A stretch of 64,000 nucleotides of DNA from Cymodocea nodosa (Eukaryota; Streptophyta; Magnoliopsida; Alismatales; Cymodoceaceae), in assembly GCA_036874045.1 (NCBI GenBank), contig CM072340.1, positions 3,859,001 through 3,923,000 on the forward strand. Reading direction: 5' to 3'. A program made the translations under genes and the position numbers. The notes under the pieces are model-generated. The model was not told the DNA's origin. It saw only the letters and a list, made by a program, of their open reading frames with translations, and did not search any database. Positions 1 through 64,000 of the stretch are shown one piece after another. The first letter of the stretch is position 1; every line of letters starts with the position of its first letter.

Positions 1-236
1 GTATAGTTATGATTTATGCACATGTGTTTTAAAAGTTATAAATTTTCACATGTTTTTCATGTGTAGCTTTGAAAAACTAGAAGAGTTATGATAAATGTTC
101 GAGTTTTTTATATAGATAATGGATACCTGTTCAAGTTTTATGTATAGTAATAGATAATTGTTCGAGTTTTGTAAAAGTGACTAATGTTAATTTTTTATTT
201 AAAAAAATCATAAAAATAAATATAAAAACTAATAAA
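1..236. other. A+T-rich sequence, no gene seen
   Basis: Low-complexity A+T-rich DNA with loose repeats of a 'gttcgag...tttatgtatag' phrase around 95-170. I find no coding frame, LTR edge or RNA gene here. Confidence 0.5.
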
Positions 237-715
237 CTTTGGTTGGACCAAAGTTAAGATTTGGTCCAACCAAAGGAAAAATAAAGAAAATAAAACACGT
301 ATGTTAGATCGAAGAAAAATAATAATAATAAAATATTTAAAAAATCATAAACTTCGATCAGACCGAAGTTAAGCTTCAGTCAAATCGAAAAAGAAAATAA
401 ATAAATTAAAATTTCAATTGGAACGAAGTAAAGATACAATCATACCATTAAAAAAATAAAAAACTAAAAACAATTCGATCAGACTATTTTTTCATCTATA
501 CAACCGAAGTTTATTATTATTTTTATTTTTCCTTCAGTCTAACTAACCGAAGTTTTTTATTTTTTTATTTTATTCGTCTATCTAACCGTATCTCAACTTC
601 AATCAAACCAAAGTTTTTTTATTTTTTCATTGGTTTAATCGTATCTCACCTTTGGTCAGATCAATATTTTTTATTTTTAGTATTTTTTCCTTCGGTTTGA
701 CCAAAGCTTAAATTC
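237..715. repeat. Array of short GGTC/GACC hairpins separated by A/T runs
   Basis: A degenerate array in which short palindromes of the type CTTTGGT-TGG-ACCAAAG alternate with A- or T-rich spacers. The clearest unit is at 237-275: the 16-mer at 237-252 and its exact reverse complement at 260-275, with a 7-base loop; each arm is itself nearly palindromic. Later units drift (CTTCGGT, CTTCAGT, CTTTGGT forms). The array is interrupted at 721 by a solo LTR and resumes at 2310. A similar short stretch lies at 20146-20270 in an unrelated element. I see no coding capacity. Its origin (decayed MITE, satellite or element terminus) is unknown. Confidence 0.7.
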
Positions 716-720
716 GGTTG

Positions 721-2309
721 TGTTGAGTATTTTGTTTTGATGATGTGTGCTAAATGAAAATAATCATATTTGCTCAATTACTATTGCTTGTGAAAAGAAA
801 TTAAAATCATCAATTAATACAGAAAAAGCTTATTGACATAAATACTTGTTTGTATTGGATCTGGAGTTAATAATTAGTCGTTTCGTTTCATTAATTTCTC
901 ATTTAACTAAACATTAAGTTAATGTGTGTTTTTATTGAAAAGCATGATATGTTTTAAAGTTATATCTTATGTATCATGAATAGTGCACGTTTAGACAACT
1001 CATTAAGTTAGAGTTTTGTTTATATAGAGGTCACGTGAGAACTCATTAAGTTAGAGGCTTAAAGGTTAAAATAGGTCACATGAGAACTCGTTAAGTTAGT
1101 GAGTAAAAGAAGACACGAATTCGTTAAGTTAGTGTCATACACATAGTGAAATTATAAGTTACGAATGTTATATTGTATCACGTGAGGTGCACATGTTTAA
1201 CTCGTTAAGTTAGCATAACTAAACAAGTTGAGTTGCTATATTGAACACTAAGGCAACGCGTTAGGTTAGCGTTATAAACTTAAGTTGTTATTTTTACACG
1301 TGGTAAAATTCTTATTATAAAAACATTTGTTTATTGCTGAATCGATGAGTTAAAGTTTTTTAGAGACTTACAACCGTAACTATCCGAAACTTAAACTATT
1401 TTCGGTGAGTTATCGTTTAACCTTCCGAAAGAAAGGTTAAGTTGGTTCGTTGAGTTAGCGTAACACCACAGACTTAGTTCGTTGAGTTAGCTACAGTACT
1501 TGTCACGTGAAATGGTACATGAGGAACTCATTAAGTTAGAAACGCTAAGTTATATATATATATACTTGTGTTACTCGCTTAGTTAACATTAAAGTAACGA
1601 CTTCTTATTACACTTGATGGAAATTTGAAATGTAAACGTAGGTCAGAACGTGTGTATTTCGATGAAGGAAAAAGAAAAGACGTAAAGAAGTGGAAAACTA
1701 GTAGTGGTTAAACGTGAAGGATATGCATGAAATGAAGATATAGTAAAAAGGCATAGAGTTCTCGTTGATCAAATTATCCTTGCACATAAAACGAAAAATC
1801 TTTTCAAGGATCAAACTATCACTACACACCAAAAGAAAAATCTTTTTCAAGGATCAAAAACACCTCTTCAAGGAAAATCTCTCAAGTGGAAGAAAATTCA
1901 GTGAAGCAGAAAAAGGTATTATTTATGTCACTGAAGATTTAAAGTATCAGAAGAAAGCAAATTCGGTGAAGTAGAGAAAGACAAGATATTCATCATTGAA
2001 GAATTGCTGAAGAAGAAAAAGAAGAAGAAGAAAGATCTCAAACAGGGAGAAATGTTTTAAATTCCACACATTAGTTTTCTCTGTTTGTAGTTATGAAATT
2101 GTTTAGATGATACATGGTATCGAGATATAATTGTATCTACAATTTCTAAGGAGAATTGAATTGTATATTGTAATTTAAACCTTGAATAAAAATGATTTTA
2201 TGAAAATAATGTCTTGACTTGTTTTTGAGTTTTAAAGTTTCAATTATATTTCAGAAAATATTAAAAATACATAATTCACCTTCCTCTTGTGTAACCATAC
2301 GATCCTACA
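721..2309 (+). mobile_element. Solo LTR of Ty1/copia SIRE-A (copy 1)
   Basis: A complete 1.59-kb LTR running from TGTTGAGTATTTTG to CGATCCTACA, with no internal region, so it is a solo LTR left by LTR-LTR recombination. The flanks are GGTTG (716-720) and AGTTG (2310-2314), a 5-bp target duplication with one mismatch. It interrupts the GGTC hairpin array, whose two halves read on across it. The U3 part has the family's repeated CTCGTTAAGTTAG and CACGTG motifs, here more decayed than in the copy at 4186. It also carries the two copies of the roughly 40-bp 'AAAAATCTTTTCAAGGATCA' direct repeat near 1790-1860. Compared by eye, it is the most divergent full-length LTR of this family in the window. 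Confidence 0.9.
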
Positions 2310-2525
2310 AGTTGGACCGATGTTTTTTATTTTTTACATTTTTTATTTTATTCATCGGTCTAACCGTATCTCAACTTTGGTCAAACCGAAATTTTTTTTT
2401 ATTTTTTATTGTGTCATTGGTCTGATTGAATCTCACCTTTGGTTAGACTAATGTTTTTTATTTTTGGTATTTTTTCCTTTAGTTTGACCAAAGCTTAAAT
2501 TCGGTTGGACCGACATTTTTTATTT
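2310..2525. repeat. Continuation of the GGTC hairpin array
   Basis: The same hairpin-and-A/T-run pattern as 237-715, continuing immediately after the solo LTR (GTTGGACCGATG..., then GGTCTAACCG and GGTCAAACCGAAA units). Its presence on both sides of the LTR shows the array predates that insertion. Confidence 0.7.
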
Positions 2526-2745
2526 TAAATTAAAATAAAAAAATTACAATGTTATTCAATAATCAATTCATCATTCAAACACATTAATAAATTTATAAAT
2601 ATATGAACATCAAACATAAGTATTCATTCAGGAATCATTTAAACACAAGTAATAAAGTTAAAATAATTAAAGTTAAAACATTAAAGTCTTCCAATGGTAA
2701 AAATGTCTTGAAAACATTAAAGTCTTCTAATTTTTAGATATTCAT
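2526..2745. other. A+T-rich spacer beside the Harbinger remnant
   Basis: A+T-rich sequence between the hairpin array and the Myb/SANT-like pseudogene. It may hold the 3' end and terminal inverted repeat of the Harbinger element, but I could not identify a terminal inverted repeat or a 3-bp target duplication. Confidence 0.4.
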
Positions 2746-3783
2746 GCATGTAACTAAAAGTCTTCATATCGTCCCCGTTCTCTTCCAATTCATGAAGGCC
2801 ATTTCTAGCCATTGGACCTTCACTGAATCTAGTTCTACCTTTAGCAAGCTTTCTCAAGTGACTTGTTTCTCAAACTTCAACATGGCATATACCATATTTC
2901 TATGTCTTCCATAAATCCAATCTCTTTAAGCTTCTTGATGCATTGAGGATAATCATACATCTATTTATGTTCTTCAAATTTCAATATGATTGACTCTAAT
3001 GAATCAATCCGATCATTTAGGCTTGCAACGTGTTGACGTCTTCTACCTGTAGAAGATGTAGTGGATGTCGATGTTGCTGTACTTCCAACAATGGGTGTGT
3101 TGATGTTTGCTTCCACATTCAAATCCTCTACAGGTATCTGCTCACTACTTTAGGATGGATTACTTCGGAGCTTGGGATATAAACAGACTCACCTACTGCA
3201 ACAATGCCATCAAAAAGTTTCTCCAACTTGCTAGCAAATTTTATGCCTCAATAATGAAATTTCTCACAATTTGGTTCGATCTACATGTATCAAACAAAAT
3301 TATCAAATAAGTTGGTGAATAATGAAATGAAATAAAATTATCAAACAAAATTATTACAAAACAATTACATACCTTTTGAAAATTTTCCCACCATATGTCA
3401 TCCGCACCTTCTCAAGTCTTGGTTGTAGGATTTCATCCAATACTTATTTGGGAGCCAATTGTTTTCCACAATTGTCAATCCTTCCTTAATTTTTCCAATT
3501 TATTCTTTAAGTGCGATCTTTTTCGCCTCGTTCCTGTCCTCTCCAACAATTTTTGTTCGCATAAGTCATATCCTTTTACATCCAAGTGTGTGCCAGGTTT
3601 GTGTCCCAAGTCAGTAAGCTCTATGCAAATATCTAGTAATGTAGAAACTAGATCATCTTCCCATGCTACTCTAGGAGTGCTCATCTTTGAGACACATTTC
3701 GATGCTTGCTCTTCCCTTAAGAGATTCGCGTACATTCTGTTAGCAAACATTAGAGAAGTCCAACAATAACAAATAACATTCAA
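2746..3783 (-). pseudogene. Myb/SANT-like protein of a PIF/Harbinger transposon
   Basis: PIF/Harbinger transposons carry a second gene encoding a Myb/SANT-like DNA-binding protein that helps the transposase enter the nucleus and bind its ends. The first about 100 codons (3783 down to 3475) are open. They show the pattern WEDDLVSTLLDICIE...GHKPGTHLDVKGY...ERTG...LKNKLEKLRKD, which matches the plant Myb/SANT-like DNA-binding domain family. Further downstream, about 3080-2760, broken frames retain the usual C-terminal part (serine/threonine-rich stretch, then a 'CIKKLKEIGF' type segment). Stops and shifts break the frame after 3475, so it is a pseudogene. It lies just downstream of the transposase on the same strand, as expected for one element. 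Confidence 0.75.
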
Positions 3784-4494
3784 ACACTAGAAATATTTAA
3801 GTAATAGAAATGACATTCAATAATGGAATAATAACAATACAGACCAATTTATACTACAAATCATATTTGAACAATAAAGATAACATTTAAACAATAGAAA
3901 TAACAAAACAATGGAATAAAATGTTTGAAATTTGAGTTATCAAACAAATCATTCATTTTGCATTATTAGATCCCTAATATTGTCATGCATAGTACCCATG
4001 TCCAACTCGTCTAACATAATAGGAACTTCATAGTTGGTACTTGTTAACATTTCTTGATCATGAACTTCAATAGGTTCTTCGTCTTGATTGATCAATAATG
4101 CTTCTTGATCCATTACAGACTTCTGATCAATTATGAAGTTGTGTAAGACCATGCAAGTGACCACTAACTTTACTTGAGTAGTGTATGTTGAGTATTTTTT
4201 TGATAATGTGTGCTGAATGAAAATAATCATATTTGCTCAATTACTATTGCTTGTGAAAAGAAATTAAAATCATCAATTAATACAGAAAAAGCTTACTAAT
4301 ATAAATACTTGTCTGTATTGGATCTGAAGTTAATATCTAGTCGTTTCGTTGCATTAATTTCTCATTTAGCTAAACGTTAAGTTAACGTGTGTTTTTATTG
4401 AAAAGCATGATATGTTTTAATGTTATTTCTTCTGTATCATGAACAGTGCACGTTTAGACAACTCGTTAAGTTAGAGTTTTGTTTGTATAGAGGT

Positions 4495-4931
4495 CACGTG
4501 AGAACTCGTTAAGTTAGAGGCTTAAAGGTTAAAATAGGTCACGTGATAACTCGTTAAGTTAGTGAGTAAAAGAAGAGACGAACTCGTTAAGTTAGTGTTA
4601 TACACGTGGTGAAATTATAAGTTACGAATGTTGTATTGTATCACGTGAGGTGCACATGTTTAACTCGTTAAGTTAACATAACTAAACGCGTTGAGTTGCT
4701 ATATTGAACACTAAGGCAATGCGTTAGGTTAGCGTTATAAACTTAATTTGTTATTTTTGCACGTGGTAAAATTCTTATTATAAAAACATTTGTTTATTAC
4801 TGGTCCGTTGAGTTATCATAACACAACAGAAATGATTCATTGAGTTATCATAACACAACGGAGATGGTTCGTTGAGATAGCATAACACCACAGACTTAGT
4901 TCGTTGAGTTAGCTACAGTACTTGTCACGTG
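4495..4931 (+). promoter_or_regulatory. Six-fold G-box / CTCGTTAAGTTAG array in SIRE-A U3
   Basis: Within about 440 bp the LTR has six CACGTG palindromes (starting at 4495, 4540, 4603, 4642, 4760 and 4926), interleaved with six copies of AACTCGTTAAGTTA (from about 4460, 4503, 4549, 4581, 4663 and 4945). CACGTG is the plant G-box, bound by bZIP and bHLH factors and part of many abscisic-acid or light-responsive promoters. That this array drives transcription is inference. The array is conserved in the other SIRE-A LTRs of the window, with scattered point changes. Confidence 0.6.
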
Positions 4932-5228
4932 AAATGGCACATGAGGAACTCGTTAAGTTAGAAACGTTAAGTTATATATATACTTGTGTTACTCGTTTAG
5001 TTAACATTAAAGTAACGACTTCTTATTACACTGATGAAAAACTTTTGGACGAGAAAGTTTATTTTGCAGGAAATTTTTCAGAGATCCAAGACTGATGATT
5101 AAAGGAAATTCGAAATATAAACGTGGGTTAGAACGTGTGTGTTTCAATGAAGGAAAAAGAAAAGACGTGGAGAAGTGGAAAACTAGTAGTGGTTAAACGT
5201 GAAGGATATGCATGAAATGAAGATACAA

Positions 5229-5237
5229 TATAAAAGG
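5229..5237 (+). promoter_or_regulatory. TATA box of SIRE-A LTR
   Basis: TATAAAAGG at about position 1,045 of the 1,619-bp LTR, downstream of the G-box array. The same box is seen in the other copies (for example around 43990 and 55395). It is the likely U3 core promoter, with transcription starting roughly 30 bp further on. Confidence 0.6.
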
Positions 5238-6853
5238 CATAGAATTCTTGTTGATCAATTTATCCTTGCACACAAAATGAAAAATCTTTTTAAGGATCAA
5301 ACCATCCCTGCACACCAAAAGAAAAATCTTTTTCAGGGATCAAAAACACCTTCTCAGGGAAAATCTCTCAAGTGGAAGAAAGTTCAGTGAAGCATAAAAA
5401 GGTAAGATTTTCGTCACTGAAGATTTGAAGTATCAGAAGAAAGCAAATTTAGTGAAGCATGAAAAGACAAGATATTCGTCACTAAAGAATTGCTGAAGAA
5501 GAAAAAGAAGAAAAAGAAGAAGAAAAAAGATCTCAAACAGGGAGAAAAGTTTTAAATTCCGTAAATTAGTTTTCTCTGTTTGTAGTTATGAAATTGTTTA
5601 GATGATACATGGTATCGAAATATAATTGCATCTACAATTTCTGAGGAGAATTAAATTGTATATTGTAATTGAAACCTTGAATAAAAATGATTTTATGAAA
5701 ATAATGTCTCGACTTGTTTTTGAGTTTTAAAGTTTCAATTATATTTCAGAAAATATTAAAAATACACAATTCACCCCCCTCTTGTGTAGCCATACGATCC
5801 TACAGTGTATGAAAATGGCGGCATATGATTCAAAATGTGCCACCTCCTCTTCAATACTCCAAATGCACGCTCAACAACATTCCTCAAAGAAGAATGTAAA
5901 TAATTGAAATGCTCCTCTACACTGTGTGGTTGTGAGGATTGGAATTCTGGTAAGTGATATCTAGTGGTCCTGTATGGTGTAAGAAAACCAACTACATTTG
6001 GATAGCCAAAGTCAACCAAGTAGTACTTACCTATAAATTTGATAACAATATTAGTTAAAAAATATATTCAAGGTAGACTATACAATGTTCTTAATAAATT
6101 GAAAATAGTACTTGTAGGTAGATTAGAAAATTTGTGATGTGGAACAGACATTGCATGCTTAAGTACTCGACAATCATGTGCAATGCCCTCCCACCCGATT
6201 GATGCAAAAATGAATCACATGTTGAAGTCACATACACCCAATACATTTTGAGTTGTCTGCTTGCCATGCTTTCCACATCTAAATGAGATTTGTTTATTTT
6301 TCCTAACAAGACAATGAACATGTGTACCATCAAGTGCTCCTATTGCATGTTCGAAATATGGCATAAATCTAGGGTTGTCCTTAAGAAATTGTGGTGTTTC
6401 ATTGAAAGATTCTTTAGGCCAAATAACCTTAGGTGCCTATAATAGTAACGCATCTAAAACTTTATGAACATATTTACTAATTGTTTCTCTAGAATGTTGT
6501 AGTACTCTATTTTTATGTCTATGCCCAACTGTTTGCAAAAAAATCTTCACTTGCTCCTCAACAGTAACCTACCTCCCATTCTCCAAAAGATTTTTCCCCC
6601 TCAATATTTGACACAAAGTGATAAAAGTAGATGAGATCATACAACACATGTCAAAACAAACCCTCAAATGTCCTCCTATCATGTTGTTAATAACATCTTT
6701 TCCAGAATAGGGCATGTTATACACTCATTGCATTTTGGTTGAATTATAAGTTTGCAACAATTATATTATGCATGCATAAAACAATAGAAGTAACTCAAAA
6801 ATTTCCTCAACTTCAAGATCCATCAAATCACCAGTTTCTAAAAATTTCTCCAT

Positions 6854-7306
6854 TGTACTAAACAAATGCATAAATAGGATAGTGTAAGTTTGAATATAAT
6901 TGCATGAAATGAACAAAAAATGATTTCAATTAAAAACTATTCAAATAAACTAGTGATTGAAAACATTCAAATAAAAATAAGCATGATTCATATGACTCCC
7001 ATCAATAAAAATATAGTTTCCATATTCATTTAATAAAAATAAGGAAACAACATAACTCAAAATTTTACAAGTTGTAGAGATTTTTTATCCAGTCCATAGA
7101 CTTTTTTTCTACTACTACTACCACTACTATTTCTTCTTCTTATTGTCTAAAATATTTCTCCTCTTAGGCAAAGGAGAAAGAGCTAAAAAAGCTCGGCTGC
7201 ATAGAAGACTGAAGCTTTGAAACTTCAAGTAGAGTTCGAAAATATATTGACCCAGAAATAAAAGGTAAGTGAAACCCCTTTTGGTGAGCTCAAGGTAGAG
7301 TTAATT
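6854..7306. other. Unassigned A+T-rich sequence upstream of the transposase
   Basis: A+T-rich DNA between the transposase start and the 110-bp direct repeats, with a (ACT)n-like patch around 7110-7130. It may include the 5' end of the Harbinger element, but I could not recognise a terminal inverted repeat. No coding signal. Confidence 0.4.
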
Positions 7307-7413
7307 TATTGACCTAGAAACCCCTTTTGATGAGAAAAAAAAGCTTTCACGTCAAATGGCAAAACAATATAATCCAAATGCAATATAGAAAGGGTAATAT
7401 ATCATTTCTAATG
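7307..7413 (+). repeat. Direct repeat, copy 1 (about 107 bp)
   Basis: This segment (GACCTAGAAACCCCTTTTG... to ...TATATCATTTCTAATG) recurs at 7606-7713 in the same orientation with about ten differences, 300 bp apart. The shorter phrase AAACCCCTTTTGGTGAG also occurs once more at about 7270. I do not recognise the repeat; it may be part of an old tandem duplication in host or transposon sequence. Confidence 0.7.
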
Positions 7414-7605
7414 TTCCATTATTTTCATATTTGAAATTAACCTAGATTGATGATATACACCTATAAAAACAATTATAGAATTTTTTTTAAAAAATATTTT
7501 GGTTTTTTACCCATTTTCAATCATACTCTACAGGAAAAACAAAAGGCATCGATTGGATCAACGTAGAGGTGCATGCGAGAAGAGATGCATTCAACCATAA
7601 GGATT

Positions 7606-7713
7606 TTATTAACCTAGAAACCCCTTTTGGTGAGAAAAGAAAGCTTTGACGTCAAATTGCAAAGCAATATAATCCAAATGTAGTAGAGAAAGGGTAATAT
7701 ATCATTTCCAATG
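7606..7713 (+). repeat. Direct repeat, copy 2 (about 107 bp)
   Basis: Second copy of the repeat at 7307-7413 (AACCTAGAAACCCCTTTTGG... to ...TATATCATTTCCAATG). The 190 bp between copies shows no other feature. Roughly 100 bp of unassigned sequence then leads to the TORK-C 5' LTR. Confidence 0.7.
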
Positions 7714-7817
7714 TAATGTGCTGGAGTGTCAAATGTTTCAATGCTTAAAACATACGACGGTCACAGATCGACAAAAGAGAAAACTAGATCGACGGAGATC
7801 GACGAAGGTGAAAGAGG

Positions 7818-8782
7818 TGTTAGGGCAAGTAGTATAGGTGCGGAGTATGCCACAAGAAGTCTGGGTTCAGTTGGAGGCTTTGAGTTAACTATCCGAAAGT
7901 TAAAAGATTTCGGAGGGTTACTAGCTGTAACCATCCGAAATGATTTAAAGGACACTTAAGTGAACATTCGGAAAGTTATGAAGCTAAGTATCTGAAAGTC
8001 AGACACTTAAGTGGATCTTCGGATAGTTAAGAAACCAAGTATCTGGAAAGCAGTGACTTAAGTAGATCTTTGGATAGTTAAGTAGTAATTATCCGAAATT
8101 CATAAGTTTTCGGAAGGTTATCAGCAAAACCTTCCGAAATGCCTAAAGAGACACTTAAGTGAGTTTTCAGATAGTTAAGATGTAACTATCCAAAAGACAT
8201 GTAGTTTTCAGATAGTTAAGATGTAACTATCCGAAAGACATGTAGTTTTCGAAGAGTTATCAACAGAACCTTCCGAAAGGATAGAGAGAGAGTAGTAAGT
8301 GACTTTTCGGACAGTTAAGTCTGTAACTGTCCGAAATACCGAATCTCTCCGGACAGTTAGCCTACTACAGTACTGCCCATTCAGAAAGAAGATTCTCTTT
8401 GGATAGTTAAGTCTGTAACTATCCAAAATGTTGCAAATTTCGAAAAGATAAGAAGATAAGGCTCCGAAATTAAGAGTCTCTTCTCCGAAACATTATTTCT
8501 CTACTGTAATGGCTTGCATGTAATTAAAGGCTTATAAACCCTAAGTTGGGTAGATATAAACCTTTATGATGTTGTAAAACATTGCGGTTAATTGTGCCGA
8601 AGCTCATAAAAGAACCCTCAACTCTCTATGGATGTAGGTAGTTGCTAAATCACGTAAATCCTGTTTCTTCTCTATATTATTTCTTCTTTTACTCTTCACT
8701 CTTAGCTTCGGTGAGTTTAAAGCTGAGTGTTTCAGTATCGTGCTATAGAAGGTTAACTGAACGATCCGTTCGAAATATAACA
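7818..8782 (+). mobile_element. 5' LTR of TORK-C (Ty1/copia)
   Basis: A 965-bp LTR from TGTTAGGGCAAG to CGAAATATAACA, followed two bases later by a tRNA primer site. The preceding 5 bp, AGAGG (7813-7817), is the left target duplication. Its partner is found only at 62419-62423 on the opposite strand. The body is an array of AACTATCCGAAA / TTTCGGATAGTTA palindromes; one 42-bp unit is duplicated at about 8163-8246. A TATA-like GATATAAACC lies near 8550. The start of the 3' LTR is at 12844. Confidence 0.92.
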
Positions 8783-8784
8783 AT

Positions 8785-8796
8785 TGGTATCAGAGC
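8785..8796 (+). other. Primer-binding site of TORK-C
   Basis: TGGTATCAGAGC, complementary to the 3' end of initiator tRNA-Met, as in most plant Ty1/copia elements. It starts two bases after the LTR end. Confidence 0.9.
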
Positions 8797-8819
8797 GAAA
8801 TGTTCTTTAGTTTAACAAA

Positions 8820-9590
8820 ATGGCAGATGATAGAAAGCTTAGGATCGAGAAATTTGATGGTAAAGATTTTGGATACTGGAGGTCTCAGATTGAAGACTGC
8901 TTGTATCAAAAGGATCTTCATCAACCTTTGTTCGGAAGAAAACCAAAGAAGATGGATCAGGAAGAGTGGGAGTTATTGGACAGAAAAGCTTTAAGTCTCG
9001 TCAGGTTATCACTAGCAAGGAACGTTCATTCTAACGTTGCCAAGGAGAAAACAACGACAGACTTGATGAAAACTTTGTCCAACATGTATGAGAAGCCATC
9101 AACCGCCAACAATGTATTTCTCATGCGTAGAATATTTAATCTGAAAATGCATGAAAGTGGAAATGTAGCAGACCACGCTAATGAGCTAAATACTATTTTA
9201 AATCAACTACATTCAGTAGATATAGTATTTGATGATGAAGTTAGGGCCTTGATTTTATTATCCTCATTACTAGAAAGTTGGTCTCCTATTGTGACTAGTG
9301 TAAGTAGTTCACTAGGTCATGAGAAGCTCAAGATGAGTGACATCCGGGATTTAATTTTGAGTGAGGACATTCATAGGAAAAGTGAATTGTCAACTTCAAC
9401 TTCTGCCCTTAGTGTTGAAATTAGAGGGAGAAGTAAATCAAAACAATTTAAATCCAAAGGAAGGTCAAAGTCTAGAGGTACTAGTAAAATGAGAGCAGAT
9501 ATCAAATGTTGGAACTACAATCAATGGGGGCACTTCAAGTCACAGTGTAAGGCTCCCAAGAAAGACAATAGAGGGAAGGAATTAGAATGA
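8820..9590 (+). pseudogene. TORK-C Gag (UBN2-type capsid and zinc knuckle)
   Basis: Gag forms the virus-like particle and packages element RNA. The 256-codon open stretch begins MADDRKLRIEKFDGKDFGYW, the standard plant copia Gag opening, and continues through the UBN2-like capsid region (YEKPSTANNVFLMRRIFNLKM about residues 80-105). A basic RSKSK...RGRSKS segment follows. The zinc knuckle near residues 226-239 reads CWNYNQWGHFKSQC, so the second Cys of CX2CX4HX4C is Tyr. The frame ends at a TGA (9588-9590), but pol continues in the same frame, so Gag and Pol were one polyprotein. The element is inactive. Confidence 0.88.
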
Positions 9591-12500
9591 GCAGTTGCAA
9601 ATGTTGTCTCCTACGATTCAGATGATGCCCTAGTATGCTGTGTTGATAGTTCAATTGACTCATGGGTACTAGACTTAGGAGCTTCATTCCACACTACCTA
9701 CAGGAAGGATTTGTTGCATAGTTATCGTGCAACTCCTGTGAAAAAGGTGTATCTAACTAACAACACAAGTTTAGATGTGTTGGGAATAGGAGAGGTACAC
9801 ATAAAAACAAAGCAAGGGATATGGAAATTGCAAGAAGTCAGATATGTTCTAGATCTTGCAAAGCAATTAATTTCCATAAGTTCCCTAGACAATGATGGTT
9901 ATTAGATTGCCTTTGGTGCAGGCAAATGGAAAGTAACCAAAGGTGCAAGAATTATTGCCTCAAGACAGAGGACAAGTACCTTATATTTAACATCGGATAA
10001 AGATGACTCTATTGCAGCAGTTAATGATACTAAAGACACTAACTTATGGCATAAAATATTGGGACACCTCAATGAGAATGGACTGAAAGTTTTAGTGGCA
10101 GAAGGGAAAATCCCTAAGCTGAAGAATGTCAATTTAGGGATATGTGAGGACTGCATTGAGGAAAACTAAAAGAAAGTCAGCTTTGCTAGGAATCCTCATG
10201 ATCCTAAGTCACAGAAATTAGAGCTGGTTCATATGGATGTGTGGGGGCCTGCTCCTATTAGTTCTTTAGGAGGTGCTCTCTATTATGTTACCTTCATTGA
10301 TGACAGTACAAGGAAGGTATGAGTTTATTTTCTGAAATAGAAGTCTAAAGTTTTCCAAGTCTTCAACAAATGGAAGGTAGAAGTGGAAAATCAGAGTGGA
10401 AGAAAAATCAAATCCATTAGGTTAGATAATGGAGGAGAATATGATAGCCATGAATTTAAAGTTTACTGTGAGGAGCAAGGAAATAGAAGGCAGAGAACTG
10501 TAGCTAGAACTCCACAACAAAATGGAGTTGCTGAAAGGATGAACAAGACCTTGAATGAACGGGCAAGATGCATGAGACTACATGCAGGCTTTCCCAAAAC
10601 TTTCTGGGCAGAAGCTGTTAATACAGCTGCCTATCTAATAAATAGAGGATCATTTGTCCCAATGGGGCTTAAGAACCCTGAAGAGTTGTGGACAGGGAAA
10701 GAGGTCAACTATGCTCACTTGAAAGTCTTTGGATCCAAGTCATTTATCCACTTGAATAGTGACAAAAGAGACAAGTTGGATTCAAAATCACAGAAATGTT
10801 ATTTCATTGGCTATGGTAAGGATTATTTTGGTTACAGATTTTGTGTAGAAGAAACCAAGAGAATAATCTGTGCAAAAGATGTCATATTCATTTAATCCAA
10901 GATGTTTAAGCATAGAGAAAGTGTAGAAGAACAGCAGTCAGTGCTTCAGTCTAGAAGTACTGTTGAGATTAGTCTAGATAATGATGTTGAACAACCTCAG
11001 AAGGAACTTGTAGAAGAAATTCAGCTTCTAGAGGTTGAACATCAAGAACATCTAGATGATTAAGAAGATGAAGTTGTCACTAGACAACTTAGAAGGTTTG
11101 GAAGGGTTTCTAGACAACTAGAAAGGTATGTACCATCATTCAATTATCTGTTATTGACGGATGATGGTGAACTTGAAACATATCAGGAAGCAATCTATGC
11201 AAGTGATGCACACAAATGGGAGTTAGCAATGAAAGAAGAAATAAGATCCCTAGAGAAGAATAATACTTGGGAGCTAACTTCTTTACTAGAAGGAAAGAAA
11301 ATCTTAGGAAACAAGTGGGTGTTCAGAATGAAAGAACAACCGGATGGCAGTAAGAAATACAAAGTCAAACTTGTCGTCAAGGGTTTTCAGCAAATTCAAG
11401 ACATAGACTATACATAAGTATTCTCTCCTGTTGTGAAGATGAATACTATTAGAATAGTCTTAAGCATTGTTGTTGCAGAAAATTTACTCTTGGAGCAAAT
11501 AGATGTAAAGACAGCATTCCTACATGGTGACTTGTAGGAAGAACTTTACATGATGCAGCTAGAAGGATTTACAATTACTGGCAAGAAAAGAAAGACAGTT
11601 TGTAGATTGTTGAAAAGTTTGTATGGTTTGAAGCAAGCACCACGACAATGGCACAAAAAAATTGATACATTTATTTGTACCTTAGGCTTCAAAAGATGTG
11701 ATATAGACTATTGCTGCTACATAAAACTACTAAATGATTGCTTCATTATTCTACTAATTTATGTAGATGATATGTTAATTGCTTGTTCCAGTATGGAATA
11801 GATTAAGCAATTAAAGAGACAACCGTCAAAAGAATTTGACATGAAGGATATGGGAGAAGCCAAACAAATCTTGGGTATGAGAATTATCCAAGATAGAGTG
11901 GCAAACACTTTGAGATTAAATCAGAAGAAGTATCTAGAAAAGGTACTAAGGAGATTTAATATCTCAAATGAGAGGAAGACTGAACTACCTCTCGGACCCC
12001 ACTTCAAGTTGTTTAAAGATCAATCAGCTAAGATTGAAGAAGAAAGGGCAAGAATGTCCAAAATACCATATGCTTCAGTAGTGGGAAGTTTAATGTATGC
12101 CATGATATGCACAAGACCTGATATATCTCATGTAGTGGGAGTGGTCAGTAGATATATGGCAGAACCAGGAGCTGAGCATTGGTCTGTAGTACTATGGATA
12201 CTTAGATATCTCAGATATTCCCTAGATGTAGATCTGAATTTCAAAAAGGGACTAGTTGAATTGATTGGCTACTGTGATGTTGATTTAGGAAGAGAGTTAG
12301 ATAAAAGTAAAAGTACTTCAGGTTATGTTTTCTGCATAGGAAGTACTGTAATTAGCTGGAGATCCAAGCTGCAAAGTATTGTTGTACTGTCAACCACAGA
12401 AGCTGAATATGTTGTAGTAGTAAAGGCAACTAAAGAAAGAATCTGGCTAGAGAATGTACTAGCCGAATTAGAGCACAAATAGAATAGAAGCATTCTGTTC

Positions 12501-12717
12501 TGTGACAATCAAAGTGCAATTTATTTAGCTTAGAATTCGAAGTTCCATTCAAGGTCCAAGCATATGAGAATGAGATTTTATTTCATAAGGGAAGAGATAG
12601 AGTAAAACAGGTTAAATCTACAGAAGATTGCTGGATCTGAAAATGCAGTAGATATGCTAACCAAATTTCTAAATCTATAGAAATTAAGGCTCTGTATGGC
12701 CTTAATTGGTCTCTTGA
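9591..12717 (+). pseudogene. TORK-C Pol: protease, integrase, RT, RNase H
   Basis: One reading frame, the same as Gag, is interrupted only by stop codons (for example near 9903, 10167, 10320, 10338, 10893, 11061, 11415, 11535, 11799, 12480). Order of domains: protease around 9666 (WVLDLGAS, where the family has DSGAS); GAG-pre-integrase LWHKILGHL (about 10045) with a CEDC zinc pair; integrase D-D-E at LVHMDVWGP (about 10230), RLDNGGEY (about 10420) and QQNGVAER (about 10520); then RT with TAFLHGDL (about 11515) and YVDDML (about 11760). RNase H follows with SKSTSGYVF and STTEAEYV (12310-12410), and the tail reads NAVDMLTKF. The gene order integrase-before-RT makes it Ty1/copia, and the RNase H wording points to the Tork lineage. 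Confidence 0.92.
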
Positions 12718-12832
12718 AAAATTGAAAAGAAGAAGGAGATGAAGAGTTGATGATTATGTGAGCAGCTATTGCAATAATCTGTAAGCCGAGTGTAGAGATT
12801 GATTTTTTCTTTCGATCATTGTGACAAACTCC

Positions 12833-12843
12833 AAGTGGGAGAT
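12833..12843 (+). other. Polypurine tract of TORK-C
   Basis: AAGTGGGAGAT directly before the 3' LTR start (TGTTAGGGC at 12844), the usual plus-strand primer of plant copia elements. Confidence 0.85.
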
Positions 12844-13285
12844 TGTTAGGGCAAGTAGTACAGGTGTGGAGTATGCCACAAGAAGTCCAGGTTCAGTTGG
12901 AGGCTTTGAGTTAACTATCCGAAAGTCAGAAGATTTCGGAGGGTTACTAGCTGTAACGATCCGAAATGACTTAAAAGACACTTAAGTGGACGTTTAGACA
13001 GTTATGAAGCTAAGTATCCGAAAGTCAGACACTTAAGTAGATCTTCGGATAGTTAAGAAGCCAATATCTGGAAAGTAGTGACTTAAGTGGATCTTCGAAT
13101 AGTTAAGTAGTAACTATCCGAAATTCATAAGTTTTCAAAAGGTTATCAGTAGAACCTTCTGAAATGCTTAAAGAGACACTTAAGTGAGTTTTCGGATAGT
13201 TAAGATGTAACTATCCGAAAGACATGCAACTTTCGGAGAGTTATCAGCAGAACATTCTGAAAGGACACAGAGAGAGTAGTAAGTG
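12844..13285 (+). mobile_element. TORK-C 3' LTR, first half (broken by insertion)
   Basis: Matches the 5' LTR from TGTTAGGGCAAG through the TATCCGAAA palindromes, then stops abruptly at ...AGTAAGTG, where a minus-strand SIRE-A LTR begins. It lacks the 42-bp duplication seen in the 5' LTR. The other half of this LTR lies at 62424-62903 on the minus strand. The AAGTG at 13281-13285 is the left copy of the SIRE-A target duplication. Confidence 0.92.
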
Positions 13286-14288
13286 TGTAGGATCGTATGG
13301 CTACACAAGAGGGGGGTGAATTGTGTTTTTCAACATTTTTGTTTATAATTGAAACTTCAATAATTAAAAACAAGCTGAGACACTATTTTCATAAAATCAT
13401 TTTTATTCAAGGTTTCAATTACAATATACAATTCAATTCTCCTCAGAAATTGTAGATGCAATTATATCTCGATACCATGTATCATCTAAACAATTTCATA
13501 ACTACAAACAGAGAAAACTAATTTACGGAATTTAAAACATTTCTCTCTGTTTGAGATCTTTCTTCTTCTTTTTCTTTTTTAGTAATTCTTCAATGATGAA
13601 TATATAGTCTTTCTCTACTTCACTGATTTTGCTATCTCCTGATACTTCAAATCTTCAGTGACATAAATCTTACATTTTTATACTTCACTGAACTTTCTTC
13701 CACCTGAGAGTTTTTCCCCGAAAAGGTGTTTTTGATCCCTGAAAAGATTTTTCTTTTGGTGTGCAAGGATAGTTTAATCCCTGAAAAGATTTTTCGTTTG
13801 ATGTGTAGGGATAGTTTGATCAATGAGAATTCTATGCCTTTTATACTATATCTTCATTTCATACATATCCTCCACATTTAATCACTACCAGTTTTCCACT
13901 TCTTCACATCTTTTCTTTTTCCTTCATCGAAATACACATGTTCTGACCCACATTTACATTTCAAATTTTGTTTAATCATCAGTCCTACATCTTTGAAAAA
14001 TTTCATGCAAAATAAACTTTCTCATCCAAAATTTTTCATCAGTATAATAAGTAGTCGTTACTTTAATGTTAACTAAACAAGTAACACAAGTATATATATA
14101 ACTTAACGTTTCTAACTTAATGAGTTCCTAATGTGCCAATTCACGTGACAAGTACTGTAGCTAACTCAACGAACTAAGTCTGTGGTGTTATGCTAACTCA
14201 ACGAACCATCTCCGTGGTATTACAATAACTCAACAAACCAGTAATAAACAAATGTTTTTATAATAAGAATTTTACCACGTGCTAAAAT
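13286..14288 (-). mobile_element. SIRE-A solo LTR, 3' half, nested in TORK-C
   Basis: Reverse complement of the SIRE-A LTR, starting with TGTAGGATCG and running 1,003 bp to a point in U3 (...CCACGTGCTAAAAT). There a SIRE-B LTR begins. The remaining U3 start of this LTR (581 bp) is at 62904-63484 on the plus strand. The two parts add up to about 1,584 bp, one complete LTR, so it was a solo LTR before being split. Confidence 0.9.
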
Positions 14289-14800
14289 TGTTAGGATTGG
14301 TAGACTCTCTAGAGGGGGGGGTGAATGGTGAAAGTGTGTAATTTTTAAGTTCTTTTGATTGTTGAAACAAATGATTCAGATAGAAGTGAAATGAGATGAA
14401 TTTAAACGAATGCAAAGTAGTAAAGAAAGATAACACACAACAAGTTTTAGGTGGTTCACCAACTTGGCTAGTCCACCCCTAAGATTCACTTGGGATTCAC
14501 TAAGTGTTTCAACACTTACACACTTGCTTTCAAGTTAAAGCAAGAACCAACAACACAGAAGTTTTCAAGTAAAAACTTCAGTAAACCAACCTCTAGAGTT
14601 TTCAGGTCAAAACTCAAACCAATAATTGAATGTAGCTTTTAGGTTGAAGCCACGAACCAACAGCTTGAATCTTTTAATCAAAGTTTGGCGCATAGAGCTT
14701 TTTCTGTAGTAAGTCTTTAGAGTATACTTCACTATTTGCAGACTTGAGTGTATTTGAAATTGGGGTGTAGCTCACTATATATCTTATATCTGTTGTATAT
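14289..14800 (-). mobile_element. SIRE-B LTR fragment nested in the SIRE-A LTR
   Basis: Reverse complement of the last about 510 bp of the SIRE-B LTR (compare 38251-38760): TGTTAGGATTGGTAGACTC, the run of G's, then the 'GGTGGTTCACCAACTTGGC' and 'CTAGTCCACCCC' segments. It ends near 14796-14821, where Athila LTR sequence with a TATA box takes over. The start of a SIRE-B LTR in the opposite orientation appears at 63485, next to the rest of the same SIRE-A LTR. The junction near 14,800 is the likely left breakpoint of a large inversion. Confidence 0.85.
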
Positions 14801-14821
14801 CTTCTTCTCTTAAACTCCTCA

Positions 14822-15998
14822 TATAAAAGAAAGAGTGTGATTGATGGACGGCTAGTGTATACAAAGGAGGAGCACCGAGCTTTCTGTAGACAGTATCGGC
14901 GATTCTCCGAAGTATCACACCAACCATCGTATCACCACCATAATCACCAATCATCGGAGGTCTGTGATGATACTTGCCTGATGTCGGGTCGATTCCGAGC
15001 CAAACACAATGCTTGGCAACCACTGTGAGGAGTGATCGCGTCGCGGGAAGGGAAGACATTTTCACCAAGCGCTGACTCATATTTCAAGAGATCGTAAAGC
15101 TTTTAGCCTTGGCTTCGGGTTGATGCCTGTATGCTGAAGAGGAGATCATCTTGCAATTCTGGACTCGCAATTCTATAGGGAGAGGAGACAGAATTGTAAG
15201 TGGTTCAATTTTCAGTTTTGTAATCACGTTGCAAGTAGTGTCAGAATTATTTACTGTCAAGTGAAATTACTTTACATTTCACCTTTTACCCATCACATAA
15301 AAACAAAAATACCAAAAACAATTTATCTTTGTTTGTATGTTGTATTTGAGTGTTGTATTGTTTGTGTTGTATCGTGATTAATGTTATCTGTATAAGTTTT
15401 ATGATTGTTTTATGTTAGTTTTAATTTTACAGTTTACTGAAATTGGTTTGTACAAAACAACTTAAAGATTTTAATGATTACTTTTTGAATCATCTGAATG
15501 TTAGTATTGCATAATGATAAATCCAATGTTAACTAGCATTAAAAGCTTAATTGATGTTATTTACAATCTATGGAATCGCCCAATGGTTGGCCGAATTCCT
15601 CTGTAAATAGTAGTATTATAAAGAAGAGATAGGCTCGTGGAGTTAACTTAAATCCACAAGGATAGTCCGTTGAGTTAGCCATAACTCAACGAACTTAGTC
15701 TGTTGAGTTAACTGTAACTCAACGGAGTGCTTATTGAATATAAATTTGAATTGTTCACAATCAAACATTTCTTAAATTCATCAGCAATTCCCTATGGGAT
15801 CGACCTGTACTTGCACAATGATACAATAGACACTGTGCACTTGCAATTGAAGTACAAATTGGAATTAATATCTAAATTGTATTAAAGGTTGTTTGTTTAC
15901 TTCTAAAAGACAGAATAGGCATAAAGATAAATTAACTAAGTAAAAATAGAAGTAATAAATCCAAGTTTTTCGAGTGTAGTGTTAGGAAAACACGAACA
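14822..15998 (+). mobile_element. G1 (Athila-type Ty3/gypsy) 5' LTR, truncated at its 5' end
   Basis: Homologous to the LTR at 23219-25106 and to the minus-strand LTR at 56260-60398. It starts at a TATA box (TATAAAAG, 14822-14829), so about 400 bp of U3 is missing. It has the region with GAGGTCTGTGATGATAC and GGGAGAGGAGAC, the block of GTTGAGTTA / AACTCAACGA palindromes (15640-15725), and the GGGATCGACCTGTACTTGCAC segment common near the 3' end of Athila LTRs. It ends about 15998, just before the primer site. It has neither the R insertion nor the SIRE-A insertion found in the other two copies. Confidence 0.82.
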
Positions 15999-16005
15999 AG
16001 TTTTA

Positions 16006-16017
16006 TGGCGCCGTTGT
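16006..16017 (+). other. Primer-binding site of G1
   Basis: TGGCGCCGTTGT matches the tRNA-Asp-type primer site used by Athila and related Ty3/gypsy elements. The G2 copy has TGGTGCCGTTA at 56246-56256 on the minus strand. Confidence 0.85.
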
Positions 16018-16022
16018 TAGGG

Positions 16023-16131
16023 AATTGAATTGATTTGAATTGAATTGAATTGATTTGATTTGAATTGATTTGAATTGAATTGAACTGAATTGAATTGATT
16101 TGAATTGAATTGATTTGAATTGAATTGAATA
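16023..16131 (+). repeat. AATTG / ATTTG microsatellite next to the G1 primer site
   Basis: About 109 bp of tandem GAATT and GATTT pentamers directly after the primer-binding site. In G2 the corresponding gap is only a few bases, so the repeat expanded within G1 after the two copies separated. It pushes the Gag start away from the primer site. Confidence 0.85.
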
Positions 16132-17194
16132 GATATAAGCAACTGCTAGAGCTGTTTCATTTTAATAGTCAGAGTTGTGTGTTTTCTTCTGTAATTGAGA
16201 ATATGGCATATGCTTATGCTCAAAGATTTTTGAAACCTTTAATTAGCATATGTGAATTCTACAATTCTGAAGGACACGACATTTTTGATTGTTTGAAAAT
16301 GAGACATTTACAGATTGATAGATCCCATGAACAACAAATGAATTATCCTCAAAATAATAGAGTCGAGTATGAGAACCTATAGTTTACCCAACTGGTGGTC
16401 AGTATAGAATGTGTAATATGATGAGAGACACTAAAGTTTGTGATAGCTATGACAGACTGGAGTATAGTATAGAGCAAAATTTAGACAAACTGGAATACTT
16501 TGTGTGTCAACAACAAGAAGTCAACCAATTAAACTATAAGGAGGCATATTCAGAACCTAAATAGGATATAATTTACGAAACTGAAAAAGTTATAAAGAAA
16601 ATTGATCAAAAATTGAATGCAATGAAATTAGATGATCTGGAAACAAAATTAAAAGCATTAGACAAAAATGCAATGAAAATACAAGTTTTACAACGGGACA
16701 ATGAAAATTATAATGTTATAAACCTGCACAACTTGCAAAATATACAACAAATAGAAAACACAAATGTAAGAGAATTTAAAGAATGCACTTTAAAACTAAA
16801 AACAATTGAAGATCATAATCACGAAAATGATATACAAAAACATCATGAAAGTAACGAAAATCTAGAAGATGTATGTGTAACATTAAGATTTGGAACTGAT
16901 ATACCACCAAGAACTCAAAATGAAAATGATATGAAGGTGGACAAGAGTAAAAATCAAAATGATAATGAAAATGTAATAGCTGAAAATCTAGAAATCACTA
17001 AAGAACAATCTGAATCTGCAATTGAAGCTAAAAATGATCAAACAAATCAACTGAAAGAAAAAGATTCTTTGAAATCAAAATCTTTAGCACCCTATCCTGA
17101 AAGATTACAACAAACAATTCTTGAAAAACAAGAAAAAATCAGAGAAATTTTTGAAAAAGTACAAGTTAACATTCCTTTGTTAGATCTATTGTAG
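16125..17194 (+). pseudogene. G1 Gag remnant lacking the capsid domain
   Basis: Only the C-terminal part of an Athila-like Gag is present. A zinc-knuckle-like segment, CEFYNSEGHDIFDC (about 16250-16291), follows the primer site closely; the second Cys is Tyr here, while G2 has Cys (CEFCNLEGHDISDC). After stops around 16380 and a frame change, 16613-17194 encodes a long charged, coiled-coil-like region rich in Asn, Glu and Lys, ending with SLAPYPERLQQ, the segment that precedes the protease in this family. The large capsid domain normally found between the primer site and the knuckle is absent in both G1 and G2. Confidence 0.75.
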
Positions 17195-17197
17195 AAT

Positions 17198-17710
17198 ATG
17201 CCACCTTGTGCTAAATTTCTGAAGGATTGGTGTACTAAGAAAAGAGAGCGAAAAGTTCTTAAAAAGGTCTTTTTAGCTGAGCAAAGTAGTTATCTATTTC
17301 TGCCACAAATTCCTAAAAAGTTATCTGATCTTGGAATCCCTGTTATATCATGCACCATAGGAAATACCATTCTAGAAAGAACCTTAATAGACTTAGGTGC
17401 AGGTATAAATGTTATGCCAAGTGATATATTTGCATCCTTAGGATTAGAAGGCTTAACTCCTACTAGTACAATTATTCAATTAGCTGATAGAAGTATAAGA
17501 TACCCTAGAGGAAAAATAGAGGATGTCTTAATTAAAATCAAGAATTTTATATATCCTATTGATATTGTAATTTTGGATTCCCAACAAATTAAGCATAAAA
17601 ATAGTGATACATCTTTAATTTTGGGAAGGCCATTTTTAGCAACATCAGGGGCTGTTATAAATTGTAAAACTGGAGTAATGAAGTTAGCATATGGTAATGA
17701 GGATACTTAA
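17198..17710 (+). pseudogene. G1 aspartic protease
   Basis: Retropepsin that would process Gag-Pol. The active-site region is TLIDLGAGINVMPSDIF (about residues 64-80 of this 170-codon stretch), where Athila proteins have DLGASI. The flap and C-terminal part are recognisable (VILDSQQ, LILGRPFLATSGAVINC). It is in the same frame as the RT that follows and is separated from it by one stop near 17708. A broken copy of the same region is at 41561-41990 (G2) and another at about 60820-60990 (G3). Confidence 0.85.
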
Positions 17711-17749
17711 TTAAATATTTTCAAACCAGAAAGGTTTGAGGAGTTAGAA

Positions 17750-19384
17750 ATGTCCTTACATACCATAGACTTTTTAGAGGATGAAGGAGATATGTTAGAT
17801 GATGTGATTCAAGAAGAATTAAATAGGCAAATCAATTCTGAAACTTTAGAAGAAAGTGAAAGTATAAATATAGAAGGAGATCAGGAAGAAATTAATTTAA
17901 AAAATGATGATGTTCAATTAGGAGCTCTAGCTTCTGATGGGCAGCATTTAGAATTAAAACCTTTACCTCCTGAATTAACCTATATATTTCTGGAAGATAA
18001 ACGGACCTGTCCAATCATTATTGCTTCAGATTTGAAAGAGGATCAAATAGCTAAATTAAAAGATGTAGTAAAAAGTTATAAAGAAGCAATAGGATGGACT
18101 ATGACTGATATAAAAGGGTTAAGTTCAACTTTATGCTGTCACCACATATATTTAGAAGAGAATGCTAAACCTGTTAGAATTCCTGAGAGGAGATTAAATC
18201 TAAACCTTAAGGAAGTAGTTAGGAAGGAAATAGTTAAATGGTTAGATAATGATATAATATATCCGATTTCTGATAGCTCGTGGGTTAGTCCAATCCATGT
18301 AGTTCCCAAGAAATCAGGATTAACAGTTATTAGGAATGAAAGTCAAGACTTGATACCTACTAGAATTCAATCAGGCTGGAGAGTATGTATAGACTATAGA
18401 AAGCTGAATGTTGTGACTAGGAAAGATCATTTTCCCTTACCTTTTATAGATCAAATGCTGGAAAGATTAGCAGGGCAAGAATATTTTTGTTTCCTAAACG
18501 GGTATTCAGGGTATAATCAAATTCCAGTAGCATTAGAGGATCAAGAGAAAACAACTTTCACCTGTCCTAATGGAACTTATGCTTTTAAAAGAATGCCATT
18601 CGGATTATGCAATGCACCAGCTACCTTTCAAAGGTGTGTGCAGGGCATATTTACTGGAATGACTGATGAATTTTTAGAAATATTTATGGATGATTTTACT
18701 GTATATGACAACTCATATGAAGTGTGTTTAAGCAATTTAGACCAAATATTAAAACGCTGTGTGGAAAAAAATTTGGTTTTAAATTGGGAAAAATGTCACT
18801 TCATGGTTAAACAATGAATAGTCTTAGGGCATGTTGTTTCTAAAAAAGGGTTGGAAGTAGATAAAGCTAAAATAGAAGTAATTTCTAATCTACCAAAACC
18901 TAAATCAGTAAAAGATATTAGATCATTTTTAGGACATGTTGGTTTTTATAGAAGATTTATTAAAGACTTTAGCAAGATAGCTAGACCTTTAACTAATCTA
19001 TTAAAAGATGTTCCATTTAACTTTGATAAAAATTGCAAGGAAGCATTTTTTAGACTTAAGACTAGCTTAATTTCAACTCCTATAATTCAAGCACCTAATT
19101 GGAACCATCCATTTGAATTAATGTGCGATGCTTCTGATTTTGCTATAGGAGTAGTGTTAGGACAGAAAATAGAAAAATCTCCTAGAGTGATTCATTATGC
19201 AAGCAAAACCTTAAATGATGCTCAAGTTAATTACACAACTATTGAAAAAGAATTATTAGCTGTTGTGTTTGCTTTAGAAAAGTTTAGATCATATTTGATT
19301 GGAGCTAAAGTAATAGTATACACGGATCATTCAGCTCTAAAACATCTAATAAAGAAAAAAGAAACTAAACCTAGATTGATTTGA
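17750..19384 (+). pseudogene. G1 reverse transcriptase and RNase H
   Basis: Copies element RNA into cDNA. The RT core has WVSPIHVVPKKSG, then IRNESQDLIPTRIQSGW, the insertion typical of Athila, CIDYRKLNVVTRKDHFPLPF, MPFGLCNAPATFQ and the catalytic FMDDF (about 18690). A single TGA at 18815-18817 separates it from the connection and RNase H part (18851-19384: [46 protein letters not shown]). RT lies upstream of integrase, as in Ty3/gypsy. The frame is otherwise well kept, so this copy decayed recently. Confidence 0.93.
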
Positions 19385-19396
19385 TGGATATTATTA

Positions 19397-20145
19397 TTGC
19401 AAGAATTCGATTTAGAAATTAAAGATAAAAAAGGTTGTGAGAATGTAGTAGCAGATCATTTATCAAGATTACAAATAGAAAAATCAAATATTGAAATTAA
19501 GGATAATTTTCCTGATGAACAATTAATGACCATCAACACAATGCCTTGGTATGCAGACATAGTTAATTACTTAATTACTGGTTTAACACCTAAGGATTGG
19601 AATAGACAGGATAAGAAATTGTTTTTCTCAAGAGTAAAATATTACTATTGGGAAGACCCTTATTTAAGAAATGTCCTGATCTGGTTTTAAGGAGGTGTGT
19701 TCCAGAAACTGAATATTCGAGCATATTGTCTTTCTGTCATGACCAAGCTTGTGGAGGACATTTTGGTTCAGGGAAAACTACTGCAAAAATTCTGCAATGT
19801 GGGTTTTATTGGCCAACACTATTCAAAGATGCTCATAAATATTGCTTAAGTTGTTTAAGATGTCAACAAATAGGAAGAATATCAAAGAGGAATATGATGC
19901 CTCTTAATCCTATTGTTGAGGTTGAAATCTTTGATGTGTGGGGAATAGATTTTATGGGTCCATTTCCTATGTCTAATCAATTTAATTACATATTGTTGGG
20001 GGTGGATTATGTATCTAAATGGATAAAAGCTATTCCTACAAAAACTAACGATAACAAAGTGATAATACAATTTATAAGAACAAATATATTTGCCAGATTT
20101 GGAATACCTAAAGCTATTATCAGTGATAGGAAAATTGTATATTAA
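19397..20145 (+). pseudogene. G1 integrase, truncated after the second Asp
   Basis: Integrase inserts cDNA into the genome. The start reads [21 protein letters not shown]; after a frame change near 19690 the HHCC zinc domain is seen (GGHFGSGKT...CLSCLRCQQ), then the catalytic core with WGIDFMGPFP (first Asp, about 19950) and AIISDR (second Asp, about 20120). The coding sequence then stops at KIVY (20145) and is replaced by a short hairpin-rich A/T tract. The catalytic Glu and the C-terminal domain are therefore deleted, which makes the element unable to integrate by itself. Confidence 0.9.
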
Positions 20146-20290
20146 TTTTCAGAAAAAATATTGGTTTTACCGAAACATAGTATCAGTTCAACCGAAAGAA
20201 AAATAAAAAATAAAAAATATTTAGGTCTGACCAAAGCATAGTATCGGTTAAACCTGTAAAAAAAATAGAAAAACTATTCTCTGTAATATT
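20146..20290. repeat. GGTTNNACCGAAA hairpin-rich tract replacing integrase C-terminus
   Basis: Short GGTTTTACCGAAAC, GTTCAACCGAAAG and GGTCTGACCAAAG palindromes alternate with AAAAATAAAAAAT runs, the same style as the array at 237-715. It sits at the integrase deletion junction, which suggests either an insertion of this repeat or a deletion that ended in it. Confidence 0.6.
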
Positions 20291-20560
20291 TTTATTATTA
20301 TATTTGCTTGTACGGGGAGTCCATTGAGTTACGCTTAACTCAACGAGCATACTCCGTTAAGTCTTGAGTTAGTCAACGGAGTACTGTAGCTAAGACCGCG
20401 GATAAAATAGTAATAGTTGGTTCGGGAAATGACTCGATTACCCGCCTAAACTTAGTGTTTATTTAAACTAAAACCAAGGGTTTTGGGGGCATTATCCGAC
20501 AAATCATTTAGAATCTAGAACAGTAGAAATCAGAGCGATTCCGTGCTGTTGTGTAACTCC
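20291..20560 (+). promoter_or_regulatory. Leader of G1 ORF3 with promoter-like TATTTAAAC block
   Basis: The stretch before ORF3 has AACTCAACGA / GTTGAGTTA palindromes (20325-20390), then CGCCTAAA (20443-20450) and TATTTAAAC (20460-20468), about 90 bp before the first ATG (20561). SIRE-A has CGCCTAAA and TATTTAAAC in the same order (51613-51634) before its own ORF3. The text around the start is also similar in both (TGCTGTTGTGTAACTCCATGATG in shortened form versus TTGCTGTTACAACCTGCGATGATG in shortened form). An internal promoter for ORF3 is inferred; a splice acceptor function is an alternative. Confidence 0.5.
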
Positions 20561-22740
20561 ATGATGAGGAAGATGATGCTTGAATTCTGGGAAGATGTTA
20601 TTGATACATCAGAATTTCTAAAGGAATCAGAAGAGTGGCACACGCAGCAGAAGATCAGAAATACGACAAGAGAGAAAGAGCTACAGAAGGTAGAATCAGA
20701 ACTTTTCAAGTTTAGAAGAGATTTAGTAGATATGGATATACAAATACCTCAAATAATGGAAACACGAATCAGAATAGCAACAGAAATAGCTGTAAGCAAG
20801 GAAAGACAAATAAGGCCAAGTAATGAAGTTGCCTTAGAATTAATCCAGCGTAAGTCCCAACTCTGGTTCAAAAGATGAATCTATAGACAAGCTAAACGGG
20901 TGATCTGGGAGCAAGAAAGGAAAGCAAATGAAGAGGCAACTGAAGAACGGGAGGAACCAACTACTGAAAGACCTGTTCCTGAGGAGCAGCAGTCTGGACC
21001 TTCAGTTCCACCATTTAAGCCATTGGCACGAGCAGAAATGATGGGGCCTTCGACTGAAGAAGAAATAAGAGAATTTGCAGAACTGGTTCAAGTTGGAAAA
21101 AACCAAGGAGAATCGGAAGATTTGGCAGTGGCTAAAGCACACCTGGTGTTTGATGCACTGTACAAAAAGAGGGCTGCAAAAAAGTTGAAAGTCTAATATA
21201 AAATTAAAGTGGAACAGCATCAAGAAGCTACTGCCAGAACTATTGTTAGAGATGCTGCAAAAGAAGCTAAAGCTGGTCCTTCGAGACTAGCAATTATTAG
21301 AAGAATTAAACAGGAAGAGCCAGTACCTGTGGTTCGAAAGCCTGCAGAGCCTATTTTTGTAGATTTAATTTCAGAAGATGAAGAGGAAGAACAAGCACAA
21401 CTAATCAGAAAAAAGAAAGAAAAAGAAAAAGTGCCTGATTATAAAGAAATTAAATCTGAAGTACCAATTTTTACAGGGCCTGTGGAGCAGATTTTTATTA
21501 ACCTGCTATCCGAATTTGAGGAGGAGCAAGAGGAGCAAAGAAAAGAAAAAATCAGGCTGAAATTAGTTTGCAGCCTGTACAAGAAGAAACAGAAAGTAGG
21601 TCAGAAACTGAATTGCTCGTGACTCCATCCCAATCTGTTATAGAATCAGAAAGAACAGTAATAGAACAGATTGGTAGTCAGGAGGAAGAAGAAAGAGTAG
21701 AAAATGAAGAGGCTGAAAGAAGCCATTTGGACAAAAATAATTTCATAGATTCCACTGAAGAGCAAGAAACTCTTCAATAAATTATGGAAAGAATTCAAGA
21801 TAGAGTGGAGAGTTCTGCCAGCTCACCACCACAGATAGAAGCAAAAGCAAAAATTTAGGAATCTGAAGAGAATGTCCAAATGCAGCCTATGCTGGAGGAA
21901 GAGCAAAAGCAAACCCCTTTGGAGCAACAAAGTCACCTTCCTAACCCGATTAAAACAACAATTTTGAATGAAGTACATTTTTGTAGTTAGGAAGCTTATA
22001 CCAAATACCAAGAAATAAGGGGTTATGATATTATTTATAGTAGACTAGTAAATTTGGATGGAATGCAAGAAATCAAAGATCTATTTGAATTCCAAGGTCT
22101 ACTGCAATTTATATCTCAAGATAGAGGGCATGTAGTATATGAGAATTTAGTGCCCTATTTTTATGCAAATTTAAGAGAAGGAGAAGGAGGATTAATTTCA
22201 AACATGGAGGAAGCTGATGTACAGATAACACCAGAGCTTCTCCACAACATATTTGGTTTAAAGAATGAAGGAACAAAAATTTTGGAAGATACAACTGTAG
22301 TTGAATGGACTGAGCAACAAATTAAGGATTGTTTAACTATCAATCCTGGTGTGCCATTATTAAACAGATTGAAGCATTTAAATGGTAAAGGACACATGGT
22401 AGCTAACATTCTGATTAAGAATGTATATCAACGACAGGGCCATGACATAGAATTAAGTCAATTTGTCAAATGGGCCATGTATGCAGTTGTAAATAAGATC
22501 CAAATAAATTGGTCTGCAATTTTTATCTCCAAGCTGAAAACAGTGAAGAAGAAATTATTTTATAGAGATTTGATTCCACTACTGATGGTGGATAGTATTG
22601 ATTTCACTAAATGGACATTAAAAACGATAAGATCTAGAACCATTTCAGTGAAAGAATATAGAAATTTTGTAGCTGCAGAATTAGCTGTACCTTCTGGAGA
22701 AATTGCAGGAGCAGTAGAGAGGATAAATCAATTAGAGTAG
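20561..22740 (+). pseudogene. G1 ORF3: plant 'putative transposon protein'-like gene after pol
   Basis: About 2.2 kb in the env position, broken by stops and small shifts (open stretches 20561-20878, 20900-21196, 21209-21622, 21568-21780, 22054-22740). The N-terminal third is charged and coiled-coil-like (Glu, Lys, Gln). The middle is an acidic Glu-rich linker. The last about 228 codons form a globular domain with IKDLFEFQGLLQFI, YENLVPYFYANL, ITPELLHNIFGLKNEG, MVANILIKNVYQRQGHDIELS and NKIQINWSAIFISKL. This pattern fits the domain known as putative plant transposon protein (Pfam Transposase_32 type). It is clearly homologous to the SIRE-A ORF3 at 51713-53983. No signal peptide or membrane segment is visible, so it is not a typical envelope gene. 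Function unknown. Confidence 0.78.
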
Positions 22741-23218
22741 CAATTAGAAAAACTCTAGAAGGAAGTAGATGAACTTAGGTATAAAGATTGAATTGTATTG
22801 TTCGTCTACTTGTGTAAAATTGTATGATGTACTTGTAATGTAATTGATTCATATTAATGAATATAATTTTTCAGATGCAATTTTCATACGTATTTGAATG
22901 TGAAATGAATGAAATTTATTGAATATTATGTAATTTGTGGAACTTTATGAATATGTAACAGATTTACAATTTGCTAAATGATAGGATAACTGCTTAAAAA
23001 TTTCTGCATGTTATAAGGTAAAATGTAAATTATGCATAACATAAAATGACCTGCAATTTAAATCTTTATATAATGTTCAGATTTAAATGTATTTTAATCA
23101 AAATGAGGCATTAATGACATAGATTTAACTTTATTACAGTTAGCAGAATGAAAAACAGAAAAAAAAAAAAAAAAACAGAATAGAAAACTTACGAGAGTGA
23201 AACATAGAAGTTGCCAAG
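22741..23218 (+). other. 3' untranslated region of G1
   Basis: Non-coding A+T-rich sequence between ORF3 and the 3' LTR, with a 17-base A run at about 23161-23177. No clear polypurine tract lies directly before the presumed LTR start (TGTTAACTCAACG at about 23219), so that edge is approximate. Confidence 0.5.
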
Positions 23219-24142
23219 TGTTAACTCAACGAAGTAATTTGTTAAGTTAGAATTATGCACGTGTTGAATTTAAATGCTTTAGTAGATCACGTGAGATGCA
23301 CATGTTTAACTCGTTAAGTTAGCATAACTATACGTGTTGAGTTACATGAATGCACACTAAGGTAATGCGTTATGTAAGCAGCTTATTTTTTTATTGCACG
23401 TGTTTTATAGTTAAATCAACGAAGTAAGTTTGTTGAGTTATCTGTAACTCCACGGACCATTTATTTTCTAATATACCACTATAGCGGTTACAGAAACAAG
23501 ACATTTGAAGGAAAACCACGATTACACGTATCACGTAGGAATTCATTCATGGAAGGAAGAAGAAATCACCATCATTGATATGAATGAAGGAAATCCAACT
23601 GATCATCTAAGCAGAAGTAGTTACTACTAAGAAATATAAAAGTAAAGGACAAAAGATGAAGAAAGGGTGTGTGTAGAGGTGGAGGACCGTGCTAATTATA
23701 GGGAGCATCAGAAGTTCCTTGAAGCTCCACACCACTATCACCAACTATCAGAGGTCTGTGAGGATACTTTTCTGATGTCGGGTTGATTCCGAGCTAAACA
23801 CGGTGCCTGACAACCACTATGAGGAGTGATCGCATCGTAGGAAGGGAAGCCATTTTCATCAAGCACCAACTCATATCTTAGGAGATCGTAAAGCTTCTAG
23901 CCATGGTTTTAGGTTGATGCTAGTATGCTGAGGAGGAGATCATCTTGCAATTCTAGACTTGCGATTCTATAGGGAGAGGAGACAAGATTGTAAGTGACTA
24001 AGTTTTCAATGGTGTAATCGCGTCGCATGTAGTGACGAAAGTATTTACTATCGATAGAGATTTTTACATTTCACCCATTTTCATGAACATATCAAAACAA
24101 AATACCAAAAACAACAACTTATCTGTGTTTACATTTAGTATT
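23219..24142 (+). mobile_element. G1 3' LTR, first segment (left inverted-duplication arm)
   Basis: Athila-G LTR from about 23219 to the nested SIRE-A LTR. It contains ATCACGTGAGATGCACATG and TTTAACTCGTTAAGTTAGC (23285-23325), which are homologous to SIRE-A U3, then a TATA box (TATAAAAG, 23635-23642) and the transcribed region with GAGGTCTGTGAGGATAC and GGGAGAGGAGAC. It continues after the nested LTR at 24922-25106. From about 23236 onward it is nearly identical to the reverse complement of 59484-60398. Confidence 0.82.
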
Positions 24143-24921
24143 TGTAGGATCGTATGACTACACAAGAGAGGGGGGTGAATTGTGTTTTTCAATATTTTCG
24201 AATATAATTGAAACTTTAAAACTCAAAAATAAGTCGAGACATTGTTTTCATAAAATCATTTTTATTCAAGGTTTCAATTACAATATACAATTCAATTCTC
24301 CTTAGAAATTGTAGATGCAATTATATCTCGATACCATGTATCATCTAAACAATTTCATAATTACAAACAGAGAAAACTAATTTGCGGAATTTAAAACATT
24401 TCTCCTTGTTTGAGATCTTTTTTCTTCTTCTTTCTTCTTCAGCAATTCTTCAGTGACGAATATCTTCTTCGTAACTTATAATTTCACTACGTGTATAACA
24501 CTAACTTAACGAGTTCGTCTCTTCTTTTACTCACTAACTTAACGAGTTCTCACGTGACCTATTTTAACCATTAAGCATCTAACTTAACGAGTTCTCACGT
24601 GATCTCTATACAAACAAAACTCTAACTTAACTAGTTGTCTAAACGTGCACTATACATGATACAGAAATATAACTTTAAAACATATCATGCTTTTCAATAA
24701 AAACACACGTTAACTTAATGTTTAGTTAAATGAGAAATTAATGCAATGAAACAACTAGTTATTAACTTAGTATAATTTCAGATTCAATACAGACAAGTAT
24801 TTATATTAGTAAACTTTTTCTATATTAATCTATGATTTTAATTTCTTTTCACAAGCAACAGTAATTGAGTAAATATAATTATTTTCATTTAGCACATATC
24901 ATGAAAACAAAATACTCAACA
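24143..24921 (-). mobile_element. Short SIRE-A LTR (779 bp, internal deletion), left copy
   Basis: Both LTR ends are present (TGTAGGATCG and ...AATACTCAACA) and flanked by perfect GTATT duplications (24138-24142 and 24922-24926). The middle, from the U3 G-boxes to the GAAGAAG run, is deleted: ACGAATATCTTCTTCG is followed directly by TAACTTATAATTTC. The copy at 58706-59483 has the same target duplication and the same deletion point in inverted orientation, so both derive from one insertion. Confidence 0.93.
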
Positions 24922-25106
24922 GTATTTAAGTGTTGTATTGTTTGTTTTGTATCGTGATTAATGTTATTATTGTCAATATTGTGAATGTTTTATGTTTGTT
25001 TGATTCAGAAGATAGAAAATAGTTTTACAGTTGACTGAAATTGATTCGTTCGAGATACTTAAAGATTTTAATGGTTACTGCTTTAAATATCTGAATGTTA
25101 GTGTTG
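24922..25106 (+). mobile_element. G1 3' LTR, second segment
   Basis: Athila LTR sequence resuming after the nested SIRE-A LTR (GTATTTAAGTGTTGTATTG... to ...TGAATGTTAGTGTTG). It matches 15345-15512 of the 5' LTR and the reverse complement of 58521-58705. It stops at TGTTG (25102-25106), the target duplication of R. The LTR's final part is missing on this side. Confidence 0.85.
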
Positions 25107-26475
25107 TGTTCGAGGTTTAAATGTTATGAAATTAACACACAACCGAGTTTTAATATTTATAACCGCAAGCACACTGAGTCAATTATAGAAAGCATGTAAG
25201 AACGGGTTGAGTGCACAAGGATCAACAATTAAATACAAAATTCACTAGACTTTATAGATATGCCTTGTGTACATGCATTATTATCACATGTTTGCCTTAA
25301 CAATCATGTGAACGTAGAAATGACTTCATATAGAATTGAATCAGTAATGAGAAACCTCATACATGTACCTCTCTATCCATCACTTAAGAGAAAGCATCAC
25401 ACAATAATTATTAAACTACAAACATAGAAAATACAATTACACTACATCAAACTACCAATTCTACTATAAAACTAGCATACATGGGCTTATAACCATACAT
25501 CTACATCCATGTATGCTCTAATCTATTAAGTACACGCTATATACAATCAAAACCAAGTAAATCAGGAGGTTAGAGTTAAGTAAAAAAATGTCTAAACTAT
25601 GTTAGAGTTAGAGGAACAAACATTTGAGAAGAATTCACACAAGGACACATAAAATCAAACACATAAGAGGCAAAAACTCAAACTAAACTTAGAATTGAAA
25701 TTCATTGAAACTAACACAAGAATTCAACATTACAATAAGGGGAAACACGTGGACAACACAAACAACAACAATTAACAAACATACAACATCAAAACAGGAA
25801 ATACAAACAACTCCATCTCAACTCATAGTTCATCTCCTCACCTTAAGCTCACGTCTCCAATGATCTTTTCACAAGGGATGTCACCTCCTTGCTTTAGCCA
25901 CCAAAGATGTCTACCTTCTCCACCAATTCTCCACGCCTAATGCAGCTTGTTCCTTCCACGGATTGGAGGTCCAACGCCGAAAGGAATGCAGCAACATGTA
26001 GAACAAGGGAGTGCACTCTTGAAGATACTTCACTACACCCCAACTTGTCTTCTCCAAGGCTTCTCTCCTCCATGGATTCAACTCCTCAAAGAGTAATTGT
26101 AGCAGCAATTCAACCTCCCTAATGGTGAAGAATGCCAGAGAAGGAAGTGGAGAGAACAAGGGAAGGGAGAGACCTACCTCGAAGAGCTGTTTGGAAGAGA
26201 AATCACCATGAGTGGAGCTCCTTCACCTCCTTGCTTGGAGCACCAAGGGGGATTCCGAATTTTGGAGTTGGAGAGGGGAGAAAACTTGTGGGATACAAGG
26301 CCTATTTATAGAGATTTTTGATCATCAAGGATTGATGATCCCAAGGCTTGATCTAAGGGCCCTCATTCACCTATAATCAAATCCATTTAAGTCATGCAAG
26401 TAATGTTAGTAATACATGCCAAAAGTAACTCTAGTTATGAACTTGAAATATATTTATTTCTAAGGTATGTAACAT
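25107..26475 (-). mobile_element. R solo LTR, truncated copy (left arm)
   Basis: Reverse complement of the R LTR seen complete at 56740-58520. It begins TGTTCGAGGTTTAAATG and runs to GGTATGTAACATT, about 410 bp short of the full length. It is then fused at about 26467-26477 to the RT region of a minus-strand SIRE-A copy; both sequences share TAAC(A/T)TT at the junction. An 82-codon open frame (26159-25911, minus) is preserved in both R copies, but I see no recognisable domain. Confidence 0.85.
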
Positions 26476-28848
26476 TAAAGTAGTACTCATAGGAGTTCCT
26501 CGAATCCTTGTATCATTAAAATTAAATTTCTTAAGCATTTCATCTACATATTTTTCCTGATTTAAAAATATACCTTTATCCATTTGCTTAATTTGAAATC
26601 CTAGAAAATATGAAAGTTCTCCTATCATACTCATTTCAAACTGATTAGTCATCTCTTTAGAGAATATTTCTATCAACTTATCAGAGGTTGCTCCAAAGAT
26701 TATATCATCCACGTATATTTGAACAACAATCTAATCTTTACCATCTCTCTTAATAAATAGAGTATGATCCACTTTTCCCATGATATAGCCTTTTTCTATT
26801 AAAAAAGTAGACAATCTTTCATACCATGATCTAGGTGCTCGCTTCAAACCATATAAGGCTTTCTTCAATTTATATACAAAGTCAGGATTTTTAATATCTT
26901 CAAATCCAGGTGGTTGTTTTACATAGACTTCTTCATTAATTAAACCATTTAGAAATGCACTCTTTACATCCATTTGATATAATTTAAAATCCATATAATA
27001 AGCATAGGCCAAAAATATTCTAATACTTTCTAACCTAGCCACAAGAGCAAATTTTTCATCATAATCTAATCCTTCTTCCTATGTATACCCTTGTGCAACT
27101 AATCTAGCTTTATTCCTTATAATTTGACTAGTTTTGTTAGTTTTGTTTCTAAAAATCCACTTTGTACCTATTATGGACTGATTTTCTGGTGGAGAAACTA
27201 ATTCCCATACATCATTTCTGATGAATTGATTTAGTTCTTCTTGCATTGCCACTATCCAATTTTCATTAGATAATGCTTCTTGTATATTCCTTGGTTCCGC
27301 CATAGAAACAAATATACACATACTATTTAAATTTACTGAAGCTCTAGTTTTAACTCCCTCATTAATATTACCAATGACTTGAGTAATGGGATGTGATGAA
27401 GAACAACGCCAATTTCTCTAATTTTCCTCAATATTCTCATCAACATCTGAAAGTCCATCACTTTCATCATTAGTTTGATCATTTAAGTTCATATTTTTGA
27501 TTTTCTCAAATAAATCATCAATCTCTCTATTGATCTCTAACTCATTTGGAAAATTGATCAGATCATCATTATCAGCTTTAGATTGAGATTCTCTAAGAGA
27601 ATTTTCATTGAAGCTTACATGGAGGGTTTCTTCAATAGTCCTAGAAGTCTTGTTATATACTCTATAGGCTTTACTTCTAGTAGAGTAACCTACAAAAATT
27701 CCTTCATCTGATTTGGCTTGAAATTTATCCCTTTTATCCTTAGTATTAAGAATAAAACACTTGCAGCCAAATAGTTTCATATAGGAAATTTTTGGAACCC
27801 TATTAAACGTAATTTCAAAAGGAGTTTTATTAACATGAGGTCTTAAATGACTTCTGTTAATAACATAACAAGCTGTATTTACTGCTTCAGCCCAAAGATT
27901 TTGAGGTAACTTATGTTCATTCAACTTAGTTTTGGCCATTTCTTGAAGTGATCTATTCTTTCTCTCAACAACACCATTTTGACACGGTGCTCTTGGAAAA
28001 GAAATTCTATGATCAATGCCATGCTCATTACAATAGTTATCCATTTGATCATTATCAAATTCAGTTCCATGATCACTCCTAAGTTTTTGAATAGAGACAC
28101 TTTGCTCATTTTGAACAAAATTGAAAAACATTTTAAATTTTTCAAAAACTTCTGTCTTGGATGCTAGAAAATATACCCAAGTGTATCTAGAGAAGTCATC
28201 TACTAAAACAAATACATACCATTTACCACCAAGACTCATGATTCCTGTTGGTCCAAATAGATCCATAAGTATAAGTTCTAAGACTCTCTTGCTTGAAATA
28301 TTAGTTTTGGATTTAAAAGAGTTTTTGTGAAGTTTACCTAACTCACATGCATCACACATAAAGTTCTTTGAGTATTTAATCTTTGGTAAACCTGTCACTA
28401 AATGTTTTCTAGATAGTTTATGTAACAGTCTCATATTTATATGCCCAATCCTTCTATGCCATAGATATGCATCACTAGTTTCAGCTAGCAAACATGAATT
28501 TAAATCAACTGCACCAGAAGGTAAAGATAAAATACATATAGAGCCTTTTCTTTTGGCAATAAACTTAATTTCATCTATATTTTTATCAATTATTTTGCAT
28601 ACATTATCTTCAAACACTACATAATATCCATTTTCAGTTAGTTTTATGACACTTAGGAAATTAAATCCTAGGTTTTCTACATATAGTACATTCGAAATAA
28701 CACAAGTAGGAGTTATTTGAACATTGCCCGTACCTATAATTTTATCTTTGCTGTTGTTTCCAAATGTTACACTTTCTTTCATGGTATTTGTAAAATTTTG
28801 TAATAAACTTTTTTGTCCGGTCATGTGACTTGACGCTCCACTGTCCAA
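26474..28848 (-). pseudogene. A' Pol (SIRE-A copy), truncated within RT
   Basis: Protease, integrase and part of RT of a SIRE-A element. Reading down from 28848: DSGASSHMTG (protease active site), LWHRRIGHINM and CDACELGK (integrase zinc region), LMDLFGP, LRSDHGTEFD and QNGVVERKNRS (D-D-E). The open stretch runs to 27418. RT blocks follow with stops between them: WELVSPPENQSIIGTKWIFRNK (about 27200), YQMDVKSAFLNG (about 26960), then the catalytic MDDII at about 26710. The remaining RT, RNase H, ORF3 and 3' LTR are missing because the sequence is fused to R. It is almost identical to the same region of the complete element (46960-49430). Confidence 0.9.
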
Positions 28849-28882
28849 GATCTATTTTGATGTTGTTTCCTCTTGCAACAAA

Positions 28883-31140
28883 TTAAGAAAAACTTTTTCT
28901 TGGTACCCAATGTTGTTGAGGACCAAGTTCATTAAACGCATATTTCTTCTTTTTGTTTAAAAATAGTTTAACATTATCATTTATATTCTTATTAGTTGTA
29001 AGTACTATTGATTTATCATTAGCTTCATAATCACATATAGCATTATTGTTTTTGCAATCATTCTTTTTGTTTTCAGATGTAGTATAATCAAGACCAAACA
29101 TATTTTTATTAGATGTTAATTTATTTTGGTCATGCTTATATATTTCAGTAAGTTCATACCAAGATTTTGTACTTGTATTAACACTTTCCGTACATACAAA
29201 ATCTTTTTCTACACAAGAATTTTTAGTTTTATCACATGCAGAATGAGTAATTGGTCTAATACCAGTGTATTGAATTACGTGCTCAGGTTTCTGAATTTTC
29301 AGTTTACTACAATTGTCTGAAATTTTGGAAACATTAGAAACTAAATTTCCAGAACAAGAAACAAGATTTTTAGAAACATTTATAGTCATGTTAGAAGTAC
29401 AATTTGACAAATCACATTGATTTATATTATTACTGCATGATTCATCCCTTGAAGTGCCTACTTCTACATATTTATTACCTTGTTTCATAATAAAAGGAAT
29501 TTTAGTCTTAGATTTACTTGAACTGCAACTAATAAATCCTTTATTGGCTTGAGATTGAGGATATTCAGGATAATCAAATCCTAAGCCAAATTTATAAGAC
29601 ACCGCAGGGGTACTAGTTAGTTTGTCTAACTTAGTTTGACTTAAATTCCATTTCTCAATGGTAGAATTTAAATCTTGCTCTCTCAGTTGTAATTTATCTA
29701 TCTCTAATTCAAGTTCATTTATATTGTTTCTCAACATTTCATTTTCAAATTCTATCTTTAATTTTTCAGCATTTATATTCTGTATTTGTTCATGCAAGAT
29801 ACATTCATTAAATCTAAATTTTTGCAAATCTCTAGCATGATTTTCATTATCACATTTAAACTTTTCTAAAGTAGTAGACAGGAAACAATTTTCTTCTTCC
29901 ATAATGGATGAAGATTTTCTAATATTATTATTTTCCAGTTTACATACTTTAAGTTTTTGTAATAATGCATGATAAACACATAATAATTCATCAAAGTTCA
30001 AATCTAAATGACTTTCAGGATCAGATATTACCTCAGACTCATCTGCCATGAAGCACACATGAGCAACGTCTTCTAACTCTTGTTCTCCTTCTGAATGTGA
30101 AGATTTTGATGCTGATTCCTCAGATTCAGATTCTTCAGATGTGTCATCCTAAGTGACCTTCAAAGCCTTTTTCTTGTAAAACTTTTTTTAAGTTTTCTGA
30201 GTCGTCTTCTTCTGATTTGTCCTACTTTGCTTTTCATTTTTCCTCATAGGACAATCTGGAGAAAGATGTCTAGGTTTCTTACAGTTGTAACATACATACT
30301 TTCTGGATGAAGAATTCTTGTCATTCAATGATTTTGACGTTGAGGGTTTATCATTTTTGTTCCTTTGCTGTTTCCTAGCTTTCCATGCTTCCTTGAATTT
30401 CCTAGTCAGCAAAATCAAATCCTCGTCAGAATCAGTAGATATATCAGAATCTGAATTAATTTCGAAGGCTATTTCTTTCTTCATTTTTAGTTTGTTGTGA
30501 CTCAATGATTCATTTAATTGAACTTCTTAAGCTGTTAAATTTCCTATAAGTTCATTCATAGTATAAACATTTAAATCTCGTGATTCCTTAATTGATGTTA
30601 CTTTCTAAGACCATTTAGAACTTAGGGATCTGAGAATTTTCCTCACCAAATCCTTCTGTTCAAAATTCTTTCCTAAACATTTTAAAGAGTTTATGATATC
30701 AAGAAATCTGGAAAACATCTCAGAAATATTTTCGTCTTCATGCATCTTAAAGTGTTCATACATATGAATCAACATGTTTATTTTTGTCTCTTTAACTTGA
30801 GAAGTATCTTCATGTGAAACTTCTAATGCATGCCACACCTCATAAGCAGATTTATATGCCGACACTTTACTGAACTATTCATAACTCAATGCACAAAATA
30901 AAATATTTAAGCCATTAGCATTCAGAGTTTCATTTTCTTTTTCAATAATTGTCTAAGTATTATAAGGGGTAGTTAACGGAGTATATGGTTTAGAAATCAT
31001 GAACCACAACTTATGATCTATACTTTGAAGAAAAACAGTCATCCTATATTTCCAATATTCAAAATGTATTCCATGAAATAAAGGAGGACGATTAAGATTT
31101 TGGCCTTCATATAAAGAAAATTACCATTTCCAGTAGCCAT
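28883..31140 (-). pseudogene. A' Gag (SIRE-A copy)
   Basis: Gag of the truncated SIRE-A copy. The start codon is at 31140 (MATGNG... in the family), followed by the UBN2-like capsid (YEVWHALEVSHEDTSQVKE, about 30840) and the zinc knuckle CYNCKKPRHLSPDC (about 30296-30255), which here keeps all four ligands. A long C-terminal tail (30058-28883) has coiled-coil segments and an Asn/Ser-rich part ending WVPRKSFS. Pol lies in the +1 frame relative to Gag, as in the complete copy. Stops interrupt the N-terminal half (near 30890, 30600, 30520 and 30180). Confidence 0.88.
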
Positions 31141-31326
31141 TTTACCTTGGATTTTTCAACCTATTTGATTTTAAACAGTCTAAAAACTTTAAAACAACTT
31201 GAGCCTTAAATCAATAGAGTTAAACGTATGCTCAGATATTAATTTTCGTTTAAAAACAAGGAAGGTAGAATAAGCAATGATATTAAATAAGTTGGTATCG
31301 ATTTTATATCAAAGATTATTCACAAA

Positions 31327-31338
31327 GCTCTGATACCA
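31327..31338 (-). other. Primer-binding site of A'
   Basis: On the minus strand TGGTATCAGAGC, exact initiator tRNA-Met complement, two bases from the LTR end. In the complete SIRE-A element the same site reads TGGTATCATAAC. Confidence 0.9.
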
Positions 31339-31340
31339 CT

Positions 31341-32079
31341 TGTAGGATCGTATGGCTACACAAGAGGGGGGGTGAATTGTGTATCTTTAATATTTTCTGA
31401 AATATAATTGAAACTTTTAAACTCAAAAACAAGTCGAGACATTGTTTTCATAAAATCATTTTTATTCAAGGTTTCAATTACAATATACAATTCAATTCTC
31501 CTTAGAAATTCTAGATGCAATTATATTTTGATACCATGTATCATCTAAACAATTTCATAACTACAAACAGAGAAAACTAATTTATGGAATTTAAAACTTT
31601 TCTCCCTATTTGAGATCTTTGTTCTTCTTTTTCTTCTTCAGCAATTCTTCAGTGACGAATATCTTGTCTTTTCATGCTTCACCGAATTTGCTTTCTTTTG
31701 ATACTTCAAATCTTCAGTGACGAAAATCTTACCTTTTTATGCTTCACTGAACTTTCTTCCACTTGAGAGATTTTCCCTGAGAAGGTGTTTTTGATCCTTG
31801 AAAAAGATTTTTCTTTTGGTGTGCAGGGATGGTTTGATCCTTAAAAAGATTTTTTGTTTTGTGTGCAAGGATAAATTGATCAACGAGAATTCTATACCTT
31901 TTATACTGTATCTTCATTTCATGCATATCCTTCACGTTTAACCACTACCAGTTTTCCACTTCTCCACGTCTTTTCTTTTTCCTTCATCGAAACACACATG
32001 TTCTAACCCACATTTATATTTTGAATTTCCTTTAATCATTAGTCTTGGATCTCTGAAAAATTTCCTGCAAAATAAACTT
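31341..32079 (-). mobile_element. A' 5' LTR, truncated
   Basis: Reverse complement of the SIRE-A LTR from its 3' end (TGTAGGATCG) through the TATA region to ...AAAATAAACTT. The U3 start, about 870 bp, is missing. The sequence switches to a SIRE-B LTR with a 4-bp overlap (ACTT, 32076-32079) common to both, so the junction looks like microhomology-mediated deletion. Confidence 0.88.
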
Positions 32080-33205
32080 AATTAGGATAAAGTCCTAATA
32101 CGGCAAGTGACCTTTCAGAAAAACGTTTCAAGTCAACTTACCGATTTTCCTGTTCTTTTGGATAGTTAGCTATGCAACTCTCCGAAGAGTAACTGTAACT
32201 CATCGAAAGATAACTTATCCTTTACTGCCAGGTAGGATTCTAGAATATTTAAATTTGAGCTGTCATCCAATCGGATACTTATAACTGTAACTCACCGAAC
32301 AGTTGTATACTTGACTTTGTCAAATTTCGGAAGGTTATTTTTCTAACTCTCCGAAAACTTATTTGAGCCACTGTTTGGAATTCTACACGTGGGAAATTCG
32401 ATGACTTAAGTTTCGGATGGTTAAATTGTAACTCATCGAAACTCTTTTGAAATTTCGGATAGTTATCCTTCTAACTCTCCGAAAACCTATTTGAGCATCT
32501 GTTTGGATTTCTGCACGTGGGAAATTCACTGACTTAAGTTTCGGATAGTTAAACTGTAACTTACCGAAACTCTCTTTTAAATTTTGGATAGTTATCCTAA
32601 CTCTCCGATTTTCCCATTTAAGTTTTCAACTGCCGTCTTCCTCCATTTTGCACGTGCGTAAAAAAAAAAGACTTAAGTTCCGGAAAGTTATGCTTGTAAC
32701 TTACCGAAAAACTCAAATAGTTATCTAACTCTCCGAAAAGAAAACTCGGATAGTTATCTAACTCTCCGACAAGTCTTTTAATCTTCTGTTCTGTATTTCT
32801 GCACGTGGTTTATTGAATGACTTAACTTTCAGATAGTTATACCTGTAACTCTCCGAAAAGTCCATTAAGCTTCCAGATAGTTATCTCCTTAACTATCCGA
32901 TCATTCAATCCCTTTAACTGTTTGATTAACTAACTCTCCGAAGGCTTTGTAAAATCGGATAGTTATTCTTTTAACTATCCGATAGCATTGCTGCTGCTTT
33001 AAACTTGCTCTTCGGATACTTAGACCTGTAACTGTCCGATTTTGTTGAATCTTCTTGATCTGTTCATCTGGAACCTTCTTGATCTTTTCATCTGTCTGGA
33101 AATAGTTCTAACAACCTTCTGATCTAATGTAGTAAGACTTAACTATGAAATACAATATGTTTCCTCACATAGGTTTTGCATTATCAAAATACTCGGGTAC
33201 TAACA
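32076..33205 (-). mobile_element. SIRE-B 3' LTR, truncated
   Basis: Reverse complement of the first about 1,125 bp of the SIRE-B LTR (compare 38835-39962). It ends at 33205 with ...CTCGGGTACTAACA against the polypurine tract. The last about 580 bp and the outer flank are lost in the fusion with A'. The body is an array of TTTCGGATAGTTA / TAACTCTCCGAAA palindromes with GCACGTGG boxes. Confidence 0.9.
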
Positions 33206-33480
33206 ATCTCCCCCTTTTTGATAATGACAAAAGCCTTTACAATTATTTACATGTATTTCACTCCCTAGTGTATTTCTATACATTTAGTCACACGAAAAAA
33301 CATAAAACATGAAATTAACACAACTATACTAACAATGAGGGATTCCTCCCCCTGACTTTGAGCAGACTTCTCCCCCTATCTGTGTGTTGAGTTTTTCTCT
33401 TTTAATTCTTGCTAGAAATACTGTGAGTGACCATATACTTGACAAATTTCCAAATCCTTCTCCCCCTTTTTGTCATTATA
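33206..33480 (-). other. Multiple polypurine tracts of SIRE-B
   Basis: On the minus strand, AAAAAGGGGGAGAT (ending at 33206) abuts the 3' LTR. Three more GGGGGA-type tracts lie upstream in the element, at 33347-33352, 33371-33376 and 33471-33480. Several polypurine tracts before the 3' LTR are a known trait of Sirevirus (SIRE-type) elements. The region between 33481 and 33599 is non-coding. Confidence 0.75.
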
Positions 33481-33599
33481 TAAAAAGGTGAGGACTATAA
33501 AACTGATATAACCTGCACGAGTAGGTTAGCAGAAAAACAAGCTCCCATGTTGTGAGCTTGATGAAAAAAATATTTAAAGATCTTGTAAAGAACATATTC

Positions 33600-36500
33600 C
33601 TAGATTTCATCTAATATGATTAAAAGTGATTCATTTAAAGGTTTGGTAAAAATATCTGCAAGTTGATTTTCTATTGGCACAAACTTAAGTGAAATGTTCC
33701 CTTTCTCCACATGATCTCTCAAAAAATGATGTCTGATCTCGATATGCTTGGCTCTGGAATGAAGTACTGTATTCTTAGATAGACTGATTGCACTGCTGTT
33801 ATCACAAAATATGATTGAATTCTGAATTTTCAGTCTATAATCTACTAGAGTTTGCTGCATCCAAAGGATTTGTGCACAGCACAATCCAGCTGCAATATAC
33901 TCGGCTTTAGTAGTAGATAAAGCTATACAATTTTGTTTCCTACTGAATCATGAGATTAAAGAACATCCAAGTAATTGACAAGTACTACTAGTGCTCTTTC
34001 TATCAGATCTGCTCCCTGCATAATTTGCATCACTATAGCCTGTTAAAATTAAACTACTGTCAGCTAAGTAGAATAAACCGAAATCTGTTGTTCCTTGTAA
34101 ATATCTAAAGATTCTTTTGACTGATTTTAAATGTGATTCTTTTGGTGATGCTTGAAATCTAGCACACAAGCATACACTAAACATAATATCTAGCCTGTTA
34201 GCTGAAAGGTATAACAGGGATCCAATCATACCTCTATATTGCCTTTGATCCACTGCAACACCTGAATCATCCATTTCTCTTTTAATGCTTGAGCTCATTG
34301 GAGTATTTGCGAATTTGATGTTTTCATAACCAAATTTCTTCAACATCTCTTTGCAGTATTTTTCTTGGTTGACAAAGATACCATTATGAATTTGATGAAT
34401 CTGTAATCCCAAGAAAAACTTCAATTCTCCTATCATGCTCATTTTGAATTTATTTTTCATCAAATTCTGAAATTCATGACAGAGATCTTCTGAAGTGGCT
34501 CCAAAAACTATATCATCAACATATATCTGTATAATCAACATGTGCACATCAAAGGTTTTGATAAACAAAGTGCTGTCCACTTTGCCTATAGAAAAATTGT
34601 TTTCAATTAAAAATCTTTTCAATTTCTCATACCAAGCTCTAGGTGCCTGTTTCAAACCATATAGAGCATTTCTCAGTTTGTAGACATGATCTGGCTTGAG
34701 TTCATCTTCAAATCTAGGAGGTTGTTTAACAAACACTTCTTCTTGAATTTCTCCATTTAAGAAGGCACTTTTCACATCCATTTGAAACAATTTTATCTTC
34801 ATACTACTTGCAAAGGCAAGCAACATTCTAATAGCTTCAATCCTGGCTACAGGAGCAAAAGTTTCTTCATAGTCAATACCTTCCTGCTGATTGTAGCATT
34901 GTGCAACTAATCGAGCTTTATTTCTGAGAATGTTACCATCTTCATCTAATTTGTTTTTGAAAATCCATTTAGTTCCAATGATGGATTTTCCTGCAGGTTT
35001 TTCTATTAGTTCACACACATTATTTTTCTGGAACTGATTTAATTCTTCCTACATGGCCATTGTCTAGTAGGTATCCTTACAGGCTTCATCTACTGATTTT
35101 GGCTCTATTTCTGATACAAATACACAAAAATTACAGATATCTTGTGCTTTGCTTCTGGTTTGTACCCCTTTGGATATATTTCTAATAATTTGTTCCTCGA
35201 GATGATCAGATCTAAACTTCCAACTGTTATGATTCTGATATCTAAGGTTGAGATTCTGGTCTAACACTTGTGAATTGGTATTCTGCTTGCTTTTATCATC
35301 TTCAAAGTCTTCATTTTCACTATCATCATTAATCTTCAGCTTTTTGAGATTCTGGAACAGATCTTCATCAAACTGAACATTTATACTTTCCTCCACTCTT
35401 CTATCTTCAGCAAAATATACTTTGTAAGCTTTGCTTCTTGAGGAGTAACCAACAAGTATGGCAGATTCAGACTTAGCATCAAACTTGTCTTTAGCATTTC
35501 CTGTATTTAAGACATAACATTTGCATCCAAATGTCTTAAAATAGCCCACATTTGGAGTTTTATCAAACCAAATTTCAAAGGGTGTCTTATTCAATATGGA
35601 TCTAATGTGAGTTCTGTTGGAAATGTGACAAGCTATTCCTACAGTTTCTGCCTAGAGAAATTTAGGTAGATTCGTGGCACTTAACATAGTTCTAGCCATT
35701 TCTTGTAATGTCCTATTTTTTCTTTCCACAACTCCATTTTGAGCAGGAGTTCTAGGACAAGAGAATTCATGCAAAATTCCAAATGAATTGCAGAGGTTTT
35801 CAAATTCATAGTTTTCAAATTCACCTCCATGATAACTTCTAATTTTCTTCACTCTTAGTTCCTTTTGATTCTGAACTCTTATGTAGAAATTCCTGAACTC
35901 ATTGAAAGTTTTATTTTTATGTGTCAAAAATATTTCCCAAGTTAATCTGGAGAAGTCATCAACAATAACAAAGGTATATTTTCGACCCCCTAGACATGAT
36001 ACTTGAGAAGGACCAAACAAATCTAGATGTAGCAGTTCTAATGGCCTTTTGGTGAACACAACACTTTTGCTGTGATGAGCAGTTCTCTTCTGCTTCCCTA
36101 GCATACACTCACTGCACACTCTATCCTTCTTAAACGTGAGTTTAGGTAGACCCCTAACAAGATCACCCGTGGATAGCTTTCTGATATTCTTCATGTTGAT
36201 GTGACCAAGTCTTCTATGCCACACCCAATCGTCTTCACCAGTTGCTACCAAACAGGAATTGCTTGTAGAATTTTCACATGGAAAGTTTAATGTATATATT
36301 GAGCAATTTCTAATACCAGTAAATTTTGTTTCATTTGTGGTAGGATCAATAATGTAGCAGTTTTTAGCATTAAAAGAAACAATATAGCCTTTATCACATA
36401 ATTGTCCTACACTTAACAAATTTTGTTTTAATCCATTTACATGCAAGACATTCTCAATTATACCATTTTCAGATGTAATATTCCCTATTGCAGTTATTTT

Positions 36501-36650
36501 ACATTTTTCATTATTTCCAAACTTAATAGATCCTGAACTTAAGTTTTTAACTAAGTCAAGAAAGTTTTTCTTACCTGTCATGTGCTTTGAGCATCCACTG
36601 TCCACAATCCATTTAGTTGATCGTGCTTGAAACTCCTTGTCACCCTGCAA
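33600..36650 (-). pseudogene. SIRE-B Pol: protease, integrase, RT, RNase H
   Basis: Three long blocks in one frame, reading down the minus strand. 36650-35652 has WIVDSGCSKHMTG (protease) and VWHRRLGHINM with CSECMLGK (integrase zinc). It also has HLDLFGPS, IRSYHGGEFE and QNGVVERKNRTLQ (integrase D-D-E); Tyr-His replaces the usual Asp region wording but the fold is clear. 35594-35064 is the integrase C-terminus. 35018-33948 is RT with FQMDVKSAFLNGE and IYVDDIVFGATSED. RNase H follows (GYSDANYAGSRSDRKSTSS, then AEYIAAGLCCAQ across a stop, and HSRAKHIEIRHHFLRDHVEKG). Only a few stops occur, one being Trp to stop at about 35650. There is no third ORF between Pol and the LTR, unlike SIRE-A. The RNase H wording is SIRE type. 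Confidence 0.93.
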
Positions 36651-36828
36651 ATCATACTGAAATTAAAGCTTTTGATACCTAGATCTTCTTGGGTCCAGAG
36701 GAGTTAGTCCTTAAAACATTAAATTTATTGCCTCTTGGCAGCCACATATGACCTGATCTTCGTTTGATGGCAAACATAGTGGTGCCATCTCTATAAGATC
36801 GAATCACTCCACCACAATAAGGTATTTC

Positions 36829-38210
36829 CTATGGTGTAGCATACCCTAGGCCATATTTATTCCCATTTGATCGTTGAGATCCTATTATTTTATTTAATCC
36901 TTTTTGTCCTTGAGTAAATTTACATACAATATTTTTCAAATCTGATATAGTAGTTGATAGAATTTTATTTTCATCTTTTAATTTACAGTTATCACAACTA
37001 TACTTATCTAAATTTGATTTTAGATTCCTATTTTCAACTATAGTTGATTCTAATTCAGCAAATGAATTTTCTAAGCACCGATTTAATCTTTTAATTTCAG
37101 TCTTAAAATCTCTATACTTCACATATAAATTATCTATAGTAGATAAAAGACTATTTATGTCTAGATCATCATGCTCACTTTCTGAACTAGAGGAAGTAGA
37201 GCATACCTCTTGTGCTGCAAAACAAACATTTGCTGCAGCTTCTTCTTCAGACTTTGATGAACAGTTTGAAGAGTTACTGTCATTCCACGTAGGTTTGAGA
37301 GCCATCTTCTTTTTGTCTTTCAATCTCTTCTTATCTCCTTGATCCTCTTCTGTCTAAAATGGACAAAAGGTCTGTATGTGCCCTTGCTTTTTACATTTGA
37401 AACATGTAGGAACAGTTCTTTTAGAGTAGCTGGGCTTATTCTTTTTCTTCATGAATTTTCTGAAATTTCTTGCCAGCAACATGATCTCATCATCATCTGA
37501 GCTAGGAACTTCTTCTGTAGATGGAAATGCTATTTCCTTTTTCTTTTCAGCTTTCTTTTCAATAGTTCCTTCTTGCTCTTTCCAGTCCTTCATCTGAGCT
37601 TTGTGGGCCTGAAGATTGCCCAACAATTCTTCAACTGTATAGTTGTTAAGATCCTTGGAATCTTGAATAGATGTGGACTTCTATTTCCACTCAATAGTTA
37701 AGTTCCTCAGGATCTTCTGTACCTGTTCACGTGAAGAAAACTCCTTTCCCAAGCCTTTTAGACTGTTAGTGATTTCAGTAAATCTAGAAAACATTTCAGT
37801 TATGTTTTCATTATCATTCATTTTAAATAGTTTAAGTTTTCTTAAAAGAATACTGATTTTTGTATCCTTAACCTGGCTTGTACCTTCATGAGTAACTTGA
37901 AGGATTTTCCACGCCTCATGAGCAGATTTACATGCAGATACTTTATTATATTGATCAGCAGTTAGTGCACAATAAATAGCATTCAGCCCTCTAGCATCCA
38001 GTTGGTTGATTTTCTCATCCTCCTCAGACCAATTCGAAATATCACTGGTTGGAAGTGTAGTTCCAAGAACAACAGTCTTCCAGAGTTTAACATCTGAACT
38101 GCTAAGGAAGCACTCCATTCTATTCTTCCAATAATTATAATTGGAACCATCGAATAGAGGAGGTCTATGGATGTTTTGTCCCTCAGCAAATTGAGCTATA
38201 AATCTAGATG
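36829..38210 (-). pseudogene. SIRE-B Gag
   Basis: UBN2-like capsid segment (38118-37681: AHEAWKILQVTHEGTSQVKDTK, KISILLRKLKLFKM, ITEMFSRFTEIT), a Lys/Glu-rich linker, the zinc knuckle CFKCKKQGHIQTFC (about 37407-37366), and a coiled-coil tail (37323-36829) ending near GLGYATP. The initiator ATG is not visible; the frame can be followed up to about 38210. Pol is in the +1 frame relative to Gag. A conserved TTTGCAG immediately before the Pol frame resembles a splice acceptor. Confidence 0.87.
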
Positions 38211-38236
38211 GTTAAATCTTATGAAGGATTAACCTT

Positions 38237-38248
38237 ACTCTGATACCA
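38237..38248 (-). other. Primer-binding site of SIRE-B
   Basis: TGGTATCAGAGT on the minus strand, two bases from the 5' LTR end at 38251; one base from the canonical initiator tRNA-Met complement. Confidence 0.88.
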
Positions 38249-38250
38249 AT

Positions 38251-39962
38251 TGTTAGGATCGATAGACTCACTAGAGGGGGGGTGAATGGTGAAAGTGTAT
38301 ATTTTTAAAATTCTTTAAATGTTGAATCGAATAATTCAACAAAAAATGAAATAAGGTGAAACTGATATAATGCAAATTAACAGAGATAAGAAACACACAG
38401 CAAATTTTTAGGTGGTTCACCAAATTGGCTAGTCCACCCCCAAGGTTCACTTGGGCTTCACTAAGTGTATCAACACTTACACACTTGCTTTCAGGTCAAA
38501 GCAAGAACCAACTACACAGAAGTTTTTTGGTAAAAACTTCAGTAAACCAGTCTCTAGAGTTTTGAGGTCGAAACTCAAACCAACACTGTATGTAGCTTTC
38601 AGGTTGAAGCCACGAACCAACAACTTTAAACCTTCAATTAGAGTTTTGGCGCAAGAGCTTTTTCTGCAATGGATCTTCTGAAAATTCTTCACTGTTTGCA
38701 GACTTGAGTGTAAATGGAATTCGAGTGTAGCTCACTATATATCTCTACCGTATATCTGTTGTTTGTATTTTGAATATATACTTGATATGTACAATGATCA
38801 TATTTTCCTCCAATGGATGTATTCTACTGTACTTAATTAGGATTAAGTCCCAATACGGCAAGTGACCGTTCAGAAAAACGTTTCAAGTCAACTTACCGAT
38901 TTTCCTGTTCTTTCGGATAGTTAGCTATGCAACTCTCCGAAGAGTAACTGTAACTCACCGAAAGATAACTTATCCTTTACTGCCAAGTAGGATTCTAGAA
39001 TATTTAAATGTAAGCTGTCATCCAATCGGATACTTATAATTGTAACTCACCGAACAGTTGTATACTTGACTCTGTCAAATTTCGGAAGGTTATTTTTCTA
39101 ACTCTCCGAAAACTTATTTGAGCCACTGTCTGGAATTCGGCAAGTGGGAAATTCGATGACTTAAGTTTTGGATGGTTAAACTGTAACTCACCGAAACTCT
39201 TTTGAAATTTCGGATAGTTATCCTTCTAACTCTCTAAAAACCTATTTGAGCATCTGTCTGGATTTCTACACGTGGGAAATTCACTAACTTAAGTTTCGGA
39301 TAGTTAAACTGTAACTTACCGAAGCTCTCTTTTAAATTTCGAATAGTTATCCTAACTCTCCGATTTTCCCATTTAAGCTTTCAACTACTGTCTTCCTCCA
39401 TTTTGCACGTGCGTAAAAAAAAAAGACTTAAGTTTCGGAAAGTTATGCCTGTAACTTACCAAAAAACTCAAATAGTTATCTAACTCTTCGAAAAGAAAAC
39501 TCGGATAGTTATTTAACTCTCCGACAAGTCTTTTAATCTTCCATTCTGTATTTCTGCACGTGGTTTATTGAATGACTTAACTTTCGGATAGTTATACCTG
39601 TAACTCTCCAAAAAGTCCATTAAGCTTACGGATAGTTATCTCCTTAACTATCCGATCATTCAATCCCTTTAACTGTCTGATTAACTAACTCTCCGAAGGC
39701 TTTGTAAAATTGGATAGTTATTCTTTTAACTGTCCGATAGCATTGCTGCTACTTTAAACTTGCTCTTCGGATACTTAGACCTGTAACTGTCCGATTTTGT
39801 TGAATCTTCTTTTGATCTGTTCATCTAGAATCTTCTTGATCTTTTCATCTGTCTGGAAATAGTTCTAACAGCCTTCTGATCTAATGTAGTAAGACTTAAC
39901 TATGAAATACAATATGTTTCCTCACATAGGTTTTGTATTATCAAAATACTCGGGTACTAACA
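38251..39962 (-). mobile_element. SIRE-B 5' LTR, complete
   Basis: A 1,712-bp LTR. On the plus strand it starts TGTTAGGATCGATAGACTC at 38251 and ends CTCGGGTACTAACA at 39962. The following bases (GAAGG) would be the target duplication, but the partner at the other end is lost. Inside are arrays of CGGATAGTTA palindromes (38900-39790) and GCACGTG boxes. It was inserted in the G2 Athila element. By eye it differs from the truncated 3' LTR at a few per cent of sites, so the element is moderately old. Confidence 0.92.
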
Positions 39963-41200
39963 GAAGGTTCATCAACTAATTCAGGATACAGAATTTCCCC
40001 TAATGGTTTCACTACTAGAGTAGTCATATCTTCATTCTCTTTTAAAGAAAGGTTAGCTACACTCCTAAGGATTTCGTTAAAGTCCAATTCAGAAAATATT
40101 TCAGTACGTCTTTGTGTTGAATAATCCTGTGTAGGTGTTCTTACTAATCGTTTAGGAGATTTTTCTATCTTCTATTCCAACACTACTCCTACAGCAAAAT
40201 CAGATGTATCACACATTAATTCAAATGGATGGCTCCAATCAGGTGCTTGTATTATAGGAGTTGAAATTAAACTAGTTTTAAGCTTGAAAAATGCTTCTTT
40301 GCAATTTCTATTAAAGTTGAATGAGACATCTTTTAATAGATTAGTTAAAGGTCTAGCTAATTTGCTAAAATTTTTAATAAATCATCTATAAAATCATGCA
40401 TGTCCTAGAAATGATCTAATATCTTTTACTGATTTAGGTTCTGGTAGATTAGAAATTACTTCTATTTTAGCTTTATCTACTTCCAACCATTTCTTTGAAA
40501 CAACATGTCCCAAGACTATTCATTGTTTAATCATGAAGTGACATTTTTCCCAATTTAGAACTAGACTTTTTTCCACACAGCGTTTTAATAGTTGGTCTAA
40601 ATTGTTTAAACACACTTCATATGAAGTTCCATAAATAGTAAAATCATCCATAAATATTTCTAAAAAATTTTTCAATCATTCCAATGAATATGCCCTGCAT
40701 ACACCTTTGAAAGGTGGTTGGTGCATTGCATAATTTGAATGACATTCTCTTAAAAGCATAAGTTCCATTAGGACAGGTGAAAGTTGTTTTCTCTTGATCC
40801 TCTAATGCTATTAGGACTTGGTTATATCCTGAATACCCATCTAGGAAATAAAAATATTTTTGCCCTGCTAATTTCTCTAGAATTTGATCTATGAAAGGTA
40901 AGGGGAAATGATCTTTCCTAGTCACAGCATTCAATTTTCTATAGTCTATACATACTCTCCAGACTAATTGAATTCTAGTAGGTATCAAGTTTTGACTTTC
41001 ATTCCTAATAACTGTTAATCCTGATTTCTTGAGAACTACATGGATTGGACTAACCCATAAGCTATCAGAAATCGAATAAATTATGTCATTATCTAACCAT
41101 TTCACTATTTCCTTCCTAACTACTTCTTTAAGGTTTGGATTTAATCTTCTCTCAAGAATTCGAACTGGTATAGCTTTCTCTTCTAAATATATGTGGTGAC
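39963..41200 (-). pseudogene. G2 reverse transcriptase/RNase H fragment
   Basis: Minus-strand Athila RT: WVSPIHVVLKKSG (about 41065), LIPTRIQLVWRVCIDYRKLN, KDHFPLPFIDQILEKLAG, NAPTTFQRCMQGIF (about 40720), then the MDDFTIY-type catalytic box near 40640 after a frame break. The connection and RNase H start follow (about 40500-40170), reaching CDTSDFAVGVVLE. At about 40165 homology to G1 stops. A different open frame of about 66 codons, 40163-39965, leads up to the SIRE-B LTR; its origin is unknown. The RT catalytic region is shifted and the integrase is missing, so it is dead. Confidence 0.87.
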
Positions 41201-42951
41201 AGCATAAAGTTACACTTCACCCTTTTATATCAGTCATAGTCCATCCTATTGCTTCTTTATAAGTTTTTACTACATCTTTTAATTTAGCAATTTGATCCTC
41301 TTTTAAATCTGAAGCAATAATGATTGGACATGTTTGTTTTTCTTCCAAAAATATATAGGTTAATTCAAGAGGTCAAGGTTTTAATTCTAACTGTTGCCCA
41401 TTAGAAGCTAGGGCTCCTAATTGAACATCATCATTTTCTAAATTAATTTCTTCCTAATCTCCTTCTATATTTATGCTTTCACTTTCTTCTAAAGTTTTAG
41501 AATTGAGTTGCTTATTTAATTCTTCTTGAATCACATCATCTAGCATATCTCCTTCATCCTCTAAAAGTCTATAGTATGTAAGGACATTTCTAACTTCTCA
41601 AAGTTTTCAGGTTTGAAAATGTTTAATTGAGTATCATCATTACCATATGCTAACTTCATTACTCTAGTTTTACAATTAATAACAGCCCCTGATGTTGCTA
41701 AAAATGATCTTCCCAAAATTAAAGATGTATCATTATTTTTATGCTTAATTTGTTGGGAATCCAAAATTACAATATAAATAGGATATATGAAGTTTTTCAT
41801 TTTAATTAAGACATCTTCTATTTTTTCTCTAGGGTATCTTATACTTCTATCAGCTAATTGAATAACAGTCCTAATAGGGATTAAGCCTTCTAATCCTAAG
41901 GATGCAAATATATCACTTGGCATAACATTTATACCTGCACCTAGGTCTATTAAGGTTCTTTCTAGAGTGATATTTCCTATGGTGCATGATATAATAGGAA
42001 TTCCAAGATTAGATCACTTTCTAGGAATTTGTGGTAGAAATAGGGAACTACTTTGCTCAGCTAAAAAGACTTTCCTTAAAACTTTTTGCTCTCTTTTCTT
42101 AGTACACCAATCCTTAAGAAATTTAGCACAAGGTGGCATTTTCTATAATAAGTCTAACAAAGGAATGTTAACTTGTACTTTTTCAAAAATTTCTCTAATT
42201 TTTTCTTATTTTTTAGGAAATGTCTGTTGTAATCTTTCAAGATAGGGTGCTAATGATTGTGATTTAAAAGATTCTTTTTCTTTCATTTGATTTGCTTGGT
42301 CATTTTTAGTCTCATTTTTAGATTCATATTTTTCTTCATTAATTGCTATATTTTCAGTTATTACATTTTCATTATCATTTTGATTTTTGCTCTTATCCAC
42401 CTTCATATTATTTTCTTTTTGAATTCTTGGTGGTATATCAGTTCTAGATCTTAATGTTATACATACATCTTCTAGATTTTCATTACTTTCTTGATGTTCT
42501 TGTATATCATTTTTGTGATTATGATCTTCAACTGTTTTTAGTTTTAAATTGCATTCTTTAAATTCTATTGCATTAGTATTTTCATTTATTTGTATGTCTT
42601 GCAAATTATGCAAATCTATAACATGAAAGTTTTCATTTGTGTTTTCCTATTGCATAACTTGTAATTTCATTGTATATTCATCCAATGCTTTTAGTTTTCT
42701 TTCTAGATCATCAAATCTCATTACATTCAATTTTTGATCAATTTTCATTATGGTTTTTTCAGTTTCGTAAATGATATCAATTTTAGGTTTTGAATATTCT
42801 TCTCTATAGTTTAATTGATTGACTTCTTGATGTTGATACATATATTATTCCAGTTTGTTCATGTTTTACTCTAAGCTACACTCTAGTCTATCATACCTAT
42901 CCCAAACTTCATTGTCTCTCAACATATTACACATTCTAAGCTGACCATTAT
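41201..42951 (-). pseudogene. G2 Gag C-terminus and protease
   Basis: Reading down from 42951: broken Gag frames matching G1 (42841-42647 and 42613-42206, charged coiled-coil region ending SLAPYLERLQQTF), then the protease (about 42000-41561: LIDLGAGINVMPSDIFASLGLEG, RSIRYPREKIEDVLIKMKN, SLILGRSFLATSGAVINC), and the acidic linker to RT (41560-41201). The upstream part of this Gag lies at 55967-56245, because the complete SIRE-A element sits between 42952 and 55961. CATTA at 42947-42951 is the left copy of its target duplication. Confidence 0.87.
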
Positions 42952-44561
42952 GTTGAGTATTTTTGTTTTGATGATGTGTGCTGAATGAAAATAATCATAT
43001 TTCCTCAATTACTATTGCTTGTGAAAAGAAATTAAAATCATCAATTAATACAGAAAAAGCTTACTGATATAAATACTTGTTTGTATTGGATTTGAAGTTA
43101 ATATCTAGTCGTTTCGTTGCATTAATTTCTCATTTAGCTAAACGTTAAGTTAACGTGTGTTTTTATTAAAAAGCATGATATGTTTAATGTTATATCTTCT
43201 GTATCATGAACAATGCACGTTTAGACAACTCGTTAAGTTAGAGTTTTGTTTGTATAGAGGTCACGTGAGAAGTCGTTAAGTTAGAGGCTTAAAGGTTAAA
43301 ATAGGTTACGTGATAACTCATTAAGTTAGTGAGTAAAAGAAGAGACGAACTCGTTAAGTTAGTGTTATACACGTGGTGAAATTATAAGTTATGAATGTTG
43401 TATTGTATCACGTGAGGTGCACATGTTTAACTCGTTAAGTTAACATAACTAAACGCATTGAATTGCTATATTGAACACTAAGGCAACGCGTTAGGTTAGC
43501 GTTATAAACTTAAGTTGTTATTTTTGCACGTGGTAAAATTCTTATTATAAAAACATTTGTTTATTACTAGTTCGTTGAGTTATCATAACACAACGGAAAT
43601 GGTTCGTTGAGTTATCATAACACAACGGAGATGGTTCATTGAGATAGCATAACACCACAGACTTAGTTCGTTGAGTTAGCTACAGTACTTGTCACGTGAA
43701 ATGGCACATGAGGAACTTGTTAAGTTAGATACGTTAAGTTATATATATACTTGTGTTACTCGTTTAGTTAACATTAAAGTAACGACTTCTTATTACATTG
43801 ATGAAAAACTTTTGGACGAGAAAGTTTATGTTGCAGGAAATTTTTCAGAGATCCAAGACTGATGATTAAAGGAAATTCGAAATATAAACGTGGGTTGGAA
43901 CGTGTGTGTTTCGATGAAGGAAAAAGAAAAGACGTGGAGAAGTGGAAAATTGGTAGTGGTTAAATGTGAAGGATATGCATGAAATGAAGATACAGTATAA
44001 AAGGCATAGAATTCTCGTTGATCAATTTATCCTTGCACATAAAACAAAAAATCTTTTCAAGGATCAAACCATCTCTGCACACCAAAAGAAAAATCTTTTT
44101 CAAGGATCAAAAACACCTTCTCGAGGAAAATCTCTCAAGTGGAAGAAAGTTCAGTGAAGCATAAAAAGGTAAGATTTTCGTTGCTGAAGATTTGAAGTAT
44201 CAGAAGAAAGCAAATTCGGTGAAGCATGAAAAGACAAGATATTCGTCACTGAAGAATTGCTGAAGGAGAAAAAGAAGAAGAAAGATCTCAAATAGGGAGA
44301 AAAGTTTTAAATTTCGCAAATTAGTTTTCTCTGTTTGTAGTTATGAAATTGTTTAGATGATACATGGTATCGAAATATAATTGCATCTACAATTTCTGAG
44401 GAGAATTGAATTGTATATTGTAATTGAAACCTTGAATAAAAATGATTTTATGAAAACAATGTCTCGACTTGTTTTTGAGTTTTAAAGTTTCAATTATATT
44501 TCAGAAAATATTAAAGATACACAATTCACCCCCCTCTTGTGTAGCCATACGATCCTACAAG
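42952..44561 (+). mobile_element. 5' LTR of the complete SIRE-A element
   Basis: A 1,610-bp LTR, TGTTGAGTATTTTTG to CGATCCTACA, preceded by CATTA (42947-42951), the left target duplication of a 13,010-bp element (42952-55961). It has the G-box/CTCGTTAAGTTAG array (about 43210-43740), TATAAAAGG near 43996 and the two about 40-bp direct repeats. Against the 3' LTR I count only scattered differences, about 2% in stretches compared by eye, so this is a recent insertion. Confidence 0.96.
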
Positions 44562-44563
44562 TG

Positions 44564-44575
44564 GTATCATAACAT
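44564..44575 (+). other. Primer-binding site of SIRE-A (degenerate)
   Basis: TGGTATCATAAC, two bases after the LTR. It differs from the initiator tRNA-Met complement (TGGTATCAGAGC, as in A') in its last part, which would weaken priming. Confidence 0.8.
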
Positions 44576-44759
44576 TGTTAATAATCTTTGATATAAAATT
44601 GATACCAACTTATTTAATATCATTGCTTATTCTACCTTCCTAGTTTTTAAACAGAAATTAATATCTGAGCATACGTTTAACTTTCTTGATTTAAGGCTCA
44701 AATTGTTTTAAAGTTTTTAGACTGTTTAAAATCAAATAGGTTGAAAAATCTAAGGTAAA

Positions 44760-47018
44760 ATGGCTACTGGAAATGGTAATTTTTCTTTATATGAAGGCCA
44801 AAATCTTAATCGTCCTCCTTTATTTCATGGAATACATTTTGAATATTGGAAATATAGGATGATTGTTTTTCTTCAAAGTATAGATCATAAGTTGTGGTTC
44901 ATGATTTCTAAACCATATACTCCGTTAACTACCCCTTATAATACTTGGACAATTACTGAAAAAGAAAATGAAACTCTGAATGCTAAGGGCTTAAATATTT
45001 TATTCTGTGTATTGAGTTATGAACAGTTCAGTAAAGTGTCGGCATATAAATCTGCTTATGAGGTGTGGCATGCATTAGAAGTTTCACATGAATGTACTTC
45101 TCAAGTTAAAGAGACTAAAATAAACATGTTGATTCATAAGTACGAACTCTTTAAGATGCATGAAGACGAAAATATTTCTGAGATGTTTTCTAGATTTCTT
45201 GATATCATAAACTCTTTAAAATGTTTAGGAAGGAATTTTGAATAGAACGATTTGGTGAGGAAAATTCTCAGATCCCTAAGTTCTAAATGGTCTCAGAAAG
45301 TAACATCAATTGAGGAATCACGAGATTTAAATGTTTATACTATGAATGAACTTATAGGAAATTTAACAGCTTATGAAGTTCAATTAAATGAATCACTAAG
45401 TCACAACAAACTAAAAATGAAGAAAGAAATAACCTTCAAAATTAATTCAGATTCTGATATATCTACTGATTCTGACGAGGATTTGATTTTGCTAACTAGG
45501 AAATTCAAGAAAGTATGGAAAACTAGGAAACAGTAAAGGAACAAAAATGATAAACCCTCAACGTCAAAATCATTGAATGACAAGAATTCTTCATCTAGAA
45601 AGTATGTATGTTACAACTGTAAGAAACCTAGATATCTTTCTCGAGATTGTCCTATGAGGAAAAATGAAAAGCAAAGTAGGACAAATCAGAAGAAGACAGC
45701 TCAGAAAACTCAGAAAAAGTTTTACAAGAAAAAGGCTTTGAAGGTCACTTGGGATGACACGTTTGAAAAGTCTGAATCAGAGGAATCAACATCAAAATCT
45801 TCACATTCAGAAGGAAAACAAGAGTTAGAAGACGTTGCTCATGTGTGCTTCATGGCAGATGAGTCTGAGGTAATATCTGATCCTGAAAGTCATTCAGATT
45901 TGAACTTTGATGAATTATTATGTGCTTATCATGCATTATTTCAAAAACTTAAAGTATGTAAACTGGAAAATAAGAATATTAGAAAATCTTCATCCATTAT
46001 GGAAGAAGAAAATTGTTTCCTGTCTACTACTTTAGAAAAGTTTAAATGTGATAATGAAAATCATGCTAGAGATTTGCAAAAATTTAGATTTAATGAATGT
46101 ATCTTGCATGAACAAATACAGAATATAAATGCTGAAAAATTAAAGATAGAATCTGAAAATGAAATGTTGAGAAACAATATAAATGAACTTTAATTAGAGA
46201 TAGAAAAATTAAAACTAAGAGAGCAAGATTTAAATTCTACCTTTAAGAAATGGAATTTAAGTCAAACTAAGTTAGACAAACTAACTAGTACCCCTACGGT
46301 GTCTTATAAATTTGGCTTAGGATTTGATTATCCTAAATATCCTGAATCTCAAGCCAATAAAGGATTTATTAGTTGCAGTTCAAGTAAATCTAACACTAAA
46401 ATTCCTTTTATTATGAAACAAGGTAATAAATATGTAGAAGTAGGCACTTCAAGGGATGAATCATGCAGTAATAATATAAATCAATGTGATTTGTCAAATT
46501 GTACTTCTAACATGACTATAAATGTTTCTAAAAATCTTGTTTCTTGTTCTGGAAATTCAATTTCTAATGTTTCTAAAATTTCAGACAATTGTAGTAAACT
46601 GAAAATTCAGAAACCTGAGCATGTAATTCAATACATTGGTATTAGACCAATTACTCATTCTGCATGTGATAAAACTAAAAATTCTTGTGCAGAAAAAGAT
46701 TTTGTATGTACGGAAAATGTTAATACAAGTACAAAATCTTGGTATGAACTTACAGAAATGTATAAGCATGACCAAAATAAATTAACATCTAATAAAAATA
46801 TGTTTGGTCTTGATTATACTACATCTGAAAACAAAAAGAATGATTGCAAAAACAATAATGCTATATGTGATTATGAAGCTAATGATAAATCAATAGTACT
46901 TACAACTAATAAGAATATAAATGATAATGTTAAACTATTTTTAAACAAAAAGAAGAAATATGCGTTTAATGAACTTGGTCCTCAACAACATTGGGTACCA
47001 AGAAAAAGTTTTTCTTAA
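44760..47018 (+). pseudogene. SIRE-A Gag
   Basis: Start ATG at 44760. Capsid (UBN2-like) region LFHGIHFEYWKYRMIVFLQS and YEVWHALEVSHECTSQVKE; stop at about 45243 (Gln codon changed), another at 45535 and another near 46192. The zinc knuckle (45615-45650) reads CYNCKKPRYLSRDC, with Tyr in place of the His ligand that A' retains. A long tail with coiled-coil (45950-46190) and an Asn/Ser-rich segment follows, ending WVPRKSFS and stop (47018). Pol overlaps the end of Gag in the +1 frame. The same arrangement is present in A', so the frame change predates both copies. Confidence 0.9.
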
Positions 47019-50000
47019 TTTGTTGCAGGAGGAAACAACATCAAAATGGATCTTGGACAGTGGAGCGTCAAGTCACATGACCGGACAAAAAAGTTTATTA
47101 CAAAATTTTACAAATACCATGAAAGAAAGTGTAACATTTGGAAACAACAGCAAAGATAAAATTATAGGTACGGGCAATGTTCAAATAACTCCTACTTGTG
47201 TTATTTCGAATGTACTATATGTAGAAAACCTAGGATTTAATTTCCTAAGTGTCATAAAACTAACTGAAAATGGATATTATGTAGTGTTTGAAGATAATGT
47301 ATGCAAAATAATTGATAAAAATATAGATGAAATTAAGTTTATTGCCAAAAGAAAAGGCTCTATATGTATTTTATCTTTACCTTCTGGTGCAGTTGATTTA
47401 AATTCATGTTTGCTAGCTGAAACTAGTGATGCATATCTATGGCATAGAAGGATTGGGCATATAAATATGAGACTGTTACATAAACTATCTAGAAAACATT
47501 TAGTGACAGGTTTACCAAAGATTAAATACTCAAAGAACTTTATGTGTGATGCATGTGAGTTAGGTAAACTTCACAAAAACTCTTTTAAATCCAAAACTAA
47601 TATTTCAAGCAAGAGAGTCTTAGAACTTATACTTATGGATCTATTTGGACCAACAGGAATCATGAGTCTTGGTGGTAAACGGTATGTATTTATTTTAGTA
47701 GATGACTTTTCTAGATATACTTGGGTATATTTTCTAGCATCGAAGACAGAAGTTTTTGAAAAATTTAAAATGTTTTGCAATTTTGTTCAAAATGAGCAAA
47801 GTGTCTCTATTCAAAAACTTAGGAGTGATCATGGAACTGAATTTGATAATGATCAAATGGATAACTATTGTAATGAGCATGGCATTGATCACAGATTTTC
47901 TTTTCCAAGAGCACCGTGTCAAAATGGTGTTGTTGAGAGAAAGAATAGATCACTCCAAGAAATGGCTAGAACTATGTTGAATGAACATAAGTTACCTCAA
48001 AATCTTTGGGCTGAAGCAGTAAATACAGCTTGTTAAAAGTCATTTAAGACCTCATGTTAATAAAACTCCTTTTGAAATTACGTTTAATAGGGTTCCAAAA
48101 ATTTCCTATATGAAACCATTTGGCTGCAAGTGTTTTATTCTTAATACTAAGGATAAAAGGGATAAATTTCAAGCCAAATCGGATGAAGGAATTTTTGTAG
48201 GTTACTCTACTAGAAGTAAAGCCTATGGAGTATATAACAAGACTTCTAGGACTATTGAAGAAACCCTCCATGTAAGCTTTAATGAAAATTCTCTTAGAGA
48301 ATCTCAATCTAAAGCTAATAATGATGATATGATCAATTTTCCAAATGTGTTAGAGATCAATAGAGAGATTGATGATTTATCTGAGAAAATCAAAAATATG
48401 AACTTAAATGATCAAACTAATGATGAAAGTGATGGACTTTCTGATATTGATGAGAATATTGAGGAAAATCAGAGAAATTGGCGTTATTCTTTATCACATC
48501 CCATTACTCAAGTCATTGGTAATATTAATGAGGGAGTTAAAACTAGAGCTTTAGTAAATTTAAATAGTATGTGTATGTTTGTTTCTATGGTGGAACCAAG
48601 GAATATAGAAGAAACATTATCTGATGAAAATTGGATATTGGCAATGCAAGAAGAACTAAATCAATTCATCAGAAATGATGTATGAGATTTAGTTTCTCCA
48701 CCCAAAAATCAGTCCTAAATAGGTACAAAGTGGATATTCAGAAACAAAACTAATGAGATTAGTCAAATTATAAGGAATAAAGCTAGATTAGTTGCACAAG
48801 GGTATACACAAGAAGAAGGATTAGATTGTGGTGAAACATTTGCTCCTATGGCTAGGTTAGAAAGTATTAGAATATTATTGGCCTATGCTTGTTATATGGA
48901 TTTTAAATTATATCAAATGGATGTAAAGAGTGCATTTCTAAATGGTTTAATTAATGAAGAAGTCTATGTAAAACAACCATCTGGATTTGAAGATATTAAA
49001 AATCCTAACTTTGTGTATAAATTGAAGAAAGTCTTATATGGTTTGAAGCAAGCACCTAGATCATGGTATGAAGGATTATGTACTTTTTTAATAGAAAAAG
49101 GCTATATCATGGGAAAAGTGGATCATACTCTATTTATTAAGAGAGATGATAAAGATTAGATTGTTGTTCAAATATACGTAGATGATATAATCTTTGGAGC
49201 AACCTCTGATAAGTTGATAGAAATATTCTCTGAAGAGATGACTAATTAGTTTGAAATGAGTATGACAGGAGAACTTTCATATTTTTGAGGACTTCAAATT
49301 AAGCAAATGGATAAAGGTATATTTTTAAATCAGGAAAAATATGTAGATGAAATGCTTAAGAAATTTAATTTTAATGATACAAGGATTCGAGGAACTCCTA
49401 TGAGTACTACTTTAAAGTTAGATATTGATGACATAGGAAAATCCATAGATCAAAGAAAATACAGAAGTATGATTGGTTCTTTATTTTATTTGAGTGCTAG
49501 TAGACCTGATATTATGTTTGCTGTGTGTGTTTGTGCTAGATTTCAATCTAATACTAAGGAATCACACTTAATTGCAGTTAAAAGAATATTTAGATATATA
49601 CGAGGAACTAAAAATTTCGGACTGTATTATTCTAAGGATAGTTCAATAGATCTTATAGGATATACTGATGCTGATTATGCAGGATCTAAATCTGATAGAA
49701 AGAGTACCAGTGGCACATGTCAATTATTGGGAAATAATTTGGTGTCATGGTTTAGTAAAAAGCAAAACTGTGTAGCACTTTCTACTACAGAAGCTGAATA
49801 TGTTGCTGCTGCACTGTGTTGCACTCATATTCTGTGGATAAGGCAAGCTTTAGAATATTTTGGATTATCTTATGATACAACTGAGATTTATTGTGACAGT
49901 AGTTTTGCAATAAATCTTTCCAAAAATCCTATATTACATTCAAGAGCAAAGCATATAGAGGTTAGACATCATTTTCTAAGAGATAACGTAATTAAAGGAA

Positions 50001-50125
50001 AAATTAAATTAGAATTTGTGTCTAGTAAAAATCAATTAGCTAATATATTTACAAAACCTCTAGACGAAAATACATTATGCAACATTAGATTAAATTTAGG
50101 TATTTGTAGGCTATGTGATGTGTAA
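46960..50125 (+). pseudogene. SIRE-A Pol: protease, integrase, RT, RNase H
   Basis: The open stretch 46960-48036 encodes KWILDSGASSHMTG (protease, 47056), LWHRRIGHINM and CDACELGK, LMDLFGP, LRSDHGTEFD and QNGVVERKNRS (integrase D-D-E). A small deletion near 48030 relative to A' (about 12 bp) shifts the frame. Integrase C-terminus 48110-48685. RT has YQMDVKSAFLNG (about 48920), YGLKQAPRSWYE, a Trp-to-stop at 49157, then IYVDDIIFGATSDK (about 49175). RNase H 49307-50125: GYTDADYAGSKSDRKSTSGT, STTEAEYVAAALCC, HSRAKHIEVRHHFLRD, ending at a TAA (50123-50125). Stops at about 48685, 48716, 49248 and 49288 make it non-functional. SIRE lineage by RNase H wording. Confidence 0.93.
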
Positions 50126-51612
50126 AATACTTAAACTCCACATAAAAAGATAAATATTATTGATGATGTTGTTCACCTCATAGATATTATATACTTATGA
50201 TAAATATCTAAAGTAATATCTAAACTGCTGCTTAAGATACTATGTATTTATTGTAAAATGATAGTAGTATCTTATTGATTTTAAGTAGTTTATCAATTTT
50301 AATAGTTTTTACGATTTTAAGTGGAAGTGTAAATGAAAAACATTAAATACTTCTGACATTCTGAAATTTTGATTAAATGTTTTCTTTGAATCAAGGAAAA
50401 TGCATATGATCATGCATAAATTTGACTTAATTGATTAAACTTGTAGAATAAGTTATATGTAACTCATCTTAAACTGTTAATCAAAAGTATAAGCTTATTG
50501 AAACTGATTCATATTCTCAGTACAATCATAGAAGTAAAAATTGTATGAGATTTGTGTTTTATTGCATCTGTATTAATGGAATACATATATATTGTGCTTA
50601 AAATGAAAAGTGCTTACAAAGTAAAAATCTTTGAGAGTTTATTGATCAGTTTGATCACGAGCCTTTTGTACTTGAGCTGATAGGTATGTAAGGATTGTTG
50701 TCCTGAAAAAGGATTCTTTAAATCTGGCAACCTAAGGTCCTGATCAGATCTGGGATTGTTGACTAAAAGCTCATTACACAGGTACATTAGAAAGCTCTTG
50801 TATGATTCAAGCTTTTCAAACTAACTTTTAAAGAAAATTATCAATATTTACTGTTTTGAAAAGAAAAAGTTGTTTCATTAATTACAGATATCTTTGAATC
50901 GCATATAGTTTATACCAATATGACTACTGATTTGTTGAATCAACATTAGTACTTTTGAAAACGTTTATTTGAGATACATTCTTTTATTCTCCTTGAATTA
51001 ATCGAATTGAGTTCAAAGTTGTGTTTTGATTCATATACAGTAGGAATTGATTCTGGAAATCATTTTTTGATGATGTTAGGATAACGGAAGTCTCTAAAAA
51101 GAAAATGTAAAAGTATAGTTATATTTAACATCTATTGTCACTACAAGTATATTTTGTATTTTGATTGAATATATTTGAAGTATATTTGTAGGGGGAGCAT
51201 TAAAAATGTCAAAAACAGATTAATATAATTTAAAATACAAATCTTAGTTAATCTGAATTAATGTCCTCTTAAAATCTTGATGAAATAATTTAAAAAGACA
51301 AATAAACTATTTTAGATTCAAAGGACAAAATGTTCAAATAGTTTACAATGTTCTCAAGATAATGCTAAGTTTTAGCATGTGTGTTGTTTTCGGAACGTTT
51401 CAGTTGGAAGCATCTGAAAATTGTTTTAAGTGTACTAACTAGACGTTATGTTAGATAAGGTAACGTGTAAAACTGCCTCTAGACAGCGTTTTACTCGTTA
51501 GGTTAGTTAACTCACCGAGTTATACTTGAATATTTCGGGTACTTTGATTGAATAAGCTTTATTCAATATTTATTTAATTTCTAAACCCGACTTCTCTTCA
51601 CGTTGAGTTATA
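50126..51612 (+). other. Long spacer between SIRE-A Pol and ORF3
   Basis: About 1.5 kb of A+T-rich, non-coding sequence. A GGGGGAGC polypurine-like tract occurs at 51191-51198, and GTTAGGTTAGTTAACTCACCGAG (in part) at about 51500 recalls the LTR motifs. No ORF longer than about 60 codons and no recognisable domain. Confidence 0.6.
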
Positions 51613-51712
51613 CGCCTAAAAACCCTATTTAAACACTTATAACATGGGGACTTAGGTTATTTGTAAACTTTATCAAGAAAATCTTTCCCGCTTGTTGCTG
51701 TTACAACCTGCG
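51613..51712 (+). promoter_or_regulatory. Promoter-like leader of SIRE-A ORF3
   Basis: CGCCTAAA (51613-51620) and TATTTAAAC (51626-51634) lie about 80 bp before the first ATG of ORF3 (51713). The same two words in the same order precede ORF3 in the Athila element G1 (20443-20468), and the bases just before the ATG are also similar. Conserved non-coding text in two different superfamilies supports a regulatory role; whether promoter or RNA-processing site is not known. Confidence 0.5.
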
Positions 51713-53983
51713 ATGATGGTCTCTAAGTTCTACAAAGGTCATGGTAGAGAAAAAGACAAAAGCAGAAGAGATGCAAAAGGAAAAGAAATAGAGAATGATG
51801 AAGTTCCACGTACTTGGTTCAAGAAAATATTTCGAGTGGACAAAAGGTTAGAAGAACTTTATAGAGATTACTTCTTTTCTCAGGATATATTAGATGAAGT
51901 TAGACAAGAACTTCAACATACTAATGCAAGTATTACATACATGGGTATTCGAAGTAAATATGATAGAGAATACAGAATGAAATGTGCTGAGATTGCATTT
52001 TTGGAACAGTATGCAAAATATTTGGAAAAAGGTGTAGGTTCATCAAATAGAACTCTTCAAACTCCTTTAAATGGTACAAGACTACATGCATTTGAGGAAG
52101 AGCATGAATCAGCTATCCCTACTCCTTTATATTAAAAACAAGTAGAATTAGATATTGCTGTAGACAAAATAAAAGTTGACAGTCTTCGAAAGGCCGTTGC
52201 AGTAGAAAGTGCCTTAGAAGAATTAAAGCAGAAAACTTTTATGGAGCAATTTGAAAAGAAAACAGCAATACTTGAAAAGGAGAAACAAAAATGTTATAGA
52301 AGTAGGAAAGTCAGAAAAATTATGTCTAAGGAAATAATGTCTATTGAAAAAGGAAAATTAGATGAAAATTTATTTCCAAAGGACAATGTATGTCTAGACA
52401 TTGTACCTTATTGTGCATCTGATAAACTCATCTGTTCCAAACTCACTGAAACTGATGAAGATAATGAGACTTTATTTTCCCTTGATAGAAAACTTGAGAA
52501 GAAATCCAAGTCAAATATGAGCTCAAGTTTTTCTATTAGTACAAGTCCTGATGATGTAGAAATTGACAAATCAGAGCATCAGACACCTAACATTGAACAA
52601 GTTATTGCAGATATAATTGACAATGTTGAGGCAATAACTAGTTCAAAGGCTAAATTGTCTGGAGTAGCAGATATTGAAAATGTTAAGACTTTAGAAGAGC
52701 TAAAAGTTAACCAGCCTTCTACAGAATCTATAGAGGCAGAGTCTGAGAATTCACGGCATGAATCAATGGAAATATCTGTTGAACAAAATGAATAATTACA
52801 GACAGATACACCAGCTGTAGAATTTATGGAAAAATTGTACTCTGAACATTCTATAGAGACTGAACAAATGAATGTTGCGCATATTGACAATGTTCCTAAC
52901 ACTGTTGAAGCTGAAGAATCAAGCTTACCTGAGCAGCTTCAAGATAATATTTTGGAAGAGGAACAACATGACATTCATTTTGAAGAAGAGGTTTCTGAAG
53001 ATGAATTGAACTTTGAATCACAGCTTCAGGTATCACCTTCTTTGTGTACAATATTAAAAATTCAAGGTAATGCAATTCATTTTAGATCTGAAGAAGCATT
53101 GTAGAAATACAATAATCTGATTACATGTCAGATTCTGCATGCTCGTCCAATAAAATTCAGAAATTTGATGGAAATAAGAGATCTGTTTGAGTTTCAAGGC
53201 CTCATTAAATTCTTGCCAGTAGGAACGAAATGGAAGCAATACATAGAGCTTATTATAGATTTTTATAGCAATCTGGTCAAGAATGGAAATTTTCTGAAAA
53301 CTCAAATAAATGAATAGGAGTTTATATTGTCTCCTGAGTTAATTTTTGAAGTTTTAGGATTAAAGAATGAAGGTGTTGTTGTTACCAACAGATTTGACAT
53401 AATAAGACAACTGGAATGGAACATTCAGTCTTTATCAAAAATTCCAGATGTATATTCTGAAATGAGATTAATGGAAAATCTGAATGTAGAGGCAAGGTTT
53501 ATTGCAAATATATTACATGCAAATTTATTTCAAAGAGTTGGACACAATATGGAAGTTAGCAGAAGTTGTTTATATGCAACTTATAGCTTGCTGAATAGAA
53601 TTCAAATCAATTGGTTTGATGTTTTCACTTCTCAACTACAGCATATGAGTTCAAAGTTATTTTATGGTGATGCTGTATGTAGACTCATTGCAAGCCAATT
53701 GAATTTATCCGACTAGCCGTCTGAAACTAAAGGCATGAGAGCATTTAGTGTCAAAGATTTGCAAAAATTCCAGGCCATGCATAAACCTCAACGACAACAA
53801 CAACAACAACCTGATATAGACCATATACAACTACAACAACAAAGTTATTCAGTTCAAGCAGAACAGCAAATCCAGCTACCTCCTGACTTAGATGCAGTGC
53901 TTAACGACATTAGAAATGATATTAGGCATCTAAGAGATAAAATATGTAATGCTATAAGTGATATACTTAGGAGGGGTCGATAA
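51713..53983 (+). pseudogene. SIRE-A ORF3: plant 'putative transposon protein'-like gene after pol
   Basis: About 2.27 kb in the env position, broken by a few stops (open stretches 51713-52135, 52241-52795, 52826-53104, 53327-53716, 53735-53983). The N-terminal part is basic then coiled-coil-like. The middle is acidic, Glu/Ser-rich. The C-terminal domain (about 53090-53716) has KYNNLITCQILHARPIKF, MEIRDLFEFQGLIKFL, IIDFYSNL, LSPELIFEVLGLKNEG, FIANILHANLFQRVGHNMEVS and NRIQINWFDVFTSQL. Block by block it matches the G1 ORF3 domain in the same order. The C-terminus is Gln-rich (PQRQQQQQPDIDH, then QLQQQ). No membrane segment or signal peptide is visible. SIRE-B lacks this gene. Function unknown; similarity to the plant Transposase_32-type domain is by pattern only. 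Confidence 0.78.
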
Positions 53984-54348
53984 CTGTTTTTGTTTGTTTC
54001 TGAATACAAAATGTCATGTTTGTATTACAAAAAGGGGGAGAAATATTATAAAAAGATGATTATGATCTTAATTGCATATATATATTATAAAAGGAGATGC
54101 TATTTAAATGGTTATTGTAATCTGACAAATGATAATTAGAAAACTGATACTTATGTAATTATTGACATCTGAGAGTTTTAGTTCTGAGAGGTAAAATTTA
54201 CACAAACTATAGAAATAAGCTTAAGTGAACTTAAGTCAACAAACAAGTTTGTTGAATTAAAAGTTAACCCAACGAAGGTGCTTTGTTGAGTTAAACATAT
54301 TTCATAATTGATTTAATATGGTTTTGTCATCATCAAAAAGGGGGAGAT
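53984..54348 (+). other. SIRE-A 3' region with two polypurine tracts
   Basis: Non-coding. CAAAAAGGGGGAG at 54028-54040 and AAAAAGGGGGAGAT at 54335-54348; the second abuts the 3' LTR. The repeated tract is a Sirevirus trait also seen in SIRE-B. Around 54255-54295 the text GTTAACCCAACGAAGG... GTTGAGTTAA resembles the start of the Athila-G LTR. Confidence 0.75.
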
Positions 54349-55961
54349 TATTGAGTATTTTTGTTTTGATGATGTGTGCTGAATGAAAATAATCATATTT
54401 CCTCAATTACTATTGCTTGTGAAAAGAAATTAAAATCATCAATTAATACAGAAAAAGCTTACTAATATAAATACTTGTCTGTATTGGATCTGAAGTTAAT
54501 ATCTAGTCGTTTCGTTGCATTAATTTCTCATTTAGCTAAACGTTAAGTTAACGTGTGTTTTTATTGAAAAGCATGATATGTTTTAATGTTATATCTTCTG
54601 TATCATGAACAGTGCATGTTTAGACAACTCGTTAAGTTAGAGTTTTGTTTGTATAGAGGTCACGTGAGAACTCGTTAAGTTAGAGGCTTAAAGGTTAAAA
54701 TAGGTCATGTGATAACTCGTTAAGTTAGTGAGTAAAAGAAGAGACGAACTCATTAAGTTAGTGTTATACACGTGGAGAAATTATAAGTTACGAATGTTGT
54801 ATTGTATCACGTGAGGTGCACATGTTTAACTTGTTAAGTTAACATAACTAAACGCATTGAGTTGCTATATTGAACACTAAGGCAACGCGTTAGGTTAGCG
54901 TTATAAACTTAAGTTGTTATTTTTGCACGTGGTAAAATTCTTATTATAAAAACATTTGCTTATTACTGGTTCGTTGAGTTATCATAACACAACGGAAATG
55001 GTTTGTTGAGTTATCATAACACAACGGAGATGGTTCGTTGAGATAGCATAACACCCCAGACTTAGTTCGTTGAGTTAGCTACAGTACTTGTCACGTGAAA
55101 TGGCACATGAGAAACTCGTTAAGTTAGATACGTTAAGTTATATATATACTTGTGTTACTCGTTTAGTTAACATTAAAGTAACGACTTCTTATTACATTGA
55201 TGAAAAACTTTTGGATGAGAAAGTTTATGTTGCAGGAAATTTTTCAGAGATCCAAGACTGATGATTAAAGGAAATTCGAAATATAAACGTGGGTTGGAAC
55301 GTGTGTGTTTCGATGAAGGAAAAAGAAGAGACGTGGAGAAGTGGAAAACTGGTAGTGGTTAAATGTGAAGGATATGCATGAAATGAAGATACAGTATAAA
55401 AGGCATAGAATTCTCGTTGATCAATTTATCCTTGCACATAAAACGAAAAATCTTTTCAAGGATCAAACCATCCCTGCACACCAAAAGAAAAATCTTTTTC
55501 AGGGATCAAAAACACATTTTCGAGGAAAATCTCTCAAGTGGAAGAAAGTTCAGTGAAGTATAAAAAGGTAAGATTTTCGTCGCTGAAGATTTGAAGTATC
55601 AGAAGAAAGCAAATTCGGTGAAGCATGAAAAGACAAGATATTCGTCACTAAAGAATTGCTGAAGAAGAAAAAGAAGAAGAAGAAAGATCTCAAACAGGGA
55701 GAAAAGTTTTAAATTCCGCAAATTAGTTTTCTCTGTTTGTAGTTATGAAATTGTTTAGATGATACATGGTATCGAAATATAATTGCATCTACAATTTCTG
55801 AGGAGAATTGAATTGTATATTGTAATTGAAACCTTGAATAAAAATGATTTTATGAAAACAATGTCTCGACTTGTTTTTGAGTTTTAAAGTTTCAATTATA
55901 TTTCAGAAAATATTAAAGATACACAATTCACCCCCCTCTTCTGTAGTCATACGATCCTACA
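54349..55961 (+). mobile_element. 3' LTR of the complete SIRE-A element
   Basis: A 1,613-bp LTR ending CGATCCTACA at 55961, followed by CATTA (55962-55966), the exact partner of 42947-42951. Its first bases are TATTGAG rather than TGTTGAG, a point change in the terminal dinucleotide that integrase normally needs. Contents as in the 5' LTR. Confidence 0.95.
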
Positions 55962-55966
55962 CATTA

Positions 55967-56256
55967 GTTGGGTAAACCGTAGGATTCTCATACTCAAATC
56001 TATTATATTGAAGATAATTCATTTGTTGTTCATGTGATCTAACCATCTGCAATCATCTTAATTTCAAACAATCAGAAATGTCGTGACCTTCCAAATTGCA
56101 GAATTCACATATACTAACTACAGGTTTCTGAAATCTTTGAGCATAAGCATATGCCATATTCTCAATTATAGAATAAAACACACAACACTCCTCTTGCTAT
56201 TAAAACAAAGCAGCACTTACAGTTGCTTAGCTTCTCAATCCCTAGTAACGGCACCA
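55967..56256 (-). pseudogene. G2 primer site and start of Gag
   Basis: Reading down the minus strand: primer-binding site TGGTGCCGTTA (56256-56246), then directly the segment matching the G1 text at 16134-16390 (AAGCAACTG..., GAGAATATGGCATATGC...). The zinc knuckle CEFCNLEGHDISDC (about 56110-56069) has all ligands. As in G1 no capsid domain lies between the primer site and the knuckle. It breaks off at the SIRE-A insertion and continues at 42946. Confidence 0.82.
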
Positions 56257-56259
56257 GAA

Positions 56260-56739
56260 AACTTTTTTGGGGTTGTGTATTGATTTAATCGAACAACTTG
56301 TTTACTTTGTCTTTATGCTTATATCAATAATTACTTTTAGAAGTAAACTAACAACCTTTCACACAAATTAGATATTAATTCCAATTTGTATTTTAATTGC
56401 AAGTGCACAGTGTATATTGTATTTATGTGCAAGTACAGGTCGATCCCATAGATATTGAGTAAGAATTGTGTACTATCTTGATTTTTATATTAGAGTTTAT
56501 GTATTCAGTTAAGCACTCCGTTGAGTTATAGTTAACACAACGGACTAAGTTCGTGGAGTTATGGCTAACTCAACGGACTAACCTTGTGGACTTAAGTTAA
56601 CTCCACGAGCCTATCTTTCCAGTTAAATGCTGCTATTTACAAAGGAATCTGGCCAACCATTGGCTGATTTCACAGATTGTAAATAACATCAATTAAGCTC
56701 TTTAATGCTAGTTAATATTAGATTTTTCATTAAGCAACA
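56260..56739 (-). mobile_element. G2 LTR, 3' segment
   Basis: Reverse complement of the last about 480 bp of the Athila-G LTR (compare 15515-15998): the GGGATCGACCTGTACTTGCAC segment and the GTTGAGTTA palindromes at 56510-56610. It is interrupted at 56740 by R; CAACA at 56735-56739 is R's left target duplication. Confidence 0.85.
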
Positions 56740-58520
56740 TGTATAGATGATATTTGTACACATTTTTATATGATAATTCATGCATTCTATGTCTTGAAAC
56801 TCAAGTTATATGCACTTATACAAGAAAATACATGTTAATCACATTTTTATGACATTGCATGAATATGTGCACAAATGCACCCATTTAATGTAATTTCATG
56901 AAACATACTATATGTTCATATGCTTGAATGTATGATTTAATAATTCTTAGACCAAGAAAGAGATTTTAAAGGTTGTCAAGGTATTGAAATAATTTGATAT
57001 GGCCACATATATTTTATATACTATGGTTATGAACTTGTGGACATTAAATGCAATAATGTGACATTGGTTATGAATAATTTTAAATACATGTTACCAATTG
57101 ATTCATTCATGGATGAACTTACATTTCACATTTGTAAACATGATAAAATGAATGTTACATACCTTAGAAATAAATATATTTCAAGTTCATAACTATAGTT
57201 ACTTTTGGCATGTATTACTAACATTACTTGCATGACTTAAATGGATTTGATTATAGGTGAATGAGGGCCCTTAGATCAAGCCTTGGGATCATCAATCCTT
57301 GATGATCAAAAATCTCTATAAATAGGCCTTGTATCCCACAAGTTTTCTCCCCTCTCCAACTCCAAAATTCGGAATCCCCCTTGGTGCTCCAAGCAAGGAG
57401 GTGAAGGAGCTCCACTCATGGTGATTTCTCTTCCAAACAGCTCTTCGAGGTAGGTCTCTCCCTTCCCTTGTTCTCTCCACTTCCTTCTCCGGCATTCTTC
57501 ACCATTAGGGAGGTTGAATTGTTGCTGCAATTACTCCTTGAGGAGTTGAATCCATGGAGGAGAGAAGCCTTGGAGAAGACAAGTTGGGGTGTAGTGAAGT
57601 ATCTTCAAGAGTGCACTCCCTTGTTCTACATGTTGCTGCATTCCTTTCGGCGTTGGACCTCCAATCCGTGGAAGGAACAAGCTGCATTAGGCGTGGAGAA
57701 TTGGTGGAGAAGGTAGACATCTTTGGTGGCTGAAGCAAGGAGGTGACATCCCTTGTGAAAAGATCATTGGAGACGTGAGCTTAAGGTGAGGAGATGAACT
57801 ATGAGTTGAGATGGAGTTGTTTGTATTTCCTGTTTTGATGTTGTATGTTTGTTAATTGTTGTTGTTTGTGTTGTCCACGTGTTTCCCCTTATTGTAATGT
57901 TGAATTCTTGTGTTAGTTTCAATGAATTTCAATTCTAAGTTTAGTTTGAGTTTTTGCCTCTTATGTGTTTGATTTTATGTGTCCTTGTGTGAATTCTTCT
58001 CAAATGTTTGTTCCTCTAACTCTAACATAGTTTAGACATTTTTTTACTTAACTCTAACATCCTGATTTACTTGGTTTTGATTGTATATAGCGTGTACTTA
58101 ATAGATTAGAGCATACATGGATGTAGATGTATGGTTATAAGCCCATGTATGCTAGTTTTATAGTAGAATTGGTAGTTTGATGTAGTGTAATTGTATTTTC
58201 TATGTTTGTAGTTTAATAATTATTGTGTGATGCTTTCTCTTAAGTGATGGATAGAGAGGTACATGTATGAGGTTTCTCATTACTGATTCAACTCTATATG
58301 AAGTCATTTCTACGTTCACATGATTGTTAAGGCAAACATGTGACAAGAATGCATGTACACAAGGCATATCTATAAAGTCTAGTGAATTTTGTATTTAATT
58401 GTTGATCCTTGTGGACTCGACCCGTTCTTACATGCTTTCTATAATTGACTCAGTGTGCTTGCGGTTATAAATATTAAAACTCGGTTGTGTGTTAATTTCA
58501 TAACATTTAAACCTCGAACA
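56740..58520 (+). mobile_element. R, complete solo LTR (1,781 bp) of unknown superfamily
   Basis: Starts TGTATAGATG, ends CCTCGAACA, and is flanked by perfect CAACA duplications (56735-56739 and 58521-58525). TG...CA ends and a 5-bp duplication indicate an LTR; no internal region remains. A TATA box CTATAAATAGG is at 57316-57326, followed by a GC-richer transcribed-like region (57340-57800) with an 82-codon open frame (57468-57716) conserved in the left copy; it has no domain I know. The end section (GGACTCGACCCGTTCTTACATGC in part, ATTGACTCAGTGTGCTTGCGG in part) resembles the 3' ends of Ty3/gypsy LTRs. It was inserted in the Athila-G LTR. Confidence 0.85.
57317..57325 (+). promoter_or_regulatory. 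TATA box of R
   Basis: TATAAATAG, about 580 bp into the LTR, in a context (CTCTATAAATAGGCC) typical of strong plant core promoters. The truncated left copy retains it near 26310 on the minus strand. Confidence 0.65.
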
Positions 58521-58705
58521 CAACACTAACATTCAGATATTTCAAACAGTAACCATTAAAATCTTTAAGTATCTCGAACAAATCAATTTCAGTAAACTGT
58601 AAAACTATTTTCTATCTTCTAAATCAAACAAACATAAAACATTCACAATATTGACAATAATAACATTAATCACGATACAAAACAAACAATACAACACTTA
58701 AATAC
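58521..58705 (-). mobile_element. G2 LTR, middle segment
   Basis: Athila-G LTR between R and the short SIRE-A LTR, matching the reverse complement of 24922-25106. It ends with AATAC (58701-58705), the target duplication of the SIRE-A LTR. Confidence 0.88.
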
Positions 58706-59483
58706 TGTTGAGTATTTTGTTTTCATGATGTGTGCTAAATGAAAATAATTATATTTACTCAATTACTGTTGCTTGTGAAAAGAAATTAAAATCATAGATT
58801 AATATAGAAAAAGTTTACTGATATAAATACTTGTCTGTATTGAATCTGAAATTATACTAAGTTAATAACTAGTCGTTTCATTACATTAATTTCTCATTTA
58901 ACTAAACATTAAGTTAATGTGTGTTTTTATTGAAAAGCATGATATGTTTTAAAGTTATATTTCTGTATCATGTATAGTGTACGTTTAGACAACTCATTAA
59001 GTTAGAGTTTTGTTTGTATAGAGATCACGTGAGAACTCGTTAAGTTAGAAGCTTAATGGTTAAAATAGGTCACGTGAGAACTCGTTAAGTTAGTGAGTAA
59101 AAGAAGAGACGAACTCGTTAAGTTAGTGTTATACACGTAGTGAAATTATAAGTTACGAAGAAGATATTCGTCACTGAAGAATTGCTGAAGAAGAAAGAAG
59201 AAGAAAAAAGATCTCAAACAAGGAGAAATGTTTTAAATTCCGCAAATTAGTTTTCTCTGTTTGTAATTATGAAATTGTTTAGATGATACATGGTATCGAG
59301 ATATAATTGCATCTACAATTTCTAAGGAGAATTGAATTGTATATTGTAATTGAAACCTTGAATAAAAATGATTTTATGAAAACAATGTCTCGACTTGTTT
59401 TTGAGTTTTAAAGTTTCAATTATATTCGAAAATATTGAAAAACACAATTCACCCCCCCTCTTGTGTAGTCATACGATCCTACA
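58706..59483 (+). mobile_element. Short SIRE-A LTR (778 bp, internal deletion), right copy
   Basis: TGTTGAGTATTTTG to CGATCCTACA with perfect AATAC duplications (58701-58705, 59484-59488). The same large internal deletion as in 24143-24921: GTTACGAAG is followed directly by AAGATATTCGTC. Nearly identical to that copy in inverted orientation. Confidence 0.93.
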
Positions 59484-60398
59484 AATACTAAATGTAAACA
59501 TAGATAAGTTGTTGCTATTGGTATTTTGTTTTGATATGTTCATGAAAATGGGTGAAATGTAAAAGTCTCTATCGATAGTAAATACTTCTGTCACTACATG
59601 CGACGTGATTACACCATTGAAAACTTAGTCACTTACAATCTTGTCTCCTCTCCCTATAGAATCGCAAGTCTAGAATTGCAAGATGATCTCCTCCTTAGCA
59701 TACTAGCATCAACCTAAAACCATGGCTAGAAGCTTTACGATCTCCTAAGATATGAGTTAGTGCTTAGTGAAAATGGCTTCCCTTCCCGCGACGCGATCAC
59801 TCCTCACAGTAGTTGTCAGGCACCGTGTTTAGCTCGGAATCAACCCGACATCAGAAAAGTATCCTTACAGACCTCCGATAGTTGGTGATTATGGTGATAG
59901 TGGTGTGGAGCTTCAAGGAACTTCTGATGCTTCCTATAGTTAGCATGGTCCTCCACCTCTACACACACCCTTTCTTCATCTTTTGTCCTTTACTTTTATA
60001 TTTCTTAGTAGTAACTACTTCTGCTTAGATGATCGGTTGGATTTCCTTCATTCATATCAACGATGGTGATTTCTTCTTCCTTCCACGAGTGAATTCCTAC
60101 GTGATACGTGCAATCGTGGTTTTCCTTCAAATGTCCTGTTTCTATAACCGCTATAGTGGTATATTAGAAAATAAATGGTCTGTGGAGTTATAGATAACTC
60201 AACAGACTTACTTCGTTGATTTAACTATAAAACACGTGCAATAAAGAAATAAGCTACTTACATAACACGTTACTTTAGTGTGCATTCATGTAACTCAACA
60301 CGTATAGTTATGCTAACTTAACGAGTTAAACATGTGCATCTCACGTGATCTACTAAAGCATTTAAATTCAACACGTGCATAATTCTAACTTAACAAAT
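59484..60398 (-). mobile_element. G2/G3 LTR, 5' segment (right inverted-duplication arm)
   Basis: Athila-G LTR U3 and transcribed region, nearly identical to the reverse complement of 23236-24142, including the TATA box near 59998 and the ATCACGTGAGATGCACATG element near 60345. Homology with the left arm ends at about 60398. This LTR is bounded by G2 primer site and Gag on one side (56256) and, after 400 bp, by G3 internal sequence on the other. Confidence 0.82.
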
Positions 60399-60805
60399 TC
60401 AGATATTTTAGACATTTAAGAACCTAACTATCCGATGCCCAGATGCATTTCGGATAGTTAACAGATAACTTACTAAAAATCCACTTAAGTCATGCATTAA
60501 GGTTTTAACAAATGCATTCTAAGAAATAATAAAATATTCTTTTAAAACATACTATCTGGTACATGTAGTATAACTCTCCGAAATAATAGAAAGTTCGGAT
60601 ACTTAAAAATTTTACAGCCAGCAATTTATCGACAATTCAAAAATGTACTAAATTAACATTAATTCCCTGAAATTATGCAGATTCTTTCATTAAAGCTTGT
60701 AATAATGCAATTATAACATAATGGCTTAATTCTCATATGATAAGCTAAATATTATGTAATTAACCATCATTTTACCGTTAATATTATGCACTTTTTCATT
60801 CTAAA
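60399..60805. other. Unassigned A+T-rich sequence between LTR and G3
   Basis: No coding signal. CGGATAGTTA / AACTATCCG palindromes (60425-60470, 60585-60605) like those of the SIRE-B and TORK-C LTRs are present. It may be the 3' untranslated region of G3 or of another Athila-G variant. Confidence 0.45.
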
Positions 60806-61560
60806 CAGTATCTTATACTTCTATCTATTAATTGAATGAAAGTCCTAGTAGGGATTTAGCCTTCTAATCCTAGGGATGTAAATATATCACTAGGCATAAC
60901 ATTTATACCTGCACCTAGGACTATTAAAGTTCTTTCTAAAGTTGTATTATCTATTGTGCATGATATAAAAGGAATTCTTAGATTAGATAACTTTTTAGGA
61001 ATTTGTGGTAGAAATAGAGAACTACTTTATTCAGCTAAAAAGACTTTTCTTAACACTTTTTGCTCCATTTTCTTAGTACACCAATCCTTAAGAAATTTAG
61101 CACAATGTGGCATTTTCTGTAATAAATCTAATAAAGGAATGTTAACTTATACTTTTTCAAAAATTTCTCAAATTTTTTCTTATTTTTTAGGAAATGTTTG
61201 TTTTAATCTTTCAGGATAGAATGCTAATGATTGTAATTTAAAAGATTCTTTCATTTCTTTCTTTTGGTTATTTACAATTTTATTTTTAGATTTAGATTTT
61301 TCTTCATTGATTTCTAAGTTTTTAGGCGTTACGTGTTCCTTTTCATTTTGAAGTTTGTTCTTACTTAGCTCTACTCTATTTTCTTTTTGAATTCTCGGTG
61401 ACACATAAGTTTCAGATCTTAATGTTATACAGACATCTTCTAGATTTTCAACACTTTCATGATGTTCTTGTATTATCAATTCTTTTTTATGATTTTGATC
61501 TTTAATTATTTTCATATTTTCTTCGGTTAGATTACATTTATCAATTCATATTTCATTGGT
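60806..61560 (-). pseudogene. G3: Athila Gag-protease fragment
   Basis: Reading down the minus strand: charged Gag C-terminal region (61515-61180, NLEDVCITLRSET..., ending LAFYPERLKQTF), then LIVLGAGINVMPS-type protease text (about 60960-60890) and a break at SIRYCL (about 60810). It aligns with G1 16830-17510 and G2 41830-42530 but is more diverged from both. All of RT, integrase and ORF3 are missing. Confidence 0.8.
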
Positions 61561-62418
61561 AATTTGAAATTATTATTTTTTTTCAAATTATTTTCTCAAC
61601 AAAGTTGAGACCATTTTTAACTCAAAATAGAGAAAGCAATGGATCATTTGATCCTAAAAATAAGGTGAAAGTGACCTCTTAGCCTTGAGAGAAGAAGATT
61701 ATACATCATGGAACATACGAAGAAAATTATAATTACAAGATCTGTGAAAAGGCTGACAAGTCATGGTAGTGTTTAAAAGTAAAGGTGTCAATTTTTTATT
61801 TTCTTTATCTTTTTTGTTGTGACATAAATGAAGCACAAATAACTAATCATGAGAATAGTTTCTTTTGATATCGAGAGATATTTGTTAGATTTGATTTGAC
61901 ACATTCTTTTCTTTTTTAGTTTATTAAAAAACTATTGTTTACTAGTTAACTTATAAAATTTATTAATTACTTTATTCATTAACAATGATTAAAAAAATTA
62001 AATAAAAAAATCGTATGTATAAATGTTTATAACATAGATACTTAAACGAAGATTACGAAAATAAAAAGAAAATAATGATAAAAAAAACCTAATCTAAATT
62101 GTGTCATTGAAACCAACGCTCACTTGAATGTAGAGACTTAGGTTGCGTTTGGTAGAGGAGTTGGAGTGCACCCCTACATTGGAATGTGTGTTAGGAGCAC
62201 GCTTTAAACAAACAACAGAGCTCTTCATCGACGCCAGAAGCGTTGGAGCTATAGCAATGACCAACAAAGCATATTTTTGGGTGTTGTATTTTCCCAACTC
62301 CAACAAGGTGTCGCTGATCGAAAGTCCAAAATACCCTCATCACCTCCACAACCCTAAACAGCGTCTTCGCGACTTTCACCCTAAACAGTGCCTCCGTCAA
62401 TCTACAATGGAGTAAGCT
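61561..62418. other. Possible low-copy flank of TORK-C
   Basis: No similarity to the other repeats of the window. In the order before the inferred inversion this sequence (reverse complement) directly followed TORK-C and was contiguous with 7714-7812. 62150-62400 is richer in G+C, has GGTTGCGTTTGGTAGAGG at about 62141, a phrase like the ends of some plant MITEs, and short overlapping open frames on both strands (62143-62415 plus, 62436-62191 minus) without recognisable domains. Confidence 0.45.
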
Positions 62419-62423
62419 CCTCT

Positions 62424-62903
62424 TGTTATATTTCAAACAGATCGTTTAGTTAACCTTCTATAGCACGATACTGAAACACTCAACTCTAAACTCACCGAAG
62501 CTAGGAGTGAAGAGTGAAATAATACAGAGAAGAAACAGGATTTACATGGTTCAGCAACAGCCTACATCTACGAAGAGTTGAGGGTTCCTTTATGAGCTTC
62601 GACACAATCAACCGCAATGTTTTACAACATCATAAATGTTTATATACTACCCAACTTAGGGTTTATAAGCCTTTAGTTACATACAATCCATTATAATAGA
62701 GAAATAATGCTTCGAAGAAGAGACTCTTAATTTCGAAGCCTTATCTTCTTATCTTTTTGAAATCTGCAACATTTCGGATAGTTACAGACTTAACTATCCG
62801 AAGAGAATCTTCTTTCTGAACGGGCAGTACTATAGCAAGCTAACTATCCGAAAAGATTCGGTATTTCGGACAGTTACAGACTTAACTGTCCGAAAATTCA
62901 TTT
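62424..62903 (-). mobile_element. TORK-C 3' LTR, second half (inverted, displaced)
   Basis: Reverse complement of the TORK-C LTR from the ACTTTTCGGACAG point to its end CGAAATATAACA-like terminus (TGTTATATTTC at 62424 on the plus strand). It picks up exactly where 13285 stops. The outer flank CCTCT (62419-62423) is the complement of AGAGG at 7813-7817, so this is the true right end of the TORK-C element. CATTT at 62899-62903 is the complement of AAATG, the partner (one mismatch) of AAGTG at 13281-13285. Confidence 0.93.
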
Positions 62904-63484
62904 TGTTGAGTATTTTGTTTTGATGATGTGTGCTAAATGAAAATAATCATATTTGCTCAATTACTATTATGTGTGAAAAGAAATTAAAATCATCGATTAA
63001 TACAGAAAAAGCTTACTGATATAAATACTTGTCTATATTGGATCTGAAATTATACTAAGTTAATAACTAGTCGTTTTGTTGCATTAATTTCTCATTTAAC
63101 TAAACGTTAAGTTAACGTGTCTTTTTATTGAAAAGCATGATATATTTTAAAGTTATATTTTCTATATCATGTACAATGCACGTTTAAATAACTCGTTAAG
63201 TTAGAGTGTTATTTGTATAGAGGTCACGTGAGAACTTGTTAAGTTAGAGGCTTAAAGGTTAAAATAGGTCACGTGAGAACTCGTTAAGTTAGTGAGTAAA
63301 AGAAGAGACGAATTCGTTAAGTTAGTATTATACATGTGGTGAAATTATAAGTTACGAATGTTATATTATATCACGTGAGGTGCACATGTTTAACTCGTTA
63401 AGTTAACATAACTAAACGCGTTGAGTTGCTATATTGAACACTAAGGCAATGCGTTAGGTTAGCGTTATAAACTTAAGTTGTTAT
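62904..63484 (+). mobile_element. SIRE-A solo LTR, 5' half (inverted, displaced)
   Basis: TGTTGAGTATTTTG to ...CTTAAGTTGTTAT, the first 581 bp of the SIRE-A LTR. The missing part is the 1,003 bp at 13286-14288. It is cut by a SIRE-B LTR at the same U3 position as that half, allowing for three missing T's of the expected target duplication. Confidence 0.92.
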
Positions 63485-64000
63485 TGTTAGAACCTGAGTA
63501 TTTTGATAATCAAAACCTATGTGAGGAAACATATCGTATTTCAGTTAAGTCTACATTGCTTTAGTTCAGAAGGCTGTTAGAATAATTTCCAAGCAGACGA
63601 ACAGATTAAGAAGGCTCCAGATGATAATACTTTCAAGTTATAGTAAAATCGAACAGTTACAGGTTCAAGCATCCGAAGAATAAAACAACAGCAAGACTAT
63701 CAGACAGTTAGAAGGATAACTATCCGAATTTTACAAAGCCTTTGGAGAGTTATTATATTAAACAGTTAAGTTGGTTGAATGATCGAAGAGTTATGGAGTT
63801 AACTATTCGAAAGAAAAAGGAAAATCAGAAAGTTAGAAAGGCTAACTATCCGAAACATAAGTCATTCAATAAATCACGTGCAGAAATATAGAACGGAAGT
63901 TTGAAGGAATTGTCGGAGAGTTAGATAACTATCCGAGTTTTTCTTTTCAGAGAGTTAGATAACTATTCGAGTCTTTCGGTAAGTTATAGGCATAACTTTC
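63485..64000 (+). mobile_element. SIRE-B LTR, 5' part, running off the window
   Basis: TGTTAGAACCTGAGTATTTTG onward, matching the reverse complement of 39962-39440: the CCTATGTGAGGAAACAT segment and the CCGAA palindrome array with a CACGTGCAG box. It is more diverged from the two LTRs of the SIRE-B element than they are from each other. It continues past the window end. Confidence 0.88.

Follow-up and report, generated by a model that had tools for sequence, protein, structure and literature searches.

An open reading frame between pol and the 3' LTR (ORF3) is present in two retrotransposons of the window (the whole 64,000-nucleotide stretch of Cymodocea nodosa DNA analyzed here), namely G1, an Athila-type Ty3/gypsy element, and SIRE-A, a Ty1/copia element of the Sirevirus type (Table 1). 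This raises the question of whether members of two superfamilies carry the same gene, as a preliminary description had claimed, and how it came to reside in both.

Table 1. Features of the G1, SIRE-B and SIRE-A elements in window coordinates.
Feature	Position	Strand	Remarks
G1 5' LTR	14797..16005	+	5' side truncated by copia LTR fragment
RM sites in G1 5' LTR	15636-15724		TATAAAT closely downstream
G1 primer binding site TGGCGCCGTTGTTAGGGA	16006..16023	+	presumed Athila type; 0/100 shuffles
G1 gag-protease-RT-RNase H-integrase, Ty3/gypsy	16024..20145	+	
G1 ORF3 upstream region	20131..20560	+	RM dyad 20322-20345; TATTTAAAC 20460-20468
G1 ORF3	20561..22740	+	interrupted by stop codons and a frame change
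G1 ORF3 C-terminal conserved domain	21991..22737	+	open piece, 249 aa
G1 3' LTR (TGTTAACTC...)	23219..26465	+	interrupted by copia solo-LTR fragment 24142-24921
SIRE-B, copia relative	32076..39962	-	no room for ORF3
SIRE-A, Ty1/copia, Sirevirus type	42951..55961	+	both LTRs and 5-bp target duplication
SIRE-A 5' LTR	42951..44559	+	RM-rich; 97.4% identity to 3' LTR
SIRE-A copia integrase, RT, RNase H	46960..50150	+	
SIRE-A linker	50151..51712	+	PPT octamer 51190-51197; RM cluster 51444-51610; TATTTAAAC 51626-51634
SIRE-A ORF3	51713..53983	+	interrupted by stop codons
SIRE-A ORF3 C-terminal conserved domain	53093..53776	+	tblastn
SIRE-A PPT octamers AGGGGGAG	54033 and 54339 (region 54033..54346)	+	
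SIRE-A 3' LTR	54349..55961	+	start 54349 deduced from 5' LTR; 54351 by BLAST

In a tblastn search of the window, the C-termini of the two ORF3s aligned ungapped over 228 residues with 32% identity (E 2e-38), and BLASTP on stop-free ORF3 pieces of G1 and SIRE-A returned E-values of 8e-27 and 6e-11. A profile comparison, suggested as a check by the preliminary description, detected the relationship as well, hhalign assigning the pairing of the gypsy and copia ORF3 family alignments a probability of 99.75% over 223 columns. The sequence blocks named in that description (DLFEFQGL, FY(A/S)NL, PELxxxxGLKNEG, ANIL...NxxQRxGHxxExS and N(K/R)IQINW) were all found, in the same order and with equal spacing. 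Chance or low-complexity bias in AT-rich DNA might be invoked in view of a GC content of about 32% and the abundance of charged residues in parts of both ORFs, but its probability is practically nil: identity fell from 32% to 4–9% once one sequence was shifted by 1–10 codons in either direction, the domain is free of low-complexity stretches, and this register-shift control, the BLAST E-values and the hhalign probability together rule out a chance similarity. Judged by these alignments, the ORF3 C-terminal domains of G1 and SIRE-A are homologous. The homologous stretch comprises the C-terminal ~230 residues (limits in Table 1 approximate); between the N-terminal and middle pieces, tblastn detected no similarity. 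Since similarity was detected only in the C-terminal domain, the 'same third ORF' has to be understood as ORFs ending in the same domain, and the original claim stands for this domain and not for the rest of the frame.

Gene order separates the two elements: Pfam matches in G1 follow the gypsy order protease-RT-RNase H-integrase (17198–20142; the protease slightly under the cut-off), and SIRE-A has the copia order, with integrase at 46960–48033 (Pfam) followed at 48639–50107 by a match to a SIRE-B stretch with an RVT_2 match. The primer binding site of G1, adjoining the 5' LTR, differs by three mismatches from an 18-mer (TGGCGCCGTTG...) that we take to be the Athila type; none of 100 shuffles contained such a site. 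Sirevirus features of SIRE-A, which is flanked by the duplicated 5-bp target CATTA (42946–42950 and 55962–55966), include, besides the copia order, multiple AGGGGGAG octamers and a palindromic repeated motif both in the LTR and upstream of the gene in the ENV position. Its terminal octamer starts 10 bp ahead of the 3' LTR when the LTR end is set from the TG of the 5' LTR, and 12 bp ahead with the BLAST edge; the rule given for Sireviruses in the accessible part of PMC2829016 is ~10 bp. The octamer was present in 28/30 copia loci and in 0/30 gypsy loci. SIRE-B had been described as a close relative of SIRE-A lacking the ORF. The absence was borne out, as the similarity to SIRE-A pol stops near 33592 and the edge of the 3' LTR was placed at 33207, with four PPT octamers and no space for ORF3 between these points; the kinship is real yet only moderately close (RT 59–68% identical to that of the 8 SIRE-A-type loci having copia RT).

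Both ORF3 types are abundant in the genome, with at least 150 copies of the gypsy-type domain (150 scored of 12077 first-look candidates; 89–94% identity, the window's own copy excluded) and at least 150 of the copia-type domain (150 scored of 10116; 95–100%, own copy included). The loci examined were the best-scoring ones rather than a random sample. Gypsy RT, RNase H and integrase lay upstream of ORF3 in all ten gypsy-type copies fetched, and copia RT/RNase H in 8/10 copia-type copies (two are rearranged); an eleventh copia-type copy (L082) has copia pol too, and among distant members gypsy pol (L096) precedes L085 and copia pol (L095) precedes L092. The notion that the ORF3 of one element is a separate element inserted after pol would draw on G1 itself, whose integrase stops within the catalytic core at about 20130 (rve profile 6–75 of 102), through an internal deletion that left the second half missing before ORF3, and whose LTRs are merely 75–81% alike in their matching parts, the 3' LTR matching the LTR of another element at 97.8%. 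Nevertheless, we consider this very improbable: ten out of ten other gypsy copies are colinear (gypsy pol, about 830–950 more bases, promoter region, ORF3, 3' UTR), with an integrase reaching residue 618 of a 619-aa plant reference (P0100); 30/30 gypsy-type loci keep the G1 3' UTR and 0/30 contain copia tail or copia LTR matches >150 bp; and SIRE-A has both LTRs and its target duplication. The flanks of both families thus exclude an insertion of this kind, which the preliminary description had raised against its own reading. ORF3 is resident in both one abundant Athila-type and one abundant Sirevirus-type family.

As to the nature of the protein, a resemblance to the Transposase_32 type had been noticed and was recovered as profile matches (PF20167) of 24.5–24.8 bits for G1 (E 2.3e-5 to 2.9e-5), 16.9 bits for the SIRE-A piece and 26.5 bits for the copia copy L082, all under the gathering cut-off of 45; by these scores both domains are distant Transposase_32 relatives and no formal members. 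Another locus of the same genome, L081, attains 45.0 bits and is related to the G1 family by hhalign (98.1%); gypsy RT fragments lie far upstream of it and an RVT_3-like piece downstream. In the protein database searched, none of 305 candidates matched the G1 domain at E 0.001; the same database gave 7985 RT matches, and many named plants were among the 120 listed. The two-family alignment found one match among 1581 candidates (P0121, 115 aa), which shares 90% identity with the copia domain across 102 residues. Searches returned no match in viral contigs, none below E 0.5 among PDB sequences and none in Rfam at gathering scores, and two AlphaFold2 models had mean pLDDT values of 36.8 and 39.7, too low for reading a fold. 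A retrovirus-like envelope gene would fit the position between pol and the 3' LTR, and post-pol ORFs of Sirevirus and Athila elements are often named env-like in print (accessible parts of PMC2829016, PMC1142308 and PMC4093653). Against this, there is no Pfam glycoprotein match, and the open ORF3 pieces contain no membrane segment, as first described, the highest 19-residue Kyte-Doolittle mean being 0.99 by hydropathy alone, with the G1 middle stretch 21621–21777 scored in a frame with stops. For this ORF3 type, the envelope reading is also disfavored by the conserved, selected domain that the superfamilies share, together with its matching upstream layout, and we regard it as improbable; we read the product as a putative intracellular accessory protein.

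Upstream of ORF3, the two families resemble each other in a further respect. The motif CGTTRAGTTA (RM) has 56 exact sites, compared with a mean of 0.17 and a maximum of 2 in 100 dinucleotide shuffles; it fills the LTRs of both families and recurs upstream of ORF3 in both; the SIRE-A clusters, in the LTRs and at 51444–51610, hold it in both orientations. Ahead of ORF3, two to four sites form one cluster in 10/10 gypsy copies, and likewise in the 7 copia copies with an upstream piece long enough to include the putative promoter, although copies within a family share descent, so that 10/10 does not stand for ten independent events. L083, with ORF3 DNA 76.5% identical to that of G1, has the same RM block at the same place. 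The common layout ahead of ORF3 consists of RM sites, then a TATA-like TATTTAAA box, then the ATG, the box lying 101–104 bp before the ATG in gypsy (all 10 copies) and 84–90 bp in copia. Occurrence of the motif both in the LTRs and upstream of the TATA-like box and ORF3 start suggests a predicted internal ORF3 promoter under LTR-like control. That the CGTTRAGTTA motif is common to the LTRs and ORF3 upstream regions of both families is a new finding. When aligned directly, the two putative ORF3 promoters show weak similarity (28/2000 shuffles and 1/28 other ATGATG sites were as good), and an alignment of longer stretches of the G1 and SIRE-A promoters was null; the shared layout could therefore be convergent.

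The ORF3 domain is under purifying selection. Values of dN/dS were 0.11–0.25 in 15/15 pairs formed by the window G1 and the five diverged gypsy-type copies whose matches have no gaps; SIRE-A and L092 gave 0.15 over 57 codons. Sets of 30 copies each yielded 0.17 for copia and 0.49 for gypsy, where 15 copies have stops. In the tree, the domain copies fall into two deep clades, each congruent with its own pol and joined by a long branch (2.63), which points to an ancient sharing. The copia rows form a single clade (100/100) in a bootstrap that was incompletely settled (4/24 inner branches starred), and the L081 branch was too long to serve as root. Because the clades are deeply separated and each tracks its own pol, a recent exchange between the superfamilies appears unlikely; a recent recombinational swap of ORF3 is unsupported also in that none of 60 loci (30 gypsy, 30 copia) holds DNA matches >150 bp to both ORF3 types. 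The piece fetched further upstream of copia-type L036 (L077) contains the start of a gypsy-type ORF3, after which comes DNA resembling the copia linker.

The explanation we favor, with somewhat more confidence than doubt, is that a separate gene sits behind pol and ahead of the 3' LTR in both families, its C-terminal domain having a common origin. ORF3 would be transcribed from its own predicted LTR-like internal promoter, with one host factor acting on this promoter and on the LTRs, and its product would be a soluble intracellular protein with a charged N-terminal part and the conserved C-terminal domain. Instead of serving as a fusion envelope, this protein may assist its element within the cell, where it could, for instance, take part in handling particles or nucleic acids or counteract silencing. 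In the distant past, the domain would have moved between the superfamilies or been captured on two occasions from a single source, and the N-terminal parts would have been replaced or have diverged past recognition. With the same domain and the same upstream control sequence in both, part of their make-up seems to have been handed from one to the other or to stem from a common source. The earlier wording 'captured or exchanged' may refer to a transfer or to independent captures out of a single source; a recent exchange is unlikely given the pol-congruent clades.

If an Athila ancestor and a Sirevirus ancestor had each captured a related Transposase_32-type gene from a host or transposon, independently and without direct exchange, this would be in line with the long branch between the deep clades, with N-terminal parts lacking detectable similarity and with L081 as a third Transposase_32 gene in the genome; published eORFs, too, look acquired independently many times (PMC6317226, in its accessible part). 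Position, strand and RM-TATA-ATG layout are, however, identical in kind, and the LTR motif is common to both families; in this comparison of transfer and double capture, made without an outgroup protein, independent captures strike us as quite possible but short of probable. Doubtful, in our estimate, is the idea that ORF3 moved between gypsy and copia as a cassette with its RM sites and TATA-like box, that LTRs trade motif blocks, and that one host factor and the accessory protein are shared, maybe with the elements complementing each other.

On the reading we favor, a conserved, selected domain in both superfamilies with a matching control layout provides a concrete target for finding the function of the ORF. 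Extra ORFs of plant LTR retrotransposons have been sorted into 45 sequence groups in copia and 314 in gypsy (PMC6317226, accessible part). Transposase_32 had already been linked to a post-pol ORF in sunflower Athila elements (PMC11728184, of which portions were available): ORF(+) of Athila 14 resembles the gypsy ORF3 in being a sense-strand 3' additional ORF of an Athila element with a partial PF20167 match, the reported transmembrane helix sitting in another ORF, ORF(-). This ORF(+) has 487 aa and is likened here by description alone, and those portions report neither a copia counterpart nor a shared promoter motif. The Sirevirus envelope-like gene, or SIRE eORF-3'F, agrees with the copia ORF3 in position, sense orientation, several AGGGGGAG octamers of which the last lies about 10 bp away from the LTR, and palindromic motifs that are repeated in the LTRs and ahead of the gene; the published motif, however, has a CGG-CCG core, absent from CGTTRAGTTA as judged on the motif found here, and kinship with a gypsy ORF does not figure in the accessible descriptions (PMC2829016, PMC6317226). 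Conflicting gag and env trees in Arabidopsis Athila elements indicate module exchange, limited there to recombination between distant Athila families (PMC2410132, accessible part). In bdelloid rotifers, retroelements of unrelated groups have one ORF3 type in common (DEDDy exonuclease, GDSL esterase); these are other protein families, in animals, and LTR versus Penelope-like elements, and the part of that report available describes no regulatory motif common to them (PMC5408684). Our findings suggest a common pool from which plant retrotransposons, like the rotifer elements in that report, take their accessory genes.

The window (G000:C12:3859001-3923000 of the 374.6-Mb genome) consists of nested LTR retrotransposons. 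Two of these, the Sirevirus-type SIRE-A and the Athila-type copy G1, each have an ORF (ORF3) that follows pol and precedes the 3' LTR; it measures about 2.2 kb and is interrupted. G1 has the gypsy order of domains (a protease-like match just below the cut-off, RVT_1, RNase H, H2C2, rve) and the primer site TGGCGCCGTTGTTAGGGA, which we take to be of the Athila type. The two inverted copies in the window are 97.8% alike, and in both a gypsy LTR contains one and the same fragment of a copia solo LTR; since the G1 5' LTR lacks this fragment and is only 75-81% alike to them, the two ends of G1 may come from different elements. The LTRs of SIRE-A are 97.4% identical, the 5-bp target duplication CATTA lies on either side, and the PPT octamer AGGGGGAG starts at 51190, 54033 and 54339, the last of these 10 bp before the 3' LTR with the edge taken from the 5' LTR, or 12 bp with the BLAST edge. 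PMC2829016 describes octamers of this kind in Sireviruses, where the last copy stands 10 bp from the LTR.

Coordinates of the elements in the window
Feature	Position	Strand	Basis
Further copia element	7818-13243		gag_2, SH3 and RVT_2 matches; LTR fragments 91% alike
G1, Ty3/gypsy	14797 to at least 23219	+	Pfam matches in gypsy order, primer site
Inverted copy	23236-26476		
SIRE-B	32076-39962		
SIRE-A, Ty1/copia	42951-55961	+	LTR pair, target duplication, PPT octamers
Inverted copy	57151-60399		

The resemblance of the two ORF3 C-terminal domains, noted in the preliminary description, was borne out by profile comparison: hhalign of eight gypsy-type against ten copia-type copies gave a probability of 99.75% over 223 columns, with a match extending to an SVK(E/D) block near the domain end that is common to both families. 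Stop-free pieces of the G1 and SIRE-A domains aligned at E values of 8e-27 and 6e-11, and tblastn joined 228 residues gap-free at 32% identity, against 4-9% when the register was shifted by 1 to 10 codons in either direction. Between the N-terminal and middle pieces of the two ORF3s, no similarity was found. The domain family is present in another public data set as well, since the 115-aa database protein P0121, on a 745-base public contig, matches the SIRE-A domain across 102 residues with 90% identity.

Matches to Transposase_32 (PF20167) stayed below the cut-off of 45 bits for both G1 (24.5-24.8 bits) and the copia domain (16.9 and 26.5 bits). Since L081, a third gene of the same genome, reaches 45.0 bits and aligns to the gypsy-type ORF3 family with an hhalign probability of 98.1%, the ORF3 domain is a distant relative of the Transposase_32 family. 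When the genome was searched with PF20167, 14 of 31 candidates matched at E 0.001; by similarity 11 of these are gypsy-type and two copia-type (L082, L092), with L081 standing apart. L081 (G000:C7:15000700-15005000), which scored highest against Transposase_32 in this search and lies exactly at the cut-off, has decayed gypsy RT pieces on one side and an RVT_3-like piece on the other.

The preliminary description held that ORF3 had been captured or exchanged, a reading that would fail if one ORF3 belonged to a separately inserted element. Both domain types are abundant, with at least 150 gypsy-type copies (12077 first-look candidates, of which 150 were scored; 89-94% identity, the window's own copy aside) and at least 150 copia-type copies (150 scored of 10116; 95-100% identity). 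An extra 3 kb upstream was taken for 10 of the 30 best loci of each type, a non-random sample. In all ten gypsy-type pieces the last part of gypsy RT is followed by RNase H, integrase and then the ORF3 upstream region, and copia RT/RNase H precedes ORF3 in eight of the ten copia-type pieces. Rearrangements mark the remaining two: in L075/L058 (G000:C11, near 2065450) a gypsy gag-pol fragment directly abuts a copia ORF3, and in L077/L036 a copia-type ORF3 locus is interrupted by a gypsy LTR. The G1 3' UTR is kept in 30/30 gypsy-type loci, the copia tail in 28/30 and the copia LTR in 29/30 copia-type loci, and none of the 60 loci had DNA matches of more than 150 bp to both ORF3 types. With this pol context and these flanks, separate insertion is excluded, and ORF3 is resident in both families. 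For two distant members the upstream pol is again of the matching kind, gypsy (L096) for L085 and a third SIRE subfamily (L095) for L092; we infer that each pair, 2.8-3.3 kb apart, is a single element. In all ten gypsy-type pieces the integrase, split into pieces in three of them, passes the break of the window copy and runs as far as residue 618 of P0100, a plant reference of 619 aa, so that the window G1 carries an internal deletion rather than a native junction; the other copies have about 830-950 bases beyond what G1 has.

The C-terminal domain is conserved and under selection. Pairwise dN/dS was 0.11-0.25 in 15/15 pairs among the window G1 and the five diverged copies of its type that match without gaps. 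It was 0.49 for 30 close copies of the gypsy type, of which 15 have stops, and 0.17 for 30 copia-type copies, four of them with stops; on these values both domains were maintained as proteins, with decay after insertion. In a tree of 27 rows, with bootstrap not fully settled, the nine copia rows group in a single clade (100/100), set off by a long branch, and the 17 gypsy rows are more diverse; L081 is too divergent to serve as a root. Sharing of the domain between the superfamilies is old. L092 DNA is 84% like SIRE-A in ORF3 against 70% in RT, which hints at ORF3 exchange within the SIRE lineage. The RT of this third subfamily (L092/L095, G000:C14) is 75% like that of SIRE-B.

The motif CGTTRAGTTA, frequently in adjoining copies of both orientations, has 56 exact sites in the window (mean 0.17, maximum 2 in 100 dinucleotide shuffles) and 138 with up to one mismatch (9-16 in five plain shuffles). 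The exact sites fall either within LTRs and LTR fragments, from both superfamilies, or immediately upstream of the two ORF3s (20336, 51601). SIRE-B, which also lacks ORF3, has only imperfect copies in its LTRs and no exact one, and the further copia element has almost none. When one mismatch is allowed, the 3-kb upstream pieces of the gypsy copies contain 35 sites, which in 10/10 copies stand about 190-275 bp ahead of the ORF3 ATG, and all 22 sites lie about 110-270 bp before it in the seven copia copies whose piece includes the promoter (the L080 piece falls short of it; L075 and L077 are rearranged). L083, with ORF3 DNA 76.5% like G1, has the same motif block in the same place. Downstream of the motif cluster, TATTTAAA stands 101-104 bp before the ATG in gypsy copies, in the form TATTTAAAC in 10/10, and 84-90 bp before it in 7/7 copia copies; the layout of motif, TATA and ATG before ORF3 is fixed. 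Upstream of the gypsy ORF3, the sequence is similar to the motif block in the 5' LTR of the gypsy element (score 68; shuffles 29.2, sd 3.5; 0/200 as high). Compared directly, the two ORF3 promoters are only marginally similar (28/2000 shuffles as good), and no similarity was found over longer stretches.

A 105-bp block of the gypsy LTR type at L016 and L077 is 93% identical to the copia LTR (window 43428-43532), against 73-79% for the window G1 3' LTR, which points to exchange at the DNA level between LTRs of the two superfamilies. At L077 (G000:C12:10050734-10053734) the gypsy ORF3 promoter and start are followed by some 770 bp that resemble the SIRE-A linker at 74-76%, a stretch like window 60807-60594 and then a gypsy LTR; this locus is possibly a gypsy/copia mosaic.

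From sequence, we infer that ORF3 would have its own transcript, under the control acting on the LTRs, and that its product would be a soluble intracellular accessory protein. No membrane-like segment was found in the open ORF3 pieces scored, and two structure predictions reached mean pLDDT values of only 36.8 and 39.7. A sunflower Athila ORF with Transposase_32 is nuclear by its authors' prediction, in the portion available of PMC11728184.

According to the accessible portions of the respective papers, 74% of SIRE elements have post-pol ORFs, in 19 groups with little similarity among them (PMC6317226), envelope-like ORFs of legume SIRE-like elements resemble each other (PMC4093653), and two Medicago Athila-clade families have extra ORFs unlike known Athila env ORFs (PMC2533021). 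In the openly available literature searched, with most subscription papers and supplements outside it, we found no statement that plant copia and gypsy elements share an ORF3 domain or control motif. Our findings are akin to two systems already published, as far as the accessible text of each paper goes: sunflower Athila, with Transposase_32 in a post-pol ORF (PMC11728184), and rotifers, where an ORF3 is common to unrelated retroelements (PMC5408684).
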